A stretch of DNA of 64,000 nucleotides from Oscillospiraceae bacterium (lineage in GTDB: Bacteria; Bacillota; Clostridia; Oscillospirales; Oscillospiraceae). Shown here piece after piece: positions 1 through 64,000 of the stretch; the first letter of the stretch is position 1; each line of letters starts with the position of its first letter. The position numbers and the translations under genes are program-made. The DNA lies in NCBI GenBank assembly GCA_022846075.1, contig AP025582.1, forward strand, positions 2,976,001-3,040,000. Direction: 5' to 3'. The notes under the pieces are model-generated. The model ran no database searches and was not told where the DNA came from. It saw nothing but the letters and a program-made list of their open reading frames with translations.

Positions 1-3000
1 GGTCAGGCCCGACACCTGGGTGCCGTCCAGTTTGGCGGCCAGGGTGCCGTTGATGAGGTTGAAGCCCTCCTCCGTGATGATGGAGAAGCCCGCGCCGTCC
101 AGGGTGATGACGTCGTCCACACTGATGGTGTTTTCATAGCGCATGGGCTGGGACACGCCGTCCACCAGCTGGCGCAGGTTGAGGGTATAGTTGTTCTTGT
201 CGCTGCCCACCAGGACGGCCTGAGTGGCCTGGGCGCCGTTGCCGCCGCCCACCTGGAGGGACCCCAGCTGGTAGCTGCTGTTGTCGCCCCAGCTCCAGAC
301 GGTGCCGTCGCCCAGCAGCGCCGTGCTGTGGGCCTCACCGGCGGAGACGGAGAAAGCGGGCGTCACGATGCCCTGCTTGCCGCTGCCCGCGGTGAACTGG
401 GCATAGATGGGCCGCACGGCATAGCCGGTCACGTAGTTCTCGTTGCCCAGGCGGCCGGTCATGGCCTCGCCCCAGGTGAGGACCTTGCCCTCCCGGGTGA
501 CGGCCATCATGTGGTTCTTGCCCACGGAGACGTGGAGCACGTCGGTCTGGGTCAGATCCAGCGGCAGGTGGCCGTCCTCCACCGTATCGGTGGCCTTGAT
601 CTGAAGGGGCGTGGAGCTCTTGGACAGCTCCCCGCTCTCCAGCCCGATGCCCAGCTGGCCCCGGCTGTTGGAGCCCCAGGTCCACACGGTGCCGTCCTTG
701 CGGATGGCGGCGGTGTTGCTGGTTCCGGCGGACACCTGCCACACGTCGTCGATGGCGGCCCGGACGGGCACGATCTTCTGGGTGTGGTTGAAGCGCAGGC
801 CGGTGGTGTCCACGCTGACGCTGTCGGAGCTCTCGTGGCCGTTGCCCAGCTGCCCGGCGCCGTTGGCGCCCCAGGCAAAGACCGAGCCGTACCGGTCCAG
901 GGCCACCGCGTGGCCCTCCCCCGCCGCCACCGAGACGATGTCGGTGAGGTAGCGGGTCTCGTCGATATCCACGGCGTAGAACTCCTGCCCGCTCTGGAAG
1001 CCGGCCAGGACCCGCATGGGCGCCAGGGCGTTGGTCAGGCGCTCGGCGCCGTAGCCGAAGCTCTCGTTGGTGGTGTCGCCGGGGATCTGATAGGTGCGGT
1101 TGACGCCCAGGACGCCGTTTTCATTGCTGCCGAAGGTGTAGGCGTAGCCGTCCTTGTCGGCCAGCAGGGAGAACTTCTTGCCCGCGGCGATATCCACCAC
1201 GCCGTCGATGGGCTCCAGGTTCATATAGGCGCTGTAAGCGTCCACATACTGCTGGTAGGCCTCGGTCTTGGCGGGGATGCCGGCGTCGGTGGTAGTGTAC
1301 AGGTCGTCGGGACGGGCCTGGGCAAAGCCCTGCTTGCCCCGGATCACCAGGGTGGGCCGGAGCTTGTCGCCCACGCTGCCCACGCCCAGCTGGCCCACGT
1401 CGTTGCCGCCCCAGGCGTAGAGGTGCCCGTCGGCGGAGAGGGCCAGCACGTGGTCGTCGCCGGCGGCGATCTTCACGATGCCGGTGAGGTAGTCGCCCTT
1501 GGTATTGCCCGCGATGACGCCGTTGACATAGGGATCCGCGGCGGGCAGAGGCGCGCGCACCTGCACGGGGATGGCGGAATAGGTCACGCTGCCCTCGGCG
1601 GCGCCCGCGTTGGCGCTGACGCCGATGCCCAGCTGGCCGGCGTTGTTGGCGCCCCAGGTCCACACGGTGCCGTCGCTCATCAATCCCACAGTAAAGTTCC
1701 TGCCGGAGGCCACCATGGGCGTGGCCACCACGGAGGAGTCGTCCACATCGTCCGCGGGTGTCTCGATCTTGCGGTACTCCACCTCAATGCGCTTGAGGGC
1801 GTTGCCGAAGCGGTCGGAGATGGTGATGGTGGCCGACTCGAACCGCTGCTCGGGAGGCATGCTGACCGAGACGATCCAGTCGTTGGTGACCACGAAGTGG
1901 GCGGGATCGGAGGAGGTGATGGTGATGTCCTCCACCCGGTTCACCGTCTGGGAGTCGGTCTGGCTCAGGTTCAGATAGGCGTTGTTGTACTCGTACACGG
2001 CGGCCTTGTTCACCACAAGCACCTGGTCGTCGCCCAGGATGATCTTGTCGGGCAGCGGGTTGGAGGCGTTGAAGGCCAGGCCGGAGGCGGCCACGTCGTC
2101 CATGTCGGGGGTGAGGGCCATGGAGGAGAAGAGGCTGATGCCGTAATCCTCCTCGGCAAAGAGGCTGACGGTCTCCTCATACCCGATGGAGGCCATGTAG
2201 GCCACGGGGGCCATGCTGGTGGTGACGGCGCCGGTATTCAGGATATGGGCGTCGGCCACTTCCAGGTCGGTGTTGGCCCCCGCCACCAGCGGGGACAGGG
2301 TGTCGTTGAAGGTATAGCCGGTGCCCAGCTGGCCCCGGGTGTTGGTGCCCCAGGTGTAGATGGTGCCGTCGGCGGCCACCGCCGCGGAGTGGTAGGCCCC
2401 GGCGGACAAGGTGGTCCGCCCGCTCTGGACGGCGGCCCCCATGTCGTCACGGTTGACATAAATCGCAGGCAGCCGGCGCTGTTCCACGGCGGTGCCCCGG
2501 TCGAAGCGGGTGCCGTCGCCCAGCTGGCCGTCGCCGTTGTAGCCCCAGCCGTAGGTGGAGCCGTCGGCGGTGAGGGCCATGGTATGGTAGCTGCCGCTGG
2601 TGATGGAGACCACGCCGGTAAGCGGCTGCTTGTTGGGCAGCTGCACCGGGGCGGGCTTGCCGTAGTAGTTGGCCGCGGCGGCGTCCATGGAGATGTCCCG
2701 GCCCAGCTGGCCGTATGTGTTGTCGCCCCAGGTGTATACCTTCCCGTCGGCGCACAGCACACTGGCGGCGCTGGTCCCGGCGGCAAGGGCCACGGGAGCG
2801 GCGCCCAGATGCCCGGTGAGGGTGGCGGGATCCTGATAGGTGACGCCGCTGCCCCAGGCCAAGACTTGGCCGTCGGTGGTGATGGCCAGACCGATGGAGG
2901 GGCCGAAGGCCAGCTCCTTGAGGGTATAGCTGGTGGTCACGGTGTTGATCAGGCTGCCCTGGGCATTGTAAGTGCCGGTATACCGGTCCATGGTGGTAAG

Positions 3001-6000
3001 CCTGGGCTGGCTGGCGCTGCCGGAGCGGTGCATCCGCAGGGCGTCGTGCTGGCTGCCGGTCCGGCCCCCGGCCACCGTACCATTGGCCAGCAGGCCGGAG
3101 CCGGTGTCGCCGAAGGTGAACAGCACGGGATTGCCCGCGGCGTTGGCGCCCAGGACCGCGGAGACGTTGGCGCCCGCGTAGATCCGGGCGGCCCCCGCCA
3201 GATAGGTGACGCCGTCCGTGCCGGTGGCCTCGTTCATCTGGGGCCAGCCGGTGGTGGTGTTCACGGCATACCACACGTCGGCGTCGCCGGAGCGGACCCG
3301 GGTGGCGGTGGAGCGCAGGGTGCTGTCGCCGGTGCCCAGCTGGCCGAAGTCGTTGGCACCCCAAGCCCAGACAAAGCCGTTGGCGTCCAGCGCCAGGGCG
3401 TGGTTGGCCCCGGCGGCGACGGCCACCACATTCTGGAGCACCCGGGCGTTCCGGTAGCTCTCGGTGCGGATGACCTGCACGGGCACGTACTGGTAGTTGC
3501 CGGTGGTGCCGATGCCCAGCTGGCCGTAGGTGTTGTCGCCCCAGGCCCAGACGGTGCCGTCGGAGCGCAGGGCCACGGTGAAGTTGTTGCCGGAGACCAC
3601 CATGGGGGTGGTGTTAGTCCAGGTCGTGATCTGATCGCCCTCGGCGGCGGAGTTGACCCGGATGGTGACGCTGGCGGCCAGGCCGCTCACCAGGTCGGTG
3701 ACGGTGACCACGGCCACACCGAAGGAGCCCTTGGAGGGCCGCAGGGTGTAGGTGCCGTCGCCGTTGTCGGTGACCCCCACGATGGCGCTGTTGGAGGTGA
3801 CCTTGAAGTTGGGCGTGCCCAAAGCACCGCTCAGGCCGCCGGTGGCGCCGAACAGGTTCAGGCCCGTGCCGCTGCCGGCCACCAGCTGGAGGGCGGAAAG
3901 GTTGACATAATCATCATAGCCGTTCAGGTCGATGCCCAGGCTCTTGTCCACGTTCATCTCGCCGGTGTGAGCGGCGGTGGTCTCATCATAGCGGTACACG
4001 TCGGCCTGGAAGGTCAGGGTGCCCAGGGCGGAGGTGCCGTCGCCGCCCACCACGGTGGGCATGGTGACGTTGGCGATATCCGCGGGGCTGCCCACGCCCA
4101 GCTGTCCCCGGTCGTTGCGGCCGGAGGTGAGGACATAGCCGTCGTTGCGGAGCATGACCGCGTGGCCCACGCCGCCGGAGATGGCCCGCATGTCCTCCAG
4201 GTAGGTCAGCGTATCACCCTCGGCCACGTAGTTGACGGTGGCGGTGGACTTGGTGGCGGCGGAGCCGTCGCCCAGCTGGCCATAAGTGTTCTCGCCCCAG
4301 GTGTACACCTTGCCCTCGCCGGTGAAGGCGTAGGAGAAGGTCCCGCCGGCGGCCACGTCGGCGATGTGGCGGATGGCCTGGGAGGCGTCCATGGTGTTGG
4401 GGGTCTCCAGAACCACGGCGGGATAGAGGCTGTTTTCCGTGGTCCCGTTGCCCAGGCGGCCGAAGTAGTTGTAGCCGAAGGCGTAGACCTCGCCCTGGTC
4501 CTTCCCTTCCGCGCCGGTGTCTTCCACCAGCACCAGGGTATGGGCGTCGCCGGCGGCCACAGCCACCGCCCGGTGGTCGTGGCTGAAGGCGAACATACCG
4601 TCGGAGAGGATCTCTCTGGGCACATAGCTGTCATAGGTGGTGCCGGTGCCCAGCTGGCCGTCGGAGCCGTGGCCCCAGGTGTACACGGCACCGCCCGCGG
4701 TCAGGGCCACGCTGTGGCGGCCGCCCGCGGCGATCTGGACCACCTCATCCAGGTGGTAGGGGGCCGTCCGGCCCTCCAGCTGGCCCTGGCTGGTGGAGAA
4801 GCCGTAGACCTGGACGGGGACGGTGAGGAAGGTCTGGCCGCCGTGGGCGGTGTCGTTGCTCACGCCCGCCTGGCCGTGCTCATTGTTGCCCCAGGCCCAG
4901 ACCTGGCCCTTGCCGTCCAGGGCGAGGGAGTGGTCGTACCCGGCGGAGACCGCCACGACACCGGTCAGGTTCTCCACCATTTTGGGTGTGCTGACGCCAA
5001 CGGTGTCCCCGGTGCCCAGCTGGCCATACTCGTTATAGCCCCAGGCCCAGACGAAACCGTCTGTGTCTACCGCCAGGGCATGCATGCCGCCGGCGGCGAT
5101 ATACTTGATGTCGCGGGCGCTGCCCGTGTCGTCCAGGAACTCCACCTGGCCGTAGGCATAGCCCGGGTTGGCGGTCCGGCCCAGGACGCCGTTGGCCTCA
5201 GTGCCCCAGCTGTAAACCTTGCCGTCGCTGGCCAGCGCCAGGGTGAAGTCGTCACCGGCGGCCACCATGGGGGCCACGGCAGCGCCGGAGGCGGTGGTCA
5301 CGGCGGTGTCGGCCACCACGCTGACCTTCATCCGGCCCACCTCGGCCCCGCCGGCGCGCAGCACCAGATAGGCCGTACCGGTGGCCCCGGCCACGGCTTC
5401 CACCTGATAGGCGGCGCCGGTGTCGGTCACGGTGAGGAGCTCGGTATCCCCGCCCTGGACGGACACGGTGTAGCCGGTATGATCCGTGATGGTCTCCCGG
5501 CTGAGGGTGTTGGTCAGATCCAGCACGTAAGGAGCCCCATGGCTCACGTCGCCCAGGGTGAAGCTCTCGGTGTTCTTCATTACCCACTCGGGCACGGCGC
5601 TCAGATCCACGTCGGCGCCGTCCACCGTGATCCGGACGGGCTGCACGGCGGGCAGGCCGAAGGTGGCCTGGGTCAGGCTCCCCTTCTCCCGGCTGCTGTC
5701 GTCGGTGGCAAAGTCCTTGCCGCCCAGTTCGCCGTGGTCGTCGGCCCCGGCGCCGTAGACGGTGCCGTCAGCCATGACGATCATCAGGTGGCTGTCGCTG
5801 GCGCTGATCTGGGTGGCGCCGGAGAGGGCGCCGTACTGATAGCCCGCCTGGGCGGTCTCGCCGGCGGTCACCCTCTGATGGACGTCGGGCGCGTCGGAGG
5901 AGCCCACGGCGTACCAGCGGTAGGCCGAGCCGGTGACCGTGAGGAACCCGGCGGAGCCATCCATGGCGGAGATCTGGTTGATGCCCACGTAGTGCTCGTC

Positions 6001-9000
6001 GGCGTTTCCGTCGCCGTCGGTGTCCCGCTCCACCATATCCTCGGGAGCATAGACCCCCGGATCCACGGAGAAGTCCACCGCGGAGGCATAGAAGTGGGCG
6101 TTCTCCGCGGGTTCCGCGGCCGCCGCGGGAGCGGCGGACAGGGCGCCGTACTGGCCCCAGATCCAGGCCTTGCCGTCCTGATCCAGTGCCAGGGAGAAGT
6201 TCCCGCCGGCGGCCACGGACACGATACCGGTCAGCGGGGTGCCGTCGGCCTTGAGGACGGGGATGGTCTGCTGGTAGCTGGTCTTGGTCACGCCGGTGGC
6301 GCCGCCGTAGGGACGGCTGCCCAGCTGGCCGAAGGTGTTGTCGCCCAAGGCCCACACGGAGCCGTCCGCCTTCAGCAGGACGGTGTGGCGCTCTCCGGCG
6401 GCGATGTCGATGATGTTGTGGCTGTTGCTGACCATGGCTCGGGTAAAGAGGCCGTTCTTCCACTTGTCCCGGCCGTTCTGGCCATGGGCGGTGGAGCCCC
6501 AGACGTAGACGGTGCCGTCCACGGTGAGGGCCGCGGCATGGTCAACGTTGGCGGTGATCTTGACCACCTTGTCCACATATTCGTAGTGGTCCACAGGCGT
6601 CACGGTGTCCCCGGCGGCGATATCCGTGCCGTCGGCGGCCACGGCGATCACGTTGTCGGGAGAATAGGTGCCCTGGGGCAGGAAGCTGCCGTAGGTCTGG
6701 TCCTCCTTGCGCTCGGTGCCCAGGGCCTCATAGGCCCGGTTGCCGTCGGCGTCCAGCTGGAAGAGATGGTCCATCACCACGCGGGTGGGCGTCATCACGG
6801 CGGAGTTCATGCCCAGCGCGGCGTCGGCCGCGCCGGAGAACACGTTGTCGGTGGTCCCGCTGCCCAGTTCGCCCTTGTCGTTGACGCCCCAGCCCACTAC
6901 GGTGCCGTCGGCCTTCAGGGCCAGCATGTAGTCGTCGCCGATGGCGATCTGGGTCACGCCGGTGAGGTAGCCTGTGGCGTCGCCGCCGTCCCGCACCTGG
7001 GTGGGCGCGTAGATGACGGCCCCCTCGGCGGCGGGCTGGCCGGCCACGGTGCCGGAAGCCAGATGGTCGGCCTCCAGGCCGGTGTTGCGGCCCCAGGTCC
7101 AGACGGTGCCGTCCGCCCGCAGGGCGGCGGTGAAGTGGTCGCCCGCCAGGATCATGGGCATGGCCACGGTATGGATGGTTCCGCCGGTCACGCTGTTGGT
7201 GCCCAGGGGATCGGCGTGGAAGTTGACCTTGATCTGACCCAGGAGACGGCCGTCCAGCTCCACGGTGACGTAGGTGGAGGCCCCGGCGGTGGCGGCGCTC
7301 TGGACATGGGCCAGGCCCTTCACCGCCCCGTCCATGGTCAGCAGCTTCTCATTGAGGCTGCGGTAGACCAGCTTGTTCTTCTCCTCGCTGGTCAGGGACA
7401 TCCAGACGGCCTCCACCAGCACGTTGAAGGCGTCAACGTGCTCTTTCAGGATGCTGTCCAGCTTGATCTGGAAGCTCTGGTTCCGATCCAGGTAGAGATC
7501 CACCTGCATGGGATCGTGGATCACGTAGCTGCCCAGGGCGGAGGCGTCCAGATCCCCGGCGGCGGTGGTGACGCCGGCGTCGCCCACGACCACGTCCCGG
7601 AAGACCAGCCGGTCGAAGCTGCCCTCGGCCAGGGCCACCATGACGGGGGCGGCCACGCCCACGGAGGCGATGCCCACCGAGGTCTCGGCCTCCTCGATGC
7701 CCGCGCCCAGCTGTCCCTTGTCGTTGCGGCCCCAGGCCCAGAGGGTGCCGTCGGACTTCAGGATCATGGCGGCGGTGCCGGACAGGGCCAGGCCATAGGT
7801 CATCCGGCCCAGGCCGGTGCCGTCCTGCGCAATGCTGTTGTCGATCTCCCGCACGCCGGTGTTCCCGGCATACAGGCGGTAAATGACGTTATCGGTGGTG
7901 ACGCTGGTATCCCCGTCCGCCGTCTGGACCCCGCCGGTCTGGACCGTCCGGCCCCAGACGTAGGTGTTGCCGGCGGCGGTGATGGCGGCGCTCTGGGCGC
8001 CGTTGGCGGCCACGTTGACCGCCCGCTCGGCGGCAGTGGTCAGGCCGCCGTTAGCGCTGTCGTCAGCCAGGAGCTCCGCCATAACGGCGGAGGACTTGAC
8101 CGTCCGGCCGGAGGCGGCGGTGGTGCCGTCGCCCAGCTGGCCGTGGGCGTTGGAGCCCGTGGCGTAGATGGTGGCGGAGTTGTCGGCGGTACCGGCGCTG
8201 GCGGAGACCTTGCCGGCGCTCAGGAAGAGCAGGTGGCTGCCGTCGCCGGCCTTGTAGTTCCCGCCGGACAGTTCCACCACGTCCCGCAGGACGAAGCCGG
8301 TCTGCACCGCGTCGGAGGCGGACAGATCCGTCCCGGCGGTGATGTTGCCGCTGGTCAGGTCGGCGCCGTTGCGCACGGGCATGGGCGTCCGCTGGTCCAG
8401 GCCGCCGGAGTAGGTGTTCATATAGTTCTTCTGCACCGTGCCGGCGCCGTTGTTGACGGAGGCGTAGCTGCTGATGGCGGTGTTGTATTTGCCGTTGCCC
8501 TGATAGGCGCTTTGATACACGCCCTCAAAGTTGCTCTGGACCCGGTCCTCGTCGCCGATATCCATATTCCAGTCGCCGTCCATGGAGATGGCGCCCCAGG
8601 TATAGGCGGTGCCGTCGGCCAGGACCGCCGCGGAATAGCCGTAGCCGGCCTCCACCATGACGGCGTGGGCCAGGAGCTTTTCGGTGTCGGTGGCGTGGGC
8701 CTCCACGCAGGTATCGGGATTGACGCACCGGAGGTTCACCAATCCGCCCCGCTCCACGGCCACGGGAGCGGCGTAGTAGGCCTCCCGGGCGGCGGTGCCC
8801 ACCTGGCCGTAGGTGTTGTCGCCCCAGGCCAGGACGGTGCCGTCGGCCCGCAGGGCCAGGGCGTGGCTGCCGCCGGCGGAGATGGCCGCCACGGCGGGCT
8901 CTGCGGCGGTGGCGCGGTAGGTGACGGGGGCGGGATAGGTCACATTGACGTTCAGCTTGTCGGCGGGGGTGCCCAGGCCCAGCTGGCCCCGGTCGTTGCG

Positions 9001-12000
9001 GCCCCAGGTGTAGAGGGTGCCGTCGGCGGCCAGCGCCATGCTGAAGCCGTCGCCCGCGGCGATGTCCACGATGTGCTTGAGGTAGCCGCTGCCGGTGGGA
9101 TCGCAGACCTGGACGGGCACATACTCATAGAAGGAGGGGTCGGAGTAGCCGTCGCCCAGCTGGCCGTAGCTATCGTCGCCCCAGGCCCAGACGGTGCCGT
9201 TGGACTTCAGGGCCAGGGCGTGCTCGCCGCCGTAGACAATCTTGGGGGCGGTAAACTTCTCGTTGGGGTTCTCCATGACGTCGGTCTCGGGGCGCACCTC
9301 CACCCGGATCAGGCGGGACAGCTCGCTGTCGTTGTGGCGGATAACCACGGTGACCGTGCCGAAGGCGTTGGGCACCGGGATAAAGCGCCAGCGGGCATTG
9401 GCGGCGTCGTAGCTGACGGTGAGGATGCTCTCGTTGGAGGAGAACACGGTGAAGTCGTCCACATCCGCGGCAAGCAGGCCGTAGTTCTGGTCGCTGTTGG
9501 CCTTCAGCCCGTCGCTCAGGCCCAGGTTGAGCCCGCCGGCGAAATACCGCTGGACCCCGGACACGGTCTTGGCCACGGTGTCATAGACAGGGACCTCTTC
9601 CTGCACGTAGGTGTTGTTCCACACGGGAGGCAGAACGCCAACGTCGGTTGTGAAGATGTCGTCCGCCACGCCGTCGCCGTCGGTGTCGAAGCCATAAGTA
9701 TCGCTCGGGCTGACAGGGATGGTCACACTGCCGTCGTTGAGGTAGGGACCGTCGTAGCTGCCATCGGTCTGCTTCACCCAGACATAGTAATCATAGGTAG
9801 GCGTGGTGTCCACCCACTGGGTGCCGGTCTGGATCTGGACGTTCTGGACCACGTCGCTCACATAGATGTTGAGGACCTGATCCTCCACGATTTTGAGCGT
9901 GCTCGCGCCAAGGCTCTCCAGGCCCGCGCCGGTGAGGTCGTAGCTCACGGCGTCCAGGCTGGCGGGAGTCTCGGTGGTGCCATTGTTTTCAGTCACGGTG
10001 ATGTGGCCCAGGAAGAGGGTGTCCACGTCGGCCGTCCCCACCCGGTTGGGGGTGTTGGAGGCGGTGTTCTTCCCATCGCCCAGGGTGCCGACGGTCAGGC
10101 GGTAGCCGGTGCCGGTCTTGCCGGAGCCGGTGGTGTCGCCCGTGGCCCAGACGGTGCCGTCGTCCCGGTAGATGGCGGCGGCATAGGCGCCCACGGACAG
10201 GAACCGGGCGCCCTGGAACTCGGCGCTGCCGCCGGAGTTGCTGGTCACGGCCTGGTTGATGTTGTAGTCGTTCATCGCCGTGCCGTTGTTGGCGGTCTTG
10301 ACGGTCTCGGCGTAGTTGACGCTCTCGCCCTGGCGGGTCATGGCGGGGGCGTAGACGGTATCGGCCGCCCCGGCGCCCAGGCCCAGCTGGTCCTTGCTGT
10401 TGTCGCCCCAGGCGTAGACATGGCCCTTGCTGTCGATGGCAAAGGAGCTGTCACTGCCGGCGTAGACCCGGGTGGCGGTAAAGCTATTGGTGCCGTCGGA
10501 CTCCATGGGCGTGACCCGGACGGGCAGGCTGGAGCCGGCCAGGCTGGCGTCCTTGCCCAACTGGCCCTTGCTGTTGTCGCCCCAGGCGTACACCACGCCC
10601 GTGGAATCCATGGCCAGGAAGTGGTTGGCCCCCGCGGCCAGGTCCACGATGTCCTGGAGGTAATGGCTGCCGCTGAACTGCTGGCCGGCCTTCACCTGGA
10701 CGGGGTAGATGCGGGAGACGCCCGCGCCGTCGCCCATGACGCCGTGGCTGGCGGTGGTCCCCTCGTCGTCGGTCTTGCCCGCGTCGTCCATACCCCAGAC
10801 GTACACCGTGCCGTCGCTCATCAGGGCGGCGGAGGCGTAGTTGCTGCCCGCCAGCTTGGTGACCTTGGCGGTCATGTTGGCGGTGGTGAGGGCGGACTCA
10901 GGGTGGTCGGCGGTGTCGCTGTGACCCATCCGGTCAGTGCCGCCGGGGCCCAGGACGGCCACGGGAGTGGTCTTGAAGATGTTGTTCTGGGTAGCGTAGG
11001 CCTGAGTTACGTTGTGCCAGCTTTCAGTAATACAGGTTTTGTTGATGACTTGTCCATCCACACCATCACCGGAGCGAAGTTGGTTGGCATAAGTACGAAT
11101 TAAAGTATCGTCGGCTTCGGGATAGTATTCATTATAGTGCTGGATCGGCCCGTTGGTGTGGTCGATGCGGTTGCCCTCCACGCTCTGGTAGGCACCGGAG
11201 TTGCCCCAGAATACTACGGTGCCGTTGGCCAGCAGGGCCAGGGCGTAATCCCGCCCGGCAGTCACAGATGCCACGTTGGAAAGGTAATCTCCGTTGCCTG
11301 TCGTCGCACCAACATTCATCACCTGCTGGGGCACATAGTTATTGTTGTCAGTATAACCCACATCATTTTTGTAGCCCCAGCCCCACCACCAGTCGTGATA
11401 CCAGTCCCGGGTAAACTCGTAAGGATCGGCCCACTGTCCGTTGCCCATCTGGCCCACGGTGTTGTCACCCCAGGCCCAGACATTCCCGTTGGTATCCACG
11501 GCGTAGCTGGTGTACTCGCCGGCGGCGATCTGAACGATGCGCACGCCCTCGGGGAAGAGGACCTTTTGGGGCGTGGTGTAGCTCTTGAGGACGTTGAAAT
11601 CCTCGCCGTCAGTGGCAGCGGTCCAATGCTCGGAAATCTCATTATGATAGCTTCCCGACCAGCCGGTCGTGTAGTAATGGTACAGGTTCCTCATGACGTT
11701 CTCGCCGATGCCCAGCTGGCCGTAGATATTGGAGCCCCAGGCCCAGACGGTGCCGTCAGCCTTCAGCGCCAGGGTGTGGTTGGCGCCGGAGGCCAGCATG
11801 GGCGCGGCCACGCCCTCACTGCTGTAAACCGTAAGCTGGAGGACGCTCTCGGCCACGCACTGGCCGGCGGCGTCATAGGCCCGGAAGACCACGGCGGTCT
11901 CCCCGTAGTGGCCGAGGCCGGAGGGCCGGATGATCCAGCCGCCGTTGACGGCGTCGGCATCCACGGTGGCCACCCGCTCGTCCATGGACTTGACGGTCAC

Positions 12001-15000
12001 ATGGTCGGCGTTCAGAAGCTGGTTGGCGCTGTTGACATAGGTGCCGGTGGTGTAGAAGTACTGGTTCGCGGCCACCCGCAGCTGCTGGCTGTCGTTCATG
12101 CGGAAGATCCAGCCGCTCTCGGTGGGACGGGGGGCGGCGCAGACCACTTCCACGGTGCCGCCGTTGACGGTGAAGGTGGCGCCGTTGATCTGATAGGTAA
12201 CATCGGTACCCGCGCCGGGCGCGGCGGCGCCCAGGTCCTCCAGCTCCGCGCCGGAGAGAACCACGTAGCTCTTCGCCCGGTAGCCGGAGAGGGTGGGCAC
12301 GTTGTTGGTGGTGGTGGTCTTGTTGATGGTGCCCAGCTGGTGGTAGGTGTTGTCACCCCAGGACCAGACATAGCCGTCCTGCCGCAGGGCGGAGACGTGC
12401 CCGTAACCCGCGGAGAGGTTCTTCACCTCGGTGAGGGTGCCGGTGGTGGTGGCGTGGGCGTTGGTGTCGTCAAACTTCTGCCCGGCCACGTTGTCGGAGA
12501 CATCGGTATCCCCGCCCACCGTGAGCATGGCGGAATCCCCCGCCAGCACCGCGGCGGGATAGGCGGCCCAGGCGCCGTTTACGTTCCCGATGCCCAGCTG
12601 GCCCTTGTCGTTGATGCCCCAGGCGTAGACACTGCGCTCGGTATTGTCGTGGCTGTTGGTCTGGTTGGGGGTGTTGATGTTGATGGACAAGGAGAAATAC
12701 TTGCCGGCAAACAGGTTGGCCACGTTGTCCAGGTAGACGATGGTATCCGTTCCGGCGTCATAGCTCTTCACCAGACGGATGGGGTCTGTGACCACCCGGC
12801 CGGTCTCCGTGGTGACGGCGGAGGAACCGGTGCCAGTGGTGGTGTAGACCGGAGTACCGGCCTCGGTGGTGAGCTGGCGGTAGTAGTTGGAGCCCCAGCC
12901 GTAATTCTCCTGCTGCTGGCTGCTGCCGCTGCCGATGGTGACCACGGCCAGCATATGGTCGAAGCCCACGGCGGCGCTGGACACGTTCTGGATATAGTAG
13001 CCCACGGCGTTGGACTCGCCCTTGCGCACCTGGGAGGGAGAGCCCTGGTTGAGCTGGGTGCTGATGCCCAGCTGGCCGTTGTCGTTGCGGCCCCAGGTCC
13101 ACAGGCTGCCGTCGGCCCGGACGGCGGCGCTGGAGTCGCCGCCGGCGGAGATGAGGACGATGTTCTCCAGGAAGTTCTCGCCCAGGTGGCCCACCACCCG
13201 GCGGGGCACCACATTGACGCTGGCGGCGTCGCTGGAGGGCTGATCCTGGGTGCCTCTCTGGCCGTACACGTTGGAGCCCCAGCCCCAGACCTGGCCCTCC
13301 AGGGACAGAGCCAGGGTGTGGCCGGTGCCGGCGGCGATGCCGACGATCTCCACGTCCTGCATGGCGCCCGTGTCGTCGGGAAGCTGGATGGCCACGTGCT
13401 TGGCCACGGTGCTGTACGGGGTGCCCGGGGCATAGCCCAGCTGGCCCAGGTTGTTGCGGCCCCAGGTATAGACCTTGCCGCTCTGGGTGAGGGCCACCAT
13501 GTGGTCCTCGCCGGCGGCGATGGCCTTCACCTTGTCGGGCAGGGTTTGGGTGACGGTGCCGCCCATGCCGTCGCTGGTCACGACGGTCCGGGTCAGCTCG
13601 CCCAGGTAGGTGTACACGGGATTGCCGCTGGCGTCCACCATGGGGGTGCCGTCGGGGGCGACGTTCTGCACCCGCACCTTCTGGGGATTGGCGCTGACGG
13701 GGATCCCGGCGGCGGTGTGGTCGGCGTAGGCGGTGCTGCCCGCGCCGGTGGTGCCGGCGGTGTTGCCCTGGCCCAGGACGCCGAACTCGTTGTCGCCCCA
13801 GACCCAGACGGTGCCGTTGTTGTCCAGGAAGGCGGTGAAGTGGTTGCCCGCGGCGGTGCCGGTCATGATGGCGTCAGTGGACTCCTGAAGGTCCACTTCC
13901 AGGGTGCCGAAGTAGGTGCCGGTGACCAGCCAGTTCTTGGCGGCGTCGTAGCCGTAATCGTGGTCGGCGGTGGTCCCGGGGGCATGGTTCTTATCGTTGT
14001 TGTAGTCCCCGCCGGTGGTCTGGAAACCGATGGTGGTCTTGCCCAGCTTGCCGTTGTTGTAGGGGTCGGCGGCGTTGGCCCGGCCCACCACCAGAGCGTC
14101 AGTGGCGGTGGCGCCGGTGACCGCGACGGCCGTGATCTGGTCGTCGGAGGTGTTGGCGCTCCAGACCTCGTTGGAGGTGTTCAGGATCTTGTGGGCGGGA
14201 TAGAGGGCAAAGCCGTTGTCGTACACCATATGGGTATTCTGCCGCTCGATGTACAGCTTCTCGTTGGTGGCCACGATGATGGAGGGAGGCACGGTGGCGT
14301 TGGCGATGGCGCCGCTGGGGATGGTGCCGCCGTTGTTCGGCGTGCCGTAGGTGCGGTACACCGTGGTGGCGGTGTCGTAGTCCCGAATTTCGGCGTAGTC
14401 CACGATGATGGTCATGCTCTCCCGGCTGCCCGCCTGGACGGGGTAGTTGAGCCGGTAGTCAGACAGGTCGCCCAGCACGCCGATAGCGGTCTGGTTCTCG
14501 GCGCCGCTGGCGTCGGTGGGGCCGTCGGTGTTGATGCCCCAGTTCCACACGTAGCCGAACATGCCGTCCAGATGGCTGGCGTCGATGTCGGCGGCGTTGG
14601 CGCCGGTGCCGTTTTTATAGTAGGTGCTGATGGCGGCGCTGTGGTTGTAGCCGCCGGAAAGGTCGATGACACCCTCCAGGTAGTCGATCTGGGCCTCGGT
14701 GGAGCGGTAGCCGCCCTTGACCACCTTGGTGGCGGCAAAGTTGACGCTCTGACGGGTGTTGTCGCCCATCTGGCCCATGTCGCCGTTGCCGAAGGACCAG
14801 ACGTAGCCCCGCCAAGCGCTGTTGTCGAAGTTGACCCGGTCGTTCATATCCACGGTGCGGAAGGCGCTGTGGGACAGGCCCGCCGCCACCTGGACCGGCC
14901 TCTCGTGGCCGGTGCTGGAGGCGTTGGCGTTCAGGGTCACGGCGTCGACGGACAGCACGGGCACGTTGGAGGCGGCCAGGGCGGCCGGATCCTGGCCCAG

Positions 15001-18000
15001 CTGGCCGGAGGCGTTGGCGCCGGCGGAGTAGACGCTGTAATTGCGGCCCGCGCCGTCGTAGCCGTCGGTGAGGATGGCGATGTGGTCGCCGCCCACCGCC
15101 GCGTCCACGGCCCGGTAGAGGAACTCCTGGGTGGCGTAGTTGTTCCCCACACTGGTAAAGGTGTTGGACTTACCGGTGGAAGCGCCGCCCCGGACCTGGG
15201 TGGGGGCCTGGACGTAAGCCTGGTTGTAACCGTCGCCGGTCTGTCCGTCGGCGGAATAACCCCAGGCGAAGACCGTCCCGTTGGCCCGCAGGGCCACGGC
15301 GGTGTACTGGGTGGCGTCGATATCCACCACATGGCTCAGGTAATTATAGGTGTCCCCGGCGGTATTGGGGCCGGCGGCGGTGCCGTTGACCACCCGGACG
15401 GGGGTAGTGATGTTGTACTGCTCGTCGATGCCGGTGCCCACGCTGGCGGCGTAGGCGGTGTTGCCCAGCTGGCCGCTGCGGCTGCCGCCCCAGGCGTACA
15501 CGCCGCCCTTGTCGTCCAGCGCCAGGGTAAAGCCCCAGCCCGCGGCCACCTTGACGATGCCGCTGAGATAATCGCTGTCGGCGGCGGGGGCGGTGACGCC
15601 GGGCGCCCACACCCGCTGGGCCACGTTCACGGTGGCGGTGCCGTAAGTGCCGATGCCGATCTCGCCGGACTTGTTGTCGCCCCAGGCGTACACGAACCCG
15701 CTGGCGGACACGGCCACGGAGTGCTCCCCGCCGGCGGCCACGGTGACGATGTTAGCCAGGTAGTCCACGCCGTCCACCGTCTCCTTGTCGGAAATGGGCA
15801 CACTGACGCCAGCCTGCACCCGGACGGGGTAGGCTCGGTTGGTGGCGGTATTGTCGCCCAGCTGGCCCTTGGTGCCCAGGCCCCAGGCCCAGACGGAGCC
15901 GTCGGGCCGCAGCAGGACGGAGTGGGCGTAGCCGCTCATGACCTTGGCGGTGGCCACGGCGGTGGCGTTGGTGTCCTGGACGAACATGGGGATCACCAGG
16001 GTAAAGACCTCGGTGCCGTCGTCATAGGTGACCACGGCGGTGGTCTTGCCGGAGCGGTCGGTCTCCTTGGCGGTGAAGGTGTAGGAGGTGCCCGCGGCCG
16101 CCATGTCCACGATGGTGGGATCGGTGACCGTGACGGTGAACTTGGACAGGTCCAGCCCACCGACCTCCACGTCGGCGGCTTCAAAGGTATTCATGCCCTT
16201 GTAGCGGCGCAGGTAGAGATCCGCCAGATCCAGGGTATAGCTCATCGCCGTCACCGAGGCGGCGGGATCGCCCTTGCGCAGGACAACGCGGCTGGTGTCG
16301 GTATAGCTGATGTGATCGGCGGCGGAGCCGTAGGCAGTGTCCAGGATCAGGACGCTGTCCTCCCGGACGCCGGCGCGGACGGGCACCTCGTTTTGGGCGG
16401 AGCTGGCGTTGCCCATGGCGCCCATGTCGCCCTTACCGAAGGAGTAGACATAGCCGTCCCGGCCGATCACGGCGGTGTGATGATAGCCGGAAGCCACGGT
16501 ATAGGCCACGGCGGAGAAGTAAGCCTGCTTGCCGGGGTACACGCCCTCGCTGAACTTGGTGGGCGTGGGCAGGGCCTCGTAGATGCTGGTGGTCCCGGCG
16601 GGGGCGGTGGCCAGGCTCTCGGCGTTGCCGATCTGGCCGTAGGTGTTCTCGCCCCAGGTGTACACCAGATTATCGGTGCCCAGGACAGCGCTGGCGGTGG
16701 CGGGCACCTTCAGGGTGATGGCCGACACATGGCGGCCATAGGCGGAGATGTCCACGATGTTGTTCAGATAGGTCACGCTGCCCGTGGCGTCGGTCACCGT
16801 CTCGGTGTCCTCGGGGCGGACCACCGCGCTGTCGGCCCGGACCCGGATAGGCAGGGTTGTGGAGACGGCGCTCCCGTCACCCAGCTGGCCGTAGGTGTTG
16901 TCGCCCCAGGCAAAGACCGAGCTGTTGCGGCCCAGCGCCACGGAGAAGCTGTCGCCGGCGGAGATCCCGGCCACGGAGGTGAGATAGGTGCCGTCGTTGG
17001 GGATCCCGGCCGCGGCGGCCGCGGCCGCGTCCACCTTGACCTGGATGGGGGCGGCCTCGGAGACGGTGGTGGCGTTGCCCAGCTGACCGGAGGCGTTGGA
17101 GCCCCAGGCAAAGACCGAGCCGTCGGACCGCAGGGCCATGGCGTGGTTCTGACCGCCCGAGATGGCCACCAGATTGTTCATATAGCCGCCGCCGTTGTAG
17201 CCCCGCAGGCGCATGGGGTGGCTGACGTTGTTGCTGGTGTTGATGCCCAGCTGGCCGGAGGTGTTCTGGCCCCAGACATAGGCCTCGCCGTCGGCGGTGA
17301 GGACCATGGAGAAGTTATCGCCCGCCGCGGCCCGGATGGCGTTGGAGATAGGGTCGGTCTGGTTGTTCACGCCCCTGGTGAGGACGGGAACAGCAGCGTT
17401 CATCTTGGTCTGGCTCTCGCTCTCCAGATTGCCCAGCTGGCCGTAATCGTTGCGGCCCCAGGTAAAGACCCGGCCTTCCACCGTGACGGCCACCCCGTGG
17501 TAGCCGCCGGCGGCGATATGGGTGATCCGGTTGTCATGGCCCTCCTCCGTGGGGAAGATGACCTGGACGGGCACCGTCTTGCTGCGCTGGTCGTATTCGT
17601 TGCGGCCGTTGTAGTCGAAGGGCAGGTTGGTGCCCAGCTGGCCGTAGAGGTTGTCGCCCCAGGCCCACACGGTGCCGTCGGCGCGCAGGGCCAGGGTGAA
17701 GTCCCGCCCGGCGGCCACCATGGGCACGGCCACGCCGTCGTCGGGCAGCACGGTGACCAGCACGGAGCCGGAGTAGACATAGCTCACCCCGTCATTCTCG
17801 TCGATGATGTAGAAGGTGACGGTGGAGCGGCCGAAGGCCCCGGCAATGGGCTTGATGACCAGCTGCTTCAGTCCGGCGTTGGTCTCGATCTCGGCGGTGA
17901 CCACCTCCGGGTTGGAGATGCTGATGAGGATGTTCTCACTGCCGTCCAGCTTGGTGATCTCGGTGTCGGCAAAGAGGTTGAAGCCCTTGTAGTCGATCTT

Positions 18001-21000
18001 GTTGATGGGATAGGCGCCGTTGCAGTCGCCCACATATCGCTCACCGGAGCGCATGGTGATGGACAGCGGCGGCTGACCGGCGGCCGTATCAATCAGATAG
18101 GTCTGCTTGACGGAGCCGTCTGCCTGGTAGTGGACGGCATGGGTCAGCTCCAGGCTGCGGTACGGCAGGGCGCCCACCCGGACCGGGGCGGTACGGATGG
18201 TCTCGGTAAAGTCGCCGATATGCTTCATGTTGTTGTTGCCCCAGGCGTACACATAGCCGGTGTTGCCCACCACGATGCCGTGGTCGTAGCCGGCGGTGAT
18301 GGACTGCACGGCGGTCAGGTTCTTGTAGACCTCGTCGGCGGCGTTCTTGACGGAGTTCTCCCCCGCCAAGGGCTGGACGGGCACGGGCTCGGCGGTGCCG
18401 GGGTTGGCGCTGCCGTTGGGGACCTTGCCCATCTGGCCCACGTTGTTGGCGCCCCAGGCCCACACCTGGGCCTCGGCCACGATGACGCCGGCCGTCCCGG
18501 CCACAGCCTTGGGCTCCCACCCCAGCTCGGTGAGGAGCAGGGATTGGGTCCCGCCGGCGGAGACGTGGGCGATGTTGGCGATGGCGCCGTCGCCGTAGGT
18601 CTTGGAGACGGGCACGGGCAGATGGCGCTCGGTGTAGGTGCCGTCGCCCAGCTTCCCGGCCGTGTTGTCGCCCCAGGCGTAGACGGTCCGGTCGCCCCGG
18701 CTGCCGTCGCTGTTGTAAATATTGGTGAGGGCCAGGATATGGCTGGCGCCCAGGTCGATTTCCACCACCCGGTCCAGCATGGCGGGCGCACCGTTCAGGT
18801 AAGTGTGGTAAGCGCTGTTGCCGAAATCCTTCTTGGTGTCGGTATCCAGCGTGCCCTTCTCCTCCCCGCGCCGCACGGTAACATAGGCGGAGCCGCTGTC
18901 GTTGAGGGCGCCCACCTGGACCGCGTTGGGGAAGGATTTATAGAGGACGGAGTTGTCGCCCAGCTGGCCGCTGCCGTTGGCGCCCCACATCCACACGGTA
19001 CCGTCGGAGCGCAGGGCGGCGGAGGTGCCGGCGGTGGTGTTGGCGCCGGAGGCGGTGATCTGGACGATATGGGACAGATACTCCCGGTCGCCCACGCTGC
19101 CGCCCACGCGGACCAGCCGCGGGGTGGCGGCGTACTTGTCCAGACCGGTGTCATAGCCGCCCTGACCCATGTTGGTGGCGCCCCAGGCCAGGACCGTGCC
19201 GTCCTTCAAAAGGGCCAGGGAGTGGCTGTGGCCCACGGCGATCTGCACCGCTCCGGTGAGGTAGCGGGTGCCGGTGCCGCTGTTTTCCATCCGCAGGCCG
19301 GTGGCGGAATCCACGGTGTACCAATAGGGGCTCTCCCCCGCCAGGACCCGCACGGGATGGGTCCGGTTGGTCAGGGTGCCGTCGCCCACCTGTCCGCGGT
19401 CGTTGTAGCCCCAGGCGTACACGTCGCCCTTGGCGGTGAGGGCCATGTTGTGGAAGTTGGTGGCGGCGCTCTCGTTCACCGCCAGGGCCACCACGGCATC
19501 GTTGTAGATGGCGTTGGCGGCGCCGTCGCCGTTCTTGGTCTTACGGTCGCCCAGCAGGCCCACGCCGTTGACGCCAAGCACCTGCATGGGGGTGTTGACC
19601 CGGCTGGTGTCGTAGGTCTCGGCATCGTCGTCGGTGGAGCCCTCGGGGACACGGACGTTCACCGCCGGGCCAAAGAGGGCCTCAAAGTAGGGCTCGTTGG
19701 CGGAGGCGGCGTCCTCCACCCACACATCCACCACATTGGTGCCGGTGAAGGCGGAGGCGGTGACGGCGCTGGACTGGCCGGCGTACCAATAGACCGTACT
19801 GATCAAGGTATTCTGGAACGCCCCGTCCTGGATGGCCTGGATGCCCTTGCCCACGGTGAGCCTGCTGGCCGTGCCGGAGGCAAAGCCGGTGCCCCCGTTT
19901 CCGGCAACAGCGATGACGGGCAGGCTGGCATAGCTCAGGCCCAGGTCGGCGGCCAGGCTCGGGTCTCCAAAGGCGGCGGAGAAATCGCCGGCCAGCAGCA
20001 TGGAGGGCAGCACGATGCTGTCCAGGCTCTCCCCCGCCGTGCTCAGGCCAGTGATGACCGGCAGGCCGGTGGTGTAGGTGGAGGAGTTGTTGAGATAGTC
20101 GTTGAGCACGGTGTAGAAATTCATCTCAGAGGCCCAGCCCGCCTCGCTGACCCGGGCGGCATCCTCGTCGGCCTTGGCGGTCTCCCAGATGCCCACCTTG
20201 GCGGCCAATTCGGGCAGGCTGACGCTCAGTGTCTCCAAAACACCGGCGGCGGTCCCTGTGCCCAGGTCGCTCTCCAGTGTGGTCACACTGCTGGTATAGG
20301 CTGCCAGCGCGGTATTGACCGCGCTCATGTAGGTGAGGATGTCGTCGCCGGCGGGCACGCTGGCCAGGGCGGCGTCGAAGGCCGCCTTCGCGTTGGCCAG
20401 GGCCGTGTCCAGCCCGGCCCGGGCCGTGTCATAGTCGGCCAGGGCGGTCTGGAGGTCGGCGATGTTGGCGCTGGTCAGGCCGTTGGGGGCGTCCAGGGCC
20501 CCGATGGCGTTTTTCAGCGTGTCCAGGGCCGCCTTTTTGGCGGTCATGGCGGCATCCAGCGCGTTCATGATGGGCTCCACGGTGCTGCCCTGCATCGTGG
20601 GCTGGGCCAACACGTCGGCCACGGCGGCCAGAACGCTGGCCGCGTCGCCCAGAACGCCGTTCACCCCGGTCAGAGCGCTGGAGACCTTGCCGTTCCAGCC
20701 CAGGGCGTTGACGTCGGCCAGGGCGTTGACGGTGATGCCGCTGGCGGTCCCAAGCTCCTGCAGAGCCGTGGTGTGGGCGCCGCTGGCGGTCTCCAGGGAC
20801 GTGGCGATGTCGCCGGCGGGCAGGAAGTCCCAGGTAAAGGCGGAGAAGGGGCTCTCCTGCTCGGTATCGGTAGAGCTCTGGGCGTTGGGGTCCACGCCCA
20901 GGAATCCGGCGGTGTTGTCGCCCCAGGCCCAAACGGTGCCGTCCATCTTAATGGCGAAGGAGATGCCCCGCCCGGCGTAGACCTTGGCGTTGGACACCCG

Positions 21001-24000
21001 GGCGTTCCCGTCGGTATTGGTCCCCTCGGGGTAGACGGTGACCTGGAAGGATCCGGTGAAGCCGGTGGCGGTGTCCACCGCGGTGATGGTGGCGGTGCCG
21101 AACTTCTCCTTCTCCAGATCGCCGCCCCCATCGGCGGGAACATAATGGTAGATCCTGGCGTCGCCGCTGGGCAGCTTCTCCACCCGCAGGACGCTCTCGT
21201 CGCTGGAGTACCAGTTCAGGTCGGCGCCGGAGGCGTTGGCCTGGGTCATGTACCACTGGAGGTTGAAGCCCTTGTAGGTCTCCTCCACGATGGCGCTGCC
21301 GCTCACCGTGATCTCCTGGGTCCGGGTGATCTCCACGTTGACGGGCATGGGATTGGCGGCGTTATAGACCGCCGCCTTGCCCCGGGTGGCGTTGGCGGGG
21401 TTGTTGGCAATATTGGCGTCGCTGCCCACCGCGGCGGTGACGGCGGCGGTGGTAATCCGCATCAGGTCGTCCGCCTGGGCGCCCACCAGGTAGGGCAGCT
21501 CAGAGGTAGCGGCATAGCGGTTTGTGACGGTATAGCCGACATGAGACCCATTCGCGTCGGCAATGGTGTAGCGGTCGTTGATGGAGACATTGCCCACTTC
21601 GCCCACTTCGTTGCGGCCCCAGCCGTAGACGTATCCATCGGTGCTGACCATATAGCCGGTCTCTTTGCCGGCGGCGATCATCAGCACGTTGGTGAGCTTG
21701 CCATCCCCGTCCCCGGGGCCGATACCGGCGGAGACCGGGTGGCCCTGGTACATCATCTGGTCCTTGGACATGCTCAACACAGTCTGACCGTCCTGACCAT
21801 AGAAGGTGACCGTGCCCAGGTTGGGGGCAGTATTATTGGTATCCTGCTCAAAATACAGCGAATACTGGTCACCGGTATGGGTGCCGTCGCCGTATTGGCC
21901 GTAGGCGTTGGAGCCCCAGGCGTAGACCTTTCCGTCGCTGCCCAGGCTGTACCCGGCGTTGACGCCGGCGGCGATGCTCCTACCCGTCACGCCATCCGCC
22001 AGGACCACCTGCCTGGGGGACTGGATCTCTTCGTAATACTGGTGGACGCTGGGGGCGTGATGCCAGCCGTAGTAGTCGTGCCAATATCTGCAGTGGAGAT
22101 ACTGGAACAGCCAATAGGTGCCCCAGGTGTAGACCTGGCCGTCCATGGTCAGGGCGGTGCCGCTGCGGTCCCCGGCGGCAATGGCCTGGATGGGCAGGCT
22201 GCTGCCCAGGCTGTCCTTCACGTCCAGACGGGTGGGGACAGCCCGCTTGAGGGTATCCTCCGCCGTGATCTGCTGGACCGTATGATAGGTGCTGGTGCTG
22301 GTGACGTTCACGTCGGCGCCGTGGGTGGTGTCGCCCAGGCCAAGCTGGTTGACGTCGTTGCGGCCCCAGACGTACATGGTGCCGTCGGAGCGCAGGGCCA
22401 TGGAAAACTGGCTGCCCGCCTCAATGGCCACCACGTGGTCCAGATACTTGTAGCCGCTGGCGATGTCCACGGTGGAATAACTGTCGGCGGCCGCGTCGCC
22501 CCGGGTGACATGGGTGGGCAGGTCGTGGTAGCCGTAGCCCGTCACGTCGTCCAGTCCCAGCTGGCCGTAAGTGTCGGAACCCCAGGCCCAGACCGTGCCG
22601 TTGGCGTCCAAAGCCAGGGCGTGATCCGCGCCGGCGGCCACCGCCACGATCTTAGGCATCACATAGCCCGCGCCCCGGTTCTCATCCAGGCTCAGGGAGA
22701 AGTCGATCTTGCGGGCGGTGAGGGCGGTGGTGCCGGGCACCACGTGCTCCTTGGTGCCCCAGGCCCAGACGTTTCCGGAGGCGTCCACGGCCAGGGTGAA
22801 GCCGTCGCCGGCGGACACGCCCACGATGTTCTCCAGGATGCCGCCCGTCGCCTGGCCCACGGCCACGGCGGCACCGTTGGCGCCGGTGACGCTGTCCCGG
22901 TCAAAGACCTGGCCGCAGTTCGGGCACAGCAGGGCGTGGCCCACGCCGGGGGCCCCGTCGGTGCTCTCATGGCAGAGGGTGCCGCAGGCCGGGCAGACGT
23001 AGCCCATCTCATGGACCAGGGCCGGGAAGGTGGTGGAGGTCTGGTAGCCGGTGCCCAGCTGGCCGGAGGTGCCCAGGCCCCAGGCCCAGACGGTACCGTC
23101 CGCCTTGAGGGCCACGGCATGCTGATAGCCGCTGTCCACCATGGGGGCGGTCTTGTCGGCGGGCCGCTGGCCTGCCGTGCCCAGGGCGGCGCTGGAGATC
23201 AGGCCCACATAGACCTGGAACATGAGGATGTAGCTCTTGCCATCCAGCTCGGCCCGGACCATGATCTGGGTCCCCCCCGCCTGGGTGCCGGCGGAGACCG
23301 TGAGGCCGTTGGCGTTGATGGCGGCGGAGGCGATGCGCCCATCCCCCACCGTCACGCCGGTGAGGGTCAGCCCCGCGGCGGGCGCGTCGCCCGCGTTGCG
23401 GTCCACCAGGTCGAAGCCGCTGAGATAGCGGGCCTTCAGATCACCCATGGGGATGGTGATGGTCTCGTCGCTGGCGATCCGGATGATCTCGGTGCCCAGG
23501 GGATACTGGGCGCCGCCCACCAACATCTGGTCAGCCAGGACCAGAGTGGCCTCATCCTCACCGGCGCGGACGGGATACATATAGGTGTAGTTGGTGCCGT
23601 CGCCCTGCTGCCAGTTGCTACCGTAGCCGGAGGACCAGACGGTGCCGTCGGCCTTGAGCATGACGGTATGCTGGATCCCGGCGCCCACGCTACGGATGGC
23701 GTTGAGATAGCCGGTGTCGTCGGACAGGCCGGAGACCACGTACACGGGAGTGGTCCGGGGCTGCTCGGCGGGACGGGCGTCGGCGCTGTCGGCGGTGTAG
23801 GCCGTGACGCCCAGCTGGCCGTACTCGTTCTCGCCCCAAGCGTAGAGCTTGCCGGAGCCGGCCACGTTGCTGTCGTACTCGGTGACGGCGAAGCTCTGGT
23901 TCCCGCCGGCGGCGATGCCCACGATCACCTCGCCCCCGTCGGCGTTGCTGCCCAGCCAGCCGTTGGGATAGGCGGCGGTGCCCGAGGCGTCGGAATCGGC

Positions 24001-27000
24001 GGTGCCCCGCACCCGGAGGGGGACATAGTTGGCCGGGGTGTTGGCGTTGGACCAGATGCCCAGCTGGCCCTGGCTGTTGTCGCCGAAAGCGTAGACCTCG
24101 GTGCGGACGGCCAGGCCGGTCTCCTCCACCCGGACCAGGATCAGGGTATGCTTCGCGCCGGCGGCGATGGACACCACGCTGCGGGTGTAATCGTCGTCGG
24201 ACTGGCTCTCGCCCTTGAGGGTGAGAACGGGCAGGCCCCGGTCGGCGGTGGTGCCGTCGCCCAGCTGGCCGTAAGTGTTGCCGCCCCAGGCCAGCACCCG
24301 GCCGTCGGTCCGCAGGGCCACGGAGTGGTCCCCGCCGGCGCTGATGGCGGAAATGCTGCTGAGGTAGTCGGTATCGGAGGCGCTCTGGCCCTTCAGCACA
24401 TGCTGGGGCACGAAGGTGGAGGTCATCGGCGCGGCAGAGGCGCTCTCGCCCTGGGCGCTGGTGCCGGTGCCCAGCTGATAGGCGCTGTTGGAACCCCAGG
24501 CGTAGACCTCGCCGCCGTTGTAGCCCGCGCTGCCGGTATCCGCGACCACCTCGGCGCCCTTGGTCAGGGCCAGGGTGTGGCCGGCGCCGGCGGCCACGGA
24601 CACGAAGAACAGCTCGTCCAGGGCGGTGCCGTCATTGGCGGCGGTATCCACCTTGGCGGCAAAGGTATGATAGGTCGCCCCAGTGGTGCCGACGGTGTCG
24701 TAGCCCAACTGGCCCAGGGCGTTGTCGCCGGTGGTCCAGATGTGGCCGTCCACGTCCAGCATGACCAGATGGCGGTCGCCGGCGGCGATAGAGACGATGT
24801 TGCCCAGATAGTGCTTCATGCCGTCGGCATAGCTGGTCATCACCTGGGTGGGGGTGGAGTGGGTGACGAGGGTGCCGTCGCCCAGCTGGCCATAGGTGTT
24901 GTCGCCCCAGGTCCAAACGGTGCCGTCGGAGCGCAGGGCGGCGGAGAAGCCCTTGCCCGCCACCACCATGGGGGAGGCGTTGGTCTGCTTCTGGGTCACA
25001 GTGATGTTGACGATGCCGGTGTGGCCGGAGATGGTGTTGGTCACCCGGACGGGCACCAGGCCGTAGCTGCCGCCCACCGCTTCCACCTTGGCGCCGCTGG
25101 CGTCGGGGGTGACGGTGGCCACGGCGGTCTCGCCGGAGACCCAGTTGAGGGACTGCTGTCCGGCGGACAAGCTCTGCACCAGCACGGTGCGGCTGTTCAC
25201 CAGCAGGTTGAAGCCGGAGAGGTAGACCTCCAGCAGGTCGGTCCGCTCCACCCGGGCGTACTGCTCCTCGTTCATGACCACGTTCTTGGGGGCCACGGGC
25301 TCACCGGTGGTGGAATCCAGGGTGTACTGGTAGCTCTTCACGGCGCTGCCGGAGGCGGCGTCGTACACGGTGACCTTGCCGGGCACCAGAGTCTTGGCCT
25401 CCAGGTCGCCCACCACGGCGGGCTCGGCGGTGATGAGGCCCGTATAGGCCCCGGAGCCGTTGTAGCCGGCGTAGATGCTGTGGGCGCCCAGTTTGTAATT
25501 GTTGTTGGAGCCGGAGGCGTAGACCTGGCCGTCAGCCCGGACCATCAGGGTATGGCCCATCCCGGCGTCCAGGGCGGTGACGCCCTGCATATAGGCCTCG
25601 GCGGCGGCGTTGAAGCTGTCGCCCTTGCGCATGAGCTGGGCGGTCTTTACGAACTCCACGCCGGTGGCGGTCATGCCGTCGGAGGTCTGGGCGGCGTTGC
25701 TGGGATCATACCCGGTGCCCAGCTGGCCGTTGGCCTGATAGCCCCAGGCGTAGACATTGCCGTTGTCGGTGACGGCGAAGCCGCTGTCCTGGCCCAGGGA
25801 GACCTTGGCCCCCGTGGTCAGCTCCACCGTCTCCCCGCTGGCGGGGTCGACGACCTGGAGGCGGGTGGGCACGGTGATGTCGCCGGTGCCGGCGGACACG
25901 CCGCTTTGATATTTGTCGTTGGCGCCCCAGACGTAGACGCTGCCGTCGCCGCCCACCGCGGCGGACTGGTAGGCCCCGGCGGCAATGTACTTCACCCCCG
26001 TCAGGACGGTGGAGCTGTCGCTGCCCAGGGAGAGCACGTCCTGATAGACACAGCTGTCCACCACGGTGACGGTGCCCTGGGTGGGATCGCTGGGATCCAC
26101 AGGCTCTTCGTGGGTGCTGGCCACCAGCACCCGGACCGTGGCGCCCGCCCCGTCGGAGACCTGCACGGGAGTGGGCAGGGCGCTGGAGGCGGCGGAGCCG
26201 CCGGAGAGCACGTACAAGGTCTGGCTGGTGTAAGCGCCCGCGTTGTAAGTGGCCAGGGCGTTATAGGCGTCGTAGCCGGACGCGGCGGTATCCGCCACGT
26301 CGTAGACCTGGGGGTCGGCGGCAAAGGCGGTGCCCAGCTGGCCCCGGCTGTTGCCGCCCCAGGCGTAGACCGTGCCGTTCTTCAGGGCCAGATAGTGCTC
26401 CTGGCCGGCGGCCACCTGGCTCACGCCGTCAAAGTAGGCGCCGGGCGCGGTCTCAAGGTGGACCAGGTTGTCCAGGGTATCCCGGCTGCCGGTCCACACC
26501 TCGCCGTTGCTGTCCAGAACGATGATGTTCCCGCCCCAGACAGAGATCTGCTGAACAGTAGGCGCCAAAGTCACCTTGGTGGGCTCGTCCACCAGGGCGC
26601 CGTTGATCTGGCCCCAGGCCCACAGGCTGCCCGCGGTGTCCAGCGCCAGGGTGAAGCCGTCGCCCGCCTGGGTGTCCTTCACCAGCACGGGGTTGCCCAC
26701 GGCGTCGGTCCAGGTGACGAGGCGGGGGTACTCGAAGTGGGCGGTGCTGTCGCCGGGGACGGCCTGGCCCTTGTCGTTGAGACCCCAGGCGTAGAGCTTG
26801 CCGTCGCCGGAGACCGCCACGGAGTGGTCCCGCCCGGCGGAGACCTGGGGATCCTGGAAGGCGGTCTTGTCGCTGTAAGTCACCGCGATCTGGCCGGTGA
26901 CCACCTGGCCGTTGGCCAGGGTGACGGTGATGGTGACAATGGTGGTGCCCGCCTTGTTGCCGGGCGCAGTGAGCAGACCGTTGGCGTCAATGACGCCCAC

Positions 27001-30000
27001 GGTGGTGTCGCTGGAGGTATAGCTCACGGTATAGCCGCCGGTGAGGGTGTTGCGGTAGCCGTCGGTGTAGAGGTTGAAGCCGTCGGAGTACACCAGGGCC
27101 AGGGCGGCGGTGTGGAGCTGGAGCTTCTGGGCGCTGGCGGGGGCGTTGACGCCCAGGGCCAGGGTCACCCGCTCGGGCACGTTGTTGCCCATGGAGTAGA
27201 CATACTCCACGGCGGTGGTCCCGTCGGCGTTCAGCACCGTCATCTTGTCGGGCTTGATGGACAGGTTGGAGGCCTCTCCCGCCCGGACGGGCAGGTAGCT
27301 ATCGGTGTAGGCGCCGTAGCCCAGCTGACCCTCCGCGCCCCGGCCCATATCCCACACGGAGCCGTCCTGCTGATAGAGGACGCTGTGGTCGGCGCCAGCG
27401 GAGACGGCGATAACGTTTTCGGCGTAGCTGGTCAGCGGCGCGTCGTAATTGTAGCCGGAGACCACCCGGGCGGCGTTGTACTCGTTGTCCACCACGTGGT
27501 TGTTGCTGTTCTGGGTGGCGGCGTAGCCGTTGCCCAGCTGGCCGGCGGTGTTCCGGCCGAAGGACCACACGGCGGTGTCGGCCCCGGCCAGGGTACCGGC
27601 GGCCACCAGGCCATGACGGCTGCCCGCGGCTACGTCCTGGACGCCCTCCACCCGGTTCACGCCGAAGCCGTTTTCATCGGCGGTGACCAGGTAGGCGGGG
27701 TGGTACTCCGTCTCGGTGAGATAGCCGTCCCGGCTGGTGAGGGTGCCGAACCGGAGGGCGTGGTGCCCCTCGGTCTCCACCACGGTGAAGTCGTCGCCGG
27801 CATCCAGATCCATCACGCCCCGGAGGGTGAGATGGGGGTCCGCGCCGCCGTTGCCGCTGTCGGTGTTGCCGCCCATGGTCACGGCCCGGGCGGTGGTGGC
27901 CAGAGCCAGGCCGTGGCCGTCCTTGGCCATGTCGCTGCCCAGCTGGGCCCCGTCGTTGCGGCCCCAGGCGTAGGCGGTGCCGTTGCCCTTCAGGGCCACG
28001 GCGTGGTTTCCGCCGGCGGCGATGGCGAACACGTCCTGAAGGCGGCCGTTGATGTCGCCGGTGTTCTCGAAGGCGCCGGTGGCGCTGGCGCCGGAGAGGA
28101 CGTACTGGGGCAGGCGGTTGCCCGCGTCGTTGGCGGAGCGGACGCCGCCGGTGCCCAGCTGGCCGTACGCGTTGCCGCCCCAGGCCAGCACATGGCCGTC
28201 GGCATCCAGGGCCAGGGCGAAGGAGCTGCCGGTGTTGTTGTCATAGGCGGAGCTGGCGCTGATGGCGATGATGCCGTGGAGATAGGCGTCGGCGGGGTCG
28301 GCCTCATCCTGGCCGCCCATCAGCACCGGCTGGGCGAAGGTGGAGGCGGCGTTGGTGCCGTTGCCCAGCTGGCCGCTCTGGTTGTCGCCCCAGGCCCACA
28401 CGTGGCCGTCGGCGTCCAGGGCCAGGGCGAAGTAGGGGCCCGCGGCCACGCTGATGATATTGTTCAGGGGGGTGCCGTTGGCGTCCTTGACCACCTGGAC
28501 GGGCACGTTGCTGCCGCCGGTGGCGCCGTTGCCCAGCTGGCCGGAGCCGTTCTCGCCCCAAGTCCACACGGTGCCGTCGGAGCGCAGGGACACGGTGAAG
28601 TTCCGGCCCGCCGCGGTGGCGGGGGCGGCTAGCTTCACGGAGACGTCGGGGGTGGCGGCCTGGACCGCGTCGTTGTCCTGGAGGACGGTGACGTGGATGA
28701 GGCCGTACTCCGTCGTATTGGCGGTGTCGTAGCGCACCAGGATATTGGTCTCGCCGTAGGCGCCCGCCACAGGGGTGACCAGGATGCTGCTGCCGGACAG
28801 GGCGGCCACGGCGATGTTCTCGTTGCTGGAGTACACCGTCACGTAGGCGGGGTCCAGGCCGCTGAGCAGGGCCGTGCGGCTGCGCTCGTTGGCCGTCAGG
28901 GCGTTGGTGTCGTCCACGTCGGCCGCGTTCTCCAGCCGGAAGCCGGTGACCAGCTTCATGGTCACGGCGGTCAGGTCCACCGTAAGGGTCTGGGCCGCGT
29001 TCATGGTGACGTAGGAGGCCTGGCGGCCGGTGGAGACGCTGGTGCGGGAATTGCCTCCGGCGGGCAGGCTGAGGGCGCCGTTGAGGTAGAGGGTATAGCT
29101 GTCCTCGCCGCCCACCCGGGTGGCGTGGTAGCGGTTCATGGCGTTGCCGTTGTCGGCGGCGGAGGTGTGATAGCCGTCCAGGCCCCGGTCATACCCGCTG
29201 CCGGCGGTGTCGGGCAGGTCCAGATTGCCGTAGCCGCCCAGCTGGCCGTAGTTGTTGAGGCCCCAGGCGTAGACGGTGCCGTCGTCCCGGATGGCCACGG
29301 CGTGGGTGTCGCCCACGGTAACGGACATAACCTTGTCCAGCAGGCTGCTGTTCAGGTCGGTGTTGTAATAGTAGATGCCGTTATGGGCGCCGGTGGTCCC
29401 TTTCTTCACGGAAACGGGCACGCCGGTGGAGGCGTCGGCGGCGCCGATGCCCAGGAGGGAGCTCACCACGTCGGTGACGTTATTGCGGCCCATGGCGTAC
29501 ACGGTGCCCAGGTTGTTGGTGAAGAAGGTCTGTCCCGCGTGGGCCGTGACATGGGCCGCCCGGGCCGCGCCGTCGGCAAGCCAGGTGGCGGACACCTGTA
29601 CCGGCAGGCTGGAGCAGATGGCGCTCAGGCTGGCGGAGGGGGCCACCTGCTGGACGTCGTTGAGACCCCAGGCCCAGGCATTGCCCTCTCCGGTGGCCGC
29701 CGCGGCATGCGCCGCGCCCGCGGCGGCGGTGATGGCGCCCCGCAGGTATTCGTCGTGGGTCAGGATCAGGTTGGAGGCCCCGTAGGGGGTGTCCTTGTCC
29801 ATTGCGCCCCGGAGGATCAGGCCGGGCATGACCTGGACCTGGGCGGCGGAGGAGTCCACCGTCCCCTTGCCCATCTGGCCGTTGTTGTTGGCGCCCCAGA
29901 CGGCTACGGAGCCGTCGGCGCGCAGGGCCAGGGAGTAATTGTCCCCGGCGTCGATGGACACCACGGTGTCCAGCCAGAGCTGCTCGGTGACGCCGCCGGT

Positions 30001-33000
30001 CAGGCTCCGCACCCGGGTGGGCAGGGTCATGTTGTCGCGGCTGTTTTTTTCGTTGGCGTTGTTGCCCACGCCCAGCTGGCCCCAGACGTTGCTGCCCCAG
30101 GCATAGACGCTGCCGTCCTCGGTGAGGGCCAGGGAGTGGGCGCTGCCGGCGGCCAGGCGGACCACCGTCTTGTTGTCAAAGGTAAAGCTCAGCGGGGCGG
30201 CGGCGTTGCTGCTGACCAGGTTGCCGTTGCCCAGCTGGCCGCTGGCGTTGAGGCCCCAGGCGTAGACCCGGTTGACGCTGCCGCCGTCCGTATCGGTCTC
30301 CATGGCCAGGGCCAGGGCATGGCTGCCGCCTGCGGCCACGGCGATGACGTTCTCCAGGGCGTAGCCGTCCCAGCGGGTCACCTGGACGGGAGAGTAGCTG
30401 TCCACGTTGGTGCCGTTGCCCAGCTGGCCGTTGGCGTTCCGGCCCCAGGTCCACACGGTGCCGTCGGTGCGCAGGGCCACGGTGAAATCGTCGCCGCTGG
30501 TCGCCATGGGGGCGGTAAAGGAGGCCTCCACGCCCCCCTCGGCGGGCCGCTTGACGGTGACCACGATCTGTCCCATCAGTCCGCCGGTGTGGGTATCGTA
30601 CACGGCCAGAGTGGTCTCGCCATAGTAGCCCAGGCTGTTGGCCACGATGTTGATGCCCTCCATACGCACCAGCCGGTCGTCGGCGGGAACAAAGAGGAAG
30701 CGGCTGTCGGCGGGGCTGACCACCGTGGAGGTGTTGCCGTTGGCGTCGGTGCCGGTGCCGCTGGCGTCGGCCAGCACCACCCGCTCGGTGTGCTTGTAAA
30801 GGTTAAAGCCATTCCCGGTGACCCGGACCAGCTCATCCACGCTGACGCTCTCGCCGCCGTTCAGGGTGACGAAATAGTCCTGGATCATATCGCCGGTGCC
30901 GGTCCCCGTCTTGTCGTAGAACCGGCCGGTGGTCTTGTCCACCAGGGCAATGCGGTCGTAGCCCGCGTCGCCCACCCGGTGGGGACGGCCCGTGGTGGAG
31001 CTGACCTGGGTATTGGCGTCGTCATAGGCTGCGCCCATGGAAGACTGGTCGCCCCGCTGGCCGTAAGTATTGCCGCCCCAGGTCCAGACGGAGCCGTCGG
31101 CGCGCAGGGCCACGGCCCCCTCCGTGCCGAAGTCGGCGGAGCGGACCTGGATCATCTTGTTGTCCACGTTCTCCCAGCCAGACTCATTCCAGCCCGCCAG
31201 GACGCGGGTGGGCACCTTCACCACGTTGCCGGGGGTGGCGGTCAGGCTGACGCCGGTCTGGAGCGTGGTGTTCTGGCCGAAGGTGTACATGACGCCCGTC
31301 TCCACCAGACCGCCGTCCGCATCCAGAAGGGTGCCCAGCAGAGCGGAGGTGTAATAGCCGGCGGCCAGGCCGGTGATGCGGAACTCATTGGCGTAGGTGT
31401 GGTAATCGGGCGCGGTCACCATGGCGGGGTCGGAGGCGTCAAAGACCTTGACCAGGTTGGGGCTCTGGGTCCCGTTGCCCCGGGCCACGGCCCCCGGGAC
31501 GGCGGCTCTGGGGGCGGCGTCCAGCAGGTCGTGGTGAGAGGCGGTGCCGAACCCGTAGACGACGCGGCCGTAGCTGTCCAGCAGCAGGGCATGGTAGCTG
31601 CCGGCGGCGATGGTGACGATATTGCGCTGATAGTAGTCCTCGGAGAGGTTGTTCAGGGCGGCGCTCACCTCGCCGGTGTGGTTGGTGGACGTGTCCGCCT
31701 GCTTGTCAATGCGCAGGGGGGTGATGGTATCCCCATGGGAGTCACCGCTGAAATTGCCCCAGTAGGCCACGGAGCCGTCCGCCTTCAACGCCAGAGCGCC
31801 GTGGGCGCTGGCCACCAGGTCGATGACATTGTGGAGATAACCGTTGCCGCTGCTGCCATGGTCCACGTCGCCGTTCTCGGCGAGGACCCGTACAGGTGCG
31901 TAGACACGTTTATACTGGCTGCGCACGGCAATACCGGCCTCACCACGGTAGTCGCTGCCCCAGGAATAAACATAGCCGTCGGCGGTCAGGGCATAGCCGG
32001 TCTCATAACCGGCGGCCACCCGGATGATATTGTGGAGATACAGATCCTCCCCATCCCCAGTGCCCGGAGCCTGGGCGCCCAGGGACACCCGCTTGGCGGT
32101 GGTGGAATGGGAGGCGTTGATGCTGTGCCCAAGCTGGGCGTACCAGTTGCCGCCCCAGGACCAGACAAAGCCGTCCTTATCCACGGCGTAGGTGCTGGCG
32201 CCGCCGGCGGCAATGTGGACGATCCCGGTCAGCGGGCTTCCATCCTCCTTGATTACCTGGACGGGGTAATTCCGGCTGCCGCCGCCCGCGTTGCCGTCGA
32301 GCTGGTAACCGTTGCCCAGCATGCCGACATAGACACTTTCGTTCCCCCTCTTGATATAGTTGCTGCCCCAGGTCCACACCGTGCCGTCGGAGAGGAGGGC
32401 GGCGGTATGGTAGGCGCCGGAGGAGACCATGGGCACGGCGATGATCTTGCTGTCGGCGCCGTAGACCCAGTTCATGGACTGGTCGGTGGTCTCCTTGGAG
32501 GCGTAAGGCATCAGCCGTACGGTGAGCAAGGTCTGGGTCTTACGCTCCCGGTCCCGGATGACCAGGCGCACCTCGCCGGTGGCGTAATCCCGGACGGGCA
32601 CCAGGGTAACGGTGCCGTCGCCGTTGTCCACCACCCGGAGCAACTCGGGGGCCATGGAGGTGACTGTCACGTCGGAGGCCAGGGAGGGGGCGTCGTCCCG
32701 GCTGTCGGCGGGATTGCGCAGGCCGAAGCTCCGGGAGGTCCGGCGGAAGACCTTGCCCAGCTCAATGGTGAGGGTATAGTTTTGTCCCATGGTGATATAG
32801 TTGCCCAGGGGGTTGTAGGCCGGGAGTTCGCCCACCTGGAACTGGTTCTGGGTGGAGTAGGTCGCGGCCACTCCGGCGGGCGTCTCGCCCACCCGGTCGC
32901 CGTAGGGGGCATAGCTCAGATAGGCGTCGTCCACCACCATGACGCCGTCGTCGATCCGGCCCACCTGGACCGGGTAGAACTTGTTGGCGGTGGTGAAGTC

Positions 33001-36000
33001 GCCCAGGATCCCGGCCACGGTGTAGCCGTTGTAACCGTTGTTGGTGCCCCAGGCCCAGACGGAGCCCTCGTCCTGGATGGCCACGCTGGCGTACTCGCCC
33101 AGGGCCAGGTCGGTGGCCCGGTTGAAATACCCGTCGTAGTTGGCGTTGGTGTCGTAACGGGTGTCGTTGTGGGAGTTGCCCCGCACCACCCGGCTGGGCA
33201 GCGGCTTGTCGGCGCTGTCGGCGCCGCCCTGCCCCAGGGCTCCCGTGTTCCCGGCGCCCCAGACATAGAGATACTGGAACTCATAGGAGTCGGTGGGGTC
33301 GTTGTAGTCGGCGTAGGCGTTGGCCCCCAGAGCGGCGGCCTCGGCGGGCATGACACGGGCGCCGGAGGCGTAGGCGCCGGCGTAGACTGCCCGCACGCCG
33401 GCCATGCGGACCTCGACAATGCCGTTGTCCACATCCGCGGTGGAGAGCAGGACATATTTGGGTGTACGGGCGTAGGCGGTGTCCGTGGGCGTGGTGGTGC
33501 CGTCGCCCACCTGGCCGGCGGAGTTGCGGCCCCAGGCCACGGCGGCATGGATGCCATTGGTCTCCCGCACCTGGGCAACGGCGTGGTAGTAGCCGGCGTC
33601 CAGGGAGAGGACGTCGGTGAGGCGGCGGTAGCCCAGCTCCGTATACCGCTGGCCGGCCGCCACCGGGTAGGGGTTGTACTCCCGGACTACGGCGGAATAG
33701 GCAGTGTTATTGTATCCGGTGCCCAGGGTGCCGGCGGTGTTCTCGCCCAGGGCAAAGACGCTGCCGTCCTGGCGGAGCATGCGCAGGCTGTCGTGCCCGG
33801 CCTCCACGGCCACGATGTTGGTAAGGTACTCGGCGCTCTTCAAATTGTGGAAGCCGTCGCCCAGCATCCCCAGGTGGCTGCCGGACATACCGGCCCACAT
33901 CTTCTGGGGCACGAGGAAGGAGCTGATCAGGCTGCCGGCGGTGGAGCTGGTGGGCGCCATATCCCGAATCTCGCTGAACTTGTTGAGGCCCCAGAACCAC
34001 ACGGAGCCGTCGGTCTTGTCCAGGGCCACGGAGAAGTAGCCCCCCGCGGTCACGGCGCCCACGTTGCTCAGCGGCGTGGCGGCGTCCATCATCACCATTC
34101 TGGCGTAGAGCTGGTTGCCGTTGGCGTTGACCGCGCCGTTGGTGGCGTCGCCCCAGGCCCAGACGTGGCCGTTCTGGTCCAGCGCCAGGGAGTGGCGGTA
34201 ACCGGCGGCCACGGCCACGATGCCGGTCAGCGGGGCGTTGGCCCCCGTCATGACCTGGACCGGGTAGGAGCGGGTGGTGGTGGTGCCGTCGCCCAGCTGG
34301 CCGTAATTGTTGGCGCCCCAGGCGTACACGGTGCCGTCCGCCTTCAGGGAGACCGTGTGGGCCAGGCCGGTGTCCACCATGGGCACGGCGAGGGCGGAGG
34401 AGACGGCATAGGAGACCTCCGTCACCGTGATCTGCAGAAGCATGACCCCATGAGGGACATCGTCGATAATATAGGTAATATAGATGGAGGCCCGGCCCAC
34501 GTTGTGGCCGGTGATGACCACGTTTCCGCCCACCAGGGCGGCGGTGGCCACGCTGGGATCGCTGCTGTCGAAAATGAGGGCGGCGGGGTCCATCAAGGCA
34601 TAACGCTTTACAGTGGTCAGCAGATTGAAGGCGTCATAGCTGTCCACATAGAGCTCGCTGACGGGGATGCTCATGGTCTGGTTGGCCCCGGCGTCCAGGG
34701 CGGCGTCGCCGCTGATATTGGCGCTCAGCGTATAGAAGTTGTCCTGCTTGACGCCGATCCCGTTGGCGTCGGCCCCGGCGATCCACACGATCTGGTCGTA
34801 GGCCTCGCTGCCGAAGCGGCCGGGGCTGCGGATATCCGTAGTCACGGTGGGGTCGGAGGAGGAGGCGTTATACTTGCCCCAGCCCTGGCTGCCCATCATG
34901 TACACCGCGCCGGACTTGTCCATCAGCACGGAGTGGGTGTAGCCGCCGGCCAGGGAGACCAGGTCGTGGAACAGCCCGCCGTCCAGCACCACGGCGGTGG
35001 GATAGGTGGCGTTGACGTTGGTGCCGATGCCCAGCTGGCCGGAGGTGTTCTGGCCCCAGGCCACCACCAGGTCTCCGGTGCCGTCCTTCAGGCGCATCAG
35101 GGTATGGTTGTCCCCGGCGGCGATCTGGCTGGCCGCCTTGCCGCTCACCACGGAAGAGGTGCACTGCACGGGCGCGCCCTGGTTCTGGGTGCTGCCATTG
35201 CCCAGCTGGCCGTCGCCATTATAGCCCCAGGCATAGACCTGGCCGTTTTTCTTCAGGGCCACGCCGTGGTTGGTCCCGGCGGCGATCCTGGTGACCTGGT
35301 CGATATAGTAGCCGTTGGGGTCGGAGGCGCCGGCGGCCACCTGGACGGGCACCAGGCTCCGGTTCCCGGCCTCGGGGTTGCCCAGCTGGCCGGAGGCGTT
35401 GGAGCCCCAGGAATAGACGGTGCCGTCGGCCCGGAGGGCAAGGGCAAAGTTCGCCCCCGCGGCCACCGAGCTGATGTTGGTGAGGGTCCCGATGTCCTCC
35501 AGGCTGTGGACCGCCTGGGGCACGGGATAATAGAGGGTGTCGGGCTGGAGGACCAGGGCGGGGCTCACGGTGGTGGCGGTGCCGCCCAGGTTTTCCGTGA
35601 CGTAGGTGGCCTTGGGGGCCACGCCAATCCCGATCTGACCGCCGTAAGCGGCGTTGGTGTCGCTGACGCCCACCGCCTTGTTGGTGCCGAAGGACCACAC
35701 CTGGTTGTTCTCCCGGGTGACCACCAGGGAGAAGCCGGTCCCGGCGGCGATGCTCCGGGCGGTGCCAAGAGCCTGGTCCCCGGTGCCGAAGTAGGGAGAC
35801 TTCCGGGCCACCAGGGAGTCCGTGCTGGTCTGGCGGACGTAGTAATACTTCCAGGTGGTGCCGTTGTTGTTGGTCCCGGAACTTCCCAGGTAGGCCTCAA
35901 AGCTGTTCCAGGTGCCCAGGCCCAGCTGGCCGTAGTCGTTGGAGCCCCAGCCGTAGAGGTTGCCCTTGTTGTCCAGGGCCAGGAAGTGGTGGTCGCCGGC

Positions 36001-39000
36001 GGCCACCTCGATGATGTAATCCCCGGCGGCCAGGCCGTCGAAGGTCACCTGGGTGGGATACTCATAGGTGACGGTGTAATATGCGGAGCTGTAATTGGTG
36101 GTGTTGCTCTCGGCCACTTTGGCCTGGTCCCGCAGCAGGCGGAACTGGCCCCACATCCACACGGTGCCGTCGCCCCGGAGGGCCACGGTGGAGTTGATCC
36201 CGGCGGTGACCATGGGGGATACGATGGCGCCCTGGGGCACGATCATGATTTCGTAGGTCCCCTTGTAGTTGTTGTTGGGGTTGGTGATGGTAATGGTGAT
36301 GCGGCCGTAGAGGTCCCCGGTGGGGACCAGATACCACCTGCCGTCGGACAGCTGCTCAAACTTGGCGATCTGCTCGTCGGAGGACTCGTAGATCAGGCTG
36401 GGCACGTCGGCGGCGGAAATGGGGCTGTCAAGGGTCGTGTCGATGAGGTTGAAGCCGCTGGAGTAAGACTCGATCAGATCGTTGGGATCGATCCAGAGCA
36501 TCTGATCCACCGTAATAGCGGAGGGGTTGGGCATCTTGGGGCCCAGCTCCTTCTCCACGGTGCTGCCGTAGCGGTCATAGACCTTGGCGTCGCCGATGAC
36601 GATGGCATAGTAGTTGCCCAGACCGGCCTGCACCAGCAGGCTGCGGTTCTCGGTGGTGAAGTCGCCCAGCTGGCCGTTGACGTTGAGGCCGGTGCCCCAC
36701 ACGGAGCCCTCCTCCCGGGCCACCAGAGAATTGCGGTAGCCCGCGGAGATGGTCATCAGCTCCCGGGCGTAGACCGCGTCCAGGGCGGAGGTGCTGGAGC
36801 CCTTGCCCATCCGGGTGGGGACGGAGGTGCTGGCGGCATAGCTGCCGTCGGCGCCGGGATTGATGCCCAGCTGGCCGTAAGTGTTGTCGCCGAAGGCCCA
36901 GATGGCGGCGTCATCCTTGCCGCTGACATAGTCATAGGTCATGACCAGAGAGTGGGCTTCGCCCGCGGAGATCTGGCGGGCCTGGGTCAGATTCACCTTC
37001 TGGGGAATGCTTGTAAAGGTATTTCCATTGCCAAGGCTGACGCCGAGCTGGCCCTTGCTGTTGTCGCCCCAGCTGTACACGCTCCCGTTGGCCAGGAGGG
37101 CCAGGGTGTGCCGTCCGCCGGCGGCCAGGTCGATCACATTGGCCAGGTAGTCGCCGGATCCGCCGGCGTAGTTCTCCACCTGGATGGGGGCCATGGCGGG
37201 CTCCACGGTGGGGGCGCCCAGCTGGCCATAGGTGTTGTCGCCCCAGGCGAAGGCGGAGCCATCGGCCCGCACGGCCACGGAGTGGCTGGCGCCGCCGTCC
37301 ACCCGGACGATGTCGTCCAGGTAGAGGTCCGCGCTGTCCGACGCGCCCTTAAGCACCTTCTCCGGCTCATAACCGTGGGCTTCGGCGTCCCCGGTGCCCA
37401 GCTGGCCCTTATCGTTGCGGCCGAAGGACCAGACGTTGCCGTTCACGTCCACCAGCAGGCTGTGATAGTCGCCGGCGGCGATGTACTTGATGTCGGGGAG
37501 GAACACCGCGGCCCCGGAGCTGGCGATCAGCTTGTCCCGCACGTTCTGGGGCAGGGTGTAGTTCTCGGAGCGGACGGGGACAAAGATATCCTTCCAAAGG
37601 GGCTGATGGAATACGTCGGTATCGTAGACAATGGTCTTTTGATACTGGTCGTTCATCTCAAAGACGCCCAGCTGGCCGTAGCTGTTGTCGCCCCAGCTGT
37701 ACACCAGCCCGTCCTTGGTCAGGGCCAGGAAGTGGTGGGCGCCGGCGGCCACCATGACCACGCCGGACATCTGCACGCTGTGCTCGGCGTCCATGTACAC
37801 CGGCATGGGGACCTTGTACATGGGAGACTCGGCGATGGTACCGTCGGGCTGGAGGACCCCGTCCGGCTGCAGGGTGCCCCACATCCAGACCAAGCCCTGG
37901 GCGTCCACGGCCACGCTGGCGCTCTCCCCCGCCGCCACCATGGGAACGGTGAACCGGTCGGAGGTGACGCCGTTCTCGTCGGTCTTGCTGCCCAGCACGC
38001 CCACCCGGACACTGGCCAGCATACGGCCGGAGGAGTCCAGGATGGAGATGGTGGCGGTGCCGGTCTTCTGATAGCCGGAGTTGGAGACCTTTCCAGTGGT
38101 GATGAGCCCGTTGGCGTCCACGCTGGCCACGCTGGGATCGCTGCTGACGAACTGCAGCCCGCTGAACTGACCCACAGAGGAGCTCTTCATCCCCCGGCAC
38201 CACAGGTCGAAGCCATAGTACTCCTGATAGACGCTGCCCATGGTCCCGGCAACGTCGATGTTCACGCTCACCCCGTAACGCAGGGTATAGTAGTTGAAGC
38301 CCACGGGGGAGGCCGTGTTCTGAACAAACTTCACCGCGATGAGGCTGCCCCGGTGGCTGCTGACATAGTGGGCGGTTCCCTCATGGTCCCGCTGGTGGGC
38401 GGCTTCCTCGCCGTTGGCCACAATGCCCAGCTGTCCCACCCGGTTGTCGCCCGCCGCCAGCACGCGGCCGTCGGCGGAAACCACCAGGGTGACATCGCCG
38501 CCGGCGTGGACCTGGTTGGCCCCGCTCAGGAAGACCCCCGCCGCCTGCTCGCTCTGACCGGCGGCCATGGCCACCAGCCCGGCGGAGCCCGCGGGGTAGG
38601 CCGTGGTGCCCAGCTGGCCCCAGGCGTTGGAGCCCACCGTGTAGGCGGTATAGCTCCCGTTGTCCTTAGCCACGACGGCGATGTGGGACCGGCCCACGGA
38701 CACGCTGGTGATTCCGGACACGACAAATCCCCCGTTGTCCTTCAGGACCACGGGCACGCTGGTCTGGACCGGAGCGGCGCCGTCCGCCACGGGCATGCTG
38801 CCCCAGGCGTAGGCCCGGGTGGTCCAGGCGGAATTCACATCATCATAGACAAAGGCAATGGCGGCGGCGGTAAGGCCAAAGGCGGAGATGGAGGCCACCC
38901 GGCTGAGGACATGCTCCGTGGCCACGCTCTCCATGGGGAAGTCCGGGCCGTCCTTGACCTGAACGGGAGTGTTGGAGCCGTTCACAGCCAGGGTGTCGGC

Positions 39001-42000
39001 GTCAGTGCCCATGGCGTACCCGGCGCCCAGCTGGCCAAACTCATTGCTGCCCCAGGCCCAGACGGTCCCGTCGCCCAACTGGGCCAGGGAGAAGTCGGCG
39101 CCCGCGGCCAAATGGGTGGCGTTTTTGAAGTCGCCCTTGCCGTTCAGGCCCTTGACCACCACGGCGCCCACCTTTTCCAGCCGGTCGTTCTGGCCCAGCT
39201 GGCCCAGGGCGTTGCTGCCCGCGGCCCAGATGATCCGCTCGCCCTCGGCGTTGACGCCCAGAGCCAGGGCATGGGAACCGCCGGCGGCCACTTCGGTGAC
39301 GCCGGTGATCTCAACATTGATAGTGTGGGTCTCCCCGTCCACCACTTCCGCCACCTGGCGGGTGAGCAGGGCCACGGCGGGGACAGGAGCGGTCACCGTT
39401 GTGGCGGGATAGGGCACCTCGACAATATTGCCGCAAGTGCTGTTCTGGCACTTGTAGATCTTATACTCCGGATTGGCGGCGTTGCGGTCGGCGGACCACT
39501 TGACGGCGTCCTCATAGCCGGTCCCGGCCCAGACGTTGGTCTTGTCGTCGTAGATCAGCTCAAAGGCGTTCTTGCCGCAGACCGTACAGTAAGGCACGTC
39601 GTTCTTGGGGCTCCAGGTCAGAGTACAGTTGGAGCAGAACCAGTCCTCGGTAGGCACCGCGATCTGGGTATCGGTCCAGGTCACAAGGACACAGCGGAAG
39701 CTGTCGGTCTCAGGATTGTGATAAAGGGCATAGTACTGCGTCCCCTCATCGCTCTCCAGCTCGCCGCCGGTGGCGGCGTCCCGGAACTGGGAGGGGATAT
39801 AGCGCGCTTCATTGCTGCCCTCTTCCGGTGTAAAGGACATATCCTTGTAATACGCGATCAGGGCGCCGGAGGCGCTGGCAAAATCGCTGTATTCATAATA
39901 AGTGACGCCGTTCTCGTCCTGATGGGCCGTCAGGGTTCCGGGGGCGGGAGCCGCCTCCTCCGTGGCCTGCTTGACGTGCTCGGTCTTGCTAGCCCGGCTG
40001 ATGTTGTCGCTGCCGCAGCGGGGGCACGTAACGGGGTCGTGGTACTCCTCCTCGGAGCCGCCGCCCTCCTCTTCCTCATGGAACTTGGTCACGTTCTCCA
40101 GCTCGCCCAGGACCCACACCTTACCGCCGGAGACCACCAGGGTAAAGGTGTCGCCGGCGGCCACGGCGGTTGCGGCTGTAAAGGGATTCCCCTGGTCATC
40201 AAGAACCTGGACGGGGAAGGCCCGCTCCACGAAGGTGCCGTCGCCCAGCTGGCCGTGGCAGTTGTCGCCCCAGGCCCAAACGGAGCCGTCGGATTTCAAC
40301 GCCACGGTGTGGCTGGCCCCCACGGAGACCTGGGGCTCCACAAACGCGCCCCCGGCGGGCTGCACCAGGACGCGGAGCATCGCCGTCACGCCCGTGGGCT
40401 TGTGGCGGATCATGAGATAGGTCTCCCCGTATTTGATGTTGTCGGGATCCAGCCGGTTGGGCGCGGCAAAGGCGCTGAACGCGGCGGGGGTGGTGGTGCC
40501 CGCGGGATCGGGAGCCAGGATGCTCTCGTCCATGGAGACCACTTCAAAATCACCGGCGTTATTGGCGGTGACCGTTTCCAGGTTCAGCAGGTTCAGGCCG
40601 AAGGTGTTCTCCACCGACAGCTTGGTCAGGTCGATCATCAGGTAATCGTTCTCGCCCTCGATCGTCTGCTCCAGGCCCAGGGAGACGGAGGTGCCGCCAT
40701 AGCCGGGGACAGCGTACTGCCCCACGTAGCCCCAGGCCTCGATGGTGCGGTAGGTGCGCTCTCCCACCAGTACGGGAACGACGCGCGCCTCCTCTGTGAA
40801 GTCGCCGATCTGGCCCCGGTCATTCTGACCGGCGCCGTAGACGAGGCCGGTATCCCGGCTCACCAAAATATGTTGTTCGCCAACGGCGAACACGTCCACC
40901 TGCTGCATGTAGTCCGCCTCTTGGGCGCCTGCGGCATGGTTGACGGTATTGTCTTTGTCAAAGGGGACGCCCGCCACGGCGGCGGTCCCGGGACGGTTCA
41001 CGCCCAGGTTGTCCCCGCTGTTGCCGCCGTAAGCCAGCAGCACCCGGTCTCCGCTGCGCTCGGTGAGGGCCAAAGTGCCCCGATAGCCCGCGGCGATCTG
41101 GCGCACGCTGTCGGCGGTGGCGCTCATGCGGCTGGCCCGGCCGATGGTGCCCTGGGCGGTGCTGTCATCCAGGCTCACCTGCTTGAAGGCGTTGCTGCCC
41201 CAGCCGTAGAGGACCCCGGCGCCGTTGGCGCCCAGGCCGGCGCTGGTATCAAAGCGCAGTGCGGCGGCGTGGCCGCTGCCGGCGGCCAGATCAATGACCT
41301 GGTCTATGTGCTCGGCGTTCAGATTGTCCGTGGTGCCGGCCAGCTGCACGGGGGCGATACGGTACTGGGCGGTGCTGTCGTCGCCCAACTGCTTCTCCCG
41401 GTCGTCGCCCCAAGCGAAGGCGGTGCCGTTGTAGCGCACGGCATAGGAGCTGTCCCCGCCCGCCGCGATACGGATGATGTTGTCCATCCGGGCGCTGGCG
41501 CTGGGGCTGCCGCCCTTGGTCACCGGGTGGGCCACCGTCAGATAGAGGTTGGAGAGATCGGCCCCCTCCACAGAGGGATCGATCCCGGTGGCGTCCCGGT
41601 TGATGCCGGCCTGGCCCCGGCTGTTGTCGCCCCAGGCGTACACAAAGCCGCTCTGGGTCAGCGCCAGGGCGTGGTTGGCCCCCGCGGCGATGGCGGTCAC
41701 GGGGTCCGTTTCATTATAATATTGGTATGCGCCTGTGGTTTCGTCAAAGTACTTTTTGCTGAGAATGTTGGTGCCCAGAGGGGTTCCATCCTCCAGGACC
41801 ACCAGAGCCCACTCGGGGGAATAGTCGTAAGTCACGGTCTCCGTGACCATGGTCGTGCCCTCCGGGGTGGTGACCTCGTGGGTCACTTCCACCTCGAAGG
41901 AGCGGGCATTGCGGCCCAGCTGGCCATGACTGGCCAGACCGGTGGCCCACACCCGTCCAAAATTATCCAGCGCAAGGGTAAAGTAGTCGCCGGCGGCGAT

Positions 42001-45000
42001 AGCCGTAAAGCTGATTTCCTTGTCGCCATTCATGATGCCGTTCAGGGTGCGCACAGGAGTGTTTTGATACGCGTTCAAAGGATCCGCGGACGAGAAGCCC
42101 AGCTGTCCGAAGCTGTTGTCGCCCCAGACATAGACTTCGCCTCTGGCGGTCAGGGCAGCTGAGTGCTTCTTGCCCGCCGCCAGCATGGGCGAGGCCGAAA
42201 TGGCATCATCTCCCGTGCTGTAATCCTGCTGATAGCGCACAAAGACGGGTATGGCGACAAAGTTCTGCCTCTGGCTCCCGTCGGAGAGGGTTTCCGAAGA
42301 GGCGATCACCACCGTGGCAGCCCCCAGTTTCCCGGTGGGGGCGAAGGTGGCCAGATGGGGATTGCCCACCGTGCCGTCCCCGGAGAGATAGGGGGCGGTC
42401 AAAATGGCGGGATCGGAGCTGTACGCTTTGAGGTTCACGCTGTCCACCTGGCTCTGGGTACCGTCGGTGAGCAGGTTGAACCCGGCCAGGTATTGATAGT
42501 AAATGTTGTCCAGGTCGAATACCAGCACCTCTCCCCGGTCCATAATCACCTGAGAGGGGTTCTCCTCGCCCATGGGCTTGCTTTGCGTAAAGTGCTCTTG
42601 ATTTACACCATCTGTCAGCCAATAGTCGCCGCTGACCAGGACCTTGGACTCCCGGTCGCCGGCCATAACGGGGGCATAGGCGTCCACCACGGAGCTGTTG
42701 CCCAGCTGGCCGCCGGCGTTGCCGCCCCAGTTCCACACGTAGCCGTCGCCCCGGATCACGCCCATGTGGGAAGAGCCCGCGGCCAGATAGATCACGTTGG
42801 AGAGGGCTGGCTCGCTGGCGCTGGCGTTGGAGCTGTCGCCCTTCGCCACCAGCGCGGGGATGTCCGTCCAGGCGGTAACGGCGTTGGCCTCGTCCCGGCC
42901 CAGCTCACCATGGAGGTTGGAGCCCCAGGAGTAGACCTGCCGGCCGCTCACGGCGGCGGAGCTGTTTCCGCCGGCGGCCACGGCAGTGGCCCCAGTCACG
43001 TTGGACTTCACCGGTGCTGTAAAGGCGATTTCGTTGCCAGGAGTGGGACGCCCCTCCTCCGGGGTGCCGGCGGGATAGACCGCGCTCACACCGGCGGAGT
43101 TGCCGCCCTGGCCATAGGTGCCGTCGCCCCAAGAGTAGACCAGGCCGGTGGGCAGCAGAGCCATAGAGTGGCTGCCGCCCGCGCTGATGGCCAGCACGTT
43201 GTTCAGCCGTCCGTCGTCCAGACCGCCTTGGCCGTCGGCGCTCACATCGTAAGCGCCCTTCTTCACCTGGACGGCCACCCGGTAATTGAGGACATTCCCG
43301 GTGCCCAGCTGGCCCTTACGGTTATCGCCCCAGCCGAACACGGCGCCGTCGGAGCGGAGGGCCAGGGTATGGCCGTCCCCGGCGGAGATGGCGATGATGT
43401 GATTCAGATAGACGCCCTTGGCCGCGTCGTCGCCCTGGCGCACCTGGGTGGGGAGGGTCACGTCACAGTTATAGATAGGCTGGGTGAGGGTGGCCTCGCT
43501 GGGGAGCATCTCGCCGGCGACAATCTTGTCCTGCTCCTCCTCATAGGCGGCCAGCTCCGCCAGGTACATATCGTAATCGTAGAACTCCATCAGGGTGGGG
43601 ATGTGCTTGTTGTCCTTCACATCATTAAAGAGGTACACATAGGGGAGCGCGCCGGTCAGGGCGCTGTCCGCGCCGAACTGATAGCGGCGGACCAGGCCGG
43701 TGTAGCCCACGCCCAGCTGGCCCTTGTCATTGTAGCCGAAGCTCCAGACAGTCCCCTTGGACGTGAGCAGCACACTATAACCCTTTCCGGCGGCGGCCTT
43801 GATGACGCCATCCGGCAAGGATTGTACCTTTACAGCTTTATTTTCGCCGATCACATCCAGGGTGCCCAGGCCCAACTGGCCGTGCTCGTTGGAGCCCCAG
43901 GACCAAACCGTGCCGTCGGCGGCCACGGCCAAAGCATGGTCGCCGCCCGCGGCGATAGCCACGATCCCGGTGAGCACCTGCTCACTGCCGTCGGTGGCGT
44001 TGAGGTAAACCACGTTCACCGGAGTGTCGCTGTACTCCTGGGTCAGGTTGGCGCCCAGCTGGCCATGCTTGTTGGAGCCCCAGGTCCACACGGTTCCGTC
44101 GGACTTGAGGGCCACGCTGAAGTCGCCGCCCAGGGAGAGGGCGGGAGTGGTCTGGATCTGGGTGCCGGCGGCCCCGCCGGTCTTGACCGTGTCCACCTTC
44201 ACCACGAACATGGCGGACAGCTTGTTGCTCCCGGTGGCGGAGTCGGTGTTGTAGAGACGGATGGTCGCCTCGCCGGAGCCCACCGCGTTGAGCAGGATGC
44301 TGCCGGAGTTAGTGGTCACCGTCACGACGGAGGGGTCGGAGGTCTGGACCTGGAACACGCCGCTGCTCACGGAATAGGTCTTGGGGTCCTGGGTGTACTT
44401 CATAGCCCGGAAGTTGCTGAAGTAGTGCTCCACCGTGCCGCTGATGTCCACCTGGTCGCCGGGGCGCAGCTCCACCAGATTGCCCAGCTCACTGCTGGCG
44501 GAACCGGCGGCATAGCTGCTGGCCACCGTGTAGGAGGAAGCGGCGATCCGCCCGCTGGCCCGCCCGGTGGTGGAGGCGTAACTATTATTATAGGTAGCGA
44601 TGCTGGGGACCTCCGCCAGAGAGTCGGCATCGTCCTCCGCGGAAACAGTGCTCTCGGAGATCTCCGCAGGCGCGGCGCTCTCCTCTTCCTGAGGGGCCGC
44701 CTCCTCCTGAGCCGCCGCGGGAGTCTCCTCCGCGGAAGCGTCGGCCATGGCCACGGTTCCCTCATCGGCGGGAGCCTCGTTCTCATCCAGGAGAGCAGTG
44801 GAGGCCGCGGCGGGGACAAATTCCACAGTGACGTTCATGGCCCCGTTCAGGCTGGCCACTTGGAACACGGCATTCACCGTATTGTCGTACCACTTCGCCG
44901 TATCCCCGGGATCGGCGGGAGAAGCCGTAAAGGTAATCGCCTTGCCGGCAGGAAGGATCACGCTGCCGCTGGTAAGGCCGGTCCCGATCACGCCGGAAAC

Positions 45001-48000
45001 CAGGGCGATCTCCAGGGTGCCGCTGCCGGCGGTGACGGAGTAATCCACAGTATAGTAGAGGGCGCTGCCGGTGGTGGGCTGGGTATCGTCGGTGCTGACC
45101 ACCAAGGCCTGTTCCTTCACGACGCCGGTGAGGCTGTCGTACAGAGTCCAGCTGCCCACGGGCAGGGTGATCTGGCAGACGCCGTCAGAATCGTCGTCCA
45201 CCACAGGATAGTAGTTGCCCACCGTCACGCCGTCCATCCCCAGGGAGAAGGTCCGCCCGTCGGCCTGCGTATCGGTCCAGAGCGCGGCCCCACTGTCCAG
45301 GTTCAGTTCCAGCGCGCAGTCCCGGTAGAGAATATCCAGACTGTTGTCCAGGCCGTTCCCAACCGTAATGCTGTTTACCTTTACACCATTGTCGCAGATA
45401 TCGTAGGTACCGGCCGCCGCGCTGCCGGTATAGACGCCGGTGTTCCCGGCGGCATCGGTGAGGGTGGCGGCGGTGACGCCCGTATCGGTGACCAGCGTGA
45501 TCACGTGGCCCAGGGCGGAGGCGTCGGTCCAAGGGGTGGCGGCGCTGTTGTGCTTGAGGTTCACCGTCACCTCGTAGGTGTCGTCATAGCCCATGACCTT
45601 GCCGTTGACCGTGGCGATCCAGGCCTCGCTGTTGCCGGAGTCCGCCACATCGTTGTCCCGCTGGCCCAGAGAGAACTCGCCCAGCTGGCCCCAGTCGTTG
45701 GCGCCCCAAGCATACACGTTGCCCACTTCATCCAAAGCCCCGGAGAACCCGTCGCCGGCGGACACCCGGTTGACGGCCCGGCCCTCCAGCGCGGTGATTC
45801 TGCCGATCTCCCAATCGCTGCGGTTGCCGGTCACGAGAGAGCTATCCTGGCCCAGCTGGCCACGGCCGTTGTCGCCGAAGCCATAGACATTGCTGGAGGC
45901 CAGGGTGCCGTCCTCATTATAATGTCCCCGGACGATAATGGTATGGTTTTTGCCGGCGGCAATGGCCACGCCGTTGGTGATGACGTTGGTCCCCTCTTTC
46001 AGGTCCATCGCCGCGCTGTATTTCAGCACGCTGGGATCGTTGACCGGTCCCAGCTGGCCGTAAGTATTGTCGCCGAAGGCACGAATGCCGTAGGTGGTGG
46101 CCCCATCGTTGGGCCGGATCATCACGAGGGTGTGGTAGTAGCCCGCGGCCACATCCACCACGCCGCCCATGACCGTGTTGCCCGCGATGGTGGCCAGGCC
46201 CAGGCTGGGCATATACTCGTCGCCGGTGGTGACGCCCAGCTGGCCCCGGGTATTGTCGCCCCAGGTCATCAGGGCGGAGACATAGCTGCCGTAGCTGCCG
46301 TTGCTGCCCAGCGCCATGGAGTGCCAGCCGCCGGCAAAGACCTTTTGGGCCCCTTCCAGGTAGCCGCTGTCGGAGTTGGTCTTATCCACCACCTGGGCGG
46401 GATAGTTCCTGCACCGGTCCACCATCTCCACGCCGGCGCCGAAGTCCTCGCCCTGGCCCAGCTGGCCACGCTGGCCGTCGCCCCAGGAATAGACGAACTG
46501 GTCCGCCTTGCCCAGATAGGCCAGAGAGTGGAACCCGCCGGCGGCGATGCTGGTGGCGCCCACCAGGTAAGTGCCGCCCAGGGTCAGGTTGCCCGCGTGG
46601 ACCTGAGCGGGGGCGGAGCGGTCGTTGAAATCCTCCAGGCCCAGCTGGCCACGGTCGTTCCGGCCCCAGGCGTACACCGTGCCGTCACTGGTCCGGGCCA
46701 GCACATGGTAGAAGCCCACAGAGATCTCTTCGATCAGGTTCAGCTTGTCGGTCTGGCCGTCCACACCCTTCACCTGAATGGGGTAAGTTGTAAAGGGAAT
46801 TTCCTTGCCAGAGGCACCCATGCCCAGCTGGCCATAGGTGTTGTCGCCCCAGGCCCACACCGAGCCGTCGGTCTTCAGGGCCACGGTAAAGCCCTCGCCG
46901 CTCCGGATGCAGGCGTCGGTAAAGTTATCGGAGTCCTTGACCTCCACGGCGAACCCGCCGGAGTAGATAAAGGCGTCGGGATCGGCCAGTACCTCGGTCA
47001 CCGTGATGTCGCTGGTGCCGAAGCGGCTGTCGCCCTCGCCGGGGGTGGGGGTCAGCTTCCCGTTGTAGGGTGCCGTGTCCCCAGCCATCTGGCTGGCGGT
47101 GATAATAATGGGGTCGCTGGAATCGTAGGTGAACTCATCCGGTTCCCCCACGTTGTAAGGTACGGCACGATCCCGTTCCCACAGGTTGAAACCAACGCTG
47201 TAATAACGGGTGATGCCCTCTTTGAAGATAGTGATATGCTGACGGTCCGTGATGGACAGGCTGGCCAAAAGCTGGGTCTCGGGAATGGCCAGGGCATTGG
47301 GATCGGTCTCCTGATAGACGCCCAGCTGATTGGCGTAGCGGGCGGAAAGGGTGGTGGAGAGCACCGCGCCGGTATCCTCGTCCACGTCGTCGGTGTAGAC
47401 CCACACCTTATTGAAAATGAGATAGCGGTCGATATCGTCGCCGACCCGGTTGATGATACCCACGTTGTTCTGATTATCAAAGGCCTTGCCCAGGCCCAGC
47501 TGCTTGCTGGCGTTGTGTCCCGTGGCGTTGACCACGCCGCCTTCAAATACGATGACGGAGAAGTCGGCGCCGGTGGAAACCTCGTAGACACCGGGCTCGT
47601 GATCCTTGTCCAGATACCCGTTTACCGTCAGGTCAGAGTTTTCCGCGGCCCACACCAGCTCAGGCACCGCCTGGCTGGGGGTGCCGCCGGCGCCGGAGGT
47701 CATGGCGGTGGTGCCGAAGCCCAGCTGGCCGTTGGAGTCGGCGCCCCAGGCAAAGAGGGCGCCCTTGTCGGTGCGGCCCAGGGTAAACTCGTAACCGGCG
47801 GAGACCCCCACCATGCGGCCCTCCAGCAGGGCGGAGGATTTCCAGCTCACCTGAGTGGGGGAGGGCTTGTTCACCTGGTCGTTGCAGCCCACCTCGCCGT
47901 GGCTGTTGGTGCCCCAGCCCCAGGTCACGGGGGTGGCGAACTCCTCGCTGCTGCCGTTTTTGAAGTTGACGCTCAGCGCGGCGCCGTGGCCGTAAGAGGC

Positions 48001-50529
48001 CTGGCCCCACTTGCCCACGCCGCCGTTGACGTCCAGGTCCACCACGCCGCTCAGGCCGCTGAGAACCGTGGCGGCCAAAACGGGCTTGTTGGCGTTGGTA
48101 TCGCCCAGGCCCAGCTGGCCGCTGCGGTTGTCGCCCCAGCTGTACACGTTGCCGTTCCAGTCCATGGCGCTGGCAAAGTCCGCGCCCAGAGAAACGGAGA
48201 TGATGTTTTTCAGGTTCGTCAGGTTCCCGCTGGCATCCTCGGTCTGCACCAGGACAGGCAGACCCGCCATCCGGTCAGAGGCGCTGCCGCTGGTCCAGGG
48301 ATCGGCGGGGTCCTCCCCCTGTCCCAGCTGGCCCATGCTGTCGTCGCCCCAGGCATAGACCCGGCCGTCAGCCGTGACCGCCATAGAAACATAGCCCCCG
48401 GCGGCGATGGAGACGATATTGGTCAGGTACCCCTCGCTGTTGGTGTCCAGGCCGTTTTCCGGGCCCCGGACCTTAACAGGATAGTTGGCGTTGGTGATGT
48501 TGTTCTGGCCCAGCTGGCCCCGGCTGTTGTCGCCCCAGACCCAGACGGTGCCGTCGGCGGAAAGAGCCATGGAGTGCTGATAGCCCGCGGCCACCGACAC
48601 GATATTGCTCAGCGGGGTCAGCGCGCCGCCGGCTTTGGTGCGGTTGATGGTCATGGGAGTATTGATATCGGAGGTGGCGCTGCCGCTGATGGTGATGCTG
48701 GTCAGCTGTTTGCGGCTGTTCCAGCCCCAGCCCTGGACCGTGCCGTCGGAGAGGAGAGCCAGAGTGTGGGCGTGGCCGGAGGCCACCATGGACACCGCGT
48801 ATTTGGCGTCGGGGTTGCTGGGGTCGGCGCTGCTCTCGGTGTATCTCCCCCGGACCTCCAGCTCCATGACGCCGAAGGAGGGCATACCGCCGATGTAGCT
48901 TCGGGCGTAAACTCTGGTCCGCCCCTCACCCACGGCCCGGATCTTCGTGGTGCCGTCCACCACCTGGGCCACCCGCCGGTCCAGCACCACGATGTTGCCG
49001 CTGTTGGGCGCGGCGCCGATGAGGGCACCCAGATAGCTGCCCACGTCCAACTCCTGGCCCGCCACCATGCGCAGGTACCCCTGCACCGGATTCGATGCAG
49101 GGTTGTTCAGAGTGGGACCGTTGAAGGCGGTCTCGATGTCGATGTTGGTCACGGCGGAGCTGCCGGAACTGCTGGAGAAGGTGCTAGGCGTTTCCGGCGC
49201 GGCGGTGTTCCCGTCGTTCTCATTCGTGCCGGCCTCGTTTTCCCCCTCCGGAGAGTTCTCGTCCCCGGGGGCGGGGTCACCGTTCTCAGTGGTATTGGCC
49301 CCCGTCTGGGCCTCCCCCACTCCGGGGAGATAGACGGCGGAGCCATATGTAGTGATGCTCTCGTTGGATTTTAGAGAGACGCGGAACATGGCCTCCAGGA
49401 ACTCCGGCCCTCCGGCCGCGCCTGTCCCAGCGGTTTCCTCACTGCTGGGGGAAGGCTCCGCGCTGGCGGTGGGTGTCTCGCCCTCTTCGGCCTCCGGCTG
49501 GGGGGCCATGGGGACTTCGCCCTCTTCAAGCTCCACCTCGCCGCTCTCGGCGGGAGGCGCGCTGACCGCGGCAGTCTCCTCAGGGGCAGAACTGACCGCA
49601 GGGGCCGCGGACTCGGCGGCCTCCGGCGCGGCGGAAGGGGCTGCCCCCTCTTCCTGGCCCAGCAGGTTGAAGCTGCCGGCCTCGGTGGAGGGAGACGGGG
49701 AGGCGGGAGCGGCGGAGCTCTGGGGCTCCTCCCCGCCAAAGACGGACAGGTCGTAATCAGAGTTCTCCTGGGTCAGGCCCTCGCTGTACAGCTGGCGGAG
49801 GAACTCCTGGATCTCAGGGGACTCGTCGTAAATGCTCTTGGAACCGGTGGTGTCCTCCGTGTTGGCCCCATTGAGAAGCTGCTGGGCCAGATCCGCATCG
49901 GAGAGGACCCCGGCGCTGGGCGCCTGGGTGGGCTTCTCCCCGGTCCAGGTCACCTTGACCCGGCAGGAGATCATGGGGGCGGTGGTCTCGCTGGCGTCGT
50001 AGATGGTCCAGCTCACCGGCTCAAAGGAGAGCTCGTCGCTGTAATCCTCCTCGCCGAACATGGCCTCCCACACGAACTGCTCCTTCAGCTTGAGCTTGGC
50101 CTCCGCCTGGGCGCGCAGGCTCAGGCGCCTAGGCTCGTCCAGGGTCGCCATATACTTGCGCTGGTCCCGGCTGAGATACTCCACCCGCTCCAGATTCAGG
50201 GAGGCGGGGAAAAAGGCGGCATACTCCTCTATGCTCAACAGCCCAAGGTACTGGATGTCGGTCATGTAGGCGGTGACTTCCGTCTCCTCATAGCCCTGGG
50301 TAAAGCCGATGCTGGTTTTATCCAGCACCAGGGGCATAGGAATCTCAGCCCCCTCCAGATCGGTCTTGGAGGCGGCTGTCTCAACGTCTGCCTGATTCCG
50401 GGTCTTGGCCTGCTGAGCGGCCTCTATCACGGCCGCCGCGCCAGGCCCGCTGATCCCCGTCAGCAGGGAGAGCGTCATAGATGCAGTTAAGATTCCCGAC
50501 ACGATGCGTGTCGGCAAGTGATCCAGCAT
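1..50529 (-). CDS. Giant secreted RCC1-repeat protein (24 tandem beta-propellers), 3' end outside window
   Basis: The frame opens at ATG 50529 and is still open at base 1, so at least 16,843 residues are encoded (very roughly 1.7 MDa). The first and last codons are in the same frame, and the repeat pattern reads without interruption between them. Residues 1 to about 33 form a signal peptide: an Arg, then a hydrophobic stretch ending GPGAAA. A unique domain follows (to about 250), then a Pro/Ala/Ser/Glu-rich linker (about 260-445) and an Ig-like segment. After that come 24 modules of seven RCC1 blades plus an Ig-like linker. RCC1 blades form seven-bladed propellers that bind proteins or other ligands; export suggests a cell-surface or secreted binding role. 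No catalytic domain was recognised. Alternative starts GTG 50538 and TTG 50532 are possible because no strong Shine-Dalgarno decides the start; an in-frame TGA at 50541 limits extension. The anchor or C-terminal domain is unseen. The specific function is unknown. Confidence 0.93.
5983..6033 (-). other. Calcium-type Asp-rich loop in module 21
   Basis: The frame reads [16 protein letters not shown]. The DxDxDGxxD spacing is that of EF-hand-like loops in thrombospondin type 3 and dockerin repeats, which bind calcium. It sits in the loop between blades 5 and 6 of module 21. Confidence 0.6.
9658..9693 (-). other. Calcium-type Asp-rich loop in the linker before module 20
   Basis: The frame reads [11 protein letters not shown], almost the same as the loop near 6.0 kb. 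It lies in a longer than usual linker (9245-10075) that also carries a Pro/Tyr-rich stretch ([16 protein letters not shown]). Confidence 0.6.
11341..11427 (-). other. Trp/Tyr/His-rich loop in module 19
   Basis: The loop after blade 2 of module 19 reads [19 protein letters not shown], an extreme aromatic run. A second aromatic/His loop of the same module, near 11620-11690 ([21 protein letters not shown]), follows blade 1. Aromatic clusters on propeller faces often bind carbohydrate or peptide ligands; that role here is inference. Confidence 0.6.
19570..20890 (-). other. Helical and leucine-rich-like insertion inside propeller module 15
   Basis: After blade 1 (ending GFLGVDPN) about 440 residues interrupt the propeller. 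The first two thirds are Ala/Leu-rich and helical, with spacing like FIVAR or three-helix surface repeats (for example [20 protein letters not shown] and [19 protein letters not shown]). The last third has a BspA-type leucine-rich pattern ([18 protein letters not shown], then [15 protein letters not shown]). Blades 2-7 then resume, so the propeller can still close with the insert as a protruding arm. Confidence 0.65.
22024..22130 (-). other. Trp/Tyr/His-rich loop in module 14
   Basis: After blade 5 of module 14 the frame reads [19 protein letters not shown] and then [14 protein letters not shown]. It is similar in character to the aromatic loops of module 19, but in a different blade position. 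Confidence 0.6.
22912..22995 (-). other. Second zinc-ribbon insertion, propeller module 14
   Basis: Between blades 1 and 2 of module 14 the frame encodes CPACG (22981-22995), then CHE, then CPNCG (22912-22926). This is a compact two-knuckle zinc ribbon of about 30 residues. The fifth Cys and a His next to the first knuckle could be extra ligands. Confidence 0.7.
39430..40026 (-). other. Multi-zinc-ribbon insertion in propeller module 5
   Basis: Blade 2 of module 5 is interrupted by about 220 residues carrying four Cys pairs: CPRC (40012-40026), CSNC (39625-39636), CTVC (39574-39588) and CQNSTC (39430-39450). The pairs sit in zinc-ribbon contexts ([15 protein letters not shown]). Zinc-ribbon knuckles bind Zn through four Cys, so two sites could form. 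An acidic run ([14 protein letters not shown]) precedes the first pair. Cys is otherwise very rare in this protein. Confidence 0.7.
44142..45673 (-). other. Expanded inter-module region with beta domains and acidic linker
   Basis: This linker is about 510 residues, three times the usual size, and lies between modules 2 and 3. Two related beta segments come first (near [17 protein letters not shown] and [16 protein letters not shown]), each followed by a strand pair like GTYDICDNG or GSWTLYDS. They resemble Cna-B-like or other surface-protein repeats. An Ala/Glu-rich acidic stretch (about 44800-44610) follows, then a normal Ig-like segment ending SAMFVVKVD before module 3. It may act as a hinge separating the first two propellers from the rest. 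The domain names are inference. Confidence 0.55.
48830..50529 (-). other. N-terminal region of the giant protein: signal peptide, unique domain, low-complexity linker, first Ig-like domain
   Basis: This covers residues 1 to about 567. After the signal peptide comes a domain of about 210 residues with charged helical stretches (for example around [19 protein letters not shown]). I do not recognise it. From about 49740 to 49200 the protein is rich in Pro, Ala, Ser and Glu and probably disordered; it would act as a spacer between the N-terminal domain and the propeller array. From about 49160 to 48830 a beta-rich segment containing ELDVGSYLG and [19 protein letters not shown] resembles the Ig-like linkers found between modules. 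Confidence 0.6.
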
Positions 50530-50571
50530 CAAATCCACTCACTTTTCTACGAAAAATACACACGAATTATT

Positions 50572-50594
50572 CATAGGGGCAGTCTGCCCCTATG
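50572..50594. promoter_or_regulatory. Perfect 23-bp dyad in the giant gene's 5' UTR (candidate operator or RNA hairpin)
   Basis: Arms CATAGGGGCAG and CTGCCCCTATG are perfect inverted repeats around a single T. The dyad begins about 9 bases after the predicted transcription start and ends 43 bases before the ATG. It is GC-rich in an AT-rich gap. It may be an operator for a dimeric regulator or a 5' hairpin that protects a very long mRNA. No U-tract follows, so it is not an obvious terminator. Confidence 0.65.
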
Positions 50595-50609
50595 CCATTC
50601 ATGCCCATA

Positions 50610-50638
50610 ATTATGTCACTAGTTGACGTAAAAATCAA
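50610..50638 (-). promoter_or_regulatory. Sigma-A type promoter of the giant gene
   Basis: On the minus strand -35 TTGATT (50633-50638) and -10 CATAAT (50610-50615) are separated by exactly 17 bases. This predicts a start near 50603 and a 5' UTR of about 75 bases. It is the best match in the AT-rich gap. Confidence 0.6.
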
Positions 50639-50974
50639 GTGTTAATCGTCATTTTCTGATCTTTTCTTCTCTATATCATTTTTATTTTATGTCTTTTGTC
50701 GAATTTATAAGAACTATTTTTTCTTAGAAACACTTCTTTCCACATCGTTTACACATCTTTTTCCACAATTTATTTTATTTTCATTTTTTTGTTCTCCGCC
50801 AAGGGTTTGCATCGGTATTCCCCCTCTTTTCCCCGTTTCCGTGATAAACATATTCTGTCAACCTGTTTTAGTGGGTTTCGTACCGAAAGCCCCATTATCT
50901 TGTGTCTTGTCACCATTTTGTTACCTTTTTGTTTCTTTTTTGTTGTATCGGCGTCACCAAAGATTTACATAAAA
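50616..50974. other. AT-rich intergenic region upstream of the giant gene
   Basis: About 360 bases, strongly T-rich on the plus strand, lie between the giant gene promoter and the SprT terminator. Apart from the -35 element and the Spo0A-like box I see no gene, RNA gene or clear riboswitch fold. Short direct repeats of GATGTG occur on the minus strand (near 50735-50757). Confidence 0.6.
50696..50703 (+). promoter_or_regulatory. Candidate Spo0A box
   Basis: TTGTCGAA matches the Spo0A-box consensus at all eight positions. It lies about 58 bases upstream of the -35 of the giant gene. An eight-base match in an AT-rich gap can occur by chance. Confidence 0.35.
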
Positions 50975-51000
50975 ACGCCCACAGGTTTCCCTGTGGGCGT
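50975..51000 (-). terminator. Terminator after the SprT-like gene
   Basis: ACGCCCACAGG and CCTGTGGGCGT form an 11-bp stem with a four-base loop directly after the stop codon. Minus-strand T residues follow (50971-50974). A-runs and T-runs on both sides make it work in either direction. Confidence 0.85.
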
Positions 51001-51002
51001 TT

Positions 51003-51485
51003 TTACAGGATCCGTTCCAGCCTCCCGCCGCACCGGCATCGGTACCGCTCCGGGTGCCGGGTCAGCGGGGAGGCTCTCAGCCGTTTGAACTGGGCGCCGC
51101 AGGCGATACAGCGCAGGATGTATTTGGGCGGCCGCTGTTCCGCCAGTCCCAGCTCCTCGTTGGTAGACGTGCGGGTGATATGGTACCCATAGGCGGCGTT
51201 CATCCGTCCGGCGTACTCCTTCCACCGCCCGCCGTGGTCCCGGCAGCCAGGGCAGGTGTGGAGCACCTCGTGGGCCAGGGTCTCCCGGCAGCTCTCCTCC
51301 GGCCCCTCCGCCACCCGCTGGGCCACCTCGATCCAATGCCGCCCGCCCCGGAGCTTGCAGCAGCCGAACCGGGTGGCCGCCCGGCGGTTCACCGTCACGT
51401 GGGGGTCAATCTCGGGGGAAATGGGGATCCCCAGGGCCGCCGCCTGGGCCATGACGGTCCGGAGCAGGGCGTCACAGTCGTTCAC
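51003..51485 (-). CDS. SprT-like zinc metalloprotease domain protein
   Basis: 160 residues. The motif AHEVLHTC gives the HExxH zinc-protease core near residue 91. A C-terminal zinc ribbon follows (LRCIACGAQF ... YRCRCGG), as in SprT/Spartan-type proteins. The family includes DNA-protein crosslink proteases, but small bacterial members are mostly uncharacterised. The start is GTG 51485, chosen because GGGGAGG lies about nine bases upstream and the next ATG would cut into the domain. It overlaps the DUF3343 gene by 14 bases, so translation is probably coupled. It is the last gene of the ABC-F/YedF operon and is closed by the terminator at 50975. The fold is well supported; substrate unknown. 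Confidence 0.8.
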   Translation of the reverse strand: MNDCDALLRTVMAQAAALGIPISPEIDPHVTVNRRAATRFGCCKLRGGRHWIEVAQRVAEGPEESCRETLAHEVLHTCPGCRDHGGRWKEYAGRMNAAYGYHITRTSTNEELGLAEQRPPKYILRCIACGAQFKRLRASPLTRHPERYRCRCGGRLERIL

Positions 51486-51720
51486 AGCGCAGCGCCTCCC
51501 CAGTGCCGGAGACGGCGTAATATCCCGCGTCGATCCCCGCGGCCTCCAGCGCCCCCCGGGCGCCCTCCCAGTCCTCCGGCGCCAGCCGGAGGGCGATGCC
51601 GCACCCGGCGCTCACCTGCCGGAGCACGGGCATGACCACCGCCGGGCAGACCTGCCTCAGCACCCGCTGGGCGGCAATGGCTCCGCTGGAGGAGGCAAAG
51701 GTCACATGGCACCAGTCCAT
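51472..51720 (-). CDS. DUF3343 putative Se/S carrier-like protein
   Basis: 82 residues starting MDWCHVTFASSSGAIAAQ, with the typical DUF3343 layout: an N-terminal beta-strand, a Ser-rich helix start, and a GCGIALRLAPEDW core that carries the conserved Cys. Members accompany YedF and SelD-type genes and are thought to take part in selenium or sulfur handling; no activity is proved. The ATG shares its A with the TGA of yedF (TGATG), so translation is coupled. A longer upstream reading in this frame overlaps yedF and is not supported. Confidence 0.75.
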   Translation of the reverse strand: MDWCHVTFASSSGAIAAQRVLRQVCPAVVMPVLRQVSAGCGIALRLAPEDWEGARGALEAAGIDAGYYAVSGTGEALRCERL

Positions 51721-52322
51721 CACAGGCTGATGACCTTTCCATAACGGCCCATCTCGGCGACGATGTCGTACATGTTGCTGACAAGCCCGGTTTTCAGCTG
51801 GTCTGTCAGGTCGTAAAAGTTCAGGCAGGTGCCGCACACCAGCACCCTCGTCCCCCGCTCCTGGAGGCTCCGCAAATGGTCCGCCACCTGTTCGTCCCGT
51901 GCGGGCAGCTTCACCCCGTCATTCATGAAGAGGACGGCGGCGGGGATGTCCTCCCCCTGGGCCAGGGTGTAAAAGTACATCCGCATCAGGCTGCCCCCCA
52001 GCTCCCGGTCCCCGGCGCCGATGATGTCCCGGCCCACGAACACCGCCCAATCCCCCGCCTTTCCGGGCTCCCGCGCGGGGCTCTCCGGGGTGAGCGCCTC
52101 CGGGGCGGGGCCGTCCCCGGCGGTGAGGGCAAGGGTAAAGCCCCCCTCCCCGCCGGCCACGGCGGCGGTATAGCCCTGGCTGTCCGCCAGCCGCTTCAGG
52201 TTCTCTACGGCGGCGGCGTTGTCCACCCGGACGGAAAGGGCCTTCTCCCCCGCCTGTATGGCCTTTTTGGTCAGGATCACCGGCTGGGGACAGGCAAGGC
52301 CTCTGGCGTCGATCTCCTTCAT
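51720..52322 (-). CDS. yedF: Sulfurtransferase-like selenium metabolism protein YedF
   Basis: 200 residues. Residues 1-70 are a TusA-like domain with the CPxP motif (RGLACPQPVILTKKA, Cys11). Residues about 90-200 are a DsrE-like domain with a second Cys motif (VLVCGTCLNFY). In TusA proteins the first Cys carries a persulfide; in YedF proteins it is proposed to serve selenium-dependent enzymes. The start has GGAGG eight bases upstream, and this site overlaps the stop of the ABC-F gene. It stands second in a four-gene operon with DUF3343 next, a pairing common in Clostridia. No selenoprotein gene is visible in this window. Confidence 0.85.
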   Translation of the reverse strand: MKEIDARGLACPQPVILTKKAIQAGEKALSVRVDNAAAVENLKRLADSQGYTAAVAGGEGGFTLALTAGDGPAPEALTPESPAREPGKAGDWAVFVGRDIIGAGDRELGGSLMRMYFYTLAQGEDIPAAVLFMNDGVKLPARDEQVADHLRSLQERGTRVLVCGTCLNFYDLTDQLKTGLVSNMYDIVAEMGRYGKVISL

Positions 52323-52325
52323 CCT

Positions 52326-54101
52326 CTATTCCTCCTTCTGCGCCTCAATGCGCTCGTTCAGGTCGGTGAGGTACACCCACCGCTCCATCTTCTCCTCCAG
52401 CTCCCCCTGGGCCCGGGCCTCCTCGGCCTGGAGCCGTCCCAAGGCCACATAGTCGCTGGCCTGGGCCGCCTGCTGGGCCTGGAGCGCGGCGATCTTCTCC
52501 TCCAGGGCGGCAATGTCCCCCTCGATGGTCTCGAACTCCCGCTGTTCCTTGTAGCTGAATTTCAGCTTTTGGCTCCCCCTGGGCTTTTCCTTCCGCTCGG
52601 CGGCGGGGGCCTTGGGGGCCTTCTCCTTCCGGCTCTCCAGCCAGTCCGAGTAGCCGCCGGGGGTCTCGGTGACCTCCCCCTCCCCGTCCACCAGGAAGGT
52701 GCGGCGGCACATCTTGTCCAGGAAATACCGGTCGTGGGACACCGCCACAACCGCTCCGGGAAAGCCCTCCAAATAGTCCTCCAGCACCGTCAGCGTGTCG
52801 ATGTCCAGATCGTTGGTGGGCTCGTCCAGCAGCAGCACGTTGGGGGCGGCGGCCAGGATGGACAGGAGAAAGAGCCGCCGCTTTTCCCCGCCGGAGAGCT
52901 TCCCGATGGGAGAATACTGCTGGTCGCCGGAGAACAGGAACTGCTCCAGCAGTTGTCCGGCGGTGAGGGTGCCCGAGGCCGTCTCAATGTAATTGCCCAC
53001 GTCCTTCACATAGTCGATGACCCGCTGCTCCGGGTCCATGGGCGGGTTTTCCTGGGAAAAGTAGCCGATCCTCACCGTCTCCCCCAGCTCTACCGCCCCG
53101 CTGTCCGGCCGCAGCCGCCCGGCCATCAGGTTCAGCAGGGTGGATTTTCCGCTGCCGTTGGAGCCGATGACCCCCACCCGGTCGTCCCGGAGGAGCATAC
53201 AGGAGAAATCCCGGATCACCGTCCGCCCGGCGAAGGCCTTGGACACGTGGGAGAGCTCCACCGTCTTCTTCCCCAGGCGGCTGGAGAGGGCGGTGAGCTC
53301 CACCCGCCCCCGGGTCTCGGGGCCCTCCTGGTCCCGCAGGCTCTCGAAGCGTTCCAGCCGCTCCCGGCTCTTGGTGCCCCGGGCCTTGGCTCCCTGCATC
53401 ACCCACTGGTACTCCCGGCGGAGGATGGACTGGCGCTTGCGCTCGCTGGCCTGGGCCATCTCCATGAGCTCCGCCTTCCGCTCCAGATAGGCGGCGTAAT
53501 TGCCGGTATAAAAGGTGAGGCGGGCGTTTTCCACCTCCACCATCCGGTCCACCACCCGCTCCAGAAAATAGCGGTCGTGGGTGACCATTACAAGGGCCCC
53601 CTTCCAGCGCTTGAGGAAGTCCTCCAGCCACCCCACCATCTCCGCGTCCAGGTGGTTGGTGGGCTCGTCCAGCAGCAGCACGTCGGCCGGCCGCACCAGC
53701 ACGCTGGACAGGGCCACCCGGCGCCGCTCTCCGCCGGAGAGGGTGCCCATCTTCCGGTCAAAATCGCTGAGGCCCAGCCGGGTGAGGACGGTCTTGGCCT
53801 CATGCCCCGCCACCTCCCGGGCGGCGGCGTCCAGCCCGGCGAAAACCTGTTCCAGCACGGTGTTCTCCTCCCCGTAAGCCGGGGACTGGGGCAGGTATTC
53901 CAGCCGCACGTTGGGATCGGGGCGGACGGCGCCCCCCTCGGGCTCCTCCGCTCCCGCCAGGATCTTCAGCAGGGTGGACTTTCCCGCCCCGTTGGCGCCG
54001 ATGACCCCCAGCTTCTCCCCCCGGTCCAGATAGAGGCTCACATCCTCCAAAAGCACCCGGGCCCCCAGGCTCCGGGTGATATGTTCCGCCGATAACAGCA
54101 T
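52326..54101 (-). CDS. ABC-F family ATPase (Uup-like)
   Basis: 591 residues with two ABC domains and no membrane segment. Domain 1: Walker A GANGAGKST (35-43), signature LSGGE (121-125), Walker B VLLLDEPTNHLD (141-152). A charged linker (about 205-260) follows. Domain 2: Walker A GSNGSGKST (313-321), signature LSGGE (402-406), Walker B VLLLDEPTNDLD (422-433). After about residue 490 comes a Lys/Pro-rich tether and a C-terminal coiled coil rich in Gln, Ala and Glu, as in Uup. ABC-F proteins act on ribosomes or, for Uup, on branched DNA; some protect from antibiotics. The start MLLSAEH was chosen because GAGAGAGGGAAC lies directly before it; a longer frame upstream runs through the promoter. 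First gene of the operon. Confidence 0.88.
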   Translation of the reverse strand: MLLSAEHITRSLGARVLLEDVSLYLDRGEKLGVIGANGAGKSTLLKILAGAEEPEGGAVRPDPNVRLEYLPQSPAYGEENTVLEQVFAGLDAAAREVAGHEAKTVLTRLGLSDFDRKMGTLSGGERRRVALSSVLVRPADVLLLDEPTNHLDAEMVGWLEDFLKRWKGALVMVTHDRYFLERVVDRMVEVENARLTFYTGNYAAYLERKAELMEMAQASERKRQSILRREYQWVMQGAKARGTKSRERLERFESLRDQEGPETRGRVELTALSSRLGKKTVELSHVSKAFAGRTVIRDFSCMLLRDDRVGVIGSNGSGKSTLLNLMAGRLRPDSGAVELGETVRIGYFSQENPPMDPEQRVIDYVKDVGNYIETASGTLTAGQLLEQFLFSGDQQYSPIGKLSGGEKRRLFLLSILAAAPNVLLLDEPTNDLDIDTLTVLEDYLEGFPGAVVAVSHDRYFLDKMCRRTFLVDGEGEVTETPGGYSDWLESRKEKAPKAPAAERKEKPRGSQKLKFSYKEQREFETIEGDIAALEEKIAALQAQQAAQASDYVALGRLQAEEARAQGELEEKMERWVYLTDLNERIEAQKEE

Positions 54102-54141
54102 GTTCCCTCTCTCCATCCATCGCAGTTTCCAGTTTCGCTCT

Positions 54142-54147
54142 ATTATA
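54142..54147 (-). promoter_or_regulatory. -10 element of the ABC-F operon promoter
   Basis: A perfect TATAAT on the minus strand, 41 bases before the ATG. The region 17 bases upstream (TTTTCT) is a weak -35. Confidence 0.5.
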
Positions 54148-54208
54148 CACAAAATCCCCGCCGGAGAAAAGCCCATGGAGGAAATGCCGCCGGAGGCAAA
54201 AATTCCTC

Positions 54209-54238
54209 TTGACATTTGCCGCCCCCCTGGGCTATACT
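54209..54238 (+). promoter_or_regulatory. Promoter of the first cold-shock gene
   Basis: -35 TTGACA (54209-54214) is perfect and -10 TATACT (54233-54238) follows after 18 bases. It predicts a 5' UTR of about 110 bases. Confidence 0.75.
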
Positions 54239-54267
54239 ATCAGCGTATCTAAAATGTAAAAATTGAT

Positions 54268-54325
54268 TGCCGCCTGTGTACGTCAGTTTCCATTTTGACA
54301 TACGTAGGCGGCATTTATTTTTTGC
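54268..54325 (+). promoter_or_regulatory. Structured cold-shock leader (terminator-like hairpin)
   Basis: Arms 54268-54285 and 54296-54313 pair over 18 bases with two wobbles and one mismatch, around a ten-base loop containing CATTT. A T-rich run follows (TTTATTTTTT). The form is that of an intrinsic terminator placed between promoter and ribosome site, as in an attenuator. The second cold-shock gene carries a matching element at 61905-61960. Confidence 0.65.
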
Positions 54326-54357
54326 TGCAGGATAACATCAAAAAGGAGGTACTGTAT

Positions 54358-54570
54358 ATGAATCACGGTACTGTCAAATGGTTTAACGACGAGAAGGGCT
54401 TTGGCTTCATCACCAACGACGACGGCAGCGGCGACGTGTTCGTCCACTTCTCCGCCATCCAGGGCACTGGCTTTAAGTCCCTGGCCGAGGGCCAGAAGGT
54501 GACCTACGACACCGAGCCCGATCCCAAGGACTCCAACAAGCTGCGCGCCATCAACGTGGTGGCCGACTGA
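54358..54570 (+). CDS. Cold-shock protein (CspA family)
   Basis: 70 residues, the full length of a single cold-shock domain. RNP1 KGFGFI and RNP2 VFVHF give the nucleic-acid binding face of the OB fold. Such proteins bind single-stranded RNA and DNA, melt RNA structure and can prevent transcription termination. The start has AAAAGGAGGT eight bases upstream; the frame is open further up but has no ribosome site there. Own promoter and a long structured leader. 72% or more identical by eye to the gene at 61997. Confidence 0.95.
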
Positions 54571-54590
54571 GTCTGCCCAACCAACTGAAC

Positions 54591-54625
54591 GCCCCGCCTG
54601 CTTTGCAGGCGGGGCGCTTTTGCTT
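54591..54625 (+). terminator. Terminator after first cold-shock gene
   Basis: GCCCCGCCTGC and GCAGGCGGGGC form an 11-bp stem with loop TTT, followed by GCTTTTGCTTTTT. Confidence 0.9.
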
Positions 54626-54648
54626 TTTACCACGCCGTATGGTATATT
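54620..54648 (+). promoter_or_regulatory. Promoter of the acetyltransferase gene
   Basis: -35 TTGCTT (54620-54625) and -10 TATATT (54643-54648) with 17-base spacing. The -35 overlaps the T-tract of the previous terminator. A 7-bp hairpin (54653-54670, loop CTTC) would lie at the very 5' end of the RNA. Confidence 0.5.
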
Positions 54649-54686
54649 GGTCCTGCGGCCTTCGCCGCGGAAAGGAGGGGTGAGAT

Positions 54687-54731
54687 ATGAAACGCTGCAT
54701 TGTGCTGTCTGGAATCGTCCCGGAAAAATGA
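54687..54731 (+). CDS. 14-codon leader ORF upstream of the acetyltransferase gene
   Basis: The ORF reads MKRCIVLSGIVPEK and stops with TGA 21 bases before the acetyltransferase ATG. It has a very strong ribosome site (AAAGGAGGGG, 54671-54680), stronger than that of the main gene. Codons 8-11 overlap the 5' arm of a stem that covers the main start codon. This is the arrangement of leader peptides in drug-inducible resistance genes (translational attenuation of cat and erm). Whether it is translated and which drug, if any, stalls it are unknown. Confidence 0.6.
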   Translation: MKRCIVLSGIVPEK

Positions 54732-54764
54732 CAGCTTGAAAAGGAGATCATTATGACGATTCCA
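54710..54764 (+). promoter_or_regulatory. Candidate translational attenuator stem
   Basis: TGGAATCGTC (54710-54719, inside the leader ORF) pairs perfectly over 10 bp with GACGATTCCA (54755-54764), which spans the last base of the acetyltransferase start codon and codons 2-4. The ribosome site AAAAGGAG (54738-54745) lies in the 35-base loop. A ribosome halted in the leader would break the stem and expose the start. Confidence 0.55.
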
Positions 54765-55391
54765 AACCCAGACCTTATCTATCCCAGGACCGGCGACCCC
54801 CAGATCGTCTATCTGAAAAACGTGGTGGACGATCCTGGCATCGACGTCGGCGCGTTCACGATATACAACGATTTTGTCCACGACCCCAGGCATTTTCAGC
54901 GCAATAACGTCCTCTACCACTACCCCATCAACCACGACCGGCTGGTCATCGGCAAATTCTGCTCCATCGCCTGCGGCGCGAAGTTCCTGTTCAACAGCGC
55001 CAACCACACCCTGCGCTCCCTGTCCACCTATACCTTCCCCCTCTTCTACGAGGCCTGGGGCCAGACGCCCGACCCGGCCAGGGCTTGGGACAACAAGGGC
55101 GATATCATCATCGGAAACGACGTGTGGGTCGGCTACGAGGCCGTGATTTTGGCGGGCGTCACCATCGGGAACGGGGCCGTCATCGGCGCCCGGGCCCTGG
55201 TCACCCGGGACGTGCCGCCCTATACCATCGTGGGCGGCGTTCCCGCCCGGCCCATCCGAAAGCGCTTCCCCGAGGCGGATATCGAGGCCCTTCTCGCCCT
55301 CAAATGGTGGGACTGGCCCCTGGAGAAGCTCAGTCCGGCCCTGGAGGCCGTTCAGTCCGGCGATCTGCCGGCGCTTTTGTCCATGGCATGA
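54753..55391 (+). CDS. Hexapeptide-repeat O-acetyltransferase (Vat/CatB, xenobiotic acetyltransferase family)
   Basis: 212 residues, the family length. The N-terminus holds [18 protein letters not shown], then the NxANH motif with the likely catalytic His85, then left-handed beta-helix hexapeptides ([33 protein letters not shown]). The C-terminal helix carries the family signature ([10 protein letters not shown]). Members use acetyl-CoA to acetylate streptogramin A or chloramphenicol; many chromosomal members have unknown substrates. The ribosome site AAAAGGAG lies about seven bases before the ATG. The upstream leader ORF and stem suggest inducible translation, which would fit an antibiotic substrate. 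Monocistronic, closed by the terminator at 55397. Family sure; drug resistance only inferred. Confidence 0.88.
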
Positions 55392-55396
55392 CAGAA

Positions 55397-55432
55397 AAGG
55401 GCCGCAATCAAATGATTGCGGCCCTTCTTTTT
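55397..55432. terminator. Bidirectional terminator between convergent genes
   Basis: AAGGGCCGCAATCA and TGATTGCGGCCCTT form a 14-bp stem, with T's after it on the plus strand and AAAA before it. It serves the acetyltransferase gene (plus) and the M20 operon (minus); it begins only a few bases from both stop codons. Confidence 0.9.
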
Positions 55433-55435
55433 TGT

Positions 55436-56599
55436 TCAAACCTCCGCGATGCAGGCGGCGGCCAGCACCGTGCGCTGAAAAAGGGACTCCACTACGGCGT
55501 ACTCCCGCTCGGTATGGTTGAACTCCCCCCGGGCACCCATGGCGCAGACGGTGGGCACCCCGGCGTTCACCGTGATGGCCGAGTCGGAGCCGCCCCCCAC
55601 CTGGAAGGGATGGACCTCCCCATAGCCGATCTCCCGGGCGATGCGCTCCACCAGCTCATAGAGCCTCTGCCCCGCCCCGGTGTGCTCCATGGGGTCCAGC
55701 ACGGCGTCCACCCGCATGGTCACGGAGGTGTCGGGAACAGCGGAGGGGGCGGCCACCACCCGGCGGCACTCCTCCAGCAGCCCCTCCTTGATGGCCATAG
55801 TGGGAAAACGGAGGGTGGCGTTGACCGTGCAGCTCCCCGGCACGGCGTTAGAGCTCTCTCCGCCGGAGATCAGGCCGCAGTTCACCAGCTTGCCCCGGCT
55901 CAGGTCGGTGAGGCCCTCCAGGGCAATGACCCGGTGGGCCATCTCCACAATGGCGGAGCGCCCCTTTTCCGGGGCGTTGCCCGAGTGGGCGGAGACTCCC
56001 TCCACCCGGAAGGTGACCATGGCCGCCCCCTTCCGGCCCACCACCAGGCCGTCGTCCAGATAGCCGGTCTCAAAGTTGAAGGCCGCGGCGCAGCCCTTTG
56101 CCTCCCCGGCCATGACGGCGGCGGCGTCCGACTTTCTGTGGGCGGTCTCCTCGTCCCCGGCGAAGAGGAACCGCACCGGCCGCCCGGCCCAGCCGGCGGC
56201 CTGGAGGGCCCTCACGGCGTAGAGGGCGATGACAAGTCCCGCTTTCATGTCCAGCACCCCGGGGCCGTGGGCGGTGCCGTCCGGGTCGATGCGGAAGGGG
56301 TTTTCCCGAACGGTCCCCGGGTGAAACACGGTGTCCATGTGGCCCAGGAGGAGGACGGGGGCCTCCCCGCTCCCATTGTCCCAGTCGGCCGCCAGGACGG
56401 CGGAGCCGTCCTCCATGGGCATGGGGCGGGTGCGGACCCCGGCGGCCTCCAGCTCGGCGCACAGGCGGCGGCAGACCGCCCCCACGCCCTCGGGCTGGTC
56501 AGGGCCGCTCTCGGTGTTCACCAGGTCCCGCCAGAGGTCCAGCATCTCCTGGCGGCGGCCCTCCACATAGGCCCGGACGGCCTCGATCTGTTTCAGCAT
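55436..56599 (-). CDS. M20 family metallopeptidase (carboxypeptidase G2-like), copy 1
   Basis: 387 residues, normal for the M20A type; no signal peptide, so cytoplasmic. Metal ligands and catalytic residues of the family are visible: GHMDTV (His87, Asp89 catalytic), GPGVLDMKAG (Asp117 bridging), AGDEET (Glu150 and Glu151), FNFETG (Glu177) and EFNHTE near residue 362. The dimerisation domain lies between about 185 and 295 (VEGVSAHSG carries a conserved His). The family removes C-terminal residues such as Glu from peptides, folates or N-acyl amino acids; the substrate here is unknown. Start MLKQ is set by GGAAAGGA eight bases before; two ATG codons further up lack this site. Last gene of a five-gene operon and a close paralogue of copy 2. 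Confidence 0.87.
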   Translation of the reverse strand: MLKQIEAVRAYVEGRRQEMLDLWRDLVNTESGPDQPEGVGAVCRRLCAELEAAGVRTRPMPMEDGSAVLAADWDNGSGEAPVLLLGHMDTVFHPGTVRENPFRIDPDGTAHGPGVLDMKAGLVIALYAVRALQAAGWAGRPVRFLFAGDEETAHRKSDAAAVMAGEAKGCAAAFNFETGYLDDGLVVGRKGAAMVTFRVEGVSAHSGNAPEKGRSAIVEMAHRVIALEGLTDLSRGKLVNCGLISGGESSNAVPGSCTVNATLRFPTMAIKEGLLEECRRVVAAPSAVPDTSVTMRVDAVLDPMEHTGAGQRLYELVERIAREIGYGEVHPFQVGGGSDSAITVNAGVPTVCAMGARGEFNHTEREYAVVESLFQRTVLAAACIAEV

Positions 56600-56635
56600 A
56601 ACGATCATCCTTTCCATTCAGACGGATATGGGGAA

Positions 56636-56664
56636 CCCCCGGCGGCTTTCGGGGCCGCCGGGGG
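56636..56664 (-). other. Intercistronic GC-rich hairpin
   Basis: CCCCCGGCGGC and GCCGCCGGGGG form a perfect 11-bp stem with a seven-base loop, in the 80-base gap between yjiG and M20 copy 1. No T-tract follows on the minus strand. It may be an RNA processing or stability element that sets different levels of the last gene. Confidence 0.55.
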
Positions 56665-56679
56665 AGAGAGGTGGCAGAC

Positions 56680-57204
56680 TTAGAAAATACCCATGACGGC
56701 CAGGATGCCCCGGGTGATGAGCATGGCGATGGCGGCGTCCACCAGGGGGATGGCCAGGAGCAGGGGGTGCCATTTCTTGTTGGAACCGGTGACCAGCACG
56801 ATGCGGGCGTAGTGGCCGATGAGGGTGCCCATCAGGATACAGGCGGGCAGCAAAATGGTGGCCTGGGCCAGGGTCAGGGTGCCCTCGGCGTACATCATGG
56901 CGGCGGTGCCGCAGCCGGAGGCCTTGGCGAAAAAGGCGGAGATCAGCACGGCCACCGCCTCGCCGGGCAGGCCAAAGATGGCCATGACGGGGGTAAATAC
57001 CGTGCCCAGGATGTCCATGAGGCCGGTGGCCTGGAGGACGTAAACCAGCACGTAGCCCAGGATCATGGCGGGGGCGATCTGCTTGATGCCGATGTCAAAG
57101 CCCTTGCCGCAGCCCTGAAGGAAGCACTCGATAATGGACTTCTTGGGCTTGGCGGCGGGGGTATTCTGGGCGGCAGGCACCGCGTTCATAGTGGTTTCAG
57201 CCAT
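56680..57204 (-). CDS. yjiG: YjiG family membrane protein (nucleoside-recognition/Gate domain)
   Basis: 174 residues with four or five hydrophobic segments. The stretch GLMDILGTVFTPVMAIFGLPGEA and the later TILLPACILMGT follow the pattern of E. coli YjiG (GLLDWVGHICEPVMALWGLPGEA as I recall it). Gate-domain proteins (including SpmA/SpmB) are thought to form transport or sensing units in pairs. In E. coli yjiH and yjiG stand next to iadA, an isoaspartyl dipeptidase; here they stand between two M20 peptidases. This supports a role in uptake or release of a small peptide or amide. The ATG follows the stop of yjiH by one base, with GGAGGGG inside the end of yjiH. Confidence 0.8.
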   Translation of the reverse strand: MAETTMNAVPAAQNTPAAKPKKSIIECFLQGCGKGFDIGIKQIAPAMILGYVLVYVLQATGLMDILGTVFTPVMAIFGLPGEAVAVLISAFFAKASGCGTAAMMYAEGTLTLAQATILLPACILMGTLIGHYARIVLVTGSNKKWHPLLLAIPLVDAAIAMLITRGILAVMGIF

Positions 57205-57205
57205 G

Positions 57206-57856
57206 TTATTTCCCCTCCTTGTGCTTTTTGCCGCTGACCTTCAATACGATGCGCACGATGTTGGCACCGATGACCTTGCAGACGAACTGGATGACGATGA
57301 TGGGCCCCAAAGCGATGGGCGAGATGGCCAGCAGGGGGGCGCCGCCGGTGATGGTGTTGTTGATGACGGCGCTGCCCGCGTACTGGTAGCTGGTAAAGAT
57401 GGTCCGCTCCTCGTCGGTCATCTCCCCGTTGTCCACCAGCTCCTTAGTCATGACGGCGGCCACGTCGGAGCCGGTGAAGGAGCTGATGAAGGCCACCCCG
57501 GCGGTGCCGGGGATCCCCATGAGGGGCTTGAGGATGGGGTTAAAGACAATGCTGGCGGCCTCAAAGGCGCCCAACTCCTGAAACACGTTCAAAAGCCCGC
57601 AGAAGAACATGACGGCGGGGATCAGGTTCAGCCCGGCCATAAAGCCGTCCTTGGCGCCGGAGCCCCCCTTGCCGATGAAGTTGGCCCCGGTATCCCCGAT
57701 GACGCCGAACTTGCCGGAGAGGTTGGTGAAATCCAATACCTGAAGGGGACCTGTGCTGCGCTGGAAGATCCCGGAGAGGATGACCACCAGGAAGATGAGG
57801 GCGATCCAGTTTTTCACCGTCACCCTCGGTTTGGTCAGCAGAGTGTTGTCAGGCAT
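57206..57856 (-). CDS. yjiH: YjiH family membrane protein (nucleoside-recognition/Gate domain)
   Basis: 216 residues. After a basic N-terminus comes a membrane segment (WIALIFLVVILSGIF), a soluble-looking stretch of about 40 residues, and then several hydrophobic segments with the Gate-type motif SSFTGSDVAAVMTKEL and YQYAGSAVINNTITGGAPLL. It probably forms a complex with YjiG. Ribosome site AAAAGGAGG lies before ATG 57856; it starts 40 bases after the M20 copy 2 stop. The C-terminus is Lys-rich (KKHKEGK) and probably cytoplasmic. Confidence 0.8.
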   Translation of the reverse strand: MPDNTLLTKPRVTVKNWIALIFLVVILSGIFQRSTGPLQVLDFTNLSGKFGVIGDTGANFIGKGGSGAKDGFMAGLNLIPAVMFFCGLLNVFQELGAFEAASIVFNPILKPLMGIPGTAGVAFISSFTGSDVAAVMTKELVDNGEMTDEERTIFTSYQYAGSAVINNTITGGAPLLAISPIALGPIIVIQFVCKVIGANIVRIVLKVSGKKHKEGK

Positions 57857-57896
57857 GATGTACTTCCTCCTTTTTCATTTTCCTTCTCATTTACAG

Positions 57897-59057
57897 TCAA
57901 ATCCTGGCCATGGCCGAGGCGGCCAGCTTGGCCCGGCTGAACAGGCTCTCCACGATGGCGTATTCCTTCTCGGTGTGGTTGAACTCCCCCTTGACCCCCA
58001 TGCCGCAGACGGTGGGCACCCCCGCCACCACCGCGATGGAGGAATCGGACACGCCCCCCACCTCGAAGGGGTGGACGGGGCCGTAGCCGATGTCCCGGGC
58101 GGTCTCCTCCACCAGCTCGTAGAGCTTCTGGACCCCCTCGGTGTGCTCCATGGGGTCCATGACCATTTCGATCTTCATGGTGGTCTTGGTGCCCTCCACG
58201 TACACGGTGTCGGCCACCGCCCGACATCCTGCCATCAGCTCCTCCTTGATTTCCATGGTAGGGAACCGCAGCCCGCAGCGCAGGCTGCAGGCCCCGGCGA
58301 TGGTGTTCTCCCCGATGCCCCCGGAGACCATGCCGCAGTTGATGAGCTTGCCTCTGGGAATGTCGTTCATGGCCTGGAGGGAGATGATCTTGTGGGCGGC
58401 CTCTTCCACGGCGGAGCGGCCCTTCTCCGGGGCGATGCCCGAGTGGGCGGCCACCCCCTCGACGGCAAAGGAGACGATGCTCCCCCCCTTGCGGCCCACC
58501 ACGATCCCGTCATCGGGATAGCCGGTCTCGAAGTTGAAGGCGGCGAAGCCCCCCCGGATCTCATCGGCCATGACCTGCTGGGCGTTGGAGCTCTGGTGGA
58601 GGGTCTCCTCGTCCCCGGCCAGGACAAATTTTACCGGCCGTTTGCAATAGCCGGCGGCCTGGAGGGCCTTCACGGCGTAGAGGGCGATGACCACGCCCCC
58701 CTTCATGTCCAGCACCCCGGGGCCGTGGGCATTGCCGTTTTCATCCACCCGGAAGGGGTTCTCCTCCGCCGCGCCGGGCTTAAAGACGGTGTCCATGTGG
58801 CCGATGAGGAGGACGGGGGCCTCCTTGCTGCCGTTGTCCCAGTCCGCCACCAGCACATCCCCCACCTTTTCCATGGGGATGACCCTGGTGGACATTCCGG
58901 CGGCCTCCATCTCCCGGCGCAGGCGGGCGTTCACCGCGTCCACGCCCTCCTTCTGGGCCGGACCGCTCTCAGTGTTTACCAAGTCCCGCCACAGATCCAG
59001 CATCTCCTGGCGGTGGGCGTCCACGTAGTCCCGGACGTTCTGATCCAGTTCTTTCAT
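57897..59057 (-). CDS. M20 family metallopeptidase (carboxypeptidase G2-like), copy 2
   Basis: 386 residues, co-linear with copy 1 over its whole length and about 60% identical by eye (shared DLWRDLVNTESGP, GHMDTVF, GPGVLDMK, AGDEET, FNFETGY, VGRKG, AHSG, GEFNHTE). All metal-binding residues of the family are present. The start MKELDQ is set by GGAGGAATTT directly upstream; the alternative MEEF start lies inside that ribosome site. It stands between the transporter gene (49-base gap) and yjiH. Divergent residues around the dimerisation domain suggest a different substrate from copy 1. Confidence 0.87.
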   Translation of the reverse strand: MKELDQNVRDYVDAHRQEMLDLWRDLVNTESGPAQKEGVDAVNARLRREMEAAGMSTRVIPMEKVGDVLVADWDNGSKEAPVLLIGHMDTVFKPGAAEENPFRVDENGNAHGPGVLDMKGGVVIALYAVKALQAAGYCKRPVKFVLAGDEETLHQSSNAQQVMADEIRGGFAAFNFETGYPDDGIVVGRKGGSIVSFAVEGVAAHSGIAPEKGRSAVEEAAHKIISLQAMNDIPRGKLINCGMVSGGIGENTIAGACSLRCGLRFPTMEIKEELMAGCRAVADTVYVEGTKTTMKIEMVMDPMEHTEGVQKLYELVEETARDIGYGPVHPFEVGGVSDSSIAVVAGVPTVCGMGVKGEFNHTEKEYAIVESLFSRAKLAASAMARI

Positions 59058-59106
59058 AAATTCCTCCAACTATGCATTATGTAAATTATATTGTGTTATG
59101 GTAAAC

Positions 59107-60273
59107 TTACAGCAGATTCACCACCACCCCCGCCAGCAGGACCGACGAGATAGTGACCGTGACGAACCCGGCGGTGAGCATCTTGGGCAGCAGGTAGTTG
59201 GTCAGGGCGGTCTTTTCCTCCGGGGTGGTGCCGAATGCCTCGGCCACCTCCTGGGGGATGAGCATGGTGGTGGGGAAGCCGAAGGTGCAGCTGATGCCCA
59301 TGGACACCGCCAGCCCCAGGCCGATGTGCAGCGCCTTGCTGCACGCCAGTCCCGCCAGAAACACGCCCGCGGTCCCCAAAACGGCGGTAAGGAGCAGAGG
59401 ACCGATGACAGCGGCCACGTCCGCGGGGGTGGTGTCCGCCAGGTTGGAGAAGATGACAATGGTGGAGATGAACGTGATAAGGGAGGACGCCTGGGATTTT
59501 TTCAAAATGTCCTTTTCCAGAAAGCCCAGGCCGCAGAAGAGGATGCCCATCAGCAGGGCCATGACGAAGAAATGCACATAGTCATGGGTAAGCTTGGAGG
59601 CAAAGTAGGCGATCACCGCCACCACAGCCAGCTTGGCCAGGTACACCGAGGGCCGGGCGAAGGCGGCGGGCAGCTCCAGGGGCCGGCGGCGAACGCTCCC
59701 GGCGGGGAGCTCTGGCGCGTCGGCGTAGAGCCTCAGGTTGCCCGGGTCCTTGAGAAAGCTCTTGGCCTCCCGGCGCAGGAGGAGAGAGGCAATGGGGATG
59801 CCGATGAATTTCTGGGTCACGTAGAGGGCGATGCAGAAGGTGCTCAGGCTCTCCAGCCCCCGCTCCTTCAGCGCGGTGGTCATGATGAGGGTGGCCGCCG
59901 AGCCCCCGGCGAAGATGGGGGAGCCGGCCACCGCCAACTCATGGCCCATAAGGGGCCCGCCCACCAGGATGATGAGGGCCACCGCCGCCGCCACGCACAC
60001 GAAGCCGGTGACCACCACCTTCCACTGCCGCTTGAGCTCGGCAAAGTCGATGGTGGTGCCCAGGGAGACGATGAGCATCACGGCGATGATGTTGCCGATC
60101 TGGCTCACCCCGGCGTCCTTGAAGATGGTGGAGGGCAGGCCGGACCAGAAGGCCGCCAGGAGGACGGCGGCCATCACCAATGTGGTGGACAGCACGGCCT
60201 TGGTCTTTTGGGCGCACATCTCGCCCAGCGCGTAGGTGGCCAGCAGGATGGCCATAGCGACCACGGGTATCAT
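59107..60273 (-). CDS. Multi-pass membrane transporter, family not identified
   Basis: 388 residues and roughly ten to eleven hydrophobic segments in two halves, joined by a charged loop near residues 195-235 (RREAKSFLKDPGN). Conserved-looking motifs are LIVSLGTTIDFAELKRQW, SPIFAGGSAATLIM and MGISCTFGFPTTMLIPQEVAEAFGTT. The inverted-repeat look and the Gly-rich re-entrant-like stretches resemble secondary carriers of the anion or amino-acid type, but I cannot name the family. Ribosome site AAAGGGG lies before ATG 60273; the 23-residue upstream extension lacks one. First gene of the operon, downstream of LysR. A peptide or N-acyl amino acid is a plausible substrate given the two M20 enzymes; this is inference. 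Confidence 0.7.
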   Translation of the reverse strand: MIPVVAMAILLATYALGEMCAQKTKAVLSTTLVMAAVLLAAFWSGLPSTIFKDAGVSQIGNIIAVMLIVSLGTTIDFAELKRQWKVVVTGFVCVAAAVALIILVGGPLMGHELAVAGSPIFAGGSAATLIMTTALKERGLESLSTFCIALYVTQKFIGIPIASLLLRREAKSFLKDPGNLRLYADAPELPAGSVRRRPLELPAAFARPSVYLAKLAVVAVIAYFASKLTHDYVHFFVMALLMGILFCGLGFLEKDILKKSQASSLITFISTIVIFSNLADTTPADVAAVIGPLLLTAVLGTAGVFLAGLACSKALHIGLGLAVSMGISCTFGFPTTMLIPQEVAEAFGTTPEEKTALTNYLLPKMLTAGFVTVTISSVLLAGVVVNLL

Positions 60274-60307
60274 AAGCAGGCCCCTTTCTCTCTCGTTTGT
60301 GACTTCA

Positions 60308-60364
60308 GCATAACAGAGAATTTCGGCCTTGCCTAAGTTCAAAATTTCATATCACAGCTATAGC
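60308..60364 (-). promoter_or_regulatory. Probable promoter/operator region of the M20 operon
   Basis: On the minus strand TTATGC (60308-60313) is a possible -10, with no good -35 at the usual distance (TTAGGC), typical of an activator-dependent promoter. The palindrome GCTATAGC (60357-60364) lies upstream, inside AT-rich sequence, and could be part of a LysR site. Weak evidence. Confidence 0.3.
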
Positions 60365-60395
60365 CTGGCCGAATAATGGAAAGCGCATAAAAAAA

Positions 60396-60434
60396 GCCCC
60401 TTTGTTTTGTGGGTTCCGCACAAAACAAAGGGGC
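60396..60434 (-). terminator. Strong terminator upstream of the M20 operon
   Basis: GCCCCTTTGTTTTGTG and CACAAAACAAAGGGGC form a perfect 16-bp stem with a seven-base loop, followed on the minus strand by seven T's. Confidence 0.88.
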
Positions 60435-60527
60435 CGGAGCCAGGGCCGAACAAGGGCTCGTCACGCCTCAGTCCCAAGGACATGCCCTTGTTTCCATCCT
60501 ATTTTCAGACAGCCGCGCAAAAGGAAA

Positions 60528-60551
60528 GGGACCGGCCTTCAAGCCGGTCCC
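60528..60551 (-). terminator. Terminator directly after the LysR gene
   Basis: GGGACCGGC and GCCGGTCCC form a 9-bp stem with a six-base loop, followed on the minus strand by TTTCCTTTT. It starts eight bases after the stop codon. Confidence 0.8.
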
Positions 60552-60558
60552 CTTCCTC

Positions 60559-61473
60559 CTAATCCAATGCTTTTTGGCACAGGTCGGTAAAAATATCAAT
60601 GAACTCCACCGCCCCCGGAGAGAGAAGCTCCTTCTTCCGCCGGATCCAGCCGATGGAGATCTCCACGCCGCAGTTGCGGATGGGAATGGTCCGGATCCCC
60701 CGCAGGTCGTAGTCCCTGCGGCTGACGCCGGGGGTGAAGCGGAACACGTCGGTGGCCTGGATCATATTGACGATGGCGGCGGAGTCGTTTGCGTGGACCA
60801 CTTTCTTAAAGGACGTCAGCTTCACTCCGTCGATCTCCAGATAGAAGGTCAGATTGGAAAAATAGTCGTCGTCCCGCCGGATGACCGGGTAGTCCAAAAG
60901 CTCCTCCATGGTCACCTCGGTCTGGCCGTAGAGGGGGCTCTTCGGCCCCACGTTCACGTACCAGGTGTCCTGGGCGATGGGGTTGAACTCCAGGTTTTTA
61001 TAGCCGATGGTGTGCCGGAACTCCTTGAACTGGGCGTTGTTGACCAGCACGATGCCGATCTCGGCGGCGGAGTTGGCCACCGAGTCCACCACCTCCCCCA
61101 GCCGGGCCTCGGTGAGCCGCAGGGCAATCCCCGTCCCCTGCCGCCGGCGGTAGAACTCCGCCAGGGCCCTGGACACGGTGAGCACGGGGTAGGAGCACAC
61201 CGACAGCACCTTGGGGGCGTCGGCGGAGGAGATCCCCTCGATGAGCTCCATCTGGTTGAGGATGGTGCGGACATATTGATAGAGGGCCTTCCCGTCCTCC
61301 GTGAGGGAGACCCCCTTATTGTTCCGGTCGAAGATCCGGATGTTCAGCTCGCTCTCCAGGTTGATGATGGCCTTGCTCAAACTGGGCTGGGACACGAACA
61401 GGGCCTCGGCGGCCTTATTGATGCTCCCCCGCTCGGCCACCTCCGCAAAATAGAAAAGCTGCTGCAGCTGCAT
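60559..61473 (-). CDS. LysR family transcriptional regulator
   Basis: 304 residues. The winged helix-turn-helix lies in residues 1-60 (GSINKAAEALFVSQPSLSKAIINLESEL), followed by a linker helix and a two-lobed effector domain from about residue 90. The start ATG 61473 was chosen because AAGAGGTG lies a few bases upstream; the in-frame GTG three codons earlier sits inside that site. It is transcribed in the same direction as the transporter-M20-yjiHG operon and is separated from it by two terminators. It probably controls that operon in response to a small ligand, but LysR genes are more often divergent from their target, so the link is inference. Confidence 0.88.
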   Translation of the reverse strand: MQLQQLFYFAEVAERGSINKAAEALFVSQPSLSKAIINLESELNIRIFDRNNKGVSLTEDGKALYQYVRTILNQMELIEGISSADAPKVLSVCSYPVLTVSRALAEFYRRRQGTGIALRLTEARLGEVVDSVANSAAEIGIVLVNNAQFKEFRHTIGYKNLEFNPIAQDTWYVNVGPKSPLYGQTEVTMEELLDYPVIRRDDDYFSNLTFYLEIDGVKLTSFKKVVHANDSAAIVNMIQATDVFRFTPGVSRRDYDLRGIRTIPIRNCGVEISIGWIRRKKELLSPGAVEFIDIFTDLCQKALD

Positions 61474-61494
61474 GGCGCACACCTCTTTTTTCTT

Positions 61495-61524
61495 ACGGTA
61501 TCACGTCCCGCGCCACTCTGTCAA
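61495..61524 (-). promoter_or_regulatory. Promoter of the LysR gene
   Basis: -35 TTGACA (61519-61524) and -10 TACCGT (61495-61500), spacing 18 bases. The predicted 5' UTR is very short, about 15 bases. Confidence 0.5.
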
Positions 61525-61581
61525 GGCTTTCCGCCCCGCCGGGAGTACTGTCGAAAGCCGAACCCTGATTTTCAGAAACAG

Positions 61582-61615
61582 AAAAATGGACCCGCCCGAA
61601 GGCAGGTCCATTTTT
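61582..61615. terminator. Orphan bidirectional terminator-like hairpin
   Basis: AAAAATGGACC and GGTCCATTTTT pair over 11 bp, with an inner GCC/GGC extension after one mismatch. A-runs and T-runs lie on both sides. No gene ends here: LysR starts downstream and the cold-shock gene starts on the other strand. The rest of the gap 61625-61840 shows no supported gene. Confidence 0.6.
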
Positions 61616-61845
61616 CTTGAGAGAGATGAAAAAAGAGAAAAGGAAATGAGAAAGAGAAAGGTTGGAAGCAGCTCCGGAGTGTCCCTTCTCCGTTGCTGTG
61701 ACTATAAGATACCACCGGACCGGCGGGAATGGTTGGACAGACTTTGAATGATCTGTGAAGGATTTGTGAATTGGGAAAAATCCCTGCCCGGTACGCCTCA
61801 ATCGCCATTGATCCCACAATATTTTTTCCATCTCAAAAATAAAGC

Positions 61846-61874
61846 TTGCTATTTTCAGAAATCTCGGGTATACT
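61846..61874 (+). promoter_or_regulatory. Promoter of the second cold-shock gene
   Basis: -35 TTGCTA (61846-61851) and -10 TATACT (61869-61874), spacing 17. The -10 is identical to that of the first cold-shock gene. The predicted 5' UTR is about 115 bases. Confidence 0.65.
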
Positions 61875-61904
61875 AAGCAAGTATTCTAAATGCTCGAATT
61901 GATT

Positions 61905-61960
61905 GTCACTGGATGTAAGTCAATTTTCATTTTGACTTATCACCGGTGGCTTTTTTATTT
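61905..61960 (+). promoter_or_regulatory. Structured cold-shock leader, second copy
   Basis: Arms 61905-61922 and 61933-61950 pair over 18 bases with three wobbles and a two-base internal mismatch; the loop contains TTTTCATTT. The run TTTTTTATTT follows. The loop-proximal part (AGTCAATTTTCATTTTGACTT) matches the first leader at most positions, while the lower stem differs but keeps pairing. Confidence 0.65.
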
Positions 61961-61996
61961 GCACTTTGAATAACAATTTTTAGGAGGTACTTGTTT

Positions 61997-62212
61997 ATGC
62001 ATAACGGTACTGTCAAATGGTTCAACGAGGAAAAGGGCTTTGGGTTTATCTCCAACAACGACGGCAGCGGCGACGTGTTCGTCCACTTCTCCGCCATCCA
62101 GTCCGACGGGTTCCGCACCCTGGCCGAGGGCCAGGCGGTTTCCTACGACACCGAGGCCGATCCCAAGGACCGCAACAAGCAGCGGGCCATCAACGTCCGC
62201 GTCGCCGCCTGA
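61997..62212 (+). CDS. Cold-shock protein (CspA family), second copy
   Basis: 71 residues, one cold-shock domain with RNP1 KGFGFI and RNP2 VFVHF. The start ATG 61997 has GGAGG nine to ten bases upstream, the same arrangement as in the other copy; an in-frame TTG at 61991 is too close to the ribosome site. Differences from the first copy lie mainly in the C-terminal third ([20 protein letters not shown]). Monocistronic, with own promoter, leader and terminator. Confidence 0.95.
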
Positions 62213-62230
62213 GGCTGACCTTTCAAGACT

Positions 62231-62261
62231 GCCGCCCCTTCACCGGGGCGGCTTTCTTTTT
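62231..62261 (+). terminator. Terminator after the second cold-shock gene
   Basis: GCCGCCCC and GGGGCGGC form an 8-bp stem with loop TTCACC, followed by TTTCTTTTT. Confidence 0.85.
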
Positions 62262-62485
62262 GCCCAAGTCCCATCTGCCGGCCGGCCGCCCATGACCCTG
62301 AGCCGCATCCTGCCAAATCATAAACTCCGATATCACAAAATCTGTTCCCCGCCAATATGATTTCCCCGAAAATCCCAGATACCCGCCCAACGGGCGGCCG
62401 ACAAATGATATTCTTTTATTCTCCGGGGCTCCACGCCACGGATTTCATATCCCCATACGGGATTCCCGCCGCAGCCGTGCGCGCC

Positions 62486-62962
62486 TTAAGCAGACGCCTC
62501 AGCCTCACGTAACAGCAGCGATTTTATAAACGGCCTGCTTTCTTCATCGAGTAAAAACAGGAACGCATTATTGCGGCATCTCTGCAGCCGTTCGCCCTTC
62601 AAAATGAAGTCATAGCCCATGGAGCACTTCTGATTGCAGGCGGCCGGATCCACCAGGCGCTTGCAGAGCGGCGCTTCCTGAACGGAGCGCGCCATCCCAT
62701 CGGGCATCTCCTCCAAAAGCTCCATATACTGTGCAATATGGCCCGCGTAGATCCGGGCGAGAAGCCCCTTTTTGCGGAACACATAATTGGCGATCGTCTT
62801 TTTGTTCAGGATGTAGGACACCACATAGCCGCTCTTGGCGGGCTTCACTTCCGTCTTACAGCCCAGCTTTGTCAGCTCGTCATGCAGATCACTCACAAAC
62901 TCTCGGTTCTCCCCATCGACGCACGCCAAAAAATCCTGGAACGTATCTTTTTCACGCATCAT
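62486..62962 (-). CDS. Conserved-looking protein of unknown function with C-terminal Cys motif
   Basis: 158 residues; soluble, no signal peptide. The N-terminal part is charged (MMREKDTFQDFLACVDGENREF). The middle looks like a small alpha/beta domain (VVSYILNKKTIANYVFRKKGLLARIYAGH). The C-terminal part has Cys residues spaced LCKRLVDPAACNQKCSMGY and later QRCRNNAF, which could bind a metal. I do not recognise the family. The start at 62962 has AGGGAG seven to nine bases upstream; an ATG one codon later is equally possible. It overlaps the end of the flavoprotein gene by 11 bases, so the two are co-translated. Confidence 0.7.
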   Translation of the reverse strand: MMREKDTFQDFLACVDGENREFVSDLHDELTKLGCKTEVKPAKSGYVVSYILNKKTIANYVFRKKGLLARIYAGHIAQYMELLEEMPDGMARSVQEAPLCKRLVDPAACNQKCSMGYDFILKGERLQRCRNNAFLFLLDEESRPFIKSLLLREAEASA

Positions 62963-63419
62963 TTTTGTTCTCCCTGGCAGATTCGGTTCGTTCGTCCCCG
63001 CCCACTTCAAAGGATTCGGAATGGAAATTCGCGTAATATCGGCCGCTCTCCGCGACAAATTTCAGGACGCAGTAATCCGGGTCGGTGACCCCGCCGGGGT
63101 AATACATGGTGTCGCCCTCCCGCCAAATCATTTCCTTGCTGGCGGCATCCTCCAGCACTTCCATGCGGCCGACCAGCATCACGCCACGGAAAAACCGCCT
63201 GTCGCAAAAGTAAATGCTGGCGTTTGGATTTTTCCTGTATTGCGCCACCCGCATGGAAGAGGTATTCGTGGTAAAATAAAATTCCCGGATCCCCACCCGC
63301 TTGCGGGGCGGCAGCATGGCTTTCATGTTGGGAAAGCCATCCTCTGAAATAGACGCGACAAAGGCGACCCCTTGCTTTTCAATCAAATTCCCAATCGTTT
63401 TTTCAGCGTCGCGCATCAT
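62952..63419 (-). CDS. Pyridoxamine 5'-phosphate oxidase family (FMN-binding split barrel) protein
   Basis: 155 residues, the size of small split-barrel flavoproteins. The pattern GVAFVASISEDGFPNMKAMLPPRK, then FYFTTNTSSMRVAQYRKNPNASIYF, is typical of the general-stress-protein-26-like branch, which binds FMN or F420-like cofactors; true pyridoxamine oxidase activity is unlikely. The ribosome site GAGGAGG lies before ATG 63419 (a second ATG follows directly). It lies 49 bases after the UvrA gene and overlaps the next gene, so it is probably the second gene of a three-gene unit. Confidence 0.82.
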   Translation of the reverse strand: MMRDAEKTIGNLIEKQGVAFVASISEDGFPNMKAMLPPRKRVGIREFYFTTNTSSMRVAQYRKNPNASIYFCDRRFFRGVMLVGRMEVLEDAASKEMIWREGDTMYYPGGVTDPDYCVLKFVAESGRYYANFHSESFEVGGDERTESARENKNDA

Positions 63420-63468
63420 ATGCTCCTCCTCTTTTCTTCCACAGAATCATCTTTATTTTTATAGGCTC

Positions 63469-64000
63469 TCACTCGGAACAGGCCGCCCGCAGACTGTCCG
63501 CCGTCAGTGTTTTCGCATTTCTCAGCAACTCCATCGGCGTACCGGTGAACACCACCTCGCCGCCCTTGTCTCCGCCGTCGGGGCCGATGTCGATGATCCA
63601 GTCCGCCCGCTTCATCACCTCCAGGTTGTGCTCGATCACCACCAGCGTGTTCCCCCGGGACACGATAAAATCGAACAGCTTGAGCAGATTTTGAATGTCG
63701 GACAGGTGCAGGCCGGTGGTGGGCTCGTCCATCACGATGATGCCGCCCTTTTTCCCCAGGTTTTTCGCCAGCTTGACGCGCTGGCGCTCGCCGCCGGAGA
63801 GGGTGCCGAGGGGCTGGCCCAGCGTTAGATAGCCCAGGCCCACCTGCTCCATCCCCTTCAGGCGCTTGCGGATCTTGGCGTCCTCGAACACCTCCAGCGC
63901 TTGGGAGGCGGTTAGCCCCAGCAGCTCCACAATATTTTTTCCCTTGTAGGCGCAGGCAAGGGCCTCCCCGTTATACCGCACGCCGCCGCAGGCCTCGCAC
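63469..64000 (-). CDS. Excinuclease ABC subunit A (UvrA or UvrA-like), 3' part only
   Basis: The last 177 residues are in the window; the start lies beyond base 64000. The visible part begins at the second half of the UvrA zinc module (CEACGGVRYNGEAL), then CAYKGKNIVELLGLT, the ABC signature LSGGERQR, Walker B GIIVMDEPTTGLH, the H-loop VIEHN, and DIGPDGGDKGGEVV. The order and spacing are those of the second ABC domain of UvrA, which scans DNA for damage. The tail (ELLRNAKTLTADSLRAACSE) is short, so this may be a class II UvrA paralogue, some of which give drug tolerance, rather than the housekeeping copy. The missing N-terminal part would decide. Confidence 0.85.
   Translation of the reverse strand, partial: CEACGGVRYNGEALACAYKGKNIVELLGLTASQALEVFEDAKIRKRLKGMEQVGLGYLTLGQPLGTLSGGERQRVKLAKNLGKKGGIIVMDEPTTGLHLSDIQNLLKLFDFIVSRGNTLVVIEHNLEVMKRADWIIDIGPDGGDKGGEVVFTGTPMELLRNAKTLTADSLRAACSE

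Follow-up and report, generated by a model that had tools for sequence, protein, structure and literature searches.

The gene described here is real and has long been kept: a single frame in an Oscillospiraceae genome encodes a giant protein with 34 RCC1 propellers (residues ~580-23,815) followed by a stalk of ~9,700 residues, and nearly all of these discs stand in the same order in related species. The product is probably a surface-bound protein of a gut bacterium, in which the propeller discs are carried on the long stalk.

The reading frame and its start

The window (the whole 64,000-nucleotide stretch of DNA that was analysed) holds the first, N-terminal half of the gene; the rest was read from the whole genome, which is a single contig. 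Within the window the frame (1..50538, minus strand) contains no stop from either possible start, GTG at 50538 or an in-frame ATG at 50529, down to base 1, giving 16,846 or 16,843 codons, respectively. This bears out the initial annotation, which had described an open frame of at least 16,843 codons with no end in the window, and the leftward extension that it proposed places the end of the frame at G000:C1:2924206, for a total of 34,110 codons and a predicted mass of 3.60 MDa.

The N-terminal region (aa 1-600; 48739..50538, minus strand) was studied by profile scans and inspection. No Pfam family was found in it; by eye, it consists of a signal-peptide-like start (in line with the signal peptide that had been claimed), a conserved domain at ~aa 64-260, an acidic linker rich in P, S and E, and a BIG2-like stretch. 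The AT-rich leader upstream of the start (50539..50960, minus strand) holds a promoter-like site, TTGATT-17-CATAAT at 50638-50610, which is weak and barely over chance (the scan returned three sites versus 0.9 expected).

The codons TTA, CTA and TCA account for 10 of 4,812 leucine and serine codons in the giant versus 30 of 1,663 in 13 other genes that were compared, of which three, all short, lack all three codons. This depletion of rare codons fits selection for translation. The GC3 of the giant (0.908) is similar to that of neighbouring genes. A codon-position test for purifying selection was uninformative, because, with this divergence and GC content, third positions do not evolve clearly faster.

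Propellers and their blades

An RCC1 blade profile (threshold, a domain E-value of at most 0.05) matches 225 blades over the entire giant and none in the reversed protein; among seven reversed pieces of the other giants considered below, it returned one match (in G013b). With module limits set by eye from the spacing of matches, these blades form 34 modules, 24 of them within the window, as initially counted there. At least 147 RCC1_2 matches were found in the giant’s frame, all over the curated cut-off (150 of 268 candidates scored).

The initial annotation had assigned exactly seven blades to each module of the window (168 in all), even where inserts interrupt a module. This ‘rule of seven’ stands in part. 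The profile identifies 164 blades in the window, with exactly seven in 20 of the 24 modules, six in M5, M11, M12 and M21, and eight in none; across the entire protein 23 of 34 modules score seven, nine score six, two score five and none scores more than seven. When all seven giants are considered, 29 of the 34 modules reach seven blades in at least one of them (M5 does so in all six of the others), while M11, M21, M26, M29 and M32 fall below seven by profile in every giant, M11 and M21 with six blades each time. Candidates for the missing blades were compared with 95 windows of the stalk, the best of which scored 3.4 bits. In the window, the best candidates in M11 (6.5 bits), M12 (8.7 bits) and M21 (4.5 bits) all exceed this control maximum, and that in M5 reaches only 1.3 bits; outside the window, M27 (5.3 bits) and M32 (4.1 bits) exceed it, and M31 (at most 3.4), M28 (2.4), M29 (0.1) and M26 (-3.0 bits) do not. 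Because five modules stay below seven by profile, and M26 lacks a candidate for its seventh blade, some discs may be six-bladed or contain strongly diverged blades. Profile counts and the predicted fold of M16 (described below) support the seven-bladed RCC1 propeller as the usual unit, as had been proposed, and not as a rule established for every module.

In order from the N-terminus, and all on the minus strand, the modules of the window with seven profile blades are M1 (aa 582-1026, 47461..48795), M2 (aa 1213-1625, 45664..46902), M3 (aa 2133-2624, 42667..44142), M4 (aa 2785-3258, 40765..42186), M6 (aa 4198-4637, 36628..37947), M7 (aa 4776-5222, 34873..36213), M8 (aa 5385-5859, 32962..34386), M9 (aa 6035-6505, 31024..32436), M10 (aa 6678-7101, 29236..30507), M13 (aa 8524-8991, 23566..24969), M14 (aa 9133-9657, 21568..23142), M15 (aa 9852-10788, 18175..20985), M16 (aa 10938-11388, 16375..17727), M17 (aa 11532-12006, 14521..15945), M18 (aa 12229-12747, 12298..13854), M19 (aa 12914-13500, 10039..11799), M20 (aa 13766-14285, 7684..9243), M22 (aa 15091-15487, 4078..5268), M23 (aa 15646-16082, 2293..3603) and M24 (aa 16275-16759, 262..1716), beyond which M25-M34 and the stalk lie outside the window. 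Those with six profile blades are M5 (aa 3403-4045, 38404..40332), in which a further blade is seen in a structural model, and M11 (aa 7309-7752, 27283..28614), M12 (aa 7898-8354, 25477..26847) and M21 (aa 14462-14941, 5716..7155), each with one further weak candidate.

Two of these modules carry long inserts. In M15, an alanine-rich insert of ~450-470 extra residues follows blade 1, and seven blades are still found at threshold; in M5, a cysteine-rich insert of ~270 residues (with weak, below-cut-off matches to zinc-ribbon-like families) follows blade 2, and the count of seven is reached only with the help of the model. Where a module of another giant seemed to exceed seven blades, the surplus was traced to another cause: in M1 and M16 of G009 and M16 of G013, one blade is split by an insert; in M7 of G013, the first blade of M8 had been left unmapped; and in M10 of G006 the surplus, by inference, represents unmapped blades of M9.

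Predicted fold and spacers

Of all the modules, M16 alone was submitted to Pfam in full; it matches RCC1 (seven stretches, E 7e-75), RCC1_2 (seven stretches) and WD40_RLD (E 2e-99). Its structural model (pLDDT 75.7, pTM 0.76) returns UVR8 (4dnw) as the best Foldseek match (E 1.3e-32, TM 0.87 on target), and M16, the one well-predicted module of the 34, is accordingly modelled as a canonical closed RCC1 propeller, which answers the suggestion that single modules be predicted. The model of M5 is poor overall (pLDDT 56.5); it nevertheless places a three-strand blade at the position of the missing one (aa 3881-3915, with block pLDDT values of 93, 90, 87 and 72).

Neighbouring propellers are mostly ~110-190 residues apart, and the gap contains a putative Ig-like (BIG2-like) spacer. 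A profile built on 23 of the 33 gaps matches 31 of the 33 and finds no further site in the giant; in the reversed control it has two matches. The Ig-like character that had been proposed for these spacers is partly upheld: the spacer is beta-rich in the M16 model, but sequence matches are weak (among 12 spacers given to Pfam, one matched Big_2 and one aBig_2).

Conservation of the array

The giant was compared with six others, one of which belongs to another genus. Five separate assemblies contain unbroken frames of 32,702-40,694 codons; two of the seven giants (G013 and G002) have one in-frame stop each, and the frame in G006 spans a run of ~100 N near its end. For a test of order, reciprocal best blade pairs were found without regard to position and the longest increasing run among them was determined, with 1,000 shuffles for each genome (other lists of blade pairs preserve order by construction, and thus provide no such test). 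The runs include 105 of 112 pairs in G009, 88 of 97 in G006, 102 of 109 in G015, 120 of 123 in G013, 116 of 124 in G002 and 108 of 113 in G305, versus at most 25 in the shuffled controls of all six genomes, and between 30 and 33 of the 34 modules are represented in each. M9 is an exception, having no order-free match in any of the six; it has seven blades here and only four each in G015 and G002, the two other giants in which it can be delimited.

The earlier view that whole propellers are maintained agrees with this order, which is kept across two genera. Because blade order is kept in six other giants, both an assembly error and a recent expansion are strongly disfavoured, and because orthologous order dominates, neither recent tandem duplication nor homogenising recombination is supported. 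Blade cores are 54% identical to orthologues versus 40% to same-position paralogues. At the level of single blades, the orthologue beats the best paralogue within the giant itself in 117 of 198 pairs for G009, 96 of 192 for G006, 110 of 199 for G015, 140 of 196 for G013 and 120 of 201 for G305; since it is often no better, the orthology of individual blades is weak and depends on their order.

The loop-tip columns (10, 11, 27, 29, 30 and 37-42) are only ~17-27% identical between orthologous blades, so a conserved ligand for each disc is not indicated, and the idea of one such ligand per disc was set aside. The initial picture of ‘24 different binding discs’ finds no support in this result, and the modules number 34. 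The giant is not essential, since its N-terminus is absent from eight of 16 genomes of the genus (five of these eight being less than 90% complete).

The stalk, the C-terminus and the adjacent genes

The stalk consists at least partly of cadherin-like beta-sandwich domains: the Pfam family Cadherin-like (PF12733) matches the second half with E 1e-26, and no family matches the first. An iterated profile of the stalk repeats gave 31-33 matches in its last three rounds (one or two in the reversed control, and one or two in the RCC1 part); two of the final 33 fall on the same position, which gives a count of ~32 domains, an uncertain lower bound.

The C-terminus reached by the leftward extension carries, as in six of the seven giants by pattern search, two dockerin-like calcium loops, and cohesin-like and SLH genes follow. 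The loops lie ~390-680 residues apart across the giants (~460 in this protein), and the Pfam dockerin match in the giant covers one loop at 20.7 bits, below the 22.9-bit cut-off. As judged from sequence, they are dockerin-like rather than a dockerin, because the repeats are not adjacent and no ~57-residue domain exceeds the Pfam cut-off. For the N-terminus of the next gene (gene 2), the top three profile matches in the PDB are cellulosomal cohesins (E 5e-4, 5e-4 and 0.29); in this one profile search the best covers ~43 residues, and T-cell receptor chains come next (E 0.34). The Pfam cohesin family (PF00963) was found in none of six genomes with a giant. Gene 2 is present in seven of eight genus genomes that contain the giant’s N-terminus, and in none of the eight that lack it. 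The gene after it (gene 3) encodes C-terminal SLH repeats (Pfam, two stretches, E 5e-24), and its A5 region has no match in the PDB. SLH repeats are common in the genome (107 matches) and Dockerin_1 is scarce (10 matches at E<=0.1, in four of six genomes); where the giant was scanned with Pfam, no enzyme family passed its cut-off. An extracellular fibre is suggested by the stalk, by the dockerin-like loops and by the SLH protein encoded nearby.

Relation to known systems

Proteins of ~40,000 residues from Oscillospiraceae were reported in 2026 from the Microbiome Datahub (PMC13104272, citing a 2023 preprint by West-Roberts), and these are probably the same proteins as the giants discussed here. 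The parts of that article available give no domain architecture for them, and ‘RCC1’ does not occur in its main text. The claim that no such system had been described holds, within the literature searched, for the architecture, of which (as of any bacterial RCC1 giant) no description was found, and is too broad for proteins of this size and lineage, whose existence was already in print. A further article containing both ‘giant protein’ and ‘RCC1’ (PMC3482391) has the latter, in its available text, only inside a strain name.

The giants of Omnitrophota, such as the 39,678-residue protein of V. archaeovorus LiM that is proposed to form the coat of Velamenicoccus, are alike in size class, in presumed surface location and, in one case, in dockerin domains (PMC10066038). 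In contrast, they belong to another phylum, most of those in Velamenicoccia are described in the accessible text as poorly conserved with few annotated domains, and ‘RCC1’ does not occur there, versus one fold repeated 34 times in kept order here.

Ordinary-sized bacterial RCC1 proteins share their blade family with the giant, as does Cthe_0258, a cellulosomal protein of C. thermocellum reported (in the available text) with the arrangement (RCC1)5 (PMC6083626). RCC1_2 occurs in 92 of 398 sampled genomes of the phylum (including this one), in open frames that, among the matches listed, span 267-3,914 aa, besides the 34,110 of the giant itself and one of 12,856 aa (G737). The canonical propellers of UVR8, RCC1, RPGR and the HERC2 RLDs have the same seven-bladed fold (to which the UVR8 match of M16 attests), but come as one to three per protein (three in HERC2), versus 34 in one probably extracellular chain. 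Cellulosome anchoring employs cohesin, dockerin and SLH parts, to which the putative cohesin-like domain and the SLH repeats of the next two genes and the dockerin-like loops at the giant’s C-terminus correspond in kind; here, however, the cohesin-like domain lies below Pfam detection, the loops are split, and no enzyme family passes its cut-off in the giant’s scanned parts.

Possible roles

We lean slightly towards a reading in which the giant is an extracellular chain of one polypeptide, held at the wall through the proteins of genes 2 and 3, with its propellers acting as an adhesive brush. The export, anchoring partners, orientation and binding that we infer are as follows. The one gene would yield one secreted polypeptide of ~34,100 residues, probably exported by Sec (given its signal-peptide-like start); the gene 2 protein would probably grip the C-terminal loops with its cohesin-like N-terminal domain, and that assembly would in turn probably be held by the SLH protein of gene 3. 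Because the C-terminus would be held in this manner, the stalk would sit on the wall with the propellers outermost, where they may make many-copy, low-specificity contacts, through fast-changing loops, to gut surfaces, glycans or other cells. A more demanding proposal, which we advance tentatively, is that of a ‘counted’ array, in which the 34 usually seven-bladed propellers had their number and order fixed before the two genera parted, individual positions have roles of their own, and a relay of split dockerin, cohesin-like domain and SLH protein attaches the whole. If so, the giant would be a one-polypeptide surface appendage with an estimated length on the order of half a micrometre.

It is less probable, though still worth serious attention, that the giant forms a passive coat, a thick protective or spacing layer surrounding the cell, in which the propellers are protease-resistant filler with no specific ligands. 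Variable loop tips over a kept structural core, the largely constant size and module order across two genera, the SLH-rich genome and the coat proposed for the V. archaeovorus protein (PMC10066038, in its available part) are all consistent with such a layer. However, filler has no need of ~34 non-identical, ordered modules where simple repeats would suffice, and the closer resemblance of blade cores to orthologues than to paralogues also argues against it. Improbable, in our estimate, is a polyprotein that is cut after export into single discs, which would serve as soluble binders, for example as inhibitors. BLIP-II is a secreted inhibitor with the RCC1 fold, and the modules of the giant seem self-contained; the available text of PMC13104272 also refers to a suggestion that processing of giant proteins may occur. 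Nevertheless, no cleavage motif caught the eye in the spacers, a stalk and C-terminal anchor would make little sense for freed discs, and the array order is kept across giants. We regard as very improbable a cellulosome-like scaffold, on which further secreted enzymes would be borne by, or docked to, the propellers or the stalk: the dockerin-like and cohesin-like parts of the operon and the five-repeat C. thermocellum protein (PMC6083626, available text) speak for it, but the lack of Pfam cohesins in six genomes with the giant, the few Dockerin_1 matches and the absence of enzyme families over cut-off from the giant’s scanned parts speak against it. A faulty assembly, or a gene that is in decay and not expressed, suggested by the stops in G013 and G002, the N run in G006 and the metagenomic origin of the named records, can be dismissed as scarcely credible in view of the single-contig genome, the five unbroken frames in separate assemblies with the same module order, and the depletion of rare codons.

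Significance

Titin is a giant protein of comparable size, and a gut commensal lineage is here found to encode a protein near it in length, with a simple and countable architecture. Bacterial giant genes are often hard to interpret; in this one each disc is expected to have a well-understood fold, so that one can test, one piece at a time, how a megadalton protein folds, is secreted and binds. The maintenance of ~34 non-identical discs in a kept order across genera also raises the question of what prevents such an array from growing, shrinking or becoming homogenised.

The giant gene and its inserts

On the minus strand, the frame read from 50538 is stop-free throughout the window, as the initial annotation had claimed; its figure of 16,843 codons from an ATG at 50529 is correct and describes the first half of the protein. 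The window covers G000:C1:2976001-3040000. The genome (G000) is a single contig of 3.23 Mb, and when this was followed leftward for the C-terminus the frame was found to end at 2924206, giving a gene (‘the giant’) of 34,110 codons that encodes a 3.60 MDa protein with a pI of 4.45 and two EF-like loops at its C-terminus. Only 52 of the 34,110 residues are Cys; within this almost Cys-free chain, Cys-rich, zinc-ribbon-like inserts lie at aa 3446-3745 (where all Pfam matches fall below cut-off), ~9180 and ~22800 (both identified by eye).

Comparable giants are encoded by five further genomes of the same genus (G002, G006, G009, G013 and G015) and by one of another genus (G305). Two Ala-rich inserts, helix-like by eye, interrupt propeller modules M15 (aa ~9900-10200) and M29 (aa ~20130-20640), and long gaps occur at the matching place in six of six other giants for M15 and in five of six for M29, the frame of G002 being interrupted at the latter place. 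The length of the segment between M2 and M3 splits the giants into two groups: those of G000, G009, G013 and G305 carry ~360-940 residues more at this place than those of G006, G015 and G002 do.

Seven blades as the module size

RCC1 repeats (‘blades’) were counted with a profile grown over five iterations from 32 regular-expression seeds and searched on 400-residue tiles; it was trained on the protein that it scores, and independent support comes from Pfam. At a domain E-value of 0.05 or lower, this profile finds 225 blades in the giant and none in its reversed sequence (one match, in G013b, over seven reversed pieces of the other giants). At least 147 Pfam RCC1_2 matches (from the best 150 of 268 candidates scored) lie in G000, all inside the giant frame, and module M16 alone contains seven RCC1 and seven RCC1_2 stretches. 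The blade matches cluster into 34 modules (M1-M34, with limits drawn by eye from the spacing of matches), and a profile of the spacers, made from 23 of the 33 gaps between modules, matches 31 of these gaps and no other place in the G000 giant (two matches in the reversed control).

The initial annotation had counted exactly seven blades, the number that closes a canonical propeller, in each of the 24 modules in the window. Seven are found in 20 of these and six in four, so that 164 of the claimed 168 blades are recovered; over the whole giant, 23 of 34 modules have seven, nine have six, two have five and none has more. M11, M12 and M21 each have a low-scoring candidate for the missing blade that outscores all 95 control windows. 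The M5 candidate does not, although M5 has seven blades in all six other giants and its model (pLDDT 56.5, poor overall and weakest in the Cys-rich insert and spacer) shows, by our reading of the strand list, seven three-strand blades, including one at the place of the missing blade. Among delimitable modules elsewhere, seven blades are present in 19 of 32 (G009), 20 of 32 (G006), 21 of 34 (G015), 20 of 32 (G013), 20 of 34 (G002) and 21 of 32 (G305). Thus 29 of the 34 modules have seven blades in one or more of the giants; the other five (M11, M21, M26, M29 and M32) have six at most in all seven giants, and the low-score search found no candidate in the M26 gap. Seven blades are the rule for the modules in the window, M5 probably included, and M11 and M21 may be exceptions.

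An AlphaFold2 model of M16 and its spacer, with 16 window modules as the alignment (pLDDT 75.7, pTM 0.76), resembles RCC1-type propellers, as the initial annotation's reading of the modules implied: the best Foldseek match is UVR8 (4dnw, E 1.3e-32, TM 0.87 on target), followed by the propellers of HERC2, RPGR and RCC1.

Distribution among genomes

RCC1_2 matches are found in 22 of 40 genomes, G000 included, and the five congeners hold at least 146-149 each, similar to G000. Uninterrupted frames are encoded by G009 (37,716 codons), G006 (32,936, crossing a run of ~100 Ns), G015 (32,702) and G305 (40,694). Single in-frame stops divide those of G013 (8,036 and 30,029 codons; G013:C1:158205/158206) and G002 (18,501 and 13,329; G002:C2:67429/67430), and may be assembly errors or real losses. 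Eight of 16 genomes of the genus contain A1, the N-terminal domain of the giant, among them the fragmented assemblies G012 and G005 (frames of 9,514 and 1,858 codons); of 394 genomes sampled across the order, two (G000 and G305) contain it. The named records with this domain are six assemblies from metagenomes, classed as Oscillospiraceae or Eubacteriales, four of them matching G006, G015, G013 and G009.

Elsewhere, a genome of another family in the phylum has an RCC1 frame of 12,856 codons (G737:C10), and one of the same order (G025) has 123 RCC1_2 matches, of which those among the matches listed sit in frames of 503-2,052 codons.

Conserved order and the unit of the array

Reciprocal best blade matches were picked without regard to order, and the longest increasing run was compared with shuffled pairs. 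The runs comprise 105 of 112 pairs (G009), 88 of 97 (G006), 102 of 109 (G015), 120 of 123 (G013), 116 of 124 (G002) and 108 of 113 (G305); after shuffling, the mean is 16-19 and the longest run 25. These pairs represent 32, 31, 30, 32, 33 and 31 of the 34 modules, respectively; 29 modules have a pair in every one of the six other giants, and M9 has a pair in none. When the alignment is constrained to keep the order, 33 or 34 of the 34 modules have their first blade mapped in each giant; apart from G000, the first blade of M9 is mapped only in G015 and G002.

Within the giant, 67 of 161 blades have their best paralogue at the matching position of another propeller, where 23 would be expected; 22 of the 67 are first blades, whose segment takes in upstream spacer residues; at positions 5, 6 and 7 this holds for only 6, 2 and 5 of 23. 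From the order-free runs, the module mapping and this positional paralogy combined, it follows that the propeller, rather than the blade, behaves as the unit and that the array predates the split of the two genera. Core identity is 54% between orthologous blades (n=1,181 pairs) versus 40% between same-position paralogues (n=833 sampled), and loop-tip columns show an identity of ~0.17-0.27 between orthologues.

The codons TTA, CTA and TCA account for 10 of 4,812 Leu and Ser codons in the giant, versus 30 of 1,663 across 13 nearby genes, three of which, all short, lack these codons altogether, and the GC3 of the giant is not above that of its neighbours. The trend is the same in G305 (7 of 5,437 versus 5 of 808 in three genes) and G015 (111 of 4,551 versus 38 of 535 in three genes). 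Because these codons are nearly absent, very long antisense frames lie open opposite the giants: 5,831 aa at window 11137-28632 (+), 20,417 aa in G305 and 15,905 aa in G013. An antisense ARAGORN tRNA-Gly call within the giant gene, at window 41244-41342 (+), is probably spurious.

Stalk, C-terminus and neighboring genes

The region after M34 (the ‘stalk’, aa ~23,850-33,600) contains no RCC1 match. Pfam detects Cadherin-like PF12733 in its second half (E 1e-26, four stretches) and no family in its first; our own stalk profile matches ~32 places over both halves (1-2 matches in the reversed control in the last three rounds). Two EF-like C-terminal loops, spaced by 392-676 residues, are present in six of seven giants (only the C-terminal piece of G013 and G002 was scanned), and the four two-loop giants scanned whole have none outside the last 1,200 residues. 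By a simple measure, a P/E/S/T-rich linker separates the loops in five of these six giants; it is absent in G305, where a third loop match lies nearby. G006 has a single loop, and its frame end passes through Ns. In the last ~510 aa of the G000 giant, outside the window, the two calcium loops resemble a dockerin pair parted by ~460 partly low-complexity residues; such split loops could pair within or between molecules.

Gene 2 (1,623 codons) and then gene 3 (3,330 codons) follow the giant on the same strand, and also adjoin it in G009, G006, G002 and G305; the G015 contig stops after gene 2, and gene 2 of G013 is apparently shortened or broken. The best matches of the gene 2 N-terminus are cellulosomal cohesins, and the Pfam cohesin family is matched in none of six genomes. 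This N-terminus is found in seven of eight genomes of the genus with the giant and none of eight without it, by a profile for which five of these same genomes, together with G305, supplied the sequences. Gene 3 ends in SLH repeats (107 SLH matches lie in G000), and its A5 region occurs in 6 of 16 genomes of the genus, one weak carrier (G014) lacking the giant.

Further large surface-type frames, one of 5,036 codons with SLH, lie downstream around G000:C1:2888878. Upstream lies a gene that is secA-like, as judged from sequence ends only (G000:C1:3053175-3055946; G002:C2:3509-6451; G305:C3:30235-32997). Nothing was found to tie to the giant the upstream genes at window 51006-61482 (-), which encode SprT-like and YedF-like proteins, an ABC-F ATPase, two M20 peptidases and a LysR regulator.

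Relation to known giant proteins

Nineteen proteins of more than 40,000 residues, some from Omnitrophota and others from Oscillospiraceae of the human, mouse and rabbit gut, are reported in PMC13104272, and giant Omnitrophota proteins are also described in PMC10066038; the accessible portion of PMC11573180 treats huge proteins without RCC1. A cellulosomal protein is listed with (RCC1)5 in PMC6083626, the table of which suggests that it carries a dockerin. PMC3482391 was set aside as a precedent, RCC1 being part of a strain name only in its accessible text. The literature searched, with preprints outside that search, yielded no description of an RCC1 giant. Proteins of such size are thus already known, and within that literature the 34-propeller architecture, its conservation and its operon appear new. 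From domain sizes, the chain is estimated at half a micrometre or more in length. We infer export, anchor partners and adhesion for the giant, and the reading that fits best is that the chain is secreted and held at the wall, its stalk towards the cell and its propellers farthest out.
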